Shown: positions 1-41,914 of the stretch, piece after piece
Layout of the letters: every line of letters starts with the position of its first letter
Position numbering within the stretch: the first letter of the stretch is position 1
Source of the DNA: Deinococcales bacterium
Lineage (GTDB): Bacteria > Deinococcota > Deinococci > Deinococcales > JAAFIG01
Reading direction: 5' to 3'
Length of the DNA: 41,914 nt
Assembly (NCBI GenBank): GCA_013298185.1
Contig: JAAFJQ010000006.1
Coordinates: 1 to 41,914, forward strand
Program-made: the position numbers and the translations under genes
The notes under the pieces: model-generated
Database searches by the model: none
Told to the model about the DNA's origin: nothing
Seen by the model: the letters and a program-made list of their open reading frames with translations, nothing else

Positions 1-575
1 AGCACTTGGCGGGTCAGGTTCAACCCGAACATCGTTATTTTTGCGCCACTCGAGAAGACAACACTGGCGGCTTCGGGATCGGCTAAGAAATTGAATTCGG
101 CGGCGGCTGAATGGTTGCCTCGGTCTGTCGAGCCGCCCATCAAGACAATGCCCTCCAGCCAAGTGGCTAAACGTGGCTCGAGGCGCAGCGCCAATGCCAG
201 ATTGGTCAGTGGTCCAAGCGCAACCAAGGTGATGGGCTGCTCTTGTGCGGCACGAATCAACTCGAGGACGGCATGACCCGCACTTAACGATTGCGTGGAT
301 GTGGGAAGACTCGCACCAATCGTGCCAAGCGCTCCGAGTCCAAGCACATTCTCGGCAGTCATACGCGGACGCACCAAAGGGCGGTCAGCTCCCGCGTAAA
401 CAGGCGCGGTGATCCCAAAAGCACTGGTGATGGACAAGGCATTCTGCACAATCCGCTCGAGCGGCGCGTTACCCGCCACCAAACCAATGCCCACCATCTC
501 GAGCCGACTTTCAGCAGCCAGTGCCAAAGCAATCAAATCATCAAATCCGGGGTCAGTATCAATCCAGACGCGCAT
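1..575 (-). CDS. Inosine/uridine-preferring nucleoside hydrolase, C-terminus cut off by window edge
   Basis: The ORF track misses this gene because it runs off the left edge; I translated it from the reverse strand. It starts MRVWIDTDPGFDD, which carries the Asp-rich Ca2+-binding signature of the IUNH family (DTDPGFDD, residues 6-13). Further family motifs follow: ALGPLTNLA, then MGG and AEFNFLADPEAA. About 191 of the usual ~310 residues are present. The family hydrolyses the N-glycosidic bond of ribonucleosides to give base and ribose in the cytoplasm. Its ATG overlaps the TAA stop of the upstream ABC ATPase gene by one base (TAATG), so the two are probably translationally coupled and belong to the transporter operon. 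This hints that the transporter may carry nucleosides (inference). Confidence 0.93.
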   Translation of the reverse strand, partial: MRVWIDTDPGFDDLIALALAAESRLEMVGIGLVAGNAPLERIVQNALSITSAFGITAPVYAGADRPLVRPRMTAENVLGLGALGTIGASLPTSTQSLSAGHAVLELIRAAQEQPITLVALGPLTNLALALRLEPRLATWLEGIVLMGGSTDRGNHSAAAEFNFLADPEAASVVFSSGAKITMFGLNLTRQV

Positions 576-1594
576 TATTCCACCAGCCACACGGCTTGCT
601 CGAGGGGTAAATCAAAGGTCACGGAGTCCTGTTCCTTCCAAACGGCAGTGGCGGACGGCACGGCTGCCTGAATCACACCGAGTTCGCTCTCGAGTTGATA
701 CTGCACTTGCTGCCCCTCAAAACTCCGCGCCAAGACTCGAGCTGCCCACACACCAGTGCCTAAACGCACATGCTCGGCACGCCATGCCGCACGATTAAAA
801 CGTGACTCGAGGGAGTACGGAAACTCGTGCTTGCCAATTCGCACACGGCGCTCGAGGGGTTGCACAGGCAAAATCGTGTCAAAACCAACGAAACGCGCCG
901 CAAAGACCGTGCGAGGCTGCGTGTAAATCACTTCGGGCGTGGCGAGTTGTTCAATCTGTCCTGCGTTCATGATTGCCACGCGGTCAGACAATGCCAATGC
1001 CTCGGCTTGGTCGTGCGTGACGTAGAGCATGGTCACACCCAATTGTTTTTGCAAACGCCGAATTTCGACGCGCATCTCGAGCCGCAACCGCGCATCAAGG
1101 TTCGAGAGCGGTTCGTCCAGCAACATCAACTGCGGACGAATCACAAAGGCTCGAGCCAATGCCACACGCTGCTGCTGCCCACCTGAAAGTTGAGCAGGAA
1201 AGCGCTTGGCAAACTCGAGCAACGCCACCGTCTCGAGGGCAGCGTTGACCCGTTGCTCGAGTTCGGCTTTTTGTACACCACGCAAGCGCAAACCAAACGC
1301 CACATTCTCAAAGGCTGTCAAATGCGGGAACAACGCATAACTTTGAAAAACCAAACCAATATCACGCTTATTGGCAGGAACTCGAGTAATATCACGGTCA
1401 TGCAATGCAATCCGCCCTGATTTAGGCTCGAGCAGACCAGCCACGGCTCGCATGGTGGTGGTTTTACCGCACCCCGAAGGACCAAGCAACGCCAGTAATT
1501 CGCCTTCTGGCACAGTTAAATTCAGGTTCTCGACAGTGGTCAGGTTCTTGGTGTACGCAAGGGTGAGTTGCTCGAGGGTAAGGGCGGTTTTCAC
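575..1594 (-). CDS. ABC transporter ATP-binding protein, PotA/FbpC-like
   Basis: Cytoplasmic ATPase of a type I importer. The P-loop GPSGCGKTT, the Q-loop (VFQSYALFPH), the signature LSGGQQQR, Walker B LMLLDEP and the switch His (YVTHDQAEA) appear in order. A C-terminal TOBE-like region of about 100 residues follows, typical of the PotA/UgpC/FbpC group. The ORF track extends to a TTG at 1627. I prefer the GTG at 1594 (339 aa), because a GAGG Shine-Dalgarno element lies 5 nt before it and the protein then starts MKTALTLEQL. It sits downstream of two permease genes and a binding-protein gene and upstream of the coupled nucleoside hydrolase. The family covers polyamines, iron, thiamine and others, so the substrate cannot be read from this subunit. 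Confidence 0.94.
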   Translation of the reverse strand: MKTALTLEQLTLAYTKNLTTVENLNLTVPEGELLALLGPSGCGKTTTMRAVAGLLEPKSGRIALHDRDITRVPANKRDIGLVFQSYALFPHLTAFENVAFGLRLRGVQKAELEQRVNAALETVALLEFAKRFPAQLSGGQQQRVALARAFVIRPQLMLLDEPLSNLDARLRLEMRVEIRRLQKQLGVTMLYVTHDQAEALALSDRVAIMNAGQIEQLATPEVIYTQPRTVFAARFVGFDTILPVQPLERRVRIGKHEFPYSLESRFNRAAWRAEHVRLGTGVWAARVLARSFEGQQVQYQLESELGVIQAAVPSATAVWKEQDSVTFDLPLEQAVWLVE

Positions 1595-1647
1595 ACGCAC
1601 CTCGGTATAACAATATCCAAAAAACAATATTGCAAAAATGGTCTACC

Positions 1648-1679
1648 CCGTAGGGGCGCAGCGCGCTGCGCCCCTACGG
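1648..1679. repeat. REP-like perfect 32-bp palindrome between operon genes
   Basis: ccgtaggggcgcagcg is followed immediately by its exact reverse complement. It lies in the 142-bp non-coding gap (1595-1736) between the permease and ATPase genes of one operon. A diverged shorter copy lies at 40631-40659, so this is a dispersed repeat family. In RNA it would fold into a 16-bp hairpin that could stabilise the upstream message or lower expression of the downstream ATPase and hydrolase genes. The rest of the gap shows no gene. Confidence 0.85.
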
Positions 1680-1736
1680 AACGATGTTTCTTGTTTAAAT
1701 CCGAGAGCTTCATCAGCATTCGGTGATGGATTGTTT

Positions 1737-2516
1737 TCACATATACCTCGATAAACCCAAGACCCGCTCGGTGACGAACACAAACACCATTGAGAATAGA
1801 ATCACCAGCATCGAAAGCGCGGCAATGCTTGGGTCGTAACTGCTTTCCATGTGCAGCAACATCCGAATTGGCAAGGTGGTGATGCCCGGACCCGTCAAAA
1901 ACAATGAAACAGGCACATGATTGAACGAATTGATAAACGCCAGCACCGTGGCAGCCGCTAATCCTCCGCGAACATTGGGCAGCACTACGCGCCAAAACAC
2001 TTGCGCTCGAGACGCGCCTAGGCTAAAGGCTGCGTCCTCGATGTCTCGAGGCAGGTTGGCGAGGCTCGCACCAACCACGCGCACGGCGTAAGGCAGCACC
2101 AGCGCGGCGTGTCCTGCCAGCAGTGCCAGATTGACACTGTTCCCGCCAAGCAGCACAAATTGTTTGAGCAGTGCCACGCCAATCACCAAACCCGGAATAA
2201 TCAATGGGCTGGTCAGGAGCGTGCGAATCCATTCGGTTTCTGGCACGGGGTAGCGCTGCAAGGCATAGGCGGCTGGCACGCCGAAGACCAATGCAATTGC
2301 GGTTGCGCCAAAGCCAAGCCATAGACTGGTGATGAGGCTCGAGACAAAAATCTCGGTTTGCATCACACTCAGTAACCAGCGCACCGAGTACGAACTTGGT
2401 GGAAAGAGCAGGCTGTTATCATCGCTAAAAGCCGTGATAAAAACAATGCTAAACGGTGCAATTAAAAAAAACAGCACCAACCAAAGCATCCATTTGGTAA
2501 ATGCAAAGCTGTTCAT
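1737..2516 (-). CDS. ABC transporter permease, PotC-like
   Basis: A 259-aa inner-membrane protein with about six hydrophobic segments and the EAA-type cytoplasmic loop LPRDIEDAAFSLGAS...VVLP, which docks on the ATPase. Length and motif fit the binding-protein-dependent permease family (COG1177, PotC). Its ATG overlaps the stop of the PotB-like gene by four bases (ATGA, 2513-2516), so translation is coupled. With the neighbouring permease it would form the heterodimeric channel of the importer. Substrate is unknown. Confidence 0.93.
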   Translation of the reverse strand: MNSFAFTKWMLWLVLFFLIAPFSIVFITAFSDDNSLLFPPSSYSVRWLLSVMQTEIFVSSLITSLWLGFGATAIALVFGVPAAYALQRYPVPETEWIRTLLTSPLIIPGLVIGVALLKQFVLLGGNSVNLALLAGHAALVLPYAVRVVGASLANLPRDIEDAAFSLGASRAQVFWRVVLPNVRGGLAAATVLAFINSFNHVPVSLFLTGPGITTLPIRMLLHMESSYDPSIAALSMLVILFSMVFVFVTERVLGLSRYM

Positions 2517-3334
2517 GCAGCACCCCTCGAGCGGCTTTTCAGGGCGGCATTGACGGCTAGGGTTGTCAGGAGCATCACCATCGAAATAACAGTGGTGGCG
2601 GCTTCATCCACGGTCACACCTGCTTTTTGATAGAGCAGTGTTGCCAGCATCGTCACTCGAGGTCCACCAAGCAATGCAGGCGTGACATAAGCGGTGACAC
2701 AACCAGTAAAGACCAGCGTGCCACCAATGGTTAAGCCGTCTCGAGTCAGTGGGAGGATCACTCGAGTAAACACCTGTAAGCTGTTCGCGCCTAGGCTGCG
2801 AGCGGCGGCAATCACGTCTCGAGGCAGGTTTTCCAAGGCGCTGGTCAGGGATAGCAGCATCAGTGGCAGCATCAGTTGCAGTAAGCCAATAAAAACCGCG
2901 TTTTCGGTGTAGAGAATCGGAATGGATTCTTTGAGTACGCCCGTACCAACCAGTGTTTTGTTGATTAGCCCCTCGCGTCCAAGCACCACCAGCCACGCAA
3001 ACGAACGCGCCACGGGCGAAATCATCAGTGGCAAAATAATCAGCCCGATCAGCAGCCCACGGTATTGCGCTCCAAGCTGCATGATTGCCAGCGCCGCAGG
3101 GTAGGAAACCACGGCACTGACCAGTGTGACGAGCAGGGCAATTCGCACGGTGCGCCAATAGACCTCTATATTCACTTCGCTCGAGAAAAACGTGAAGTAA
3201 TTATCCAACCCCACGCCGTTCTCGAGACGAAAACTGCTGAGAAGAAACACCCCAACTGGGTAAACGAAAACCGCCAGCAAGAAGACTGTGGCGGGGAACA
3301 GCAGCAGCCAAGCTCGAGGGCGGTTATTGGTCAT
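2513..3334 (-). CDS. ABC transporter permease, PotB-like
   Basis: A 273-aa membrane protein with a first transmembrane helix near residues 8-32 and the permease EAA loop LPRDVIAAARSLGAN...VILP. It fits the COG1176 (PotB) permease group. It lies 9 bp downstream of the binding-protein gene and overlaps the PotC-like gene by 4 bp, so the order is binding protein, PotB, PotC, ATPase, hydrolase. It would pair with the second permease to form the membrane channel. No anomaly seen. Confidence 0.93.
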   Translation of the reverse strand: MTNNRPRAWLLLFPATVFLLAVFVYPVGVFLLSSFRLENGVGLDNYFTFFSSEVNIEVYWRTVRIALLVTLVSAVVSYPAALAIMQLGAQYRGLLIGLIILPLMISPVARSFAWLVVLGREGLINKTLVGTGVLKESIPILYTENAVFIGLLQLMLPLMLLSLTSALENLPRDVIAAARSLGANSLQVFTRVILPLTRDGLTIGGTLVFTGCVTAYVTPALLGGPRVTMLATLLYQKAGVTVDEAATTVISMVMLLTTLAVNAALKSRSRGAA

Positions 3335-3343
3335 GGTTGTATT

Positions 3344-4375
3344 TTAACGAGCAATTTCTTTGTTCCAACGGGCAATCCATTCGTCGCGCACACCAAGCAG
3401 GTACTTGGCATCCAGGAAGCGCATGTTGGCAAATTCACCCAAGGTGGTCAGTTGCGCGGCTTTGGCGGGTTTGAGTTGCACGGTTTTGTTGATTGGTGAG
3501 TCCACAAGGTCATTGGCTTGGGCAAGTTGAACTTCTTTGGAGATCAGGAAATTGATGTACTGATGCGCTAAATCTTCGTTCTTGGTGCCTTTGACAATGC
3601 TGACGGTGTTCATCAGACCGATCTGACCTTCACGCAGACGCGCCCATGCCAATGGTTTACCTGTGTTCAGCATCGTTCCCCATGCAAAACGCCCGATGGG
3701 GGCAACCCAAATTTCATCTTGAGCAAACAACGATGCGACTTGCGAGGATTGATTATAGAAAGTCAGGATATTGGGTTTTAAGGCAGCCAATTGTTGAAAA
3801 CCGGGGTTGACATTGCTGTCCGTGCCAGCATATGCACGGTTGACCGCAAAAACCACGGGTGGTCCTTGGGTGGTGGTGATGTTCGGCAGGGCAATGCGTC
3901 CTTTGAGTTCTGGTCGCCACAGGTCACGCCAACTGGTCAGTGGGGTGCTGATTTTATCGGTGCGATACGCAAGGCTGATGGTATACGCCGTGAATGCCAC
4001 GCCGTAATCGTTGCCGAGCGGGTTCTTAGCAAAGTCATAGATTTGATTGCGGTTAGGGATTTTGCGTGTGTCCAATTGGTCAAGCAAACCCTCGCGGATC
4101 GCAGCTTGAGCGAAGTAATCTCCGAGCAACGCCACATCAATGTTGGGGTTGTTCTTACGGGCAATCAGTTTGGCTAAACGGTCAGCGTTGTTGCCGACTT
4201 CGTAGACAATTTTGCAGTTGCACAGCGTTTCAAATGGGCGGGTGACGTTTTTATCAATCAGTGGTTGATTCAAACCAAAACTCGAGATGGTTAAGGTGCG
4301 CTGCTGCCCAACAGCCAAAGAAAAAATTGCACTTGATATGACTGCACCCGCCACAAGCATTACTTTTTTGTTCAT
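3344..4375 (-). CDS. ABC transporter substrate-binding protein, PotD-like
   Basis: A 343-aa exported protein. An N-terminal signal peptide (MNKKVMLVAGAVISSAIFSLA, then VGQQ) is followed by a periplasmic-binding-protein fold of the spermidine/putrescine class (COG0687). Recognisable stretches include NNADRLAKLIARKNNPNIDV, YGVAFTAYTISLAYRTDKI and TSWRDLWRPELKGRI. It is the first gene of the importer operon and has a strong Shine-Dalgarno (GGAGGG, 5 nt from the ATG). Only one CTCGAG occurs in this 1-kb gene, far below its neighbours, which would suit strong expression or codon selection. COG0687 proteins also bind ligands other than polyamines, and the operon's nucleoside hydrolase leaves the ligand open. 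Confidence 0.92.
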   Translation of the reverse strand: MNKKVMLVAGAVISSAIFSLAVGQQRTLTISSFGLNQPLIDKNVTRPFETLCNCKIVYEVGNNADRLAKLIARKNNPNIDVALLGDYFAQAAIREGLLDQLDTRKIPNRNQIYDFAKNPLGNDYGVAFTAYTISLAYRTDKISTPLTSWRDLWRPELKGRIALPNITTTQGPPVVFAVNRAYAGTDSNVNPGFQQLAALKPNILTFYNQSSQVASLFAQDEIWVAPIGRFAWGTMLNTGKPLAWARLREGQIGLMNTVSIVKGTKNEDLAHQYINFLISKEVQLAQANDLVDSPINKTVQLKPAKAAQLTTLGEFANMRFLDAKYLLGVRDEWIARWNKEIAR

Positions 4376-4463
4376 GTTCCCTCCACGGAAAAAAAATACA
4401 GTATTTTGTAACCCCTTGCACTATAACCTAATCCAATAGCGCAAGTGTAAAAAATGACTCACA

Positions 4464-4492
4464 TTGCACTGTGAAAACTGCCATACTATGAA
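4464..4492 (+). promoter_or_regulatory. Predicted sigma-70-type promoter of the cytochrome c peroxidase gene
   Basis: TTGCAC and TATGAA are separated by 17 bp in the divergent intergenic region 4376-4528. They lie 37 bp upstream of the peroxidase ATG, which has a strong Shine-Dalgarno (GGGAGGT, 4514-4520). Predicted from sequence only. Confidence 0.5.
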
Positions 4493-4528
4493 CGGCGTTG
4501 CCGATGTCAGTACGGGAGGTACATCAGA

Positions 4529-5788
4529 ATGCACAACATCAAACCATTCAATATCATGATCATCTCGAGTCTTGCTTTAACCGTGCTAGGGCTTTCAAGC
4601 CAAGCTCAAAGCAGCTTATGGTCAAATCAAGAATTGCAACGCATTCGTTCACTGTGGCTTGGTAGCCTCAAAGAAGCCCCTCGAGATACCTCGAACAAAT
4701 ACGCCAATTCCGCCAGTGCCGCCGCGCTTGGCAAAGCACTTTTTAACGAAAAAGCCTTGAGTGCCAACGGTGAAGTATCCTGTTCAACTTGTCATGATCC
4801 AAGCAAACGCTTCACCGATCAACTCGAGTTATCCGAAGGCATTGGTCTGACCACACGGCACGCACCAAGTTTGGTTGGAGCGGCGTACAACACCTATTTT
4901 TTTTGGGATGGTCGGGCTGATTCACTCTGGGCGCAGGCTTTAGGACCGCTCGAGCATCCTGCCGAGCATGGCATTGCCCGCACCGATGCTGTTCGTGTGG
5001 TGCAGCGCTTATACCGCGAGTCATACAAAAATGCTTTTGGCGATAACTTGAATTTTGAGGACTTAACCCGTTTCCCACCAAGTGCCAGCCCCTTAGGTGA
5101 TGAAGCTGCACAGCAAAAATGGCGAGGCATGACCAAAGAAGATCAGGACTTGGTCAATCGTTCATTTAGTCATATCGGTAAAGCCATCGCTGCTTTTGAA
5201 CGTTCGATCCCACTTGAACCCACACGATTTGATATGTACGCCGAAGCTGTGCTAACCAATCAACCCACCAGAAATTTGGTCAACGACAACGAAATGGCGG
5301 GCTTAAAGTTATTTATTGGTAAAGCCAATTGCGTTTCTTGCCACAATGGAGCGCTTCTCACCGATCACAATTTCCATAACACAGGCATTCCCAACCCAAG
5401 CAACGACCAAGGACGATTTGCAGGATTAGCATTCCTCAAAAACGATGAATTCAACTGCCGTTCGGTCTACAGCGACGCTGAGCCTGACCAGTGCTTACCA
5501 TTGTCCAACGCCGAAGTGGATTACCTTGAATTGAGCGCCTTGCCAATCAGCGAAAACAAAGCCATTGGTGCATTCAAAACCCCGTCATTGCGCCACACCC
5601 CAGAAACCCTTCCTTTTATGCACGCAGGGCAATTCAAAAGTTTCAAGCGAGTCCTAGATCATTACAACAACCCACCCAAAAGCCAAGTCGGAACTTCTGA
5701 ATTAAAACCCCTTGGTCTGACCCGCCTTGAATTGTTTGACCTCGAGCAGTTCTTAGGCACTTTAAGCGCTCCGAGCAGTACGCCGTAG
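4529..5788 (+). CDS. Di-haem cytochrome c peroxidase / MauG-family protein, exported
   Basis: A 419-aa protein with a signal peptide (hydrophobic residues ~8-25, then SSQAQS). Two c-type haem motifs are visible: CSTCH at residues 85-89 and CVSCH at 268-272. That is the layout of the bacterial di-haem peroxidase/MauG family, which reduces H2O2 or performs related oxidations in the periplasm. Length is slightly above the usual ~330-380 because of a longer N-terminal lead-in. Typical surrounding motifs include FNEKALSANG, WDGRADSLW and PFMHAGQFKSF. It stands alone between a divergent ABC operon and a non-coding region, with its own promoter and ribosome-binding site. Whether it is a peroxidase proper or a MauG-like oxidase cannot be settled by reading. 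Confidence 0.92.
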   Translation: MHNIKPFNIMIISSLALTVLGLSSQAQSSLWSNQELQRIRSLWLGSLKEAPRDTSNKYANSASAAALGKALFNEKALSANGEVSCSTCHDPSKRFTDQLELSEGIGLTTRHAPSLVGAAYNTYFFWDGRADSLWAQALGPLEHPAEHGIARTDAVRVVQRLYRESYKNAFGDNLNFEDLTRFPPSASPLGDEAAQQKWRGMTKEDQDLVNRSFSHIGKAIAAFERSIPLEPTRFDMYAEAVLTNQPTRNLVNDNEMAGLKLFIGKANCVSCHNGALLTDHNFHNTGIPNPSNDQGRFAGLAFLKNDEFNCRSVYSDAEPDQCLPLSNAEVDYLELSALPISENKAIGAFKTPSLRHTPETLPFMHAGQFKSFKRVLDHYNNPPKSQVGTSELKPLGLTRLELFDLEQFLGTLSAPSSTP

Positions 5789-6062
5789 GTTTTAGTTTTA
5801 GCTTGTAGCTGCTAGCTTCTAGGGCATTGCTCGAGAATACCATAGGCATCAATTGAAGAACAAAAGCCCTTCAGTACATGCAAAATCGCAATCGGGAAGC
5901 CCCTCACCCGTCGCTTCGCGCCACCCTCTCCCAAAAGACAGCGCTTCGCGCAGGGAGAGGGGTTCGGGTTAGCTTTTCATTCCAGTTTGCTATCTCACGA
6001 AGCCAATTTCATAACACTAGCACCCCTCTTCGAGGGGTCGAGCGAAGCGAGGGGGAGTTGTG
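5789..6062. repeat. Non-coding repeat-rich region with G/C-rich inverted repeats
   Basis: No credible gene lies between the peroxidase and ddl; the short ORFs here are artefacts. A first element at about 5899-5973 pairs CCCTCTCCC with GGGAGAGGG around a short loop. A second has ACCCCTC/GAGGGGT arms with a TTC loop (6022-6038), followed by a purine-rich tail. The start of the region also contains TAGCTT/TAGCTG-like iterations (about 5793-5822). These look like dispersed intergenic repeats. Confidence 0.6.
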
Positions 6063-6101
6063 AGCGACCCAGCCCCGTCAGGTGGCGCTTTAGGGTCAAG
6101 A
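6063..6101. repeat. Dispersed ~38-bp repeat, copy A
   Basis: Reads agcgaccc, gccccgt, aggtg and ttagggtcaaga with small interruptions. A near-identical element occurs at 14658-14694. Both are intergenic and follow other hairpin-type repeats. Function unknown. Confidence 0.65.
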
Positions 6102-6249
6102 CAGGCATTGCGTTTTTTCGATGTAATCCTTAAGAACATTCCTTAAGTTGATGCTCCCGGAGCATTGCTCGAGAACTCAAAAAGTCTCTTTTGACCCACA
6201 AGTCAACTCTCTAACCAGACACTCATGGCATTCCTCGAGACTTGCTGCC

Positions 6250-7275
6250 ATGTCGAAGATTCGTTTACTTGTGCTGTGCGGTGGTCAATCCGAAGAACAC
6301 GAAGTCAGTTTATCCAGTGCCAAAAGCGTTCTCGAGGCACTTCCGAAAAACCGTTTTGAAGTCACACCTGTGGTGATTACTCGAGAAGGCAAATGGTTGC
6401 CATCTGCTCAAACCCCGCAAGCCCTCGAGCGTGGCAGCGCCCCAAGCGGTGGCGAAGTGGTGCTGAGCCAAGCCAGCAGTGCAGCAGGCTTTGATGTGGT
6501 CTTTCCACTCCTTCATGGTCCAATGGGCGAGGACGGCACGATTCAAGGTTTGTTGCATTTAGCTGGAATTCCTTTTGTTGGCTCGAGCGTGCTGGCAAGC
6601 GCCGTCTGCATGGATAAAATCATGATGAAAAGCGTGCTGGCAGCTCATGGCATCCCACAAGTGGCGTATCTGGCAGTCACGCAGCATGAGTTCTCGAGCA
6701 GCCCCGATCTGGTTCTCGAGAAGCTCGAAACCCTTGGCTACCCTGTCTTTGTTAAACCCGCGAATCTCGGCTCGAGCGTAGGCATTTCCAAAGCCAAGAA
6801 CAGCGATGAACTCCGCATGGCACTGCGTTTGGCGTTTGGCTTTGACCGCCGTGTGATTGTTGAACAAAGCACCAAAGGCAAACCTCGAGAACTCGAGGTT
6901 GCCATTCTAGGCAATGACAACCCACAAGCCAGTCCTGTGGGAGAACTGACCTTTGAATCCGAATTCTACGATTACGAAACCAAGTACACCGATGGACGCG
7001 CCGAAATGCACATTCCCGCCGATGTGCCAGCCGAAATTGCAGCCAAAGTGCAAGCCCTTGCGCTCGAGTCTTTCAAGCAACTTGATTGCGCTGGTTTGGC
7101 GCGGATTGACTTTTTTTATGTGCCAGAAACAGGCGAGCTATTTCTGAACGAACTGAACACCATTCCGGGTTTCACCAAAACCAGCATGTACCCAAAACTC
7201 TGGGAAGCTGGCGGCTTGAGTTACGCTGATTTGGTATCAAAGCTGGTCGAACTCGCGCTCGAGCAGAGGCACTGA
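6250..7275 (+). CDS. ddl: D-alanine--D-alanine ligase
   Basis: ATP-grasp ligase joining two D-Ala residues for peptidoglycan precursors in the cytoplasm. Visible motifs: [13 protein letters not shown] near the N-terminus, the substrate-loop motif [10 protein letters not shown], the ATP-grasp core [14 protein letters not shown], and the Mg-binding C-terminal [26 protein letters not shown] split across the last third. The ORF opens 34 codons earlier at 6148, but that extension resembles nothing and the family begins near [12 protein letters not shown], so I use the ATG at 6250 (341 aa). No good ribosome-binding site is visible. The last codons and the stop lie in the first unit of a 25-bp tandem repeat. 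CTCGAG is very dense here. Confidence 0.95.
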
Positions 7276-7348
7276 ACTCGCGCTCGAGCAGAGGCACTGA
7301 ACTCGCGCTCGAGCAGAGGCACTGAACTCGCACTCGAGCAGAGGCACT
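7249..7348 (+). repeat. Four tandem copies of a 25-bp unit over the ddl stop codon
   Basis: Four head-to-tail 25-bp units at 7249, 7274, 7299 and 7324. The first three are identical and the fourth has one G-to-A change. Each contains one CTCGAG. Unit 1 encodes the ddl C-terminus up to the TGA stop; units 2-4 are non-coding copies of that gene end. The unit length is not a multiple of three. Confidence 0.97.
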
Positions 7349-7395
7349 AAAAGCTGGCATTTCTCGAGAAGAATGGGAGCGCCTTTGATTCATAG

Positions 7396-7401
7396 TAAAC
7401 T
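7396..7401 (+). promoter_or_regulatory. -10 box of a predicted leaderless transcript (hydroxyacyl-CoA dehydrogenase)
   Basis: TAAACT ends 6 nt before the ATG at 7408 and there is no Shine-Dalgarno element. This places the transcription start at or near the A of the start codon. Confidence 0.65.
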
Positions 7402-7407
7402 AGTCCC

Positions 7408-8247
7408 ATGAATTTTGGTGTGATTGGTGCAGGACAAATGGGAGCGGGCATCGCTCAAGTCGCGGCGGTGGCGGGTTTTGATGTTTTGCTGCGCGATGTC
7501 GAGCAACGTTTTTTGGATCGCGGCATGGCGGGAATAGAAAAATCTCTGGCTAAACTGGTTGAAAAAAATAAGCTCGAGCCAAGTGCCAAAGAAGCAGCGC
7601 TGGCTCGAATCAAAACCACAATTTCACTCGAGGATTTCTCGGATTCAGATTTGGTGGTTGAAGCGATACTCGAGGATAAAAAAATCAAACTCGAGTTGTT
7701 CGCCTCGCTTGGGAAAATTGTCAAGCCTTCTGGCGTGTTGGCAAGCAACACCTCGAGCATTCCGATTACCGAGTTAGCCACGGCTTCGGGTCGCCCTGAG
7801 CAGTTTATTGGAATGCACTTTATGAACCCTGTGCCTTTGATGACTTTGGTTGAAGTGATTCGTGGCTACCTGACTTCGGACACCACCACCAACCTTATTC
7901 TCGAGACGGCTGAGAAAATGGGTAAGACGGCGGTGCAGTGCAACGATTACCCCGGTTTTGTCAGCAACCGAATCCTGATGCCAATGCTCAACGAAGCCAT
8001 TCAATGCGTGATGGAAGGAGTTGCGACCCCACAGGCGATAGACCAAATCATGAAACTTGGCATGAATCATCCAATGGGTCCAATCACCTTGGCTGATTTT
8101 ATTGGCTTAGATACTTGTTTAGCCATCATGGAGGTGCTGCATCAGGGTTTGGGAGATGACAAATACCGAGCTTCGCCATTGTTGCGAAAGATGGTTCAGG
8201 GGGGGCTGCTTGGGCGTAAATCAGGGCAGGGGTTTTATAAATATTAG
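7408..8247 (+). CDS. 3-hydroxyacyl/3-hydroxybutyryl-CoA dehydrogenase
   Basis: A 279-aa cytoplasmic NAD(P)-dependent enzyme, the length usual for single-function 3-hydroxybutyryl-CoA dehydrogenases. The Rossmann motif [11 protein letters not shown] is at residues 7-17. It is followed by [12 protein letters not shown], the catalytic-His segment [15 protein letters not shown], and [19 protein letters not shown] of the C-terminal dimerisation domain. It oxidises 3-hydroxyacyl-CoA or, in the reverse direction, reduces acetoacetyl-CoA in fatty-acid or butanoate metabolism. It has its own leaderless-type promoter and converges on the next gene. The motif set is complete. Chain-length preference cannot be read. 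Confidence 0.95.
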
Positions 8248-8284
8248 AGGAAAGAGAAAAGGAGTTTGAACTTTTGCCTCTCCC
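8248..8284. repeat. Polypurine/polypyrimidine tract between convergent genes
   Basis: An AGAGGAAAGAGAAAAGG tract followed by CTTTTGCCTCTCC lies between two convergent stop codons. The two halves partly pair (AAAAG/CTTTT), so it may act as a weak terminator. It belongs to the family also seen at 15784, 25450, 26233, 28545 and 40580. Confidence 0.5.
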
Positions 8285-9232
8285 CTATCCCGCTTTTCTT
8301 TCCCATACGCCGCGTTTGATGGCTTGTTCCTCGAGTTGGCGCATCACTTCGCCACCGTCGCGCCAATGCAGAGCGTGGAGGTCAGCCACGCTGCGTTTGA
8401 GGATTTTTCCTGCGGCTTCGAGTAACCGATGCTCGAGGCTTTCGCCGCGCATGTTAAAGAGTTTTGTGCCAATGCTGAGTAAACGTTCGACTTTGGCATG
8501 GCTAAACAAGTCTTCGTCTGGGACTGCCCCGTGGTCATATTCCTCGAGTCCGTCGTCTATGTCTGGTGGGGTGGCTCGAGTTGGCATTGGCGCGGGTTCT
8601 TCGTCTTCAAAGCGGGGTTTTCTGGCATTGGTTGGGGCGTTGAGTTGCGAAGCGGGTTTGACCGCGATGCTCGAGAGTTTGGGGCGAGGGGTTTCTGGGA
8701 TTTCTTCGGGTTCTGGCTCAGCAACTCGAGCCACAGACGCAGGGCGAATGGTTTCTCGAGTCATGGGCGGTTCGGCTCGAGCGGGTTGCCTCTCCTCTAC
8801 TGCTCGAGGTTGTGGTCGTTCGTCTGCCACTCGAGGTTGTGGTCGTTCGTCTGCCACTCGAGGTTGTGGTTTATCCACCACCCGAGCCTCGAGTAAACCA
8901 GTTAATTCATCAAATTCTGGAGCAAATTGCGTGCCGTAACCTAGCATTCCAAGGGCGCGTCCAACCGCGCCTGTTTCGGCTTTCTCGAGGTAATCTGGAA
9001 AATGCGTTTTGTCTTCGCGTTTGGTGGCAGAAGCTGTTTTGATTGGACTGTTGGTTTCGTCCAGCACCGTGACGGTGGCTTGAACAATGGCATATGTGTC
9101 CTCGAGTTTGAGGATTTGACTTTGGATCGTGTAACGCAAGGCTTCTTCGTTGAGCCAGATCAAACGAGCGGCGACAGGCAAGTAATCCTTGCCTTTTAAG
9201 TTCATTAAGTGCTGACGCGGGTCAAAGGGCAT
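8285..9232 (-). CDS. Putative ssDNA-annealing-like (ERF/Sak-type) protein with internal 9-aa repeats
   Basis: A 315-aa protein. Residues ~1-110 form a compact domain containing KGKDYLPVAARLIWLNEE and KAETGAVGRALGMLGYGTQ. The latter resembles the SAIGRALxxxGYGT signature of ERF/Rad52-type single-strand annealing proteins. Residues ~118-245 are low-complexity and Pro/Arg/Glu-rich, with a 9-residue repeat (PQPRVADER). A C-terminal domain (DEDLFSHAKVERLL to GVWERKAG) is helical. It could take part in recombination or double-strand-break repair, but this rests on motif resemblance. The start at 9232 is preferred over TTG 9238 because a TATAAT box ends 5 nt before the ATG. No recombination gene is adjacent. 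Confidence 0.6.
   Translation of the reverse strand: MPFDPRQHLMNLKGKDYLPVAARLIWLNEEALRYTIQSQILKLEDTYAIVQATVTVLDETNSPIKTASATKREDKTHFPDYLEKAETGAVGRALGMLGYGTQFAPEFDELTGLLEARVVDKPQPRVADERPQPRVADERPQPRAVEERQPARAEPPMTRETIRPASVARVAEPEPEEIPETPRPKLSSIAVKPASQLNAPTNARKPRFEDEEPAPMPTRATPPDIDDGLEEYDHGAVPDEDLFSHAKVERLLSIGTKLFNMRGESLEHRLLEAAGKILKRSVADLHALHWRDGGEVMRQLEEQAIKRGVWERKAG
8803..8870. repeat. In-frame 27-bp tandem repeat, about 2.5 copies
   Basis: Units begin at 8803, 8830 and 8857 (partial), each starting with CTCGAG. They encode a 9-residue iteration (RVADERPQP) in the linker of the annealing-like protein. The copies are essentially identical, so the expansion is recent or maintained. Confidence 0.95.
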
Positions 9233-9237
9233 AACCA

Positions 9238-9243
9238 ATTATA
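9238..9243 (-). promoter_or_regulatory. -10 box (TATAAT) of a predicted leaderless transcript
   Basis: Consensus TATAAT on the minus strand, 5 nt before the ATG at 9232. No Shine-Dalgarno element is present. Confidence 0.72.
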
Positions 9244-9317
9244 TTCTGTCTCGAGCAGAATTGCTACCCTATTGCTAAGTGCATTTTGGGGATGCACCAA
9301 AAGGTTCTCGAGTAGCG

Positions 9318-10628
9318 CTAAGGCGAAATCACCAGTCCTTCAACATACTCGAGAATCCCAAGAGCGATACCGTAAGCAGCCCGATCTAAGTAACTTGAGT
9401 TTTTCAGTTGCAGCGCCTCGATTGGATGCGTGACAAAACCCATTTCAATTAAAATCGCGGGGCATTCACTGTACTTAATTACATAAAAATCTGCGACTTG
9501 CACCCCTCGGCTGGCTGCCGCTGTAGCGCCAAGCATGTGTGAAAGCACCCCCGCTGCTAAATCCTTGGAGGCTGCCACGCGCTCTGGTTGTGCCACCAAA
9601 GCGGTTAGCGGAGCTTCTGGGCTGGTGACAGTACTGGGGCTGTTTGGCTCGAGCGGTTCCCAAGTCCCAAAGCCATTGCTGTTTGGGGTGATTGGAGTAT
9701 CTGGGGTACTCGGAGCAACGGCAACATTGGCAGGTGCGGGCTGATTGTCCGCAGCACCAACGGACGAATCCGGCGGACTTGTCGGTGCATCAGGCGATGC
9801 AAGAGGCGATTCAGGACTGGCGGCTCGAGGGGCTGGCGCGGGGGTCACAAACCATGGTTTATGGCGTTGTGAATCATAGTAATACACTTCCATGCCGTAA
9901 GTGCTGTTCCATAAATTACGGGTAATCGCATTGGCATGAATCGAAACAAAAGCCGTTTTGCCTCGGCTGGCAACAGCTCGAGCATTCAAATCCGTGCGTT
10001 TGTCATTGGAGAAAACCCGAGCATCGGTGCGGGTCATTTCAATGTGAATACCCGAACCCTCGAGCCATTTTTTGACCCGAAAAGCGAGTGACAAATTCAG
10101 ACTGGCTTCAATTAAACCATTGCCCAAAGCACCTTGGTCATTGCCCCCATGCCCGGGATCAAGCACCACCGTAAATTGTTGACCCTTGGCTTTTTGAAGT
10201 GCCAAAGCCGCCACAGCTGGCATCTCGGAAATATCGCCATAAGCCCCAGAAAAATCCAGCACCAAACGAAATCCAGATTGACCAGCACTTGGCTCGAGAC
10301 GCTGCGCTCGAAAACCATGCCGACTCGAGACGCCTTGAGGTGTGGCAATCGTCGCAATGGCGTTACCACCACCATTTTCGAGGGTATAACCCGAAACCTC
10401 GGGCTTACCAAGGCGAACACTGGCAGGTGTGACAGCCTGACCAGAAAACGAGACTTTTAAGGCTGCTCCAAGTGCCTGAATCTGATACGGCGAATCAAAA
10501 GAAACATCAAACACCAAACGGGTATAACCCGCATAACTTGTCACCCGAGGTTGACCTAGGCTGGCAGCCAAAGACCAAGATGTGTTGAACGCCACGCCAA
10601 GAACCACCAGACAAAAAAAGCGCCACAT
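9318..10628 (-). CDS. N-acetylmuramoyl-L-alanine amidase, AmiC-like, with a Pro-rich insert in the catalytic domain
   Basis: A 436-aa exported cell-wall hydrolase. It has a signal peptide (residues 1-22), an AMIN-like beta domain (~25-130) that targets septal peptidoglycan, then a zinc amidase domain of the Amidase_3 family. Expected ligands and catalytic residues are visible: His160 in VVLDPGHGG, Glu174 in NGLIEASLNL, His231 in SIHANA, and Glu395 in ILIEMGF. Between SIHANA and the final motif lies a Pro/Ser/Thr-rich stretch (~262-345) that breaks the domain and is longer than usual. The family cleaves the amide bond between N-acetylmuramate and the stem peptide during daughter-cell separation. 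TAATCT ends 5 nt before the ATG, suggesting a leaderless message. Confidence 0.93.
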   Translation of the reverse strand: MWRFFCLVVLGVAFNTSWSLAASLGQPRVTSYAGYTRLVFDVSFDSPYQIQALGAALKVSFSGQAVTPASVRLGKPEVSGYTLENGGGNAIATIATPQGVSSRHGFRAQRLEPSAGQSGFRLVLDFSGAYGDISEMPAVAALALQKAKGQQFTVVLDPGHGGNDQGALGNGLIEASLNLSLAFRVKKWLEGSGIHIEMTRTDARVFSNDKRTDLNARAVASRGKTAFVSIHANAITRNLWNSTYGMEVYYYDSQRHKPWFVTPAPAPRAASPESPLASPDAPTSPPDSSVGAADNQPAPANVAVAPSTPDTPITPNSNGFGTWEPLEPNSPSTVTSPEAPLTALVAQPERVAASKDLAAGVLSHMLGATAAASRGVQVADFYVIKYSECPAILIEMGFVTHPIEALQLKNSSYLDRAAYGIALGILEYVEGLVISP

Positions 10629-10633
10629 ACCCT

Positions 10634-10639
10634 AGATTA
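10634..10639 (-). promoter_or_regulatory. -10 box of the amidase gene, leaderless type
   Basis: TAATCT on the minus strand lies 5 nt from the amidase ATG at 10628. No Shine-Dalgarno element is present. Confidence 0.6.
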
Positions 10640-10673
10640 GCGCGAATTTTGCCAATTGGATGAGTAAGCCTGT

Positions 10674-11537
10674 TTAATTTTCTGGATGCCGACGGCGTGA
10701 ACGGCGACGGCGCTTGTTTTTACGTTCGCCAGTTTCGCGCTCAGGGTTAGGACTTTGTGCCTGAGCGGCTCGAGGGGCTTCTTGGGTAGCTCGAGCTGGT
10801 TGAGGCTGCTGACCACCTCGAGCTTTGGGGTTATTAGGCATTTGACGCGGTTCTGGCTGACGTTGCTTTTGCCGACCTCGAGGTTGTTGCTTATCTTGTG
10901 GTTTGCCTTGGCGGTTTTCTTGGCTACGACTGAGGGTAGATTCCAAAACAAAACGCCCCATGGCTTGCACAAACTTAAGTGGGCGATACGGCGCATCGCG
11001 TTCAATGTAAATAAAACCCATCCCGGGGCGCAAATAATAAGCTCGAGCCAAGACTTCACCCCATGGCGTCTCGACGAGTTCATCATCCAATCGGGTAATC
11101 AATACTGTGCCACCAACCATTGGCACACGCAACGTTTCAACACTGGGGTCGAGGTCGCGCAGCAACTGCACCACCGAAAGCGGATCGTGGTAATCCTGCG
11201 TCAAAGCCTGAGTTGCTTCATCGCGGTTTTGGCGTAATGTCACCACACCAGCCCGCCGGTCAAACAGCGTTTCAAAAATACGCCCATTGTCGTTCTCACT
11301 AAACTGCACAGGCAAACGCAATTGAGTATCAAACCTCGAGATTTGAATGCGCCGCGACGCACCAAGACCACCTTGAAAAATCGCTTCACGGCGAATCAGG
11401 AACTGCCCCTTATCAAATTGGGTCATCCAGCGTTCAGAACCAGCATTTGCCCCAGCGAAAGTCAGTGAAAAATGAAATTCCTCGGCCCGAAGCGGCAAAG
11501 GCTTCCAAGGCTCGAGGGGTTGAGTTGCTTCAGTCAT
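10674..11537 (-). CDS. Uncharacterised protein with a basic Arg/Gln-rich C-terminal tail (possibly DUF3108-like)
   Basis: A 287-aa protein without a clear signal peptide. Residues ~10-200 look like a beta-rich domain (FHFSLTFAGANAGSERW, MTQFDKGQFLIRREAIF, MVGGTVLITRLDDELVETPWG). They are loosely reminiscent of DUF3108 envelope proteins, which I cannot confirm. The last ~85 residues are low-complexity, rich in Q, R, P and N, and end in a strongly basic KNKRRRRSRRRH segment that could bind nucleic acid. The start overlaps the stop of the upstream 72-aa gene by 4 bp (ATGA), so the two form a coupled pair. The overlapping minus-strand ORF 10637-11086 is a shadow in another frame. Confidence 0.75.
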   Translation of the reverse strand: MTEATQPLEPWKPLPLRAEEFHFSLTFAGANAGSERWMTQFDKGQFLIRREAIFQGGLGASRRIQISRFDTQLRLPVQFSENDNGRIFETLFDRRAGVVTLRQNRDEATQALTQDYHDPLSVVQLLRDLDPSVETLRVPMVGGTVLITRLDDELVETPWGEVLARAYYLRPGMGFIYIERDAPYRPLKFVQAMGRFVLESTLSRSQENRQGKPQDKQQPRGRQKQRQPEPRQMPNNPKARGGQQPQPARATQEAPRAAQAQSPNPERETGERKNKRRRRSRRRHPEN

Positions 11538-11752
11538 GGCAGTAGGGTATCAGAGCCGAGTGAGAATGCCAACCCAAGCGTTGTGTCCTGCCAACCCAAG
11601 CCCGCCACAATTCTTTGTCTTGACCAACCAATCAAATGCTCGAGTTCTAACAACAGAGCTTCGGCTCGCGGGTCATCTGGCTCGAGTTGACGCAGGGCTG
11701 CCCAAAGTGCATTGCGTTTTTCTAAGAAATCACGGTTCACAAAGATATTCAC
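11534..11752 (-). CDS. Small uncharacterised protein (72 aa), coupled to the downstream gene
   Basis: Starts with GTG (MNIFVNRDFLEKRNALWAAL) and is predicted largely alpha-helical, with an acidic middle (LEPDDPRAEALLLELEHL). No family recognised. Support for it being real: an ATGA overlap with the following gene on the same strand, CTCGAG density like genuine genes here, and a TAGTCT -10-like box about 17 nt upstream. It may assist or regulate its partner, but no function can be assigned. Confidence 0.6.
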   Translation of the reverse strand: MNIFVNRDFLEKRNALWAALRQLEPDDPRAEALLLELEHLIGWSRQRIVAGLGWQDTTLGLAFSLGSDTLLP

Positions 11753-11833
11753 CTCGAGTCACGGGATTCAGACTATCAATTTTTGGGTTGTACTGATGCT
11801 CGCAGAAACTCCAAATCGAATCCTCGAGAATGG

Positions 11834-11839
11834 TATAAA
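11834..11839 (+). promoter_or_regulatory. -10 box of the metallopeptidase cassette, leaderless type
   Basis: TATAAA ends 6 nt before the ATG at 11846 and supports that start over the upstream ORF opening at 11783. Confidence 0.65.
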
Positions 11840-11845
11840 AACCAG

Positions 11846-12412
11846 ATGCCGCTCAGGTTCTCCCAAACCTTCTTTTCCATTTTACCCGAAGAACAAACCA
11901 GCAAGATACTTGCGGTTCTCGAGGAAGCAGGGCTTGAAATGTTCTTGCAAAAATATCCCTTTCATTCGCTCGAGTTCCGCTCGGATGTGCGGCTAAAAAC
12001 CAGTGTAGTTCAAGGTTTTTATAGTTACCAAACCCAAGATGCCAAAGTCAATGTAGATCGTGACACAAATGATTTTGCTGCTACATATAAACAGCAAGAT
12101 TTTTGGAGTATCAGTTCCTTAGCCAAAACACCCATTGATGCCGTTCGCGGTACACTCATCCACGAAACTGGTCATCACATCCACAACCTCTTAAAGTCAG
12201 AGCAGCCAGATATTTTTCGTCATACCATGTTGATGCCACGCAGCAGTGCCTTGAGCCAATATGGAATGCAGAACAACCCTGAGTATTTTGCCGAAGCCTT
12301 GGCAGCCTATGTTTTTCAAAGAACCGAGCTGTTGGTTCAGGATAAACTTGGATATGATATGATTGTGCTAGCGTTGAATGCACTTAATCTTCAACTAAAG
12401 GAAATTGTATGA
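11846..12412 (+). CDS. Predicted zincin-type metallopeptidase (HETGHHIHN)
   Basis: A 188-aa protein with an HExxH motif, HETGH at residues 106-110, and a likely third ligand in PEYFAEALAAY about 40 residues on (Glu near 150). This is the gluzincin-like layout of small toxin-like and phage-associated peptidases. There is no signal peptide or membrane segment. I use ATG 11846 because of the TATAAA box 6 nt upstream; the track starts at 11783. Its stop overlaps the next gene by 4 bp, so it heads a short operon of AT-richer genes (11846-13081). The target is unknown. A peptidase coupled to a very small protein would fit a toxin/immunity or protease/substrate pair, but nothing proves that. Confidence 0.72.
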   Translation: MPLRFSQTFFSILPEEQTSKILAVLEEAGLEMFLQKYPFHSLEFRSDVRLKTSVVQGFYSYQTQDAKVNVDRDTNDFAATYKQQDFWSISSLAKTPIDAVRGTLIHETGHHIHNLLKSEQPDIFRHTMLMPRSSALSQYGMQNNPEYFAEALAAYVFQRTELLVQDKLGYDMIVLALNALNLQLKEIV

Positions 12413-12609
12413 CTCAAATCATTGAAATAGAAAAAATAGACAGTGCTACACTGTCCAATGATTTGTATATGGCTTTTTTTGAAGAACGCTTAAGTAAAAC
12501 TATGTATGACACCATTATTTCAGAACTGCAAACTCGAGCAATGCATCCAGATGTACTCATGAGTCTGGTCGTGCTTGGTTTACCTGAATGGCAAAAAAAG
12601 TATCTTTAG
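12409..12609 (+). CDS. Small acidic protein (66 aa), coupled to the metallopeptidase
   Basis: MTQIIEIEKIDSATLSNDLY begins at an ATGA overlap with the peptidase stop. The product is acidic and helical, with YMAFFEERLSKTMYDTIISE in the middle. No family recognised. Possible roles are inhibitor, adaptor or immunity factor for the peptidase (inference from coupling). The region is AT-richer than the surrounding genes. Confidence 0.65.
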   Translation: MTQIIEIEKIDSATLSNDLYMAFFEERLSKTMYDTIISELQTRAMHPDVLMSLVVLGLPEWQKKYL

Positions 12610-12634
12610 ACTTGTAAACTTAAGAGGACGTATT

Positions 12635-12661
12635 ATGGGTGCTGAAATCTGCGGTATCTAA
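12635..12661 (+). CDS. Candidate 8-codon mini-ORF (MGAEICGI) leading into the membrane-protein gene
   Basis: ATG at 12635 has an AGAGGA Shine-Dalgarno about 7 nt upstream (12623-12628). The frame ends in TAA after eight codons, and the next gene's ATG follows with no gap (TAAATG). That next gene has no Shine-Dalgarno of its own, so the mini-ORF probably delivers ribosomes to it by reinitiation. It is too short for the ORF track. Confidence 0.45.
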   Translation: MGAEICGI

Positions 12662-13081
12662 ATGTTTATGGAATTTCTTCTTATCACACTTGGGTCTTTT
12701 TTCTGGTTTTGGCTTGCTGAAAATGGTAGGGGATTCCTGTACAACAGGTTTTCGAGTTACCAAATTGCCAACGATGTGCTTCGACATCAATTGTTTTTTA
12801 TATCAGAATTCTCAGTCCCTATTAATACTTTGACACATATGCGCCTTTCATACGAGTCTCCTTTTGAAATTGAGAAAGATTTGCTGGTTTATCAATTTCA
12901 ATTACCTTTACAGGACAGCTTGGTTATCATTCACCAGAAAAATGGCAAAACAATAAAAAACATCGCCTACCCTGAGAATTTGTTCCAATTAAGAGGCGAA
13001 ATTTTTGCCAATGTTTCTTTGCTTAATAAGCAAATCGAAATAAACCACAACCTAGAAATCAAAAACCAGTCTGTTTCCTGA
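12662..13081 (+). CDS. Small membrane-anchored uncharacterised protein (139 aa)
   Basis: An N-terminal hydrophobic helix (MFMEFLLITLGSFFWFWLAE) would anchor the protein. About 110 residues of mixed polar sequence follow, with no family I recognise. The ATG comes directly after the TAA of an 8-codon Shine-Dalgarno-led mini-ORF. About 600 bp around this gene contain no CTCGAG, and the base composition is AT-rich, unlike most of the window. It is the last gene of the peptidase cassette and lies 25 bp before the S41-type gene. Confidence 0.65.
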   Translation: MFMEFLLITLGSFFWFWLAENGRGFLYNRFSSYQIANDVLRHQLFFISEFSVPINTLTHMRLSYESPFEIEKDLLVYQFQLPLQDSLVIIHQKNGKTIKNIAYPENLFQLRGEIFANVSLLNKQIEINHNLEIKNQSVS

Positions 13082-13106
13082 GTTCTAAAAACACCAAAAT
13101 ACCCCC

Positions 13107-14597
13107 ATGAAAAGGATGCTTTTTTCCCTGCTGGCGGCATTGGCTTGCTCAAGTGCGGCTGGCGCTCAAAAATTCATTGGTAGCCCCGCTCAGGATTTGT
13201 TTGACCAAGCCTCGTTTTTCCTCGAGACCCAGTATTTTGGTCCTAGCCAAGTGAACATGCTTTCGCTCATTGCCAAGTACCAACTCGAGGTGGATAAGGC
13301 TTGTGAAACCACCCAACTCAAATGCACGTATGAAACCGTCGAACCGCTTGTGGCGGCGATGATGGATGAACTCCAAGACCTCCATGCGTTTTACATGAGT
13401 CCTGCTATCTTGGCGGCTGAAAACCAACAAAGCACGGGTACGGTCACATCGCCTGCGCCGCGCATGGGTTTTAGTCATGGGGCATTTGCTGAGTACCAAA
13501 AACAAACCGTGACAGTCGGTGGTTTCTCGCCAGCCTTGCTTGATTTGGTGGCTAAAGGCGAACTAAAATTCCTGAGCTTTGATCGTTTGATTCTGAATGT
13601 CGTCTCTGGTAGCCCCGCCGAAAAAGCTGGTTTTCGCTATGGGGACAGATGGATTGGTTACAACAACACCCGTTTCTCGAGTTTTAGCAATGTCACAGAT
13701 TACGCTACATTTTTAGCTGCTCTGACCCCAAAAATACAGGCTCGAGAGAAAGTGGTTTTTAACTTCTTACGCGGTGCAAATAAAACGCCCGTCAATATCG
13801 AAGCCTCGGGCGACATCATCAACACTGCGCCGTTTCCAACCATGTTTATTGATGAGAACAACATTGCCAACATTCAAATCACCGATTTTTTGGTCAATGG
13901 CGTTGCCCAACAATTCCATGCCCTTGTGAAAACCGCGATGGATAAAAATGTCAAAGCCATCATGCTCAACTTACGCGGTAGCCGAGGCGGCTATGCTTCT
14001 GAAAGCCTGATGTCACTTGGCGCATTGATGGACAACCCAGACACAATTCGTTTTGTACCTCGCTACAACGCCGTCCAAAACACCAATGAGGAAGTCTGGC
14101 TGAAAAATACTGCTACTTACGTGGTGCGAAAACTTGATGGCACGGAACTGTATAGCAGCAGCATCAAAAACCCAGTTTTGTACAAAGGCGCATTGGGCTT
14201 GTTGGTGGATGGCGGTTGTGCCAGCGCCTGCGAATACTTGGTCAGCCGCGTTCAACGCGCCAAACGCGCTCCAATTGTTGGTTTACCAACCACGGGTATT
14301 GGCAACACCAACACCTTTCGCTTTGCTCTTGCCAATGGCGGCGCAGCCTCGATGCCAACCGTGCGGACATTCTGGTCGGATGGCACACCCATGCCCAGCA
14401 ATATCACCCCAGATTTCCAAACTCCAGATGCCGAGTACACCTTGTTCAGTACAGGGCGTGATGTTGGTGTGGAAAAAGTCCTCGAGACCCTTGGTATCAA
14501 GCTCTCGAGCCAACCGAACAGCATGATGCAAACACCACAACTACCCACATGGGGAGCTTACCAAGCAAGAATCTTAAGGCAGCCCACAAGCAACTAA
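13107..14597 (+). CDS. Exported S41-family (C-terminal-processing-like) peptidase with PDZ domain, atypical active site
   Basis: A 496-aa protein with a signal peptide (MKRMLFSLLAALACSSAAGA), a PDZ-like domain (~159-235, including VVSGSPAEKAGFRYGD), and an S41 core (ANIQITDF, AIMLNLRGSRGGYASES). The candidate nucleophile is Ser373 in DGGCASACEYL. In classical Ctp proteases a Lys follows about 25 residues later in TxGKG. Here the matching segment is LPTTGIGNTNT with no Lys, so it may use another catalytic arrangement or be inactive. Such proteins process or degrade periplasmic substrates. A 'KxDxACxxTxxKC' stretch (residues ~64-73) may hold a disulfide. No Shine-Dalgarno is seen. Confidence 0.85.
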   Translation: MKRMLFSLLAALACSSAAGAQKFIGSPAQDLFDQASFFLETQYFGPSQVNMLSLIAKYQLEVDKACETTQLKCTYETVEPLVAAMMDELQDLHAFYMSPAILAAENQQSTGTVTSPAPRMGFSHGAFAEYQKQTVTVGGFSPALLDLVAKGELKFLSFDRLILNVVSGSPAEKAGFRYGDRWIGYNNTRFSSFSNVTDYATFLAALTPKIQAREKVVFNFLRGANKTPVNIEASGDIINTAPFPTMFIDENNIANIQITDFLVNGVAQQFHALVKTAMDKNVKAIMLNLRGSRGGYASESLMSLGALMDNPDTIRFVPRYNAVQNTNEEVWLKNTATYVVRKLDGTELYSSSIKNPVLYKGALGLLVDGGCASACEYLVSRVQRAKRAPIVGLPTTGIGNTNTFRFALANGGAASMPTVRTFWSDGTPMPSNITPDFQTPDAEYTLFSTGRDVGVEKVLETLGIKLSSQPNSMMQTPQLPTWGAYQARILRQPTSN

Positions 14598-14612
14598 ACC
14601 CATCTCATACGC

Positions 14613-14647
14613 AAAAAAAGCCTCCCCTACCGTTAGGTAGTGGGAGG
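14613..14647 (-). terminator. Hairpin with T-tract on the minus strand, possibly repeat-derived
   Basis: CCTCCC-CTACC pairs with GGTAG-GGGAGG around gtta. The seven A at 14613-14619 become a T-tract on the minus strand. No minus-strand gene ends here, while the S41 gene ends 16 bp before on the plus strand, so it may be a repeat or a bidirectional roadblock. Confidence 0.4.
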
Positions 14648-14657
14648 TGGCAGGCGT

Positions 14658-14694
14658 AGCGACCCTGCCCGTAAGGTGCGTCTTAGGGTCAAGA
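14658..14694. repeat. Dispersed ~38-bp repeat, copy B
   Basis: Matches the element at 6063-6101 over agcgaccc..gcccgt..aggtg..ttagggtcaaga with a few substitutions and two single-base indels. It is intergenic, just after a hairpin repeat. The 14598-14793 gap holds no gene. Confidence 0.65.
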
Positions 14695-14782
14695 AGCCTG
14701 ACGGAGGGGTCTGCGACATGTTTATTGCAAGCAAGACCCCTTTGGACTCGAGCCGCAAAAGTTTTTGGTGACAATCTCAAGG

Positions 14783-14788
14783 TATAAT
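14783..14788 (+). promoter_or_regulatory. -10 box (TATAAT) of the aldo/keto reductase gene, leaderless type
   Basis: Consensus TATAAT, 5 nt before the ATG at 14794, with no Shine-Dalgarno element. Confidence 0.75.
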
Positions 14789-14793
14789 CCGCC

Positions 14794-15783
14794 ATGCAAT
14801 ATAGAAAGCTGGGAAAAACGGGGCTTGAAGTCTCCGAGATTGGTTTTGGTGCATGGGGCATCGGCGGTGGCATGTGGGGCGCGAGCAACGATGCTCAAAG
14901 CATGGCGGCTCTCGAGCGAGCCATAGAACTGGGCTTAAATTTTATTGACACGGCTTTTGATTATGGCAACGGTCATTCGGAAAGCATTGTTGGACGGGTG
15001 GTGACTGAGAGCGGCAAAAAATACGGCTCGGAATTGTTGGTTGCTACCAAAATCCCACCAAAAAACCGAATTTGGCCCGCTCGAGCTGACTCGAGTTTGT
15101 CTGAAGTTTTTCCCAAAGCCTACATTTTTGAGTACGTTGAAAAAAGCCTCGAGAACCTTGGATTGCCGCACATTGACCTGATGCAGTTTCATGTCTGGCA
15201 AGATTCTTGGGCTGCCCAAGACGAATGGAAAGAAGCCATCGCTGAAATTACCAAACAAGGGCTGGTCAAACACTGGGGTATCAGTATCAATGATTTTCAG
15301 CCAGACAACGCGATTCTCGCCATTGAAACAGGTTTAATCAGCGTGGTGCAAGTGATTTTTAATTTGTTTGAACAATCCCCTCGAGCCAAATTATTTCCTG
15401 CTTGCGAAAAGCATAACATCGGTGTGATTGCTCGAGTACCGCTTGATGAAGGTGGTTTAACCGGTCAGATTCGCCCTGATACGGTTTTTGCCCCCGATGA
15501 CTGGCGCAGCGAGTATTTCAAAGATGACCGCAAACTCGAGTTGTCCATGCGCTTAAAACAAATCGAGCAGACCATGAAGCAGTTCGAGTTGCAAATCCCG
15601 ACCCTTGCCGAACTTGCTCTGCGTTACTGCTTATCGGATACTCGAGTCAGCACGGTGATTCCGGGTATGAGAAGCGCTTCTCGAGCTGAGCAGAACTGCG
15701 CTTTTTCCGATGGGCGTTTGCTCACTGCCGCCGATGTGAAAGCTCTCGAGCCTCATGCGTGGAACAAGAATTGGTACGAGTAG
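14794..15783 (+). CDS. Aldo/keto reductase
   Basis: A 329-aa TIM-barrel NADPH-dependent oxidoreductase. The N-terminus MQYRKLGKTGLEVSEIGFG and the catalytic-site segments NFIDTAFDYGNGHSE (Asp, Tyr) and VATKIP (Lys) match the AKR superfamily. Residues HIDLMQFHVW correspond to the active-site His strand. The C-terminal VSTVIPGMRSASRAEQN is the cofactor-binding segment. It reduces carbonyl substrates to alcohols in the cytoplasm; the substrate is not evident. The enzyme stands alone with its own TATAAT/leaderless start. CTCGAG occurs frequently and in different frames. Confidence 0.93.
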   Translation: MQYRKLGKTGLEVSEIGFGAWGIGGGMWGASNDAQSMAALERAIELGLNFIDTAFDYGNGHSESIVGRVVTESGKKYGSELLVATKIPPKNRIWPARADSSLSEVFPKAYIFEYVEKSLENLGLPHIDLMQFHVWQDSWAAQDEWKEAIAEITKQGLVKHWGISINDFQPDNAILAIETGLISVVQVIFNLFEQSPRAKLFPACEKHNIGVIARVPLDEGGLTGQIRPDTVFAPDDWRSEYFKDDRKLELSMRLKQIEQTMKQFELQIPTLAELALRYCLSDTRVSTVIPGMRSASRAEQNCAFSDGRLLTAADVKALEPHAWNKNWYE

Positions 15784-15856
15784 GAGCGAGAGAAAAGGTT
15801 AAAGAGGAAAGAGGAAAGTAATTTGTTGCCTTCGTCCTTTATCCTTCGTCCTTCGT
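15784..15856. repeat. Polypurine GAGGAAA tract plus CCTTCGTC heptamer-like tandem repeats
   Basis: AAAGAGGAAAGAGGAAAG is followed by repeated CCTTCGTC-type words that run into the stop codon of the convergent beta-lactamase-like gene. This resembles the short tandem heptanucleotide repeats described in cyanobacteria. Confidence 0.65.
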
Positions 15857-17155
15857 CTAGTTTTCCTTCTTAGCCGCACTCGGTTTCACAGGCTTTGGAC
15901 GCACCAAATCGGCTGGGCGAATGACTTTTTTCAAGGCAGCATTGATCAGTTGGAAGGCTAAGCCTGTTTCGTCTCGGGTGATTAAATTCTGGCTCGAGTC
16001 GTTCATGTAGACGTAAATCACTTTGTCGCCCGATAAGGTTTCTAAAAAGCCCGAATAGGTTAAAACCCGAGCCGTGTTGCCGCTTTTTCCACCGTAATAT
16101 TTGAATGGAACTCGGATATAGCTGCGACCTTTGCCGTGGTACATGATGTCTCTGAAACGCTTTTGGGCATTGGTGCTGAGGTCGGTGCTGACAAAGGCAT
16201 TCCACAAAAACCGCGCCCATTCATGTGGGGTGCTGGCGTTTTGCAGGTTTCGGTCTATTTGGCTCATGGTTTCTACACCACCATTGCGCCCTGCAAAATA
16301 GCCTTGGTCTAGGTAACGGCGCAGTGTTTCAGCACCAATGCTCTGGGCTTTTTCGTCTAGGCGTTCAGCCAGCGCCAACTGGGTTTCGTAAGGCGCTGTT
16401 GCAAAGCGCTTGGTGGCTGCCACCAGACCATATTTGGGGAAGTCCGCGCCGCCCAGACCTGCTTGGGCTGTCCACCATGTTTTGGTGGGCAGTAAAAGCC
16501 TTGTATTGCAAAGGTTTAAGCGTTGCGCCGTGGGTTGCAAACCATCCAAGCCGACGCGCCGAAACAAAATATCGGTGGCAGTGTTATCCGACCAAGCAAT
16601 CATTGCCATGCCAAGGTCAAGCAGTTTGGAGTTGTCATACGGGTAGCGCCCATAACTTTGGTTGGCTCGAGTGACATTAAAACGTTCCTCGGGTTTGATC
16701 GTGCCAGCGTCTATGCCGCGCATGACTTCAAATAGAACACTGGTCTTAAAATTGCTCGCCAAAGGAAACTGCCCTTGAGGATTCAGGTATGTGACCTGCT
16801 CGAGCTTAAAATCCTTTGTGCCTCGAGCAAAACGCCCAACGAACAAACCCACCCTCCCCGTGATGCCTTTGGGGATGGGTGGGGGTTTCAGGAACTGAGT
16901 TGAACTTGGTGGTATGGCGCACCCAGCCGCATTGACCGAAGCAGAAGAAACTGGAGTTTCAATTGGCTTGGCTGGGGTTAAGACCACCCTCGAGACGGTC
17001 TGGCTCGAGGAGGTTGCTACTGTCTGGCTCGAGGAGGTTGCTACTGTCTGGCTCGAGGTGACAGCTGGTGGTGTTGCGGGTTGTAACACAACGGTTTGAC
17101 CGCCGTTGGTGCAGCCAAATAATCCAAAGAGTAAAACCAAAACAAGCAAACGCAT
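15857..17155 (-). CDS. Lipoprotein with class A beta-lactamase-like serine hydrolase domain
   Basis: A 432-aa protein. A lipoprotein signal ends at Cys15 (LFGLFGC), then a Ser/Thr-rich linker (~20-95) contains the 8-residue repeat TVATSSSQ. The C-terminal domain has the class A penicillin-recognising triad: Ser134-x-x-Lys137 in ASNFKTS, SDN at 189-191, and a KSG box in GGKSGNT. It could be a beta-lactamase or a penicillin-binding-protein-like enzyme. The usual Ex2LN loop is not obvious, so hydrolysis of beta-lactams is uncertain. A basic tail (PKPVKPSAAKKEN) is unusual. It would be tethered to the outer face of the cytoplasmic membrane. The gene ends inside an intergenic repeat. Confidence 0.85.
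   Translation of the reverse strand: MRLLVLVLLFGLFGCTNGGQTVVLQPATPPAVTSSQTVATSSSQTVATSSSQTVSRVVLTPAKPIETPVSSASVNAAGCAIPPSSTQFLKPPPIPKGITGRVGLFVGRFARGTKDFKLEQVTYLNPQGQFPLASNFKTSVLFEVMRGIDAGTIKPEERFNVTRANQSYGRYPYDNSKLLDLGMAMIAWSDNTATDILFRRVGLDGLQPTAQRLNLCNTRLLLPTKTWWTAQAGLGGADFPKYGLVAATKRFATAPYETQLALAERLDEKAQSIGAETLRRYLDQGYFAGRNGGVETMSQIDRNLQNASTPHEWARFLWNAFVSTDLSTNAQKRFRDIMYHGKGRSYIRVPFKYYGGKSGNTARVLTYSGFLETLSGDKVIYVYMNDSSQNLITRDETGLAFQLINAALKKVIRPADLVRPKPVKPSAAKKEN
16999..17060. repeat. In-frame 24-bp tandem repeat, about 2.6 copies
   Basis: Units at 16999, 17023 and 17047 (partial), each with CTCGAG at the same position. They encode an 8-residue Ser/Thr-rich iteration in the linker of the lipoprotein. 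Confidence 0.95.
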
Positions 17156-17206
17156 CGCTTGAGCATTCTGACATGGATTGGTTAATTTGCAAGTTACAGA
17201 TAAAGA

Positions 17207-18022
17207 CTACAAGTTCTGTTTGAAAAACTCGAGGGTGACAGCATGGGCTTCTTGCTGATGATGAATCGTTTCAAACGTATGCAGCGCTCCGTCTATCAAA
17301 TGCAGTTTGGAATTGAGCGCATTGGCGTATTCTTGCCCAACTGTCCACGGCACAACAGGGTCGGCATTGCCATGCACCACCAAACTTGCGCCCTTGTGCT
17401 TTTTGCAATCCTCGAGTGGCGTAATTTGTAAAGCATCCTCGAAAAAAGCTGCCGAGACTGGATTCCCGCCAAAATCCATGACCTGACGATCTACGTTAAA
17501 ACCAATTCCTGGTGGGAAAGTCACACCAGCAAATTGCGCCGCGAAACTGCCCCTGATTTTTTCTAAGGTGTTCATTTCGTTCAGTAAGACTTTTGGCGCA
17601 GCTGGCGCCCACAAGCATGCTGCCTTGAAGGTTTCCACCCCTAGCGTTAAAGCACTCACCATACCGCCCATGCTCAAACCCAAAATTCCCATTCGGGAGC
17701 GGTCAATCACATCAGGGCGAGTCTCGAGCAAACGCAGCGCAGCTCGAGCATCCTCGAGTTCACGACTTGGAGTCATGTCCTCAAATACACCTTCGGAATT
17801 ACCACTGCCGCGAAAATCAAAGCGAAAAGCAGCGATGCCAGCCGCAGCCAGTTGCCGAGCTTGCAAAATAAACAAGCGGTGCGGCTCGAGGGCATTGCCT
17901 GTAAAGCCGTGTAGGAAAAGCACACAAGGGTGCGGCGCGTTGCCCGCCTGCGGCAGGTGCAGCATCCCATGAAGGCGTTGCCCTTGGACTTCAAACGAGA
18001 GCCAATGTTCGTTAAGCGGCAT
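17207..18022 (-). CDS. Alpha/beta hydrolase (esterase/lipase-like)
   Basis: A 271-aa cytoplasmic serine hydrolase. An oxyanion motif HGFTGN, the nucleophile elbow GLSMGG (Ser), the acid in VVHGNADPVVP and the catalytic His in GALHTF give a full triad. It resembles the family of predicted esterases related to BD-FAE/peptidase-like hydrolases (COG1073/COG1506-type). The substrate is unknown. The start at 18022 is supported by a TAGAAT -10 box on the minus strand ending 6 nt before the ATG. That box overlaps the -10 box of truD, and only 17 bp separate the two divergent ATGs. The downstream lipoprotein gene is 51 bp away on the same strand. Confidence 0.92.
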   Translation of the reverse strand: MPLNEHWLSFEVQGQRLHGMLHLPQAGNAPHPCVLFLHGFTGNALEPHRLFILQARQLAAAGIAAFRFDFRGSGNSEGVFEDMTPSRELEDARAALRLLETRPDVIDRSRMGILGLSMGGMVSALTLGVETFKAACLWAPAAPKVLLNEMNTLEKIRGSFAAQFAGVTFPPGIGFNVDRQVMDFGGNPVSAAFFEDALQITPLEDCKKHKGASLVVHGNADPVVPWTVGQEYANALNSKLHLIDGALHTFETIHHQQEAHAVTLEFFKQNL

Positions 18023-18027
18023 AAGGG

Positions 18028-18035
18028 TATTCTAA
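18028..18035. promoter_or_regulatory. Shared bidirectional -10 element TATTCTAA
   Basis: TATTCT (plus) ends 6 nt before the truD ATG (18040). TAGAAT (18029-18034, minus) ends 6 nt before the hydrolase ATG (18022). Five of the six positions are shared, so one octamer can nucleate transcription both ways. The -35 regions would lie inside the opposite gene and are weak. Confidence 0.6.
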
Positions 18036-18039
18036 CGCC

Positions 18040-19101
18040 ATGAAACTTGTTTTTGACTGGAATGATTTCCCGCTTGCCTCGAGTCACCTGAGCGGTACAG
18101 GTGGACGCATCCGCACCGAACTCGAGGATTTTCAGGTTCTCGAGCAACCTGCTTATCTGCCAAGCGGCAATGGTGACCACACCTATATTCGACTCGAGAA
18201 ACGCGGGCATACCACCAAGTTCGTGGTGGACGAGTTGCATCGGCAATTGCGGATTCCTTTTAAGGATTTTGGTGTGGCTGGCTTAAAAGACCGTCATGCA
18301 ATCACAACCCAATGGATTTCAATTCCAAGCAGTTTCGAGTCTAAACTAACCCAGTTTGAACTGCCCGAGACACGCATTCTCGAGGTCACACGACACGGTA
18401 ATAAACTTGGCATGGGGCATCTCCGAGGCAACACCTTTCGTTTGCGGGTGCGCGGTGCAAATCCAACTGCAATTCAAGAAGCTACGGCAATTCTCGAGCA
18501 TTTACGCCAAACAGGCATTCCCAATTACTTTGGCAGCCAGCGCTTTGGCAACACAGGCGGCAATGCAGTGCGCGGTTTGGAATTGGTCTTGAATGGACGC
18601 ATGAAAGGACCTGAGAGCATCTCAATCAAACGTTTTTTAATCTCGAGTTTGCAGAGTTTATTGTTCAATCACAACTTGCGCTTGCGGCTCGAACGAGGGA
18701 TTTTTCAAAGTGTTCTGCTTGGCGATGTGGCAAAAAAACACGAGACAGGCGGAATTTTCACGGTCGAAGACCAAGTCACCGATTCAGCTCGAGCGATGGC
18801 GCTTGAAATCAGCAGCACCGCGCCGCTGTATGGGCGAAAAATCATGGCAGCCCACTCTGAAGCGCTACTTCTCGAGAACGAAGTTCTAGCCATGTTTGAT
18901 TTGAATTGGCAGCATTTTGCTGACCGCAAAGGCGCAAGACGAATCAGCCGCATCAAACTCGAGGAGAGTTCTATAGAAGCCACCGAAGATGGTTATTGGC
19001 TCGAGTTTAGTTTACCCAAAGGGAGTTTTGCCACGACAGTCTTGCGCGAAATCATGAAAAACAATGTGGATGCCCCTGAAGACGAAGAAACCGACGAATA
19101 A
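18040..19101 (+). CDS. truD: tRNA pseudouridine(13) synthase TruD
   Basis: A 353-aa enzyme converting U13 of certain tRNAs to pseudouridine. The family signature GLKDRHAITTQWISIP contains the catalytic Asp84. Further hallmarks: the N-terminal RTELEDFQVLEQPAY, LRGNTFRLRVRG, and GIPNYFGSQRFG. Length is typical. Three bases separate its stop from the convergent end of the next gene, so there is no room for a terminator between them. Expression is predicted to start directly at the ATG from the shared -10 octamer. Confidence 0.96.
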   Translation: MKLVFDWNDFPLASSHLSGTGGRIRTELEDFQVLEQPAYLPSGNGDHTYIRLEKRGHTTKFVVDELHRQLRIPFKDFGVAGLKDRHAITTQWISIPSSFESKLTQFELPETRILEVTRHGNKLGMGHLRGNTFRLRVRGANPTAIQEATAILEHLRQTGIPNYFGSQRFGNTGGNAVRGLELVLNGRMKGPESISIKRFLISSLQSLLFNHNLRLRLERGIFQSVLLGDVAKKHETGGIFTVEDQVTDSARAMALEISSTAPLYGRKIMAAHSEALLLENEVLAMFDLNWQHFADRKGARRISRIKLEESSIEATEDGYWLEFSLPKGSFATTVLREIMKNNVDAPEDEETDE

Positions 19102-19104
19102 AAT

Positions 19105-19548
19105 TTAGTCAAAAGTGGAATCCCAATCTAAAATCGGTTTCTTTAAGCGTTTTTCCTCGAGCTTAGCGCGTTTTTCGCTTTGTAACCGACTGACCAAATC
19201 ATGGGTGCGGGCTTTGGCTTGTTCTAAACTAGCCACTGCCTCGAGCTTCGGTTCTTCCTCGAGGAGCGCTCTGTACTGCGCCCAATTGCTGTTTTCTTCG
19301 GATTCTGGTTTGGATTTCAGGCTTGGGCGCAACCAACCAAAACGGCTTTCGGACGTATCAAATTCGCGCTCCTCGAGTTCGGATAGGGCAGCTTCTCGAA
19401 GTTCAGGATGATGCTCGAGAAACCCATGCAAGGCTTTGGCTTTCACCTCGAGAGCCACCAAAACCCCATCCTCGAGTCCTCCGCTGTCCAGAACCGCCTC
19501 GAGAAACGCATCTGGGGTGAGGCTGGTGCTTTTTTTAGTGCGTTTCAT
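19105..19548 (-). CDS. Uncharacterised charged alpha-helical protein (147 aa)
   Basis: No family recognised. The sequence is rich in E, K, L and A with coiled-coil-like stretches (EALVDSG-type helices, QAKARTHDLVSRLQSEKRAKLEEK) and ends in WDSTFD. The ORF opens at 19581, but ATG 19548 (MKRTKKSTS) is preferred since TATAAT ends 7 nt before it. This start places the gene right behind the terminator of the helicase gene, so it is transcribed separately. Cytoplasmic; function unknown. Confidence 0.75.
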   Translation of the reverse strand: MKRTKKSTSLTPDAFLEAVLDSGGLEDGVLVALEVKAKALHGFLEHHPELREAALSELEEREFDTSESRFGWLRPSLKSKPESEENSNWAQYRALLEEEPKLEAVASLEQAKARTHDLVSRLQSEKRAKLEEKRLKKPILDWDSTFD

Positions 19549-19555
19549 GAATGAC

Positions 19556-19561
19556 ATTATA
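19556..19561 (-). promoter_or_regulatory. -10 box (TATAAT) of the 147-aa gene, leaderless type
   Basis: Minus-strand TATAAT, 7 nt before ATG 19548. It lies 2 bp beyond the T-tract of the upstream gene's terminator. Confidence 0.7.
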
Positions 19562-19563
19562 TG

Positions 19564-19594
19564 AAAAAACCCTCGAGTCAATACCGAGGGTTTT
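19564..19594 (-). terminator. Intrinsic terminator of the DEAD-box helicase gene
   Basis: AAAACCCTCG pairs perfectly with CGAGGGTTTT across a 9-nt loop. On the minus strand the right arm ends in six T. It lies 17 bp after the helicase stop. One arm contains CTCGAG. Confidence 0.85.
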
Positions 19595-19611
19595 AAGTGC
19601 TGCGTTAGAAT

Positions 19612-21525
19612 TTAGCGACGTTCAAATCGCTTACCGCGTGAAAAACCGCCTTCCCTTGGGGCTGGTGAGAATTCACGGCGGCTCGAGTTACCCGCGCCAC
19701 GGTCATCACGGCTGATTGGACTGGGGCGATCATCTCGAGCGCCACTCTGCACAGCTTGAGCGCGGGTTTGAGCATTGCCTTGGGGCAGGGCATTGCCTCG
19801 GTCATCACGGTACTTGTACGCACCACCGCCGCCGCTTCTCGAGCCACCGAAACCACCTGATTGCTGCGGACGGCTGTAATTGCCACTGCGTTCGTTGCTG
19901 TAGCCACCACCACTGCGTTCATTTGCATAGCGGTTGTTGAACCCGCCACGCCCGCCACGGTCATCGTAACGGCGTTCGGGGCGTTGTTGTGGTTCGGCGC
20001 GAAGTTCAGTTGCCACTTCGATGGTCAAGTCTTCAATCGGCGAGAGGGCAATCAGTTTTGCCACGAGATCGTTTGGCACATCCACGTAAATGCCATCTTG
20101 GAATGGCTGCATTTTGCCTAGGATTTTGCTTTGAATGTTTGCGCCTTTGGCAATCATCGCAACGGCGCGTGGGATGCTGAGGCGTTGTCCGCGCAACTCG
20201 AGGGTGGTTAAGCCCTCTTCTTCGGTCAGCAAGCTGACTTTCTTCGGCGCATGGGTCACACCAGCAATCACAGCTAAAGCTCGAGCCAGAGCTTCTGCAC
20301 CAAATTCCTCGAGCAGTCTATCGGCTTCGTGTTGAAATGGGGCAAGCACTTCAACTGGAATGCGGTTCAGCTCGTTGGCTGCATGACGTGCTGCGGCGGT
20401 GCGAACTTCGTTGGGGCTTGGCGCTTCAAGTGGGCTGAAACGATTGCCAATCACACGCTCGAGGTTGCGAAGATCGCGTTCCTCGCGTTGGGTGTAAAGG
20501 ACTATCGCTTTGCCACTGCGTCCAGCCCGTCCAGTGCGTCCAGAGCGATGAACATAGCTTTCGGTATCATGTGGGAAGTGGTGCTGCACCACGAGTTCAA
20601 TGTCTGGAATATCAATCCCTCGAGCCGCGACATCGGTAGCCACCAAAACTCGGCTGCGACCAGCGCGGAAACCATCCAAAACCCGTTCTCGTTGGCTTTG
20701 GGCAAGGTCGCCGTGAATCGCTTCGGCTTCAAAACCACGGTGAATCAACTCGAGAGCGAGTTCGTCGCAATCGCGCTTGGTGCGGGTGAAAATAATCGTG
20801 CGCTCGGGCGCAAGCACGGTCAGCATATCGGCTAGAACCCGTGTGCGTTGAGCTGGTTGAATTTTGATGCTGTGGTGAATCACGGTGCTGCTTTGGACTG
20901 ACGAAGCGTTTTCGACCAAGTCAATTTTCGCAGCATTTTGTTGGTGCTTGGCAGCCAAGCGTTCAACCCAACGAGGCATGGTGGCGCTAAACAACATCGT
21001 TTGGCGTTCGGGTGGGGCTGACTCGAGGATTTTTTCGACTTGTTCTTGGAAGCCCATCGAGAGCATTTCATCGGCTTCGTCCAGCACCACAAACTCGAGT
21101 TGCGACAAATCCAAATTGCCGCGATCCAAATGATCCTGGATGCGTCCGGGTGTACCAACAATCACATCCACACCAAAACGAATGGCGCGTTCTTGGCTGG
21201 CGTAGCTTGTACCACCGTAGAATTCTTGAACCTCGAGAACACCGAGTTGCTCAAATTCCTTGGCAGTTTGCTTGGCAAGCTCGCGGGTTGGAGCAAGAAT
21301 CAAAGCCCGTGGCAAACGCCCTTTTTGGCGGCTCGGCTCGAGGCGGGTGACAATTGGCAAAGCAAACGCCAGTGTTTTACCAGTTCCAGTCCGAGCGCGA
21401 CCTAGAATATCGCGTCCCTCGAGTGAAAAAGGCAGGGATTGCTCTTGAATTGGCGTGGGGACGGTGATGCCTCGGGCGGCTAGGGATGATACGACAGCAG
21501 GAGACAACGGATAATCCGTAAACAT
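19612..21525 (-). CDS. DEAD-box ATP-dependent RNA helicase with RGG-type tail
   Basis: A 637-aa RNA helicase. Motifs in order: Q motif (PTPIQEQS), ARTGTGKT (motif I), PTRELA (Ia), TPGR (Ib), DEAD at ~149-152 (II), SAT (III), RGIDIP (V) and HRSGRTGRAG (VI). A second part (~430-510) looks like a DbpA/CsdA-type RNA-binding domain. The last ~120 residues are Gly/Arg/Tyr-rich repeats (NERSGGGYSNERSG), an RGG-like RNA-binding tail. It unwinds structured RNA in ribosome assembly or mRNA decay, often in the cold. The Shine-Dalgarno is AAGGA. The 186-bp upstream region is long for this window and may hold a regulated leader. Confidence 0.95.
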   Translation of the reverse strand: MFTDYPLSPAVVSSLAARGITVPTPIQEQSLPFSLEGRDILGRARTGTGKTLAFALPIVTRLEPSRQKGRLPRALILAPTRELAKQTAKEFEQLGVLEVQEFYGGTSYASQERAIRFGVDVIVGTPGRIQDHLDRGNLDLSQLEFVVLDEADEMLSMGFQEQVEKILESAPPERQTMLFSATMPRWVERLAAKHQQNAAKIDLVENASSVQSSTVIHHSIKIQPAQRTRVLADMLTVLAPERTIIFTRTKRDCDELALELIHRGFEAEAIHGDLAQSQRERVLDGFRAGRSRVLVATDVAARGIDIPDIELVVQHHFPHDTESYVHRSGRTGRAGRSGKAIVLYTQREERDLRNLERVIGNRFSPLEAPSPNEVRTAAARHAANELNRIPVEVLAPFQHEADRLLEEFGAEALARALAVIAGVTHAPKKVSLLTEEEGLTTLELRGQRLSIPRAVAMIAKGANIQSKILGKMQPFQDGIYVDVPNDLVAKLIALSPIEDLTIEVATELRAEPQQRPERRYDDRGGRGGFNNRYANERSGGGYSNERSGNYSRPQQSGGFGGSRSGGGGAYKYRDDRGNALPQGNAQTRAQAVQSGARDDRPSPISRDDRGAGNSSRREFSPAPREGGFSRGKRFERR

Positions 21526-21711
21526 GGGTGGTTCCTTTCCGGGTCGCTACTTAGGACGTTTCTCGAGAGAACTTCTCTCTAACACCTTCGCCTATTTCGC
21601 GCTTAACCCAGAACCATCCCGTCTTTGCGCGACCCAACGCAATTTTATCTTTGCGTGTACAGCCATCCACCTGATGGCAACCGCAGCAGTGTAGGGCAAA
21701 ATAGATGAAAA
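21526..21711. other. Intergenic region upstream of the helicase, no gene seen
   Basis: Contains a helicase Shine-Dalgarno (AGGA), a hairpin in GAGAGAAGTTCTCTC near 21564-21578, and several weak -10 candidates (TAAAAT at 21642-21647 on the minus strand). A 5' leader longer than 100 nt is possible, as is common for cold-responsive helicase genes, but is unproven. Confidence 0.4.
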
Positions 21712-21990
21712 TTATGAGTATAATTCTCGAGCCAGTTCTGTGTAAACCACTTTGCGATGACCAATCAAACGCACTTTCATGGTTTGAGCATCGGGCAATT
21801 CATAAAGAATTCGGAAATCACCGACCCGCAGCTTGTAGAAACCAGCCAAGTTTCCTTCCAACGCCTCTGGTACAGCATGACTCTCGAGGAAAAACCGTAA
21901 TTTATCCACTACACGCTGACGCATTTTCTCCTCGAGTTGGGCAAAATGAGCCTCTGCTAACGGCGAAAAAATCAGTTGCAATCTCACCAT
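21712..21990 (-). CDS. RelE/ParE-superfamily toxin
   Basis: A 92-aa protein with the RelE/ParE fold signature: FSPLAEAHFAQLEEKMRQRV (helical hairpin), GNLAGFYKLRVGDFRILYEL (core strands), and MKVRLIGHRKVVY near the end. Members cleave mRNA on the ribosome (RelE) or poison gyrase (ParE); which applies cannot be read. The 7-bp overlap with the upstream antitoxin gene (ATGGTGA) is classic type II TA organisation. It may be a functional addiction module or a domesticated remnant. Confidence 0.9.
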   Translation of the reverse strand: MVRLQLIFSPLAEAHFAQLEEKMRQRVVDKLRFFLESHAVPEALEGNLAGFYKLRVGDFRILYELPDAQTMKVRLIGHRKVVYTELARELYS

Positions 21991-22199
21991 TTGAAACCGA
22001 GTTGAGCTGCCATTTCCTCGATGCTAACGCACTTGCTTCGGTCTACGGGTTGGGACAAAACAGCAATCACTTCATCACTTAACGTCAAACCAGCATCAGG
22101 ATCAAAGCCATCCATCATGTGATGCACTTCTTCTCGAATGACAGCACGCAATTCAGCTACGGTTAAGTCAGCCACTTTGGTATCAGCATGAATAGCCAT
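21984..22199 (-). CDS. Antitoxin partner of the RelE/ParE-type toxin
   Basis: A 71-aa acidic protein (MAIHADTKVADLTVAELRAVI, ending EEMAAQLGFKW). Its size, position before the toxin and 7-bp overlap are diagnostic. I do not recognise its DNA-binding family. TAGAAT lies 6 nt before the ATG, so the operon is probably leaderless. Antitoxins of this class usually repress their own promoter, but no operator palindrome was identified. Confidence 0.85.
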   Translation of the reverse strand: MAIHADTKVADLTVAELRAVIREEVHHMMDGFDPDAGLTLSDEVIAVLSQPVDRSKCVSIEEMAAQLGFKW

Positions 22200-22205
22200 A
22201 GAAAA

Positions 22206-22211
22206 ATTCTA
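22206..22211 (-). promoter_or_regulatory. -10 box of the toxin-antitoxin operon
   Basis: Minus-strand TAGAAT, 6 nt before the antitoxin ATG at 22199. Confidence 0.6.
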
Positions 22212-22235
22212 GTTTAAAAAGATGAAAATTGCGAG

Positions 22236-23225
22236 CTACTTTTTCTCGTACCAACGCAGCACACTGGCAGCCCATGTCAAACCAGCTCCAAATGTGACCA
22301 ATAAAAGGTTATCACCGTGTTTGATGCGCCCATCGTCTATGGCTTCTCGCATGGCTAAGCCAATGCTGGCAGCACTGGTATTGCCGTACTTGTCCACATT
22401 GGCAACCACGCGGTCTTCGGGTAACTCGAGGTATTCACGAGCGGCATCTATGATTCGGTAATTGGCTTGATGCGGAATAAATTGTGCAATGTCGTTTAAC
22501 TCGAGACCTGCTTCTTCCACGGCTTGTTTAGTGGCAGTGTGCATCACTCGAACAGCGAACTTAAAGACTTCGCGTCCGTTCATTGAAATCATTTCCGAAA
22601 GCGGGTTGCCATCGGGCAGGGTTTTACCAATGCAGCGCATGTTCAGGTGCTTGCCACCAGCTCCGTCTGTGCCAAGCACAAAACTCTGAAAACCATAACC
22701 TTCTGGTACGGCTTCGACAATACCAGCACATGCACCATCGCCAAACAGCACCAACGTGGTTCGATCAGACCAATCAAGGATTTTGGTCAGGGATTCCGCG
22801 CCAATCGCAAGGACTTTTTTGCGAATCCCACTTTTGGTGTACGCGGCAGCCGCTGAAAGGGCATACAACCAGCCCGGGCAAGCCGCCAGCAAATCAAAAG
22901 CCCCAGCCTCGAGGTTAAAGTGGTTTTGCACCAACGCAGCGGTTTGAGGAAACAACGCATCTGGGGTGCTGGTGGCAACAATCACCATATCTACACCCTC
23001 GAGTACATCTTTTCCATAGCGGTCTATCAGGTTCTGCACTGCGCCAATGCAGAGGTGGCTGGTGAACTCGTCTGGCTTAGCAAAACGCCTTTCTTTGATG
23101 CCAGTACGCGACTGAATCCATTCATCCGATGTTTCTACGCCGCGCTGTGCGAGGTCGTCGTTGGTTACGATTTCTTTTGGCACATACATGCCAAGCGCGG
23201 TTAAGCCTACAAAACTCGAGTTCAT
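22236..23225 (-). CDS. fabH: 3-oxoacyl-[acyl-carrier-protein] synthase III
   Basis: A 329-aa condensing enzyme that starts fatty-acid elongation from acyl-CoA and malonyl-ACP. The catalytic triad is in place: Cys in LLAACPGWLYAL, His in IPHQANYRIID and Asn in YGNTSAASI. The N-terminal TSDEWIQSRTGIKERR is a FabH hallmark. Length is normal. TATGAT ends 8 nt before the ATG on the minus strand, so it may be leaderless. No other fab genes adjoin it. A divergent 210-bp gap separates it from the aldolase. Confidence 0.96.
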   Translation of the reverse strand: MNSSFVGLTALGMYVPKEIVTNDDLAQRGVETSDEWIQSRTGIKERRFAKPDEFTSHLCIGAVQNLIDRYGKDVLEGVDMVIVATSTPDALFPQTAALVQNHFNLEAGAFDLLAACPGWLYALSAAAAYTKSGIRKKVLAIGAESLTKILDWSDRTTLVLFGDGACAGIVEAVPEGYGFQSFVLGTDGAGGKHLNMRCIGKTLPDGNPLSEMISMNGREVFKFAVRVMHTATKQAVEEAGLELNDIAQFIPHQANYRIIDAAREYLELPEDRVVANVDKYGNTSAASIGLAMREAIDDGRIKHGDNLLLVTFGAGLTWAASVLRWYEKK

Positions 23226-23398
23226 TTGCGTGCATCATAACCTTTGATGCAAAGGATTGCATCTGCAAGTCTCGAGCGCAAATGGCATTTCAACAATGAA
23301 AGTTCATTTGGATTCAACCAAGACTTTGGTGGCAGGCTCGAGTGGATTGCGTTTAGACTGGGTTTAAGTTTTATTTTGGGTTACGATAGGCGCATGTG

Positions 23399-23413
23399 CC
23401 TCGAGACTCGAGG
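23399..23413. repeat. Double CTCGAG palindrome in the aldolase leader
   Basis: CCTCGAG-A-CTCGAGG, a 15-bp palindrome built of two CTCGAG words, 22 bp before the aldolase ATG and 10 bp before its Shine-Dalgarno. In RNA it could form a short hairpin or in DNA a protein site. Confidence 0.6.
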
Positions 23414-23435
23414 TTACTTTTATCGGAGGTTATTC

Positions 23436-24359
23436 ATGCCCTTAGTGACTGGTGGAGCAATTTTATCGGCAGCCCGTGCAGGTAAGTACGGCGTTGGAGC
23501 TTTTAATACCAACAATTTAGAGTTTACTCAAGCGATTCTCGAGACAGCCGAGAAACTGCGTAGCCCCGTGATTTTGCAAATTTCCGAAGGGGCGCGTAAG
23601 TACGCTGGCACAGAGAATCTGGCACATTTGATTGCTGATATGGCAAGTCGTGTAACCGTACCAGTGGCGATTCATCAGGATCACGGCTCGAGCTTAGAAA
23701 TTTGTAAAAGTGCGATTGCGGCTGGTTTTACCAGTGTAATGATTGATGCTTCACATGACCCATTTGAAGAAAATGTGCGAATCACCAAAGAAGTGGTCGA
23801 GTACGCCCATGCCCATGGTGTGACGGTCGAAGCCGAACTGGGGCGCTTGGGTGGCATCGAAGAGCATGTCAATGTCTCGGCTGAAGATGCGTTTTTGACC
23901 GACCCCGAAGAAGCCGCGCGGTTTATTGAACTGACTGGTGTGGATTACTTGGCAATAGCGATTGGAACAAGTCACGGCGCGTATAAGGGCAAAGGCAGAC
24001 CATTTATAGACCATGCCCGAATCGAAAAAATCGCAGCGCTAACCCCAATCCCTTTGGTGATGCACGGTGCGAGCGGCGTTCCGCAGTGGCTGACTGATCG
24101 TTTTAAGGCTTCTGGTGGCGAAATTGGCGAAGCGGCTGGTATCCACGATGATGACCTCAAACGCAGTACCCAATATGGCATTGCCAAGGTGAACATTGAC
24201 ACCGATTTGCGCTTGGCATTCACTACAGCCGTGCGTGAAGTGTTGTTAAAAAACCCTGCCGAATTTGACCCACGTAAAATCCTCACGCCTGCCAAAGAGA
24301 TGATGAAGGAGATTTCAGCCCACCGAATGCAAGTCTTGGGCAGCGCAGGGCAAGCGTAA
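23436..24359 (+). CDS. fba: Class II fructose-bisphosphate aldolase
   Basis: A 307-aa zinc-dependent aldolase that splits fructose-1,6-bisphosphate in glycolysis (reverse in gluconeogenesis). The active-site segment HQDHGSS (Asp82, His83) and zinc-site VEAELGRLGG and MHGASG follow the class II scheme, with a C-terminal KVNIDTDLRLAF. The ORF track starts at 23244, but a GGAGG Shine-Dalgarno (23425-23429) lies 6 nt before ATG 23436, where the family begins (MPLVTGGAIL). Only two CTCGAG words fall in the gene, in line with codon selection in a highly expressed enzyme. Confidence 0.95.
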   Translation: MPLVTGGAILSAARAGKYGVGAFNTNNLEFTQAILETAEKLRSPVILQISEGARKYAGTENLAHLIADMASRVTVPVAIHQDHGSSLEICKSAIAAGFTSVMIDASHDPFEENVRITKEVVEYAHAHGVTVEAELGRLGGIEEHVNVSAEDAFLTDPEEAARFIELTGVDYLAIAIGTSHGAYKGKGRPFIDHARIEKIAALTPIPLVMHGASGVPQWLTDRFKASGGEIGEAAGIHDDDLKRSTQYGIAKVNIDTDLRLAFTTAVREVLLKNPAEFDPRKILTPAKEMMKEISAHRMQVLGSAGQA

Positions 24360-24402
24360 GCGGTTCAAAGTCTGGACTCGAGTTTACTCATAGAAAATAA
24401 CG

Positions 24403-24468
24403 TCAGGAATGTAAAAAAATTGTCTTGACACTAACCTTAGGTAAGACCTCATGATTGCTCTCGGACAT
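24403..24468 (-). CDS. Candidate small ORF (21 aa) with start codon inside a hairpin
   Basis: MSESNHEVLPKVSVK, continuing six residues to a stop, has a strong Shine-Dalgarno (GGGAGG on the minus strand, 24474-24479) 5 nt before the ATG. The ATG lies in one arm of the 7-bp hairpin GGACATT/AATGTCC (24463-24490) and the Shine-Dalgarno lies in its loop, which would gate translation. No minus-strand promoter is convincing. A TTGACA-like box on the plus strand overlaps this ORF. It could be chance. Confidence 0.3.
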   Translation of the reverse strand: MSESNHEVLPKVSVKTIFLHS

Positions 24469-24490
24469 TGAGACCTCCCGCTTAATGTCC
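24463..24490. repeat. Inverted repeat GGACATT/AATGTCC upstream of the ROK kinase
   Basis: A perfect 7-bp stem with a 14-nt loop, in the 208-bp region between the aldolase and ROK genes. It is followed on the plus strand by a T-rich stretch (ctttctttt), so it could act as the aldolase terminator, or as a translational gate for the minus-strand small ORF. Confidence 0.55.
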
Positions 24491-24555
24491 GCTTTCTTTT
24501 GCGAGCCTTGCAATCGTTTACAGCTTCGACTCGAGAAAACGAATAGCTTGCATGT

Positions 24556-24561
24556 TAATCT
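24556..24561 (+). promoter_or_regulatory. -10 box of the ROK kinase gene, leaderless type
   Basis: TAATCT ends 6 nt before the ATG at 24568. No Shine-Dalgarno element is present. Confidence 0.6.
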
Positions 24562-24567
24562 AAGCCC

Positions 24568-25449
24568 ATGGAAACACTGATTGGAATTGACCTCGGCGGC
24601 ACAAAAATTGCAGCAGCAGCTGTTCAGGACGGCAAAATCATTGCCAAAGTGGTTGTTCCTACACCAAAGGACGGTGCTGAAAACGTTTTTGCAGCCATGA
24701 TTGAAGCTGCCAAAGAAGTCCTGAAAACTGCTCCCGCCAGTCGGGTAGGTGTGGGCGTACCAGGACCACTGGATTTCAAAAAAGGCGAAATTAAATTCGC
24801 TCCAAACATCAATGGCATTGTCAACGCACCTGTGGTGGCTAAACTCCAAGCTGGACTAGGGTTACATATTGAACTCGAGAATGATGCCAACGCCGCAGGG
24901 CTTGCCGAACATACGTATGGCGCGGGACAAGGCGCAAGCTCGAGTTACTTTATTACCATTTCGACTGGCATTGGTGGTGGCATCATCATCAACAATCGTG
25001 TCTGGCGAGGTGCAAATGGCATTGCTGGTGAAATTGGGCATGTGATTGCCCTGCCCGGCGGTGTGATTGCTGGCAGTGGCGTTTCAGGGGCGCTCGAAGC
25101 AGTCGCCAGCGGTACTGCCATGGCTCGAGATGCCAGTTACGCATATGCCCGACCGATTGACACCCGAGAGCTATTTCACTTAGCGCAAGAAGGTGATTTC
25201 CGAGCTGTGAAAATCGTGGATCAAGCCGCACGTTACATTGGTTGTGCCATTGCCGATTTACAAAAGAACCTCGACCCCGAAGTCTTCGTGCTTGGTGGTG
25301 GGGTATCTGATGTTGGTGAGTTCTTTTTAGGCAAAATCAGAGCCGTTGCCGAAGCCGAAGCCAAAGGTTTTGCTGTGCCAGTGATTCAAAAAGCAGTCTT
25401 GGGCAGTGATGCCGGAGTGATAGGAGCAGCGCTGGCGGCGAGAGAATAA
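24568..25449 (+). CDS. ROK-family sugar kinase lacking the usual zinc cysteines
   Basis: A 293-aa cytoplasmic kinase. The phosphate-binding motif IDLGGTKIAAAAV (residues ~7-19), catalytic-Asp region ELENDANAAGLAEH, and STGIGGGIIINNRVWRG are standard. The GxIGHVIALPGG segment is followed by AGSGVSGALEAVASG. In most ROK kinases this site reads CxCGxxGCxE, where the cysteines and the EIGH histidine bind a structural zinc. Here Ala, Ser and Ala stand in the Cys positions, so the zinc site is absent. The substrate is probably glucose or another hexose, but ROK enzymes also use N-acetylmannosamine and others. There is no DNA-binding domain, so it is a kinase rather than a repressor. Confidence 0.92.
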   Translation: METLIGIDLGGTKIAAAAVQDGKIIAKVVVPTPKDGAENVFAAMIEAAKEVLKTAPASRVGVGVPGPLDFKKGEIKFAPNINGIVNAPVVAKLQAGLGLHIELENDANAAGLAEHTYGAGQGASSSYFITISTGIGGGIIINNRVWRGANGIAGEIGHVIALPGGVIAGSGVSGALEAVASGTAMARDASYAYARPIDTRELFHLAQEGDFRAVKIVDQAARYIGCAIADLQKNLDPEVFVLGGGVSDVGEFFLGKIRAVAEAEAKGFAVPVIQKAVLGSDAGVIGAALAARE

Positions 25450-25514
25450 GAGGAAAGAGGAAAGAGATAGCCTAGGTGACGCGAAGCGTCTGGGTCATTT
25501 GAGGAACAAGTCAT
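25450..25514. repeat. Polypurine tract and shared downstream motif
   Basis: AGAGGAAAGAGGAAAGAGATA is followed by CCT..GTGACGCGAA. A near match (GAGGAAAGAGATAACCTGATGACGCGAA-like) occurs at about 28565-28591. It belongs to the dispersed polypurine family. Confidence 0.55.
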
Positions 25515-25542
25515 GTTAAAAAGCTAGAAGCTCTTTTTTAAC
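25515..25542 (-). terminator. Putative terminator overlapping the stop codon of the ModF-like gene
   Basis: GTTAAAAAGCT pairs with AGCTcTTTTTTAAC around a short loop. In minus-strand RNA the right arm carries a run of T and contains the TAA stop codon (25516-25518). The hairpin thus sits inside the last codons. Confidence 0.4.
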
Positions 25543-26994
25543 TTGTTCTCCCGCTCGAAGCTCGAGGTGCTGTGCTTCAAATGGCGGATGGTCTTCGTCG
25601 CGGTGGGCAATTACCAGCAGTGTGATGCCTTGCTGCTCGAGGACATTCCAAACCAAGGCTCTCGAGGGTGCATCCAAGTAATCAAAGGCTTCGTCTAAAA
25701 TCATGATTTCTGGTTGTGTCACAAGCGCTCGTGCCAAAAGGAGTTTTCTGAGTTCACCTTGAGAAGCATATAAGGCGTTTCGTTCAGCTAAAAACTCAAT
25801 CTCGAAGGCGCTCAGGATCATATGAACTTGAGCAATCTGAACTGGCTCGAGTTGATGATGCCAACCAATTCCGCCGACAAAACCACTGGCTACAATTTCA
25901 AATCCTGTGGCATCCACCCGATGCCAGGCTTGAAGATCGCTGGAGACTAAAGCAATTCGCCTATGGCGTTCCCAAATTGGCAAGTTGGTCTTGCCAAACC
26001 AGCGCACCAAACCGCCCACGGCTGGCGCAACATCGCCGCACAGCAACTTAGCAAAGGTACTTTTCCCTGCGCCATTATGCCCAGTGACCAACCAATGCAA
26101 ACCTCGAGAAAGTGTGAATTGAATGTTCTTGAGTACCAATTTGCGTTCACTGGCTGCGTTTCCATCCATTGCCGTGGCATCATCCCGAGGCTGACCTAGC
26201 CAAACAAAAGCATCTTCAACCTCGAGCAGAACCTCTCCCCTATTTTTGCCCTTGGGTTTTTGACTTTCGACCTTCGACCTTAAACTTTTGCCCTTTGGCT
26301 TTCCTCTTTCCCAATTTCTCTTTCCTCTATGTATTTTCCCATTCTCGAGCCAAAGCTGTTTTTCTTGTGCCGCAAAACCCGCTTCTTGCCTGTGGGTGGT
26401 GTACACCAAAGACCCGCCAGATTCGAGGTAGCGACGCACCATGGCTTTTAAGCGTTCTTTGGAAACTGCGTCCACACCACTGAAAAATTCGTCCAGCAAT
26501 AGCAATCGTGGCTTCACTAGCAAAGCTCGCGCCAGCAGTACTTGGCGCATTTGACCTTTGGAAAGTTCAATAAAAGATTGCTCGAGCAAATGCGAAATCT
26601 GCAAAGCTCGAGCCAGATTTTGCACCTCGGTTTGCTGATGTGGCTCGAGTGGCTGGTTTAAAAAATCGGTTTGCATAAAACCGGTTTCAAGCACTTCAAG
26701 CGCTAAACGGTCATGCCCAAGGCGTTGGTAACGCTCTTGGAGTTCTGGGCTGACCAAAGCAATCTGTTCTTTGGCTCCGATTGGGCTACTACGTGGCGGA
26801 TCGGTGAAAAAATAAGTGCGTGTGCCGCTCGAGTGCCAATGCTGACCTGCCAAAAGTTTAAGCAGCGTGCTTTTGCCCGAGCCATTTGCACCGCAGATTT
26901 GCAGCACTGAATTTTTCTCAATCGCCAAGGAAACATCCTCGAGCAGCATCCGATGACCAAGTTCCAAGCTCACTTTTTGGAGTTCAATCAGCAC
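25516..26994 (-). CDS. Tandem ABC ATPase (ModF-like) with a repeat-derived linker
   Basis: A 492-aa protein with two ATP-binding cassettes and no membrane segments. Cassette 1 has GANGSGKST (~35-43), a degenerate signature LSKGQMR and LLLLDEF. Cassette 2 has TGHNGAGKST, SQGELRK and IMILDEAFDYLD. This double-ATPase layout is that of ModF (molybdate-related); molybdate itself is not supported here by any neighbouring modABC. Between the cassettes, residues ~222-254 (GKRNWERGKPKGKSLRSK-like, all basic) are translated from an intergenic-type polypyrimidine repeat (26233-26333). The start is GTG 26994, 5 nt after a TATTTT box. The terminator of the upstream fasciclin gene overlaps that promoter. 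Confidence 0.85.
   Translation of the reverse strand: MLIELQKVSLELGHRMLLEDVSLAIEKNSVLQICGANGSGKSTLLKLLAGQHWHSSGTRTYFFTDPPRSSPIGAKEQIALVSPELQERYQRLGHDRLALEVLETGFMQTDFLNQPLEPHQQTEVQNLARALQISHLLEQSFIELSKGQMRQVLLARALLVKPRLLLLDEFFSGVDAVSKERLKAMVRRYLESGGSLVYTTHRQEAGFAAQEKQLWLENGKIHRGKRNWERGKPKGKSLRSKVESQKPKGKNRGEVLLEVEDAFVWLGQPRDDATAMDGNAASERKLVLKNIQFTLSRGLHWLVTGHNGAGKSTFAKLLCGDVAPAVGGLVRWFGKTNLPIWERHRRIALVSSDLQAWHRVDATGFEIVASGFVGGIGWHHQLEPVQIAQVHMILSAFEIEFLAERNALYASQGELRKLLLARALVTQPEIMILDEAFDYLDAPSRALVWNVLEQQGITLLVIAHRDEDHPPFEAQHLELRAGEQVKKELLAF
26233..26333. repeat. Dispersed repeat inside the coding region of the ModF-like ATPase
   Basis: CTTTTGCCC, TTTCCTCTTTCCC and TTTCTCTTTCCTCT words, identical in style to the intergenic tracts at 8248 and 28620-28680, stay open in the coding frame for about 33 residues. 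They encode a Lys/Arg-rich linker. Confidence 0.75.
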
Positions 26995-26999
26995 ACAGC

Positions 27000-27027
27000 A
27001 AAATATCCCCCGAAGCTCGAGGGATAT
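27000..27027 (-). terminator. Terminator of fasciclin gene 1, merged with the -10 box of the ModF-like gene
   Basis: ATATCCC pairs with GGGATAT (27003-27027), with CTCGAG in one arm. On the minus strand the stem runs into ATTTTGC. The same bases give TATTTT (27000-27005), 5 nt before the GTG start of the ATPase. Confidence 0.55.
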
Positions 27028-27044
27028 GCAAGTGGGCTTTTGGT

Positions 27045-27542
27045 TTATTTGGGCATGAGGACATTGTTGATCACATGAATCACACCATTGCTGGCTGCCA
27101 CATCGGTAGCAGTAACTCGAGTGAACCGATCCATTTCGTCGAGCAGACCAACACCGCTATCCAGCACAATCACGGTCAGTTCACCACCTTGAACGGTTTT
27201 GACTTTCTTGCCATTTAAGCCAACCACATCTTTTGCCATAACATTGCCAGCCACAACATGGTAGGTCAGGACTTTGACCAACGCGGCTTTGTTTTCTGGT
27301 TTGAGCAGATTATCCACTGTACCAGCGGGGAGCTTCGCAAAGGCTTCATTGGTTGGGGCAAATACCGTAAATGGTCCTTTGCCAGACAGAGTTCCAACCA
27401 AATCGGCTGCTTTAACCGCAGCCACCAGCGTACCAAAAGTGCTGTTACCTGCGGCAACATCTACGATTGTACCGGGTGAGGTTTGTGCAACGACGGTTGA
27501 GAGCATAGCGACAGTAAGACCAAGAGCAAAAAACTTTTTCAT
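27045..27542 (-). CDS. Secreted fasciclin (FAS1) domain protein 1
   Basis: A 165-aa protein: signal peptide ([20 protein letters not shown]) and one FAS1 domain. Typical H1 and H2 segments are present ([17 protein letters not shown] and [15 protein letters not shown]), plus the end motif [17 protein letters not shown]1 proteins are extracellular adhesion or matrix proteins. The neighbouring gene at 27819 encodes a close paralogue (most residues identical), which indicates a tandem duplication. It has a strong Shine-Dalgarno (GGAGGT) and few CTCGAG words, unlike the leaderless genes nearby. Confidence 0.95.
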
Positions 27543-27772
27543 GGGTGTAACCTCCGATGAATACTTTAGGGCTTGCTCGAGAAGATCACTAAGAAAAACT
27601 TAACATCCAAAAAATAGCGCATGATACGATGTTTTTCTCATCTTAGGTTTTGCTTATCAAACTTGGTATATAAAAATACAGTAAGTTTGGTTTGATGTGG
27701 ATTTCTACACAAAATCTGTCTGTTTTGTCAGCGTTTGGTCTGCCAAGTCTAAAGATGGTTGCACAAACAACA
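27543..27772. other. Intergenic region between fasciclin genes; no gene seen
   Basis: AT-rich, with probable promoter elements for fasciclin gene 1 on the minus strand (several TATA-like boxes near 27666-27680 and 27620-27630). No coding or RNA gene recognised. Confidence 0.5.
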
Positions 27773-27805
27773 AAAAACACCTCTCGAGGCTCGAGAGGTG
27801 TTTTT
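27773..27805 (-). terminator. CTCGAG-built intrinsic terminator of fasciclin gene 2
   Basis: AAAAACACCTCTCGA pairs perfectly over 15 bp with TCGAGAGGTGTTTTT around GGC. Two CTCGAG words form the apex of the stem. Minus-strand T-tract follows. Confidence 0.9.
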
Positions 27806-27818
27806 GAGCAAATCAGTT

Positions 27819-28316
27819 TTACTTTGGCAAGAGAACGTTGTTGATAACGTGAATTACACCATTGCTGGCAGCTACGTCGGTGGCAATAACGCGGGTTAAA
27901 CGCTTGGATTCGTCAACCAAGGAAACGCCTCCAGCAAGTACGTAGATGGTCAATTCGCCACCTTGGACGGTCTTGACTTTTTGGCGGTTCAAACCGACCA
28001 CGTCTTTAGCCATGACATTACCTGCAACCACATGGTAGGTCAGGACTTTAACCAAAGCAGCTTTGTTCTCTGGTTTCAAGAGTGTTTCAACTGTGCCTGC
28101 TGGGAGTTTAGCGAAGGCTTCGTTGGTTGGAGCAAAAACCGTGAACGGTCCGGGTCCGGAGAGCGTACCGACCAAGTCGCCAGCTTTCACAGCAGCCACC
28201 AAGGTTGCAAAGGAGCTGTTACCGGCGGCAACATCCACAATGGTACCTGGTGCGGTTTGTGCAGCGACAGTCGAGATCATGATGGCGGTCAGTCCAAGTG
28301 CTAAGAATTTTTTCAT
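27819..28316 (-). CDS. Secreted fasciclin (FAS1) domain protein 2
   Basis: A 165-aa exported protein: signal peptide MKKFLALGLTAIMISTVAAQ, then a FAS1 domain nearly the same as that of the neighbouring gene. The track extends to 28346, but ATG 28316 has a GAGGT Shine-Dalgarno 7 nt before it and the same N-terminus as the paralogue, so I prefer it. No CTCGAG occurs in the gene. It is the first of the pair in transcription order, with its own terminator, so the two are transcribed separately. Likely a surface or matrix adhesion protein. Confidence 0.95.
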   Translation of the reverse strand: MKKFLALGLTAIMISTVAAQTAPGTIVDVAAGNSSFATLVAAVKAGDLVGTLSGPGPFTVFAPTNEAFAKLPAGTVETLLKPENKAALVKVLTYHVVAGNVMAKDVVGLNRQKVKTVQGGELTIYVLAGGVSLVDESKRLTRVIATDVAASNGVIHVINNVLLPK

Positions 28317-28718
28317 AAGTTTTACCTCGAGACGAAGTGTACCCAAACCAAGCCGCTAAGAACCAAGCCCAACACAACAATCAGAATTCAGTCTACGACA
28401 CGATAATTGGGTATTCTCAGGCAATGCTCAGGTGTTTTGGTGTAGCAACCTACAATCGTAAGCGCTGTCTGTATACCTTAATGCAAAAGCATTGTATTCC
28501 ACGAAGGTATCAAGAATGAAAGTCTAAACTTTGTATGCCAGAGACGATAGGGCAGAGAAAAGAAGAGGAAAGAGATAACCTGATGACGCGAACTGGACAA
28601 CCATAGAAAACAGTAGATTTAGAAGAAAGAGGAAAGAAATGCAGGTTTTTGCTTTTACCTTTTGCCTTTTCTCTTTCACCTCACAGCTCACAGCCCTTTC
28701 TGCTATGCTTTTGCCTTG
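28317..28718. other. Intergenic region with polypurine repeats; no gene seen
   Basis: The left half (28317-28540) should contain the fasciclin 2 promoter. The right half (28545-28690) holds AGAGGAAAGAGATA, AGAAAGAGGAAAG, then CTTTTACCTTTTGCCTTTTCTCTTTC and CACAGCTCACAGCC (heptamer-like tandem words) up to the next gene. TATGCT (28704-28709) may be its -10 box. Confidence 0.55.
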
Positions 28719-30440
28719 ATGAACTTGCTAAACCCCCGTGTTCTCGAGCGCTTAAATCTGCATCGTGCTTTTCTGGGCGATTTACGTGAAGTTTTAAGCG
28801 CCGGTCTTTCGCCAGAAAATGAAATGCGTGATGCCAGAGCGGCTGCGACAGGTCTGGAGCAGAGTTTTTTGCTGGTCGTGGCTGGTGAATTTAATTCAGG
28901 TAAGTCTTCGCTCCTCAATGCCCTGCTCGGCGGTGAGGCGCTGCTCGAGGGGGTAACGCCGACGACTGATAAGGTGCAAATTCTGGTGCATGGTCAACGC
29001 GATTTGGTCACTCCTTACGAACCGTTGCAGGATGCTTTTGTGGTGCGGCGCGAATTGCCGTTTACGTTTCTCGAGGGCGTGGCATTGGTGGATACCCCGG
29101 GAACAAACGCAGTGATTCGGCAGCATCAAATCATCACCGAAGGGTTTTTGCCACGGGCGGATTTATTGTTGTTTCTGACCAGTGCTGACCGTCCTTTTTC
29201 CGAGTCCGAGCGTCAGTTTTTAACCCTTGCCAAAGCCTGGTCACGCAAAGTGGTGATGGTCGTCAACAAAGTGGATTTGCTCGAGACTCAGGCTGATTTT
29301 GATACAGTCTATGAATTTGTGAAACAAAATGCCTTGGCAACCTTGGGTGAAACCCCACCGATGTTTATGGTTTCAGCACGGCGCTTTAAGCGCGAACATC
29401 ACGACACAGGTTTTGAAGCCCTCGAGCAGCATCTGCGCCAAGTACTTGGTGAACAAAGTCGGGTGCGCTTAAAACTGCTCTCGCCGCTTGGTGTGGCAAG
29501 TCAATTACTAACCCGCGCCGAGGCTCGAGTTAGAGCCAGCCAAGATTTACTGGCTGCTGATACCAAATTGCTTGCTGATATTGAAAACGAGTTCGAGCAG
29601 CACCAAGCTGACTTAAAAACCCAACTCGAGGCGCAACTGAACTCGGTTTATGCGGTGTTGGACGGGGTGCAAAAACGCGGTGAGCTTTTTATAGACGATA
29701 CCTTGCGCGTTTCAAAGACTTTGCAGCTCCTGAATTCAGACAAAATTCGTGGTCGCTTTGAACGCGAAGTGGTGATAGACGCACCGCAACAACTCGAGCG
29801 GCGGGTTTCAGACATCATAGACAGGTTTCTCGAGCGCAACGTGAAATTCTGGAATGACACGGTGCAACTCTTATCCACCAGAGGGCAAGCCGATGAAACC
29901 AGAGCTGCATTGGTGCGTGGGGCGCAATTTGATTATGACCGCCAAGGTTTGCTCGAGCGCCTAGGCTCGGCTGCCACAGCCGAAATTCAGCGTTTTGAAG
30001 GTGGCGAATTTGCGCGGCAACTCGCAACCGATGCCTCGAGTGCCGTGGTTCAAGGTGGTTTAACCAGCGTTGGCGGTTTAGGCTTAGGAGCATTACTAGC
30101 TGGGGTGTTCGGCACGCTGCTGGCAGATTTCACTGGGATTTTATTGGGCGCTGCCGTGGCAGGAGTTGGGTTTTTGATTCTGCCGCGCAAACGCGCTCAA
30201 GCCAAAACTGAACTGTCCAGTAAAATTACCCAAACCCGAGAGCGCCTAGCCGAGGTGCTGCTGCGTGAACATGCGCTCGAGGGTGAACGCGCCCAAGGGC
30301 GATTGCGCGATGCGATTGCGCCATTTACCAGGTTTATTCGTGCTGAAACCGAGCGTTTTGCTGTCACGCAAAACAACTTGGATCAACTCAAATCTCGAGC
30401 CAGTACCTTAAAAGCCGAAGTTGAATCCTTTGAGGTTTAA
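28719..30440 (+). CDS. Dynamin-like GTPase
   Basis: A 573-aa large GTPase. GTP-binding motifs: G1 GEFNSGKSS (56-63), G2 Thr in TPTTDKV, G3 DTPGTN (125-130), G4 NKVD (183-186). A long helical region (~260-430) precedes a hydrophobic hairpin (SVGGLGLGALLAGVFGTLLA then ILLGAAVAGVGFLILP) that resembles the membrane-inserting paddle of bacterial dynamins. A helical tail returns to the GTPase head. Family members remodel or repair membranes. The track begins at 28662; ATG 28719 gives the expected N-terminus, with TATGCT nearby (TTG at 28716 is possible). Single gene, no dynamin partner in the window. Confidence 0.9.
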   Translation: MNLLNPRVLERLNLHRAFLGDLREVLSAGLSPENEMRDARAAATGLEQSFLLVVAGEFNSGKSSLLNALLGGEALLEGVTPTTDKVQILVHGQRDLVTPYEPLQDAFVVRRELPFTFLEGVALVDTPGTNAVIRQHQIITEGFLPRADLLLFLTSADRPFSESERQFLTLAKAWSRKVVMVVNKVDLLETQADFDTVYEFVKQNALATLGETPPMFMVSARRFKREHHDTGFEALEQHLRQVLGEQSRVRLKLLSPLGVASQLLTRAEARVRASQDLLAADTKLLADIENEFEQHQADLKTQLEAQLNSVYAVLDGVQKRGELFIDDTLRVSKTLQLLNSDKIRGRFEREVVIDAPQQLERRVSDIIDRFLERNVKFWNDTVQLLSTRGQADETRAALVRGAQFDYDRQGLLERLGSAATAEIQRFEGGEFARQLATDASSAVVQGGLTSVGGLGLGALLAGVFGTLLADFTGILLGAAVAGVGFLILPRKRAQAKTELSSKITQTRERLAEVLLREHALEGERAQGRLRDAIAPFTRFIRAETERFAVTQNNLDQLKSRASTLKAEVESFEV

Positions 30441-30451
30441 AGCTTTTGTAC

Positions 30452-30457
30452 TAAACT
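30452..30457 (+). promoter_or_regulatory. -10 box of the Uma2 gene, leaderless type
   Basis: TAAACT ends 7 nt before the ATG at 30465 and lies 12 bp after the dynamin stop. Confidence 0.6.
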
Positions 30458-30464
30458 ACCAACC

Positions 30465-30992
30465 ATGAATCAAGTTGCCCCCATGACCCTAGAAGCGGTT
30501 CTCGAGTTGCCACTCTCGAGTCGTGAATTTTTAGAAGGAGAATTATTTGTGCCGCCCGCTCCCGAACCCAATCATCAAGATTCTGTTGGCAATGTTTTCA
30601 TGGCAATCAAGTCATTGTTACTCAATCGTCCTTTGGGACGGGTTTTTTTTGCACCACTTGATGTGATTATCGAAGGTGAGGCGTCTCAACCAGATGTCAT
30701 TTTCGTGAGCAATGAGCAGTTATCGATTATCGAAGAAAAACGGATTGTTGGCGTGCCTGTTTGGTTGATTGAGGTGGTATCACCAACCTCGCATAAACAT
30801 GATTTTGAACTCAAAAAGAAATTTTATCTCGAGCATGGCGTACAAGAATACTGGGTGGTTTCACCTGAAGGACGGGTGATTTGGGTCTTTACGCCCGCCG
30901 ACCTCGAGGGCAAAGTCTACGGCGCAGGCAAGCTCTCGCCATCTGTTTTGCCCGATTTGCAACTCGAAGTGCAGAAAGTGTTTTTGTCATGA
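30465..30992 (+). CDS. Uma2-family putative restriction-like endonuclease (DUF820)
   Basis: A 175-aa protein with the PD-(D/E)XK-like core of the Uma2 family: FLEGELFVPP, SQPDVIFVSN (PD), and WLIEVVSPTSHKHDFELKKKFY (the ExV and Lys parts), then VQEYWVV. These are found in many copies in cyanobacteria and Deinococcota; their cellular role is not established, with suggestions of a nuclease linked to mobile elements. It has its own -10 box and overlaps the next gene by 4 bp (ATGA), so co-translation with a GlcE-like protein is expected. Confidence 0.88.
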   Translation: MNQVAPMTLEAVLELPLSSREFLEGELFVPPAPEPNHQDSVGNVFMAIKSLLLNRPLGRVFFAPLDVIIEGEASQPDVIFVSNEQLSIIEEKRIVGVPVWLIEVVSPTSHKHDFELKKKFYLEHGVQEYWVVSPEGRVIWVFTPADLEGKVYGAGKLSPSVLPDLQLEVQKVFLS

Positions 30993-31606
30993 TCGAAATT
31001 TTTGCCGAAGACCAATACGCAATTTGTTCAGGCAGCACCACCTTACTTGAACTCGAAGATGCCCTGCCTCAAGGCTTGCAATACCGCGCTCCGCGACTTG
31101 GTATCACCCTCGAGGATTGGCTGCTTTCTGGCGGCGTTGGACAGCTCGAGATACCACCTGTTCGCAAAGATGTGCTTGGTTTGACTTACACAGCGGCGCA
31201 TGGTCAAGTCGGTGTTGGCGGACGGGTCGTGAAAAACGTCGCGGGGTACGACGCAGTGCGGTTGGTGATTGGATCAGACTCGAGCTTAAACCGGCGGGTA
31301 CGCATCAATAGTGCCATTCTTCGCCTGCGCCCACGGGTAGCTGTGCATCGGCTCGAGGAACAAGTCAGTGCAGGTCATGCGACTTTCTCGGTGCTTCGTG
31401 AACTCGGCGCGGCTTACGCTGTGGCGTACAAGCACTTGGATCATTGGTACTTGAGAGCCGAATTTTGGGGAAATCAACCAAGTTGGGGAACACTTGTTTC
31501 ACATGACCTCGACCCGAGGCTCGAGTTACACGACGCACACGGAATTTTCCCTCGAGCCAAGCGGGAATTATCCGGGCTTGAGGCTCGGGTCTTGAACGCT
31601 TTGTAG
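30989..31606 (+). CDS. GlcE-like FAD-binding protein (short form of glycolate oxidase subunit)
   Basis: A 205-aa protein with the FAD-binding signature of GlcE/GlcD-type PCMH flavoproteins (VRKDVLGLTYTAAHGQV, GGRVVKNVAGYDAVRLVIGS). GlcE proteins are commonly near 350 aa, so this is a short form lacking part of either end. Start ATG 30989 overlaps the Uma2 stop (ATGA); the track's upstream start 30881 is out of context. No glcD or glcF is nearby, so a full glycolate oxidase is not encoded here. It stops 4 bp before the convergent TRAP permease gene. Confidence 0.75.
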   Translation: MIEIFAEDQYAICSGSTTLLELEDALPQGLQYRAPRLGITLEDWLLSGGVGQLEIPPVRKDVLGLTYTAAHGQVGVGGRVVKNVAGYDAVRLVIGSDSSLNRRVRINSAILRLRPRVAVHRLEEQVSAGHATFSVLRELGAAYAVAYKHLDHWYLRAEFWGNQPSWGTLVSHDLDPRLELHDAHGIFPRAKRELSGLEARVLNAL

Positions 31607-31610
31607 TCAG

Positions 31611-33074
31611 TTAAGCTGTTTTATTGGCTCGAGCCATGCGCCAATCGCCGATGCGGCTGGCAAAGACCACAGCTGCAATAAAGCCAATGGTAATGCCGAT
31701 GCTGGTCAGCCAACCCGGTACAGTACCAAATGCCCAATCAAAGACCACGGTACTGGTCAGAATCGGGAATGAAGCAACAATCGCAGTGCCAATCAGTTGC
31801 AATATCACATATGGAATTGCTCCGATATAAATATCACTCGAGGATATTTCAGGCGGGGCGCAACCTCGTAAGAAAAACAATGCAAAACCAAATGGTGGGT
31901 GCATGAAACTGGTTTGCATGTTGACCGAGAGCATCACGCCAAACCAGACCGCATCTATGCCAAGGCTATATGCCACAGGTGCCAGCAGCGGAATAACAAT
32001 AAAGCTGATCTCAAAGAACTCGAGGAAAAACGCCAGGAAAAAACAAGCAAGGTTGGCAACAATCAAAAAGCCAACCACACCACCGGGCAGGTTATCAAAG
32101 AAATGCTCGAGCCATTCAGCGCCACCAACCAGTTCAAAAACAAGGTTAAAGGCGTTTGAACCCAGCAAAATAAAGCAAACCAAAGCTGTGATTCGGGTTG
32201 CTCCTTCGATGGCATCCACTAACATTTTCCAAGTAAAGGTTTTTTTCCAAAGCGTCAGAATAATTGCGCCAACCACGCCCATCGCGCCGCCCTCGGTTGG
32301 CGTAGCAATGCCCATAAAGGTTGTTCCTAGCACCACAAAAATCAGGGCAATCGGTGGCACAGCCGAAACCATGGTTTTCTTGAACAATTCCATGCCCTTA
32401 AACTTAATCGCTTCTGGAGGCAGAGCTGGCACATCGGCTGGCTTCCAAATCGTCAGAGCAAGCACATAAAGCATGTATAAACCGGTCAGCATAAAGCCCG
32501 GAATAAACGCGCCTTTGTACATGTCGCCGACACTGACTTCTGGGTAGCCAATTCGCAAAGCATCGGCAAGCACAATCAGCACCAAACTGGGCGGAATGAC
32601 TTGAGTCAGGGTTGCTGAAGCCGCGATTGTTCCCGTGATTAAGCGCTTGTTATAACCGTACTTGAGCATAATTGGAATGCTAATCAGTGCCATTGAAACC
32701 ACACTGGCAGCCACCACACCTGTAATTGCACCTAGAATCGCACCGACCAGAATCACGGCGTAAGCAATGCCGCCTCTGGTGCGACCAAAGAGCATACCAA
32801 TCGTCTCGAGCATGTCCTCGGCAAGCCCAGATTTATCTAGGATTGTTCCCATGAGCGTAAAGAAAGGTATGGCTAGGAGGTTCTGATTTTGAATAATCCC
32901 AAAGACACGAAACTGCATACTCTCGAGGGCAACCCATTCAACCCCGGGCGCACCAATCAGTTGCCCAACTGCAATCCAAAGCATGGCAATGCCGCCCAAG
33001 GTAAATGCCACTGGATAACCAATCAGCAGCAAGATGATTAGGCTGGCGAACATTGCAGGACCCATCCACTCCAT
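31611..33074 (-). CDS. TRAP transporter large permease, DctM-like
   Basis: A 487-aa protein with about 12-13 transmembrane helices (MFASLIILLLIGYPVAFTLG and others) of the DctM/ion-transporter superfamily. This is the main channel of TRAP transporters, which use sodium gradients to import organic acids. It begins directly after the stop of the small permease gene (TAAATG), with its own GAGGAG Shine-Dalgarno inside that gene's end. No periplasmic DctP binding protein is found on either side. The substrate is therefore unknown. Confidence 0.94.
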   Translation of the reverse strand: MEWMGPAMFASLIILLLIGYPVAFTLGGIAMLWIAVGQLIGAPGVEWVALESMQFRVFGIIQNQNLLAIPFFTLMGTILDKSGLAEDMLETIGMLFGRTRGGIAYAVILVGAILGAITGVVAASVVSMALISIPIMLKYGYNKRLITGTIAASATLTQVIPPSLVLIVLADALRIGYPEVSVGDMYKGAFIPGFMLTGLYMLYVLALTIWKPADVPALPPEAIKFKGMELFKKTMVSAVPPIALIFVVLGTTFMGIATPTEGGAMGVVGAIILTLWKKTFTWKMLVDAIEGATRITALVCFILLGSNAFNLVFELVGGAEWLEHFFDNLPGGVVGFLIVANLACFFLAFFLEFFEISFIVIPLLAPVAYSLGIDAVWFGVMLSVNMQTSFMHPPFGFALFFLRGCAPPEISSSDIYIGAIPYVILQLIGTAIVASFPILTSTVVFDWAFGTVPGWLTSIGITIGFIAAVVFASRIGDWRMARANKTA

Positions 33075-33638
33075 TTATAGCTCCTCTCTCGAGCTTTGGA
33101 AATGCCCGGGTGCGTATTCTTCGTTGCCCATTAAGTGCGCGATGCGTTTAATCAATTCCGAGATGCCTTGTACCAAGAGCAGTGCAAAAGCAATCGGAAT
33201 GATGGTTTTAATCGGGTAAAACGGCAATCCACCGGGGTCGGGGGACATCTCCATGGTCTGCCATGATTTTTGGGCGAAGTGAAAGGTGGTGTAGGTCATA
33301 AAACCATAAAATGGTGCGAATGCCAGAAAAAAACCAATGACATCTACCCAAGATTGGGTGCGCGGCGAGTATTTACCAAAAAGCAAGTCTATTCGCACAT
33401 GACCGTTGCGCTTAAGCACATAAGACGCACCGAGTAAAAACATAATTCCAAAGAGATACCATTGCAATTCGATAAAGGTATTACTGGCGAGTTGCCACTT
33501 AAAAATACCGCCGACCCAACGAACAATCGCGTTATAAGCAGCTATCAAGGACATGGCAAGGCACAGCCAGTACATCGCAACACCGACCCATTCGTTGAAC
33601 CAATCAATCCCTTTTGAGATCTTTAGAAAAAAACTCAT
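33075..33638 (-). CDS. TRAP transporter small permease, DctQ-like
   Basis: A 187-aa membrane protein with four predicted helices (SLIAAYNAIVRWVGG, ELQWYLFGIMFLLGASYVLK, DVIGFFLAFAPFYGFMTY, IIPIAFALLLVQGISELI) and the DctQ hallmark GHVRIDLLFGKYSPR. It heads the operon with a strong GGAGAGG Shine-Dalgarno. It would pair with the large permease. A 7-bp inverted repeat lies 24 bp upstream. Confidence 0.92.
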   Translation of the reverse strand: MSFFLKISKGIDWFNEWVGVAMYWLCLAMSLIAAYNAIVRWVGGIFKWQLASNTFIELQWYLFGIMFLLGASYVLKRNGHVRIDLLFGKYSPRTQSWVDVIGFFLAFAPFYGFMTYTTFHFAQKSWQTMEMSPDPGGLPFYPIKTIIPIAFALLLVQGISELIKRIAHLMGNEEYAPGHFQSSREEL

Positions 33639-33661
33639 CTCTCAACCCCTCTCCTATATTT

Positions 33662-33683
33662 TTAGTAAGCCTCAGTTTACTAA
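33662..33683. promoter_or_regulatory. Inverted repeat TTAGTAA-N8-TTACTAA upstream of the TRAP genes
   Basis: A perfect 7-bp dyad, 24 bp upstream of the DctQ ATG, in the divergent region shared with the MFS gene. It may be an operator. Confidence 0.5.
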
Positions 33684-33802
33684 GTTCAGCCAGCAGAAAC
33701 AAACACTGTTGCATCGCATTTGAACTGTAGTACAGACTTATTTCTCGAGCCAAGCATTTTAGCCTACAGCCAACCAAGTACTTCGAGGCGTAAAGTAATG
33801 GT

Positions 33803-34978
33803 GTGCAATCCTCAAGTGTGAAACTATCAGCCGCATCCGGAACAACCATCGTGGCAGTCATGACCGCCAGTCACTTTATCAACGATAACTTCACCAGTTT
33901 ACTAACACCACTTCAACCTGCACTCACTGAGAAATTCAGTGTCACTTTGGGCGACACGGGAACACTGGTCGCCATTTTATCTTTTGTCGGCAGTGTCTCA
34001 CAGCCGCTTTTTGGGGCATTGGGTGATCGGGTAGATCGTAAATGGCTGGCAGCGGCAGGTCCTGTTTTAGCTGCACTTGGCATGACACTCATTGGATACG
34101 CACCCTCGTTTTTTCTGGTCGCCATGCTGATTGTACTTGGTGGGATTGGCAGCGCGGTCTTTCACCCAAGCGGCGCGGCTTATGTAGCGCAAAACAGTCA
34201 ACTCGAGAAACGCGGCTTGTATGCCAGCATCTTCAGTGCTGGTGGCACAGCAGGCTTGGCGCTCGGACCACTCACCGCCACAGCACTTGGACTGCACGGC
34301 ATTATTTGGCTGATGCCACTCGGAATCATCATGGGCGCGATTTCATTCATGGTCACACCAAGCAGCCGAGTCTCGAGCAAACCCGTGGCACTGCGTGATT
34401 ACCTCGAGTTATTCCAAGGTCCAATTCGTAGCCTCTGGGCAATGGGTGTGCTGCGTTCGCTCAGCACCGTGACGTATGCCAGCTTGTTGCCATTTGTTCT
34501 CAAAGGCAAAGAATCCGATTGGGTGATTGCTGGTTCGCTGTTTATGCTCTCCATCGCCAGTGCGATTGGTGGAATTGTTGGTGGACAAATCTCAGATCGG
34601 GTTGGGCGCACCACCGTTTTGCGCTCGAGTGTGCTGCTGCTCATTCCACTTTTTGTTGGCTTGGTATTCTCGAGTCCCTCGAGTATTGGCTTGATTCCAT
34701 TTTACTTGCTGTGTTTTGCCACTGGCGCACTAGCCAACGCCACGATTCCTGTTGCTGTGGTTGCTGCACAAGAATTTGCACCCGGTAAAACCGCCACCAC
34801 CAGCGCTTTGATGATGGGCTTTAGTTGGGGAACGGCTGGCGTGCTGTACAAACTCGTGGCAGAACTCGCCGAAGCCACCAGCCCGCAAGTCGCCATGCTG
34901 ACCACGATTGCGCTCCTCATTCCAGCTTGGTACATCACCTTAAAATTACCTGAGCCACCTCGAGCCGAATTGGGCTAA
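33803..34978 (+). CDS. MFS transporter, fosmidomycin-resistance-like (Fsr family)
   Basis: A 391-aa integral membrane protein with about 12 helices. The motif-A loop FGALGDRVDRKWL lies near residues 70-82, and HPSGAAYV is typical of the Fsr group of efflux proteins. TAAAGT ends 6 nt before the GTG start at 33803, so a leaderless GTG message is likely; a second in-frame GTG (33818) is possible. Drug specificity is not predictable. The last bases and stop lie in the first unit of a 25-bp tandem repeat. Confidence 0.92.
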   Translation: MQSSSVKLSAASGTTIVAVMTASHFINDNFTSLLTPLQPALTEKFSVTLGDTGTLVAILSFVGSVSQPLFGALGDRVDRKWLAAAGPVLAALGMTLIGYAPSFFLVAMLIVLGGIGSAVFHPSGAAYVAQNSQLEKRGLYASIFSAGGTAGLALGPLTATALGLHGIIWLMPLGIIMGAISFMVTPSSRVSSKPVALRDYLELFQGPIRSLWAMGVLRSLSTVTYASLLPFVLKGKESDWVIAGSLFMLSIASAIGGIVGGQISDRVGRTTVLRSSVLLLIPLFVGLVFSSPSSIGLIPFYLLCFATGALANATIPVAVVAAQEFAPGKTATTSALMMGFSWGTAGVLYKLVAELAEATSPQVAMLTTIALLIPAWYITLKLPEPPRAELG

Positions 34979-35028
34979 CGAACCATTTGCCAAATTGGGC
35001 TAACGAACCATTTGCCAAATTGGGCTAA
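34968..35028 (+). repeat. 25-bp tandem repeat over the MFS stop codon, about 2.4 copies
   Basis: Units begin at 34968, 34993 and 35018 (partial), nearly identical. Unit 1 carries the MFS stop TAA; the partial third unit merges into the -10 box of the regulator gene. Unlike the other tandem repeats it contains no CTCGAG. Confidence 0.96.
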
Positions 35029-35031
35029 ACT
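35026..35031 (+). promoter_or_regulatory. -10 box of the SARP-like regulator, leaderless type
   Basis: TAAACT ends 5 nt before the ATG at 35037. In the earlier repeat copies the same bases read TAACGA. Confidence 0.65.
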
Positions 35032-35036
35032 ACCCC

Positions 35037-37841
35037 ATGGTTCGTCTCGAGTTGCTTGGTGCTGGCAGGGTGCTGCTGGACAATCAAATCGTGGCGTTTC
35101 CTTTTGATAAGCGTGGTGCGCTTCTGGCGTATTTGGCTTTGCAAGCTTGTCCTGTGCAACGCTCGGAACTCAGTGCATTATTTTGGCTCGATACGCCTGA
35201 ACTCGAGGCTCGGCGTAATTTGCGCCAGTTATTGCACCGCATTAGTCAATTGCCAATCGGTGCTTGTGTTCCTCGAGATGATTCGCGCAGTGCCGCCCCC
35301 CTTGAGTTTCTTGGAACATGTGATTTGCTCGAGTGGCGAAAAGCCGTGGCAATGCGTCAAAGCCAAGCGCTCGAGGTGACTCCCACGGTGTTGACTTCGT
35401 GGAATCTGCCGGAAGCCCCAGAGTTTATGGCTTGGCTCGAGGGTGAGCGTCACGACACTCTGCGCCTATGGCGAGCCTTGGCACTCGAGACGGCAGACCA
35501 ATTCTTGATGCGTGGTCAGGCTACCAAAGCCATTGAGCTGCTCGAGCGGGTCTTGGATTTTGAGCCTTTAGCCGAGGATGCGTTGCAACTGCTGCTGCTT
35601 GCCAGTCAGCAATCTCAGCACTTGGGGCGTGGTTTGGCGGCGTTTGAGGCTTTTGCTGGAACATTGCGCCAAGAAGTTGGGTTAAGCCCAACGACTCGCA
35701 CCCTCGAGTTGGTTTCTCTGCTCGAGCGGGTGCAAGTTCAACCAAGTGTTCTGGAGCGTCCAATTCCTGAGCGCATCATTGCCCCCAGATTCTTTGGACG
35801 TGACCAAGAATTAGCTGCTTTGCGCCAATTGCTGGATAACCCTGAGACACGTTTGCTAACCCTTACGGGTTTTGGTGGGGTTGGGAAAACCAGATTGGCA
35901 AAAGAACTCTGCCCTGATGCCATTGTGATTAAGCTCGAGAATGTCAGTCAGCCCAGTGCTTTGTTGGTGGCACTTGCCGATGGTTTAGGATTGCGTTTTG
36001 CTGCCCATCAGGATGCTAAAGCGCAACTTCTCAACCATGTTCGTAACTTGGACACTCCAATCCTTTTGGATAATTACGAGCAGCTACTACCCGAAACCGA
36101 GTTGATTGCTGACTTACTCGAGACTGGTGCGCGTTTGATTGTTACCTCCAGAGAAGCCCTAGACGTTCCACTCGAGCAGATTTACACCTTGCATGGTTTG
36201 GAGTCTCGAGTGGCAATGGACTTATTTTTGGAACGCAGTAAAAAACAAAATCCTGACCTCGAGCCAGACTGGTCAGCCATAGAAAAAATTGTTCAAATTT
36301 TGGACGGAATGCCACTCGCCCTCGAGTTGGCTGCAACTTGGACCCGTACCCTCAGTTTGTCTGGTCTTGCTACGGCGCTCGAGACAGACACGGATTTACT
36401 TGATTGGCGCAGAGTTTTTTTGGGTTCTTGGCGCAGATTATCATTTGAGTTACGCCAAAAGTTCAGTACCTTAGCGGTCTGTGTCGGCGGGTTTACCTCC
36501 GAAGCAGCCTTGGCATTGGCTGGGGCAACGTTGCCTGATTTGGCAGTATTGGTCAGGGCTTCGCTCTTGAAGGTCGAACATGGGCGTTTTGGGATGCTCA
36601 AACTGATTCGTCAAGCTGCACTGAAAAACATGCCCAACCCAAACGCCAAGACCCTGCACGCCGAGTATTACCTACATTGGTTAGGCTCACTCGAGACAGT
36701 CCTCGAGCAAGACCCCAAAACCCACTTAGCGGTGGTTGGACTAGAAATCGAAAACCTACGAACCGCTTGGGATGAAGCGGTTTTGCAGCAAAGCAGTGAT
36801 CTTTTGGGCGGAGCATGTATGGCGTTCTCGACGTATTTTGATTTACGAGGCTTGTTCTTTGAAGCAAGGCAGCGATTTTTGGCAGCCGTGCCAGTCGTGC
36901 AATCTGACCCCAAAGCCCATGCCTTGATGCTGGTGCGTTTGGCTTGGGCAGAATTTCGCTTAGGTCTGTACCCTCAAGTTCAAAAGACCTTGGGCATGGC
37001 GCTCGGAATTTACCAAACATTGGGCAATCAGCGTGGCGTGGCGCATTGTTGGTATCAACTTGGCAATGTGGACGAAGCCCTTGGGAAATTTAAGTCAGCC
37101 AACGGGCATCTAAAACTGGCTCTTGAGGTGGCTCGAGCCCAAGCGGACGATACGGCAATGGCTCGAATCCTCAACACCCTCGGATTGATTGCTTTTAACC
37201 AAGGTCACCCCAAAACTGCCGTTGAGTACCACCGTGAAAGCCTCGAGTTACGCCGCAAAACCAATCAACCTCGAGCCATGTTTATTGCCCAACTCAACTT
37301 AGGTGATGCGAAAAAAGAGCTGCTCGAGTTTGAAAGCGCTCGGGTGTTGTTTGGAGCTTGTTTACAACTTACCCAGAACATCGGTGATGATTTTGGACAA
37401 ACACTGGTTCTGAGTCAACTTGCCGACCTTGACCGCCGCGAAGGGCAGATACAAAAAGCCGAGCTTGGTTTTGGGGTGTCAATTGAACGCTGCCAGAAAA
37501 TGGGACATGGTTATGTTGAAATCATAGCTTGGCGTGGACTGGCTTTGACATTAAAAGATTTAGGACAACTCGAGAAAGCTAAAGAATCCGCTTTGCGAAG
37601 TTTAGCGGTGGCTCATGCTCTAAATGTCACACCACAAACCAATTTAAGCTTGATCGTACTGATTCAACTCGAGCAGAACATGCAAAACCACACTCGAGCA
37701 TGGCAACTCTCGCATTTACTCTTAGAAAACCGACCAAGTCCACCACAAAAACGATTGCTCAAAGACATCCTCGCCTCGCTTGGAGAAGTAAAAACCAAAA
37801 AGCTCAGTGCGTTTGAGGAAATTTTCCCCAAATCTGCATAA
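35037..37841 (+). CDS. SARP/AfsR-like regulator: BTAD, NB-ARC/AAA and TPR domains
   Basis: A 934-aa cytoplasmic regulator. The first ~230 residues resemble the SARP OmpR-type DNA-binding plus BTAD region (FDKRGALLAYLALQ, LERVLDFEPLAEDALQLLL, EVGLSPTTRTLEL). Next is an NTPase module with P-loop GFGGVGKTRLA (~278-288), Walker B-like TPILLDNYEQLL (~342), and RLIVTSREALDVP as an arginine sensor. The C-terminal third has TPR-like helical pairs (e.g. GNQRGVAHCWYQLGNVDEAL). Such proteins integrate a signal via the NTPase switch to activate transcription. It is the only regulator recognised in the window; targets could be the adjacent MFS exporter or the secreted propeller-like gene. Rich in in-frame CTCGAG (Leu-Glu). 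Confidence 0.9.
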   Translation: MVRLELLGAGRVLLDNQIVAFPFDKRGALLAYLALQACPVQRSELSALFWLDTPELEARRNLRQLLHRISQLPIGACVPRDDSRSAAPLEFLGTCDLLEWRKAVAMRQSQALEVTPTVLTSWNLPEAPEFMAWLEGERHDTLRLWRALALETADQFLMRGQATKAIELLERVLDFEPLAEDALQLLLLASQQSQHLGRGLAAFEAFAGTLRQEVGLSPTTRTLELVSLLERVQVQPSVLERPIPERIIAPRFFGRDQELAALRQLLDNPETRLLTLTGFGGVGKTRLAKELCPDAIVIKLENVSQPSALLVALADGLGLRFAAHQDAKAQLLNHVRNLDTPILLDNYEQLLPETELIADLLETGARLIVTSREALDVPLEQIYTLHGLESRVAMDLFLERSKKQNPDLEPDWSAIEKIVQILDGMPLALELAATWTRTLSLSGLATALETDTDLLDWRRVFLGSWRRLSFELRQKFSTLAVCVGGFTSEAALALAGATLPDLAVLVRASLLKVEHGRFGMLKLIRQAALKNMPNPNAKTLHAEYYLHWLGSLETVLEQDPKTHLAVVGLEIENLRTAWDEAVLQQSSDLLGGACMAFSTYFDLRGLFFEARQRFLAAVPVVQSDPKAHALMLVRLAWAEFRLGLYPQVQKTLGMALGIYQTLGNQRGVAHCWYQLGNVDEALGKFKSANGHLKLALEVARAQADDTAMARILNTLGLIAFNQGHPKTAVEYHRESLELRRKTNQPRAMFIAQLNLGDAKKELLEFESARVLFGACLQLTQNIGDDFGQTLVLSQLADLDRREGQIQKAELGFGVSIERCQKMGHGYVEIIAWRGLALTLKDLGQLEKAKESALRSLAVAHALNVTPQTNLSLIVLIQLEQNMQNHTRAWQLSHLLLENRPSPPQKRLLKDILASLGEVKTKKLSAFEEIFPKSA

Positions 37842-37888
37842 CACCCGCATAACACCATTTCCCGATACTGATTCTCGGAGGAATGAGC

Positions 37889-39361
37889 ATGAAAAAAACA
37901 TGGCAAATGGTGGCTGTAGGTCTGACAATTGGTATTTTCGCGGTGGCGCAAAGCACCGCTCCAAAACCAACCCTTGAGAGGGTCTGGGGTGGAAACGCCA
38001 ATGACACTATGAACGGCATGGTCTTGGATTCGGTAGGCAACGCAATCACCGCAGGTATCTCGAGAAGTTTTGTGGATTCGTTTTATGGCGATGTACTCAT
38101 TAGTAAAGTCTCGCCAAGTGGTGAACTGCTCTGGGCAAAGAACATTGGCACAAAAGGCTCAGACTCACCTCTGCGCTGTCTAGATGGTGATTATGGCTCG
38201 AGCAGCCGCAGCATTGCCATTGACCGCGAAGACAGCATCTATGCGGTCAGCGAATCGGCTTGGGCGGGTAATGCCGAACCTCAAAGCCAAGTGGTGATGA
38301 AACTCAGTAGAAATGGTGATTTACTCTGGAGCAAAGCATGGCGACCTCATTGGCGCAACCAAATGAATGGCGCAACCACTGCCTCGAGTGTGACTGTGGT
38401 CGGAAACCGTGTCTTTGTGGCTGGTGGCGGCGGTGATTCGGGACCAGAAGCGCAAATCATGGTCAGCATCCTCGATGCTGTGAGCGGCAATCTGCTCGAT
38501 AACCTGAGCATTGACCCAACCCCCGGTTCCAATGACCGTGCTTTTAGCATTGTTGCCAATCCAACAGGCAGCTTGGTTTACCTTGGCGGCTGGAATGGAC
38601 GCACCGCTCGAGGACAAATCATTCGCTTTTCCGTGGCGAGCGATAAACTCAACCTTGATTGGGTGCGCGAAGTGCCACAAGAAACTCGAGGTAGCACCAT
38701 CTGCGACATGGACATGGACGCAGCAGGCAACATTTACGGCGCGAGCGATGTCAAAGGCACACAAACCTATTTGGAACTCTTTAAGTTCGACCCCAACGGC
38801 AAGGTGATTTGGGGCAAAAGCTACAACGCTGGTACGCGCAATGACCGCAGCAACACCCGAGTCTTACGGGTCATAGGCAATGCTGTTTACCTAGGCGGAC
38901 GCGTTGGCTACCAAGAAAATACCCAAGCCGATAGTTTCTTTGGTGATAGCGTGGTCTTGCGTTACAGCTTAGACGGCAAACTCGAGCAGGAAATGTATCA
39001 CTTTACTGGCACCAATTCACAAGTGGTTGCTATGGATCACACCATGGGCATCGGGGTTTTCCAAGGTCGTTTGTATGTGGCTGGCTGGATTTTTCCCGGT
39101 GCAGCCAATCTCGTGGGTGAATGGCGCAACCCAAATGATTATAAATTCCCACACCCTGACACCAGTTTGTCCCTGCAAACCAGCGACCCATTACCTGTCG
39201 TGAAGACTTTGCGAATCAGCGCTCCGCAAAAGAACGGCGATGAAATTGGCTTGAAGATGACCGATGTCACCGCAAAAATTGAAATCGGCACACCCAAAAC
39301 CCAGAGCGACAAAGGTCGCAGCACCCAGCATTACTTGTTTACCTTTGACCTGCCAAAGTAA
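37889..39361 (+). CDS. Exported repeat protein, SBBP-type beta-propeller
   Basis: A 490-aa protein with signal peptide (MKKTWQMVAVGLTIGIFAVAQ) and repeats of the form GNAITAGISRSF...GDVLISKVSPSGELLWAKN, VVMKLSRNGDLLWSK, and LELFKFDPNGKVIWGKSY. These match the SBBP/PQQ-like propeller blades of secreted proteins. I start at ATG 37889, since the Shine-Dalgarno GGAGG (37877-37881) is 7 nt before it and only 1 nt before the alternative ATG at 37883. The C-terminal part (~425-490) is not repetitive. It ends in a good terminator (39381-39408). Function is unknown; binding or surface roles are typical. Confidence 0.8.
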   Translation: MKKTWQMVAVGLTIGIFAVAQSTAPKPTLERVWGGNANDTMNGMVLDSVGNAITAGISRSFVDSFYGDVLISKVSPSGELLWAKNIGTKGSDSPLRCLDGDYGSSSRSIAIDREDSIYAVSESAWAGNAEPQSQVVMKLSRNGDLLWSKAWRPHWRNQMNGATTASSVTVVGNRVFVAGGGGDSGPEAQIMVSILDAVSGNLLDNLSIDPTPGSNDRAFSIVANPTGSLVYLGGWNGRTARGQIIRFSVASDKLNLDWVREVPQETRGSTICDMDMDAAGNIYGASDVKGTQTYLELFKFDPNGKVIWGKSYNAGTRNDRSNTRVLRVIGNAVYLGGRVGYQENTQADSFFGDSVVLRYSLDGKLEQEMYHFTGTNSQVVAMDHTMGIGVFQGRLYVAGWIFPGAANLVGEWRNPNDYKFPHPDTSLSLQTSDPLPVVKTLRISAPQKNGDEIGLKMTDVTAKIEIGTPKTQSDKGRSTQHYLFTFDLPK

Positions 39362-39380
39362 ACCTTATCTCGAGAGAAGG

Positions 39381-39408
39381 TGCAGACTAAATCGTCTGCA
39401 TCTTTTTT
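39381..39408 (+). terminator. Intrinsic terminator of the propeller-protein gene
   Basis: TGCAGAC pairs with GTCTGCA around taaatc, followed by TCTTTTTT, which touches the end of the convergent PatB gene at 39407. Confidence 0.85.
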
Positions 39409-40567
39409 AATCCACTCGAGCGCGAATGCAACGTTCAATTCGCTCTAAGGCTTCGGTCAGAATGGCTCGAGAAGTCGCAAAGTTAATCCGTAACCAACCT
39501 TGATAAAGCGCTCCATATGGTGGTCCGTCGTTTAAGCCGACTTTGGCTTCCTCGAGCAGAAATTTATGGACTTCAGATCCAAAAGGGAATTTGTTGAAAT
39601 CAAGCCAAGCAAGGTACGTTCCTTCGGCTGGAATACAAGTCACTTCAGGCAAATGCTGCTCGAGCCAAGTGGACAGAAAATCTCGGTTGGCACGCAAATA
39701 ATCCAGTGTTTGCTCGAGCCAAGTGCCGCACTCCTCGAGACCAACCCGCCACATTTCCATGCTGAGGATGTTTGGGTGTCCCATCAAGCCTTTGGTGGCT
39801 TTTTGAATTTGGGCTAGGAGTTCGGTGTTATGCGAAATCATCACGCCACCGCCGAAGCCAGCTGTATTGAAGGCTTTGCAAGGACCGGTTAAGGTGATGG
39901 TGCGTTGTGCAATTTCAGGACTGAGACTGGCGAATGGAATATGTTCCCCCTCGAGCCTGAGCATGGCGTGGAGTTCATCGGTCACGACCAGTAAGTTATG
40001 GCGCAACACAAAATCCGCTAGTTTCTCGAGTTCAGCGCGTTCAAACACCCGCCCCGTTGGATTTTGTGGATTGCAAATCATCAAGACCTTCGTTTTTGGA
40101 CTGACCAGTGTTTCCAAATGTTCAAAATCAATTTCAAAACGTCCATCACGCACCACCATTGGATTCTCGAGGGCAACCCGTCCATGATCTCGGACACTGG
40201 TCAGGAACGGCGGATAGATTGGAGTTTGAGTAATGACTTCGTCACCCACAGCCGTCAAGCCTTGAATACTGGCATATAAGCCCGGAACGACACTCGAGAC
40301 AAGCATCAAATGTTGAGGTTCTAAGCCGTGCAGCCCATAATCTTCTTGTTGTGCAATGATTGCAGATAACAATCTTGGATCGCCACCCATGAAAGGATAA
40401 CCGACACCAAACTCGAGCCGCGCCAGCACAGCTTTTTTGATCTCCTCGGCAATTGGAAAATCCATATCCGCCACCCAAAGCGGCAACACACCATCAGGGT
40501 AATGATTCCACTTGACGGAATACGGATCGCGTAAAGCGGCTGGCTCGAGCGCATCAAAATTCGGCAT
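39407..40567 (-). CDS. PatB/MalY-type PLP-dependent cystathionine beta-lyase/aminotransferase
   Basis: A 386-aa fold-type I PLP enzyme. Family hallmarks: WVADMDFPI near residue 31, YPFMGGDPRLLSAI, CNPQNPTGR at 165-173, TDELHA at ~197-202, and the Schiff-base Lys231 in GPCKAFNTAGFGGG. The usual motif around Lys is SxSKxFN, here GPCKAFN. Members cleave C-S bonds (cystathionine to homocysteine) and some act in maltose regulation. TAGACT lies 6 nt before the ATG, so it is probably leaderless. The GH42 gene lies upstream on the same strand after a repeat-filled gap. Confidence 0.93.
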   Translation of the reverse strand: MPNFDALEPAALRDPYSVKWNHYPDGVLPLWVADMDFPIAEEIKKAVLARLEFGVGYPFMGGDPRLLSAIIAQQEDYGLHGLEPQHLMLVSSVVPGLYASIQGLTAVGDEVITQTPIYPPFLTSVRDHGRVALENPMVVRDGRFEIDFEHLETLVSPKTKVLMICNPQNPTGRVFERAELEKLADFVLRHNLLVVTDELHAMLRLEGEHIPFASLSPEIAQRTITLTGPCKAFNTAGFGGGVMISHNTELLAQIQKATKGLMGHPNILSMEMWRVGLEECGTWLEQTLDYLRANRDFLSTWLEQHLPEVTCIPAEGTYLAWLDFNKFPFGSEVHKFLLEEAKVGLNDGPPYGALYQGWLRINFATSRAILTEALERIERCIRARVD

Positions 40568-40573
40568 GAAACA

Positions 40574-40579
40574 AGTCTA
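40574..40579 (-). promoter_or_regulatory. -10 box of the PatB-like gene, leaderless type
   Basis: Minus-strand TAGACT, 6 nt before ATG 40567. Confidence 0.6.
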
Positions 40580-40659
40580 CTCGAGAAAAGAGGAAAGAGG
40601 AAAGAGGAAAGTTTTTCAGGCTGTCCTAAACCGTAGGGGCGAAGCACGCTTCGCCCTGT
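40580..40659. repeat. Polypurine tract plus second REP-like palindrome
   Basis: AAAGAGGAAAGAGGAAAGAGG (40586 on) is followed by ccgtaggggcgaagc-acgcttcgccc (40631-40659), a diverged, shorter copy of the palindrome at 1648. It fills the gap between the PatB-like and GH42 genes. Confidence 0.7.
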
Positions 40660-40675
40660 GACTAAGCGTATTATT

Positions 40676-41914
40676 TCAATTCTGCTTGTCCTTGTAAACC
40701 GAAACACCATACGGTTCAATCAAACTATCCCCATACAAAAACTCCGTGTCCGGCTCGAGCGCCAAAGCAATTCCACCTCGAGTCCAATTCTGTGCATAAA
40801 CCAATCCACCGCGTTTGGTAATTCTTAAGCCAGATTCAAGGTCTTCGTAACTAACCCCAGCCCTGAACAGCGCGTACTCGAGGCAACGTTTGATGATGCC
40901 TTGACCGTGAACGCCAATGTACATTGTGCCACCGCCGAGGCTGTTAGTTTGGTAAGTAATACCAATTTCATTGTAAAGCGGGTCCTCAAAGTACGTTCCT
41001 AAAATGCGAATTTCTGGATTTAAGACCTCGAGCGATTCATTCCAAGTGTGCGTCTCATACGTCATGTCAAAGGCTTCGATTCTCGAGGTCAGTCCGGGAC
41101 GCAGGGCGTCAAAGTTCTTGATTTTGACTCCTGCCAGTTTTGCCAATGGATTCTCGAGGTTGACTGCTCCAGATGGGCTGCGAAAGCCTGAGCGCGTACC
41201 GAGAATTAGGTTCGCGCCTCTCTGGACGTACTGCTCGAGATGCGCTGCCAATTCGGGCGTGGCAATGATTAAAGCTGGAGCAAGAATCAGGCTGTAATTT
41301 GAAAGGTCGCTCGAGGGATGCTGAATGTCAACATCCACTCCCATTTGCCGCAGTTGCGTGTAAAACATCACCATTTGTGACCAATACGAATTGCCCGCAT
41401 GATGCTTTTGCAAATCAAATGCCCATAAGGATTCGTAATCGTGCAGGATACACACTTGTTTAGGCTCGAGTTGGCTTGAAAATTTTTCTAAGTGCGGTGC
41501 GAATTTTTGCACCTCGAGAAAACCTCGGTCTGGGCTTCCATCATGGCGTAGCAAACCAGAATGCAGGTTCTCTTGGGCAACTCGAGCGGCTTGCCAACGA
41601 AAGTACGTGACCACATCCGCGCCGTGCGCCAAGGCTTGGGTTGTCCAGAGGCGCACCGCTCCGGGGGCTGGCAGTGGGTTATAAGCTGCCCAATTGACTT
41701 GTCCGCATTGTTGTTCCATCACCCAAAACGGTTTGTTTTTCAGTCCTCGGTAAATGTCATGATTCAATGCCACCAAATCTGGGTGTCCTGTACGAGCGAA
41801 CCTGATTTTACTGGCTTCATCAAGGTTTGAAGTCTCGAGCATTCCCGTTGGGTAATTATCCCAAGTCACAAAATCAAGGTGCTGAGCAGCTTTGTAATGG
41901 TCAAAATCCGAGAA
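40676..41914 (-). CDS. Beta-galactosidase, glycoside hydrolase family 42, N-terminus cut off by window edge
   Basis: The reading frame continues through the right edge; before the track's GTG start the sequence reads FDHYKAAQHLDFVTWDNYPTG, a conserved GH42 stretch. About 412 C-terminal residues are present of the usual ~680. The nucleophile Glu is in PFWVMEQQCGQVNW. The downstream part is the trimerisation/beta-domain (NYSLILAPALIIATPEL and so on). The enzyme releases beta-galactose from galactosides or galactans and is usually intracellular. It shares strand with the PatB gene but is separated by a repeat gap and that gene has its own promoter. Confidence 0.94.
   Translation of the reverse strand, partial: FSDFDHYKAAQHLDFVTWDNYPTGMLETSNLDEASKIRFARTGHPDLVALNHDIYRGLKNKPFWVMEQQCGQVNWAAYNPLPAPGAVRLWTTQALAHGADVVTYFRWQAARVAQENLHSGLLRHDGSPDRGFLEVQKFAPHLEKFSSQLEPKQVCILHDYESLWAFDLQKHHAGNSYWSQMVMFYTQLRQMGVDVDIQHPSSDLSNYSLILAPALIIATPELAAHLEQYVQRGANLILGTRSGFRSPSGAVNLENPLAKLAGVKIKNFDALRPGLTSRIEAFDMTYETHTWNESLEVLNPEIRILGTYFEDPLYNEIGITYQTNSLGGGTMYIGVHGQGIIKRCLEYALFRAGVSYEDLESGLRITKRGGLVYAQNWTRGGIALALEPDTEFLYGDSLIEPYGVSVYKDKQN

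What the first reader, a model, noticed from the sequence alone, without database searches (positions are those of the whole stretch)
1..41914. CTCGAG is massively over-represented: a HIP1-like palindrome
I counted 18 CTCGAG words in the first 1.6 kb and about 35 in the first 5.9 kb, where about one per 4 kb is expected at 50 % G+C. They occur on coding and non-coding DNA and in all reading frames: as Leu-Glu, as x-Arg-x (GCTCGAGCC) and as Ser-Ser/Ser-Arg. Codon bias alone cannot explain use of all frames. The closest known parallel is HIP1 (GCGATCGC) of cyanobacteria, whose methylation and role are only partly understood. A cognate methyltransferase or a DNA repair/segregation role is inference.
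Basis: partly seen in the sequence, partly recalled or inferred. Interest (0 to 1): 0.93.

Follow-up and report, generated by a model that had tools for sequence, protein, structure and literature searches.

The report
Genome saturated with palindrome CTCGAG
In a little-known family of Deinococcota bacteria one six-letter DNA palindrome, CTCGAG, recurs about every 166 bases in genes and between genes, about 70 times more than expected and strongly enough to alter protein sequences; it resembles the HIP1 word of cyanobacteria but has no conserved DNA-methylating partner, and across relatives it goes with the presence of the mismatch-repair gene mutS.

Summary
The window has 295 CTCGAG and the 4.41-Mb genome 26,619 (one per 166 bp), against 4 of the reversed control GAGCTC. 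A second-order model fitted to word-masked DNA expects 33 in 382 kb; 2,328 are present (70x). Density is equal in genes and intergenic DNA and high in all frames. 71% of Leu-Glu dipeptides are CTCGAG, and Leu-Glu itself is 2.2x over-represented. Three independent MAGs of the family (45-60% GC) match. One-mismatch neighbours sit near expectation; a 4,096-state chain shows only whole-hexamer recognition reaches 70x. Orthologues show rapid turnover: in most comparisons creation at about 20-130x the neutral rate with near-neutral loss fits best; protection from loss alone is mostly rejected.

The HIP class fits; the proposed cognate methyltransferase does not. No methyltransferase family is shared by the enriched genomes, and XhoI-type enzymes are absent from them. 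Across 83 non-Thermus Deinococcota genomes, enrichment tracks MutS1 (36/42 with versus 5/41 without; genus-level p=0.0007, not phylogeny-corrected). MutS1 was not found in this draft genome, and two Deinococcus plasmids are not enriched, so MutS alone does not suffice. Best guess: a drive, coupled to mismatch repair, that turns near-misses into CTCGAG through an unidentified recognition factor. New variant of the HIP kind.

The parts
1..41914 (.). 295 copies of CTCGAG spread through the whole window, mean gap 142 bp
49..503 (.). Five non-coding copies (49, 177, 261, 456, 498) before the first called gene
575..1627 (-). ABC transporter ATP-binding gene; holds frame-0 copies (Leu-Glu: 599, 689, 806, 851, 1076, 1214) and x-Arg-x copies (736, 1150, 1381)
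7276..7407 (.). 132-bp intergenic stretch with four copies (7283, 7308, 7333, 7363) spaced 25-30 bp
21526..22235 (.). Intergenic stretch with four copies (21562, 21726, 21883, 21931)
2338..2343 (-). Example of the third frame (xxC TCG AGx, x-Ser-Ser/Arg)

Best explanation
CTCGAG is a highly iterated palindrome of the HIP kind, raised by a genome-wide drive that recognises the complete hexamer. SHOWN: about 6 copies/kb in coding and non-coding DNA of four genomes of one family (45-60% G+C); all reading frames; near-misses not depleted; positions turn over between relatives; defence or restriction genes that look acquired lack the word; the word is accompanied by changed amino-acid sequence (Leu-Glu excess). 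INFERRED, favoured by turnover: the word is made from one-off neighbours at tens of times the neutral rate and lost at about the neutral rate, so it accumulates by biased creation rather than by protection of existing sites. INFERRED, from phylogenetic association only: MutS-dependent mismatch repair is part of the machinery. When a replication error or heteroduplex makes CTCGAG on one strand, an unidentified CTCGAG-recognising factor keeps MutS/MutL from reverting it, or directs repair to the other strand; errors that make any other word are corrected. Lineages that lose MutS1 would then decay to the compositional level.
For: O/E 70, 75, 53 and 34 in four family members. Neighbour O/E 0.3-2.7, summed about 1.2. 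A 4,096-hexamer chain: single-channel repair reaches only 3x, transition-only 11x, transversion-only 22x, outer-pair-only 7.5x; only drives acting on all 18 neighbours reach 70x. Codon-chain ML: loss-suppression alone rejected in most of 12 comparisons (lnL deficit up to 38.6); creation bias within 1.5 lnL of the free optimum in 11 of 12; selection worse by 3.7-7.6 lnL in 4 of 12. Gaps exponential (CV 1.04). MutS1 (PF01624): CTCGAG/GTCGAG ratio >=2 in 36/42 MutS1-positive and 5/41 MutS1-negative non-Thermus genomes; by genus 13/16 versus 2/13, p=0.0007. Contrasts: G001-G003 (ratio 5.6-88, MutS1+) versus G004 (0.7, MutS1-); G008 (6.4, +) versus g8 (1.4-1.8, -).
Against: MutS1 was not found in G000 itself (draft, 94.6% complete; congener G005 has it), nor in enriched G073, G097, G072, G042. 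MutS1-positive g9, G083 and G100 are barely enriched, and two Deinococcus plasmid stretches show O/E near 1, so MutS is not sufficient. The MutS test is not phylogeny-corrected. Transition neighbours are mildly in excess (CCCGAG 2.7x) although mismatch repair normally corrects transitions best. The turnover analysis rests on near-saturated divergence and 17-33 gene pairs per comparison; several comparisons do not separate creation from selection, and one (with a degenerate kappa fit) favours selection. No recognition factor is identified.
Confidence: 0.4

Rival explanations
1. Selection on fitness: CTCGAG is the binding site of an abundant DNA-binding protein (nucleoid, repair-strand discrimination, or chi-like) and each site carries a small advantage (2Ns about 3-5).
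For: A fixation bias on the whole hexamer with S about 4 also gives O/E about 70 and normal neighbours. If the protein is a strand-discrimination signal for mismatch repair, the MutS1 association follows too. Sites are independent, with exponential gaps.
Against: Selection predicts loss about 16 times slower than neutral, hence strong sharing of sites between relatives; conserved Leu-Glu sites in G000/G005 are 78 both, 46 one, 20 neither, and the selection fit is worse by 3.7-7.6 lnL in 4 of 12 comparisons. Six per kb exceeds what a once-per-kb signal would need.
Confidence: 0.25
2. Molecular drive by sequence-biased natural transformation: CTCGAG is an uptake signal and accumulates because fragments bearing it are taken up and recombined.
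For: Exact short word in coding and non-coding DNA, absent from DNA that looks foreign; known uptake words are thought to accumulate by molecular drive (PMC1939737).
Against: Known uptake words are not palindromes (PMC1939737). Uptake saturates at about one site per fragment, so 6/kb with independent sites is hard to reach. It acts like a fixation bias, which turnover disfavours in several comparisons. It does not predict the MutS1 association.
Confidence: 0.12
3. Classical HIP model: a CTCGAG methyltransferase marks the word and methyl-directed mismatch repair or selection raises it (Elhai 2015).
For: Every cyanobacterial genome with HIP sequences has a predicted matching methyltransferase (PMC4390886). 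An orphan CTCGAG methyltransferase exists in Nocardia (PMC4752239). A C5 methyltransferase of G000 has close relatives only in enriched G005, G003 and G097 among 111 genomes.
Against: That enzyme is absent from enriched G006, G007, G001, G002 and G096; no methyltransferase family is common to the enriched genomes. The XhoI-linked methyltransferase is absent from f1/f2 and present in the Thermus-sized genus without comparable enrichment.
Confidence: 0.15
4. Codon usage, codon-pair bias or an assembly artefact.
For: Leu-Glu copies are the commonest frame.
Against: Equal density outside genes, 13-19x excess in the other two frames after codon shuffling; same density in three independently published MAGs of different G+C.
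Confidence: 0.01

Closest known systems
HIP1 (GCGATCGC) and alternate HIPs of cyanobacteria (Elhai 2015, PMC4390886)
   Same: Short GC-rich palindrome, genome-wide, coding and non-coding; mismatch repair proposed as the generator; lost or changed between relatives
   Different: Other phylum; hexamer of 67% GC; about 6,040 per Mb against 300-2,700 for HIP1; no conserved cognate methyltransferase; neighbours near expectation at all positions, whereas HIP1 one-offs deviate mostly at the outer bases
Orphan CTCGAG methyltransferase of Nocardia (Blow et al. 2016, PMC4752239)
   Same: Same word
   Different: Reported as a local cluster at dnaA with a conserved orphan methyltransferase; here genome-wide with none
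DNA uptake sequences of Pasteurellaceae and Neisseriaceae (PMC1939737)
   Same: Exact short word raised by a drive
   Different: Not palindromic; of the order of one per kb
XhoI/PaeR7I-type restriction-modification (CTCGAG)
   Same: Same recognition word
   Different: Absent from enriched genomes; the one XhoI-bearing genome sampled has CTCGAG at 1.5x
Very-short-patch repair (Vsr, E. coli), from my own knowledge
   Same: Repair raising a word's abundance
   Different: One lesion type; the chain calculation caps such a process near 3x

Membership tests
HIP class (highly iterated palindrome) | Palindromic oligomer far above Markov expectation genome-wide | tested here: met
   26,619 copies; O/E 70
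HIP class (highly iterated palindrome) | Occurs in coding and non-coding DNA and all frames | tested here: met
HIP class (highly iterated palindrome) | A methyltransferase specific for the word or its core in every enriched genome (an association, not part of the definition of the word) | tested here: inconclusive
   No orthologue group common to the enriched genomes in four Pfam families; a changing set of non-homologous enzymes with the same specificity cannot be excluded
HIP class (highly iterated palindrome) | The word is methylated in vivo | not testable with these tools
   No modification data
HIP1 proper | Sequence GCGATCGC in cyanobacteria | tested here: not met
   CTCGAG in Deinococcota
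XhoI restriction-modification site | XhoI-family nuclease (PF04555) with linked methyltransferase in the genome | tested here: not met
   PF04555 in 4 of 111 genomes, none in f1/f2; linked methyltransferase absent there
DNA uptake sequence | Preferential uptake of DNA bearing the word | not testable with these tools
   Needs transformation assays
DNA uptake sequence | Density of about one per fragment, even spacing | tested here: not met
   6/kb, exponential gaps

The most novel reading that the evidence does not exclude
In Deinococcota, mismatch repair is biased by an unknown, non-methylating recognition factor so that replication errors creating CTCGAG are kept: a mutational drive that writes one hexamer across the whole genome, overrides codon usage and doubles a dipeptide in the proteome, and collapses when mutS is lost.
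Probability: 0.33. Interest if true: 0.93.

Novelty: new variant of a known kind. Interest (0 to 1): 0.82.

Why it matters
HIP words have been an open puzzle since 1995. This is a second phylum with a HIP-like word, far denser than HIP1, without a conserved form of the methyltransferase thought essential, and with a gene association (MutS1) that makes the mismatch-repair hypothesis testable: delete mutS in an enriched culturable relative such as Meiothermus and sequence mutation-accumulation lines. It also shows a DNA-level drive strong enough to reshape amino-acid sequence.

Tried and rejected
Maximal-order Markov model (circular). Codon bias. Protection from loss only (rejected in most comparisons). 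Single-lesion repair. Regular spacing or density-dependent selection (exponential gaps). XhoI system in the genome. XhoI-linked methyltransferase. Common orphan methyltransferase. Viral contigs rich in CTCGAG as phages of this clade: a scan of IMG/VR gave mostly high-GC chance hits with no host link. Literature search found no report of CTCGAG enrichment in Deinococcota (open-access library only).

Full report
What was checked. The window is contig C414 of a 4.41-Mb, 457-contig draft genome (G000). Its relatives in the same family (f1) are G005, G006 and G007. Contigs of these match by length contigs of named MAGs: 39,097 bp = JAAFIG010000042, 150,382 bp = JANXTZ010000034, 53,528 bp = JANYHH010000046, all titled 'Deinococcales bacterium'.

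Size of the effect. CTCGAG occurs 26,619 times, once per 166 bp; the backwards control GAGCTC occurs 4 times. A second-order model fitted after masking the word expects 33 in 382 kb and 2,328 are present, O/E 70. In f1 the O/E is 70, 75, 53 and 34 at 50, 45, 53 and 60% G+C, so the density (5.9-6.6 per kb) does not follow base composition. In family f2, G003 has 62x, G001 11x and G004 1.0x. GAGCTC and many other palindromes are themselves avoided here, so GAGCTC is not a neutral control; GTCGAG was used later for that reason.

Not codon usage. In 343 kb of called genes the three frames hold 1,276, 447 and 370 copies against 134, 33 and 20 after shuffling synonymous codons; intergenic DNA has 5.97 per kb against 6.10 in genes. 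Of all Leu-Glu dipeptides 71% are CTCGAG, as are 54% of [SPTA]-Arg-[VADEG] and 39% of x-Ser-[Ser/Arg]. The pressure reaches the protein level: Leu-Glu is 2.2-2.5 times over-represented in f1 proteins (Glu-Leu 0.9-1.1), Ser-Ser 1.5-1.6, against 1.12 and 1.07 in the unenriched relative G004.

Shape of the drive. One-mismatch neighbours have O/E 0.3-2.7, about 1.2 together. A stationary chain over all 4,096 hexamers shows what this means: repair of one lesion type cannot raise the word above about 3x, transitions alone 11x, transversions alone 22x, the outer pair alone 7.5x; only a process acting on all 18 neighbours, whether in mutation or in fixation, reaches 70x and leaves the neighbours normal. 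Whatever acts recognises the whole hexamer. Gaps are exponential (CV 1.04), with no preferred spacing beyond codon periodicity. The few gaps above 1.1 kb include an AT-rich (38.7% G+C) stretch with defence-like genes and an HsdM methyltransferase gene, so the word builds up slowly in DNA that looks acquired.

Turnover. Between G000 and G005 four-fold sites are near saturation (third-base identity 0.42). Conserved Leu-Glu pairs are CTCGAG in both / one / neither in 77 / 46 / 20 cases, little more than independent draws at 70%. Maximum likelihood on the codon-pair chain, calibrated with Leu and Glu codons outside the word, gives an in-rate of about 40 times and an out-rate of about 0.3 times neutral (95% 0.09 to at least 2.7, the edge of the grid); pure loss-suppression is worse by 39 lnL, origin-fixation selection by 7, pure creation by 0.2. 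Over six genome pairs and two contexts, creation is within 1.5 lnL of the optimum in eleven of twelve, selection clearly worse in four, and one comparison (with a degenerate kappa fit) prefers selection. The pairs are not independent and the divergence is high, so this is a lean, not proof.

Methyltransferases. Searches with PF02384, PF01555, PF00145 and PF07669 in eight genomes, with all-against-all comparison of the proteins from the first three families, found no orthologue group present in all enriched genomes. XhoI (PF04555) occurs in 4 of 111 genomes, none in f1 or f2. The methyltransferase beside XhoI is a PF01555 protein, nearly universal in the Thermus-sized genus and absent from f1/f2. 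One C5 methyltransferase is shared by G000, G005, G003 and G097 only. A changing set of unrelated methyltransferases with the same specificity cannot be excluded.

Mismatch repair. Enrichment was normalised as CTCGAG/GTCGAG, a control of equal composition, and compared with the MutS1 mismatch-binding domain PF01624. Outside the Thermus-like genera, 36 of 42 MutS1-positive genomes have a ratio of at least 2, against 5 of 41 negatives; medians 6.0 and 1.1; by genus 13/16 against 2/13, p=0.0007. The contrast appears within f2 (G004), within f3 (g7 against g8) and within f5. The exceptions matter: MutS1 was not found in G000 itself although its congener has it; G072, G073, G097 and G042 are enriched without a hit (two of these are 67% and 85% complete); g9, G083 and G100 have MutS1 but little enrichment; and two Deinococcus plasmid stretches show O/E near 1. 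MutS1 may be needed but is not sufficient. The test is not corrected for phylogeny.

Interpretation. Elhai (PMC4390886) proposed that HIP words arise because mismatch repair keeps errors that create a methylated site. The present case has the predicted signature (creation tens of times above neutral, ordinary loss, link to MutS) without a conserved methyltransferase. I therefore favour a mismatch-repair-coupled creation drive with an unidentified CTCGAG-recognising factor (0.4). Selection for a binding site comes second (0.25), then the classical methylation model (0.15) and uptake drive (0.12). The known HIP1 range is 300-2,700 per Mb; here it is about 6,040 per Mb. An orphan CTCGAG methyltransferase is known in Nocardia, with a local cluster at dnaA, a different pattern.

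Novelty. No paper in the open-access library reports this for Deinococcota; subscription journals were not searched. I rate it a new variant of the HIP kind.

Noticed in passing
G044-G071 (Thermus-sized genera), whole genomes: GTCGAG occurs only about 5-60 times per genome while CTCGAG occurs about 1,440-3,240 times: TCGA seems purged (as expected under TaqI-type restriction) except inside CTCGAG, and an XhoI-linked-type methyltransferase is nearly universal there. It may exempt CTCGAG from TCGA cutting.
   Followed up: partly
L304, L312 (IMG/VR contigs): Viral contigs with 44-45 CTCGAG in about 8 kb but 0-1.5 GTCGAG, the same signature as the Thermus-sized genomes; host not established.
   Followed up: partly
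G000 generally: Many other palindromes are almost absent in 382 kb (GAGCTC, CCGCGG, GGGCCC, TCGCGA, CACGTG, AGGCCT 0 against 47-87 expected), and the genome has many restriction-modification methyltransferases.
   Followed up: no
window 14658-14697: Intergenic element of about 38 bp found in dozens of places in G005 and G006; no Rfam match. A dispersed repeat of unknown kind.
   Followed up: partly
L012:7500-11200 (G000:C4): AT-rich, nearly CTCGAG-free stretch with an SMC-like ATPase and a defence-like gene: probable acquired defence island. Low CTCGAG density could serve as a marker of foreign DNA in this family.
   Followed up: partly
G012-G014 against G009-G011 (same genus g8): Genomes with XhoI have about half the CTCGAG density of congeners without it, as expected for restriction avoidance.
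   Followed up: no
f1 genomes: CCCGAG/CTCGGG is the only neighbour consistently 2-3 times in excess; no explanation found.
   Followed up: no
L313 (IMG/VR 110-kb contig): Viral contig with 57 CTCGAG in 9.7 kb and no GAGCTC, partly from repeated Arg-rich stretches; host unknown.
   Followed up: partly

What the first reader, a model, noticed from the sequence alone, without database searches (positions are those of the whole stretch)
11846..13081. Small AT-rich cassette: leaderless metallopeptidase, coupled 66-aa protein, mini-ORF and membrane protein
Four consecutive reading frames are tightly joined: a peptidase with HETGHHIHN, an overlapping 66-aa acidic gene, an 8-codon Shine-Dalgarno-led mini-ORF, then a one-helix membrane protein. 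Composition and absence of CTCGAG over about 600 bp set the 3' half apart, suggesting recent acquisition. A toxin/immunity, protease/inhibitor or signalling function is possible. None of the small proteins is recognised.
Basis: partly seen in the sequence, partly recalled or inferred. Interest (0 to 1): 0.72.

Follow-up and report, generated by a model that had tools for sequence, protein, structure and literature searches.

The report
Orphaned phage-type protease toxin with antidote
Two overlapping genes in an uncultured relative of Deinococcus encode a stand-alone copy of a protein-cutting toxin domain that phages normally carry on a capsid protein, together with the small protein that accompanies it there and is probably its antidote, so a phage weapon seems to have become a resident two-gene module of the bacterial chromosome.

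Summary
The first two genes of the finding are a real, conserved unit: an HExxH peptidase (11846-12412) overlapping by ATGA a 66-aa acidic gene (12409-12609). The peptidase is a lethal-factor/PPEP-like zincin (AlphaFold pLDDT 95.8; best Foldseek hits are lethal factor). Two more intact pairs and one with a broken peptidase lie elsewhere in the same genome, four in three related Deinococcales genomes. The same two proteins occur in Meiothermus prophages and IMG/VR phages, where the peptidase is the C-terminal domain of a MuF (SPP1 gp7-like) capsid protein and the small gene sits immediately downstream, in the position of the immunity gene of MuF polymorphic toxins. The window copy lacks MuF, lies among housekeeping genes and has its own start. 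Seven such free pairs form one clade in both the peptidase tree and the partner tree; Deinococcus aetherius plasmids hold separate ones. I read it as a phage toxin-immunity pair turned resident toxin-antidote module; toxicity and neutralisation are inferred. The membrane protein and 8-codon ORF are not part of the conserved module, and the CTCGAG gap is not unusual; the low GC is. MuF-metallopeptidase toxins are known; I found no description of this immunity family or of the free-standing form.

The parts
11834..11839 (+). TATAAA, possible -10 element of a leaderless start
   Evidence: sequence; A/T-rich -10-like elements 6-12 nt before the start are also seen in several other free copies; no -35, so weak
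11846..12412 (+). 188-aa free-standing lethal-factor-like zincin (toxin part)
   Evidence: Pfam ATLF E=0.0047, below the curated cut-off; family profile finds lethal factor E=4.7e-5; AF2 pLDDT 95.8; Foldseek lethal factor E=6e-4, prob 1.00; homologous to MuF C-terminal domains
12161..12175 (+). HExxH zinc-binding motif (H106, E107, H110)
   Evidence: invariant in 21 aligned relatives
12281..12295 (+). E146-x-F-x-E150, third zinc ligand region
   Evidence: E146 and E150 invariant in 21 relatives; aligned with the EFFAE stretch of lethal factor
12409..12412 (+). ATGA stop/start overlap of peptidase and partner
   Evidence: sequence; ATGA or near-abutting junction also at most other pairs
12409..12609 (+). 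66-aa acidic all-helical partner, predicted immunity/antidote protein
   Evidence: profile built on 11 partners finds the gene immediately downstream of the peptidase in independent loci; hhalign of free versus MuF-linked partners prob 94%, E=1e-7; AF2 pLDDT 83.7; no PDB fold match
12635..12661 (+). 8-codon ORF, not part of the conserved module; possibly the interrupted start of the next gene
   Evidence: same frame as 12662-13081, one TAA between
12662..13081 (+). 139-aa protein with one N-terminal hydrophobic segment; orphan gene, no demonstrated link to the pair
   Evidence: no Pfam, NCBIfam or convincing PHROG hit; only itself in the 10 nearest genomes searched and one marginal hit (26%, E=5e-4) in 111 genomes of the phylum

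Best explanation
The pair is a free-standing descendant of a phage MuF polymorphic toxin. The 188-aa protein is its toxic tip, a cytoplasmic lethal-factor-like zinc endopeptidase, and the 66-aa protein translated in overlap with it is the cognate inhibitor, which binds the peptidase and keeps it silent. In phages the tip rides on the MuF capsid protein (known: MuF toxins) and the resident partner protects the lysogen. In this lineage the pair has lost MuF and the phage and is kept on the chromosome as a toxin-antidote module: if the partner is lost or titrated (for example by an incoming phage toxin or by loss of the locus), the peptidase cleaves a host protein and stops growth. Shown here: zincin fold and active-site conservation, homology to MuF C-termini, a conserved partner, a free form with its own start, and a free-standing clade. 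Inferred: that the peptidase is active and toxic, that the partner inhibits it, and the trigger.
For: Fold and active site. MuF fusions with the partner next door. Partner homology across both forms. Free copies keep HExxH and E in 7 of 7, with no MuF. Free clade in both trees (100/98 and 100/99), separate Deinococcus free pairs. Tree distances of peptidase and partner correlate (Mantel r=0.45, p=0.0006 for all 17; r=0.57, p=0.04 within the free clade). Partner outlives the toxin: one own-genome copy has lost the HExxH part but keeps an intact partner, and partner-only genes exist in three genomes. Company of TA and restriction genes at some copies: HigB-like/HTH beside C447, MazF upstream of a partner-only gene, IIG-like methylase and McrBC around G001 C9. 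No prophage in the window: 23 of the annotated neighbours are ordinary chromosomal genes.
Against: No toxicity, binding or cleavage data. The partner has no DNA-binding domain, so the autoregulation usual for type II antitoxins is not indicated. Association with TA or restriction genes is seen at a minority of copies. Free copies might be weakened or repurposed enzymes. The direction (MuF form first) rests on parsimony in an unrooted tree.
Confidence: 0.55

Rival explanations
1. Immunity reservoir: what selection keeps is the 66-aa partner, which protects the cell against the related toxin injected by MuF phages or released by lysogens; the free peptidase is a passenger, attenuated or merely maintained by linkage.
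For: Partner-only genes occur beside CRISPR arrays in two Meiothermus genomes and behind MazF in G012; own-genome copy C409 has a broken peptidase and intact partner. Prophages with the fused toxin are common in Meiothermus, and the window's own genome holds a MuF protein with a different zincin domain. CDI orphan modules are a precedent, in which immunity is expressed and the toxin usually is not (PMC3150448).
Against: All seven free peptidases are intact with every catalytic residue, divergent from one another (about 31-47% identical to the window copy), and have own start codons, which a passenger would not need. The free partners form their own clade, away from those of known phages.
Confidence: 0.25
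2. Regulatory protease: the pair is a signalling unit in which the small protein is an activator, adaptor or substrate of the peptidase, comparable in logic to ImmA/ImmR or IrrE/DdrO, without toxicity.
For: Intracellular zincins paired with a small partner are a known regulatory arrangement (own knowledge of ImmA/IrrE); D. aetherius pDAETH-1 has an HTH gene just upstream of the pair; several divergent copies per genome could regulate different targets.
Against: The partner has no HTH and no regulator fold; no HTH gene accompanies the window copy or most others; the sister forms are packaged phage effectors with the same partner.
Confidence: 0.13
3. One reading: peptidase, 66-aa protein, mini-ORF and membrane protein act together, the membrane protein as receptor or second immunity protein.
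For: Close spacing and shared low GC; MuF toxins can have two immunity proteins (PMC11699363).
Against: No relative of the membrane protein beside any other copy; no convincing relative in 111 genomes of the phylum; the mini-ORF is in frame with it and may be a stop within one gene.
Confidence: 0.05

Closest known systems
MuF polymorphic toxins of temperate phages (Jamet et al. 2017, PMC5576092; Bxa and Apk2, PMC11699363)
   Same: Homologous C-terminal toxin domain and homologous downstream small gene; Jamet et al. report a metallopeptidase domain in 20% of MuF toxins and a small downstream ORF in 89.4%
   Different: The window protein has no MuF domain, no phage neighbourhood and its own start; the paper places MuF toxins exclusively in temperate phages and their prophages
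Tox-ALF metallopeptidase (anthrax lethal factor-like) of Zhang et al. 2012, PMC3482391
   Same: Same peptidase superfamily, HExxH, toxin role in polymorphic systems
   Different: Listed with PVC and T2SS export and with Imm-SuFu immunity, not with MuF and not with a 60-90 aa helical partner; Deinococci are not listed for it
Anthrax lethal factor catalytic domain and Pro-Pro endopeptidases (PF07737/M34-type zincins)
   Same: Fold and metal-binding layout
   Different: About 15% identity; no protective-antigen-binding domain, no secretion signal seen; profile score below the Pfam cut-off
[quoted passage not shown]
   Same: Detached toxin tip with its immunity gene
   Different: CDI orphans lie behind a full-length system and most lack translation initiation; these lie at scattered chromosomal sites with start codons
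Type II toxin-antitoxin modules
   Same: Two small overlapping genes, several divergent copies per genome, patchy distribution
   Different: No DNA-binding antitoxin; toxin first in order; toxin class (lethal-factor-type protease) that I do not know in any type II system and did not find in searches

Membership tests
ATLF (PF07737) zincins | HExxH plus downstream Glu ligand | tested here: met
   H106, E107, H110, E146, E150 invariant in 21 relatives; lethal factor aligned by profile E=4.7e-5
ATLF (PF07737) zincins | Pfam gathering score (27.4 bits) | tested here: not met
   17.1 bits; related MuF-linked domains 13-23 bits
ATLF (PF07737) zincins | Lethal-factor/PPEP catalytic fold | tested here: met
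   model pLDDT 95.8; top Foldseek hits lethal factor, prob 1.00, TM 0.47-0.60 by query length, and PPEPs
MuF polymorphic toxins | N-terminal MuF domain | tested here: not met
   188 aa, Pfam finds no MuF in the window protein; MuF present in homologues L021, L052, L061, L028, L027, L034, L062 above cut-off
MuF polymorphic toxins | Located in a temperate phage or prophage | tested here: not met
   neighbours are amidase, S41 peptidase, aldo/keto reductase, ABC transporters, ddl, TruD and the like
MuF polymorphic toxins | Small gene immediately downstream (immunity) | tested here: met
   66-aa partner, homologous to those behind MuF toxins
MuF polymorphic toxins | Toxicity neutralised by the downstream gene product | not testable with these tools
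   needs expression assay
Type II toxin-antitoxin system | Two small overlapping co-directional genes conserved together | tested here: met
Type II toxin-antitoxin system | Antitoxin with DNA-binding domain and autoregulation | tested here: not met
   no HTH or other domain by Pfam, no fold match; regulation itself not testable
Type II toxin-antitoxin system | Growth arrest by toxin, rescue by antitoxin | not testable with these tools
   needs expression assay
ImmA/IrrE-type regulatory protease pair | Partner is an HTH repressor cleaved by the protease | tested here: not met
   partner lacks an HTH; no M78/IrrE hit for the peptidase
CDI-type orphan toxin-immunity module | Detached tip without own translation start, behind a full-length system | tested here: not met
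   start codon present, no full-length system nearby

The most novel reading that the evidence does not exclude
A chromosomal toxin-antitoxin-like system whose toxin is a lethal-factor-type metalloprotease, captured from phage capsid-borne (MuF) toxins and kept in several diverging copies per genome with a previously undescribed 60-90 aa helical inhibitor family.
Probability: 0.35. Interest if true: 0.75.

Novelty: new variant of a known kind. Interest (0 to 1): 0.57.

Why it matters
It links three things usually studied apart: phage capsid-borne polymorphic toxins, lethal-factor-type proteases and resident toxin-antidote pairs. If right, it gives a small testable system for a protease as an intracellular bacterial toxin, names the immunity family for a class of MuF metallopeptidase toxins, and shows a phage effector becoming a chromosomal module in Deinococcota. 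Partner-only genes beside CRISPR arrays suggest that cells keep the antidote as protection against phage-delivered toxin.

Tried and rejected
CTCGAG depletion as a sign of foreign DNA: gap not unusual. Four-gene cassette: membrane protein not conserved with the pair. Empty-site test: in the closest genome the homologue of the upstream 287-aa and 72-aa genes is followed directly by an ABC permease and no pair, but synteny is lost on that side altogether, so it shows absence, not a clean insertion; the downstream S41 gene belongs to a large paralogous family and has no clear orthologue. Direct hits of the window peptidase in phage records: none; a single-sequence scan of GTDB contigs found nothing, the profile scan found only Deinococcota. 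Meiothermus phage MMP7 and Thermus phage Riverbug have related MuF proteins but different C-terminal extensions without HExxH. Partner fold search gave no usable match; weak sequence hits such as SAC3, L19e and EF-hand helices were taken as chance. PADLOC has no model for either protein. Complex prediction of peptidase and partner was not possible with the tools. Literature searches for metalloprotease toxins in TA systems and for orphan MuF immunity found no such report, within a library that lacks most subscription journals.

Full report
What is there. The peptidase starts at 11846 without a Shine-Dalgarno, 6 nt after TATAAA. Its stop overlaps the start of the 66-aa gene (ATGA, 12409-12412). 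The 8-codon ORF (12635-12661) lies in the same frame as the 139-aa membrane protein (12662-13081), one TAA apart. The stretch 12410-13081 has the lowest GC of the window (35.7% against 50.3%). The CTCGAG argument fails: the gap is the sixth longest of the window, and the 66-aa gene itself contains the site.

The peptidase. Pfam gives only a sub-threshold ATLF hit. A profile of the family finds anthrax lethal factor (E=4.7e-5), an ATLF-like protein and Pro-Pro endopeptidases among solved structures. The AlphaFold model is excellent (mean pLDDT 95.8, pTM 0.92), and its best Foldseek matches are lethal factor, then PPEPs; among viral proteins the matches include phage proteins labelled lethal factor and minor capsid proteins. 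H106, E107, H110, E146, E150 and D166 are invariant over 21 relatives. So it is a lethal-factor/PPEP-type zincin by fold and active site, though it fails the Pfam membership score. Activity is not shown.

A conserved pair. The window's genome (457 contigs, 94.6% complete) holds two further intact copies and two decayed pieces. Relatives, uncultured Deinococcales (names), hold four more in three genomes. Every intact copy is followed, overlapping or abutting, by a 65-75 aa gene of one family. A profile built from 11 partners then picked out the gene directly behind the peptidase in loci not used to build it: L048, L051, L049, L052, L053, L054, L055, L059, L061, L062, L023, L028, L030 and L063, L094, and by eye L027 and L034. 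Chance cannot explain this placement.

Origin in phage MuF toxins. In Meiothermus and in IMG/VR contigs the peptidase is the C-terminal part of a protein with an N-terminal Phage_Mu_F domain, above the curated cut-off in L021, L052, L061, L028, L027, L034 and L062, and truncated or weaker in others. L021 lies between a Mu-type portal protein and a Mu-like protease gene. The partner is in the position where MuF toxins carry their immunity gene: Jamet et al. (PMC5576092) report metallopeptidase domains in 20% of MuF toxins and a small downstream ORF in 89.4%, and Bxa and Apk2 are cases where adjacent genes were shown to be immunity proteins (PMC11699363). Partners of free and MuF-linked peptidases are homologous (hhalign probability 94%, E=1e-7).

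The free-standing form. The window copy has no MuF, and its neighbours on both sides are ordinary chromosomal genes. Seven free pairs form one clade with full support in both trees (peptidase 100/98, partner 100/99), while two free pairs on Deinococcus aetherius megaplasmids fall elsewhere; the tree needs at least two changes between free and fused states. The fused form on both sides of supported branches suggests that it came first, but the tree is unrooted. Peptidase and partner distances correlate, as expected of partners inherited together; this is support, not proof, of specific pairing. All seven free peptidases keep the catalytic residues, while one further own-genome copy has lost the HExxH part and kept an intact partner. 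Partner genes without peptidase occur next to CRISPR arrays in two Meiothermus genomes and behind a MazF gene in G012. The partner can therefore exist without the peptidase, but no intact peptidase was seen without a partner where the downstream sequence could be judged. That asymmetry is what a toxin and its antidote would leave.

How it most likely works. The peptidase is a cytoplasmic toxin held inactive by the partner, whose synthesis is coupled to it by the overlapping genes. Loss or titration of the partner frees the protease, which cleaves a host protein and stops growth. Shown: family, fold, conserved pairing, phage relatives, free clade. Inferred: activity, toxicity, inhibition and trigger. 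The main rival is that the antidote is the selected part, as protection against phage-delivered relatives. A regulatory protease pair is possible but less likely, since the partner has no regulator domain and the sister forms are phage effectors.

What is not part of it. The 139-aa membrane protein is an orphan gene and follows no other copy. Whether the mini-ORF is a leader or the broken start of that gene cannot be told without relatives.

Novelty. MuF toxins with metallopeptidase domains are known as a class, and lethal-factor-like toxins with Imm-SuFu immunity in other export systems are known (PMC3482391). I found no description of this helical immunity family, nor of a free-standing resident version; the text library lacks most subscription journals, so this is not proof of absence. 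I call it a new variant of a known kind.

Noticed in passing
whole window: CTCGAG occurs 295 times in 41.9 kb where about 10 are expected from base composition, and 5-11 per kb in the related genomes G001, G003 and G012: an iterated palindrome on the scale of HIP1.
   Followed up: partly
window 13107-14597: S41/PDZ peptidase belongs to a greatly expanded family: 19 matches in the window's genome and 29 in G001, often in tandem.
   Followed up: no
L120 1483-1719 (G072 C2) and L127 4826-5050 (G025 C1): Near-identical partner-only (predicted immunity) gene without peptidase directly beside a CRISPR array (about 29-nt repeat, 61-nt period) in two Meiothermus-group genomes.
   Followed up: partly
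L126 1477-2510 (G012 C186): Partner-only gene downstream of a MazF/PemK toxin gene and a small upstream gene likely to be its antitoxin.
   Followed up: partly
L012 5728-6502 (G000 C447): HigB-like (Gp49) and HTH genes next to the paralogous pair.
   Followed up: partly
L015 499-9935 (G001 C9): The pair sits between a type IIG/DrmMI-like methylase gene and McrBC genes, reading in the same direction.
   Followed up: partly
L131 1-1047 (G000 C143): The window's own genome holds a MuF protein at a contig end whose C-terminus carries a different zincin motif (HEIGHAVH...NNAEFVAE) and a different small downstream gene.
   Followed up: no
L096 3321-3757 (IMG/VR): A small membrane protein gene lies between the MuF-peptidase gene and the partner-like gene, a possible second accessory.
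   Followed up: no
L059 1971-3083 (G065 C111): Two partner genes behind one MuF-linked peptidase, the second truncated: a possible poly-immunity locus.
   Followed up: no
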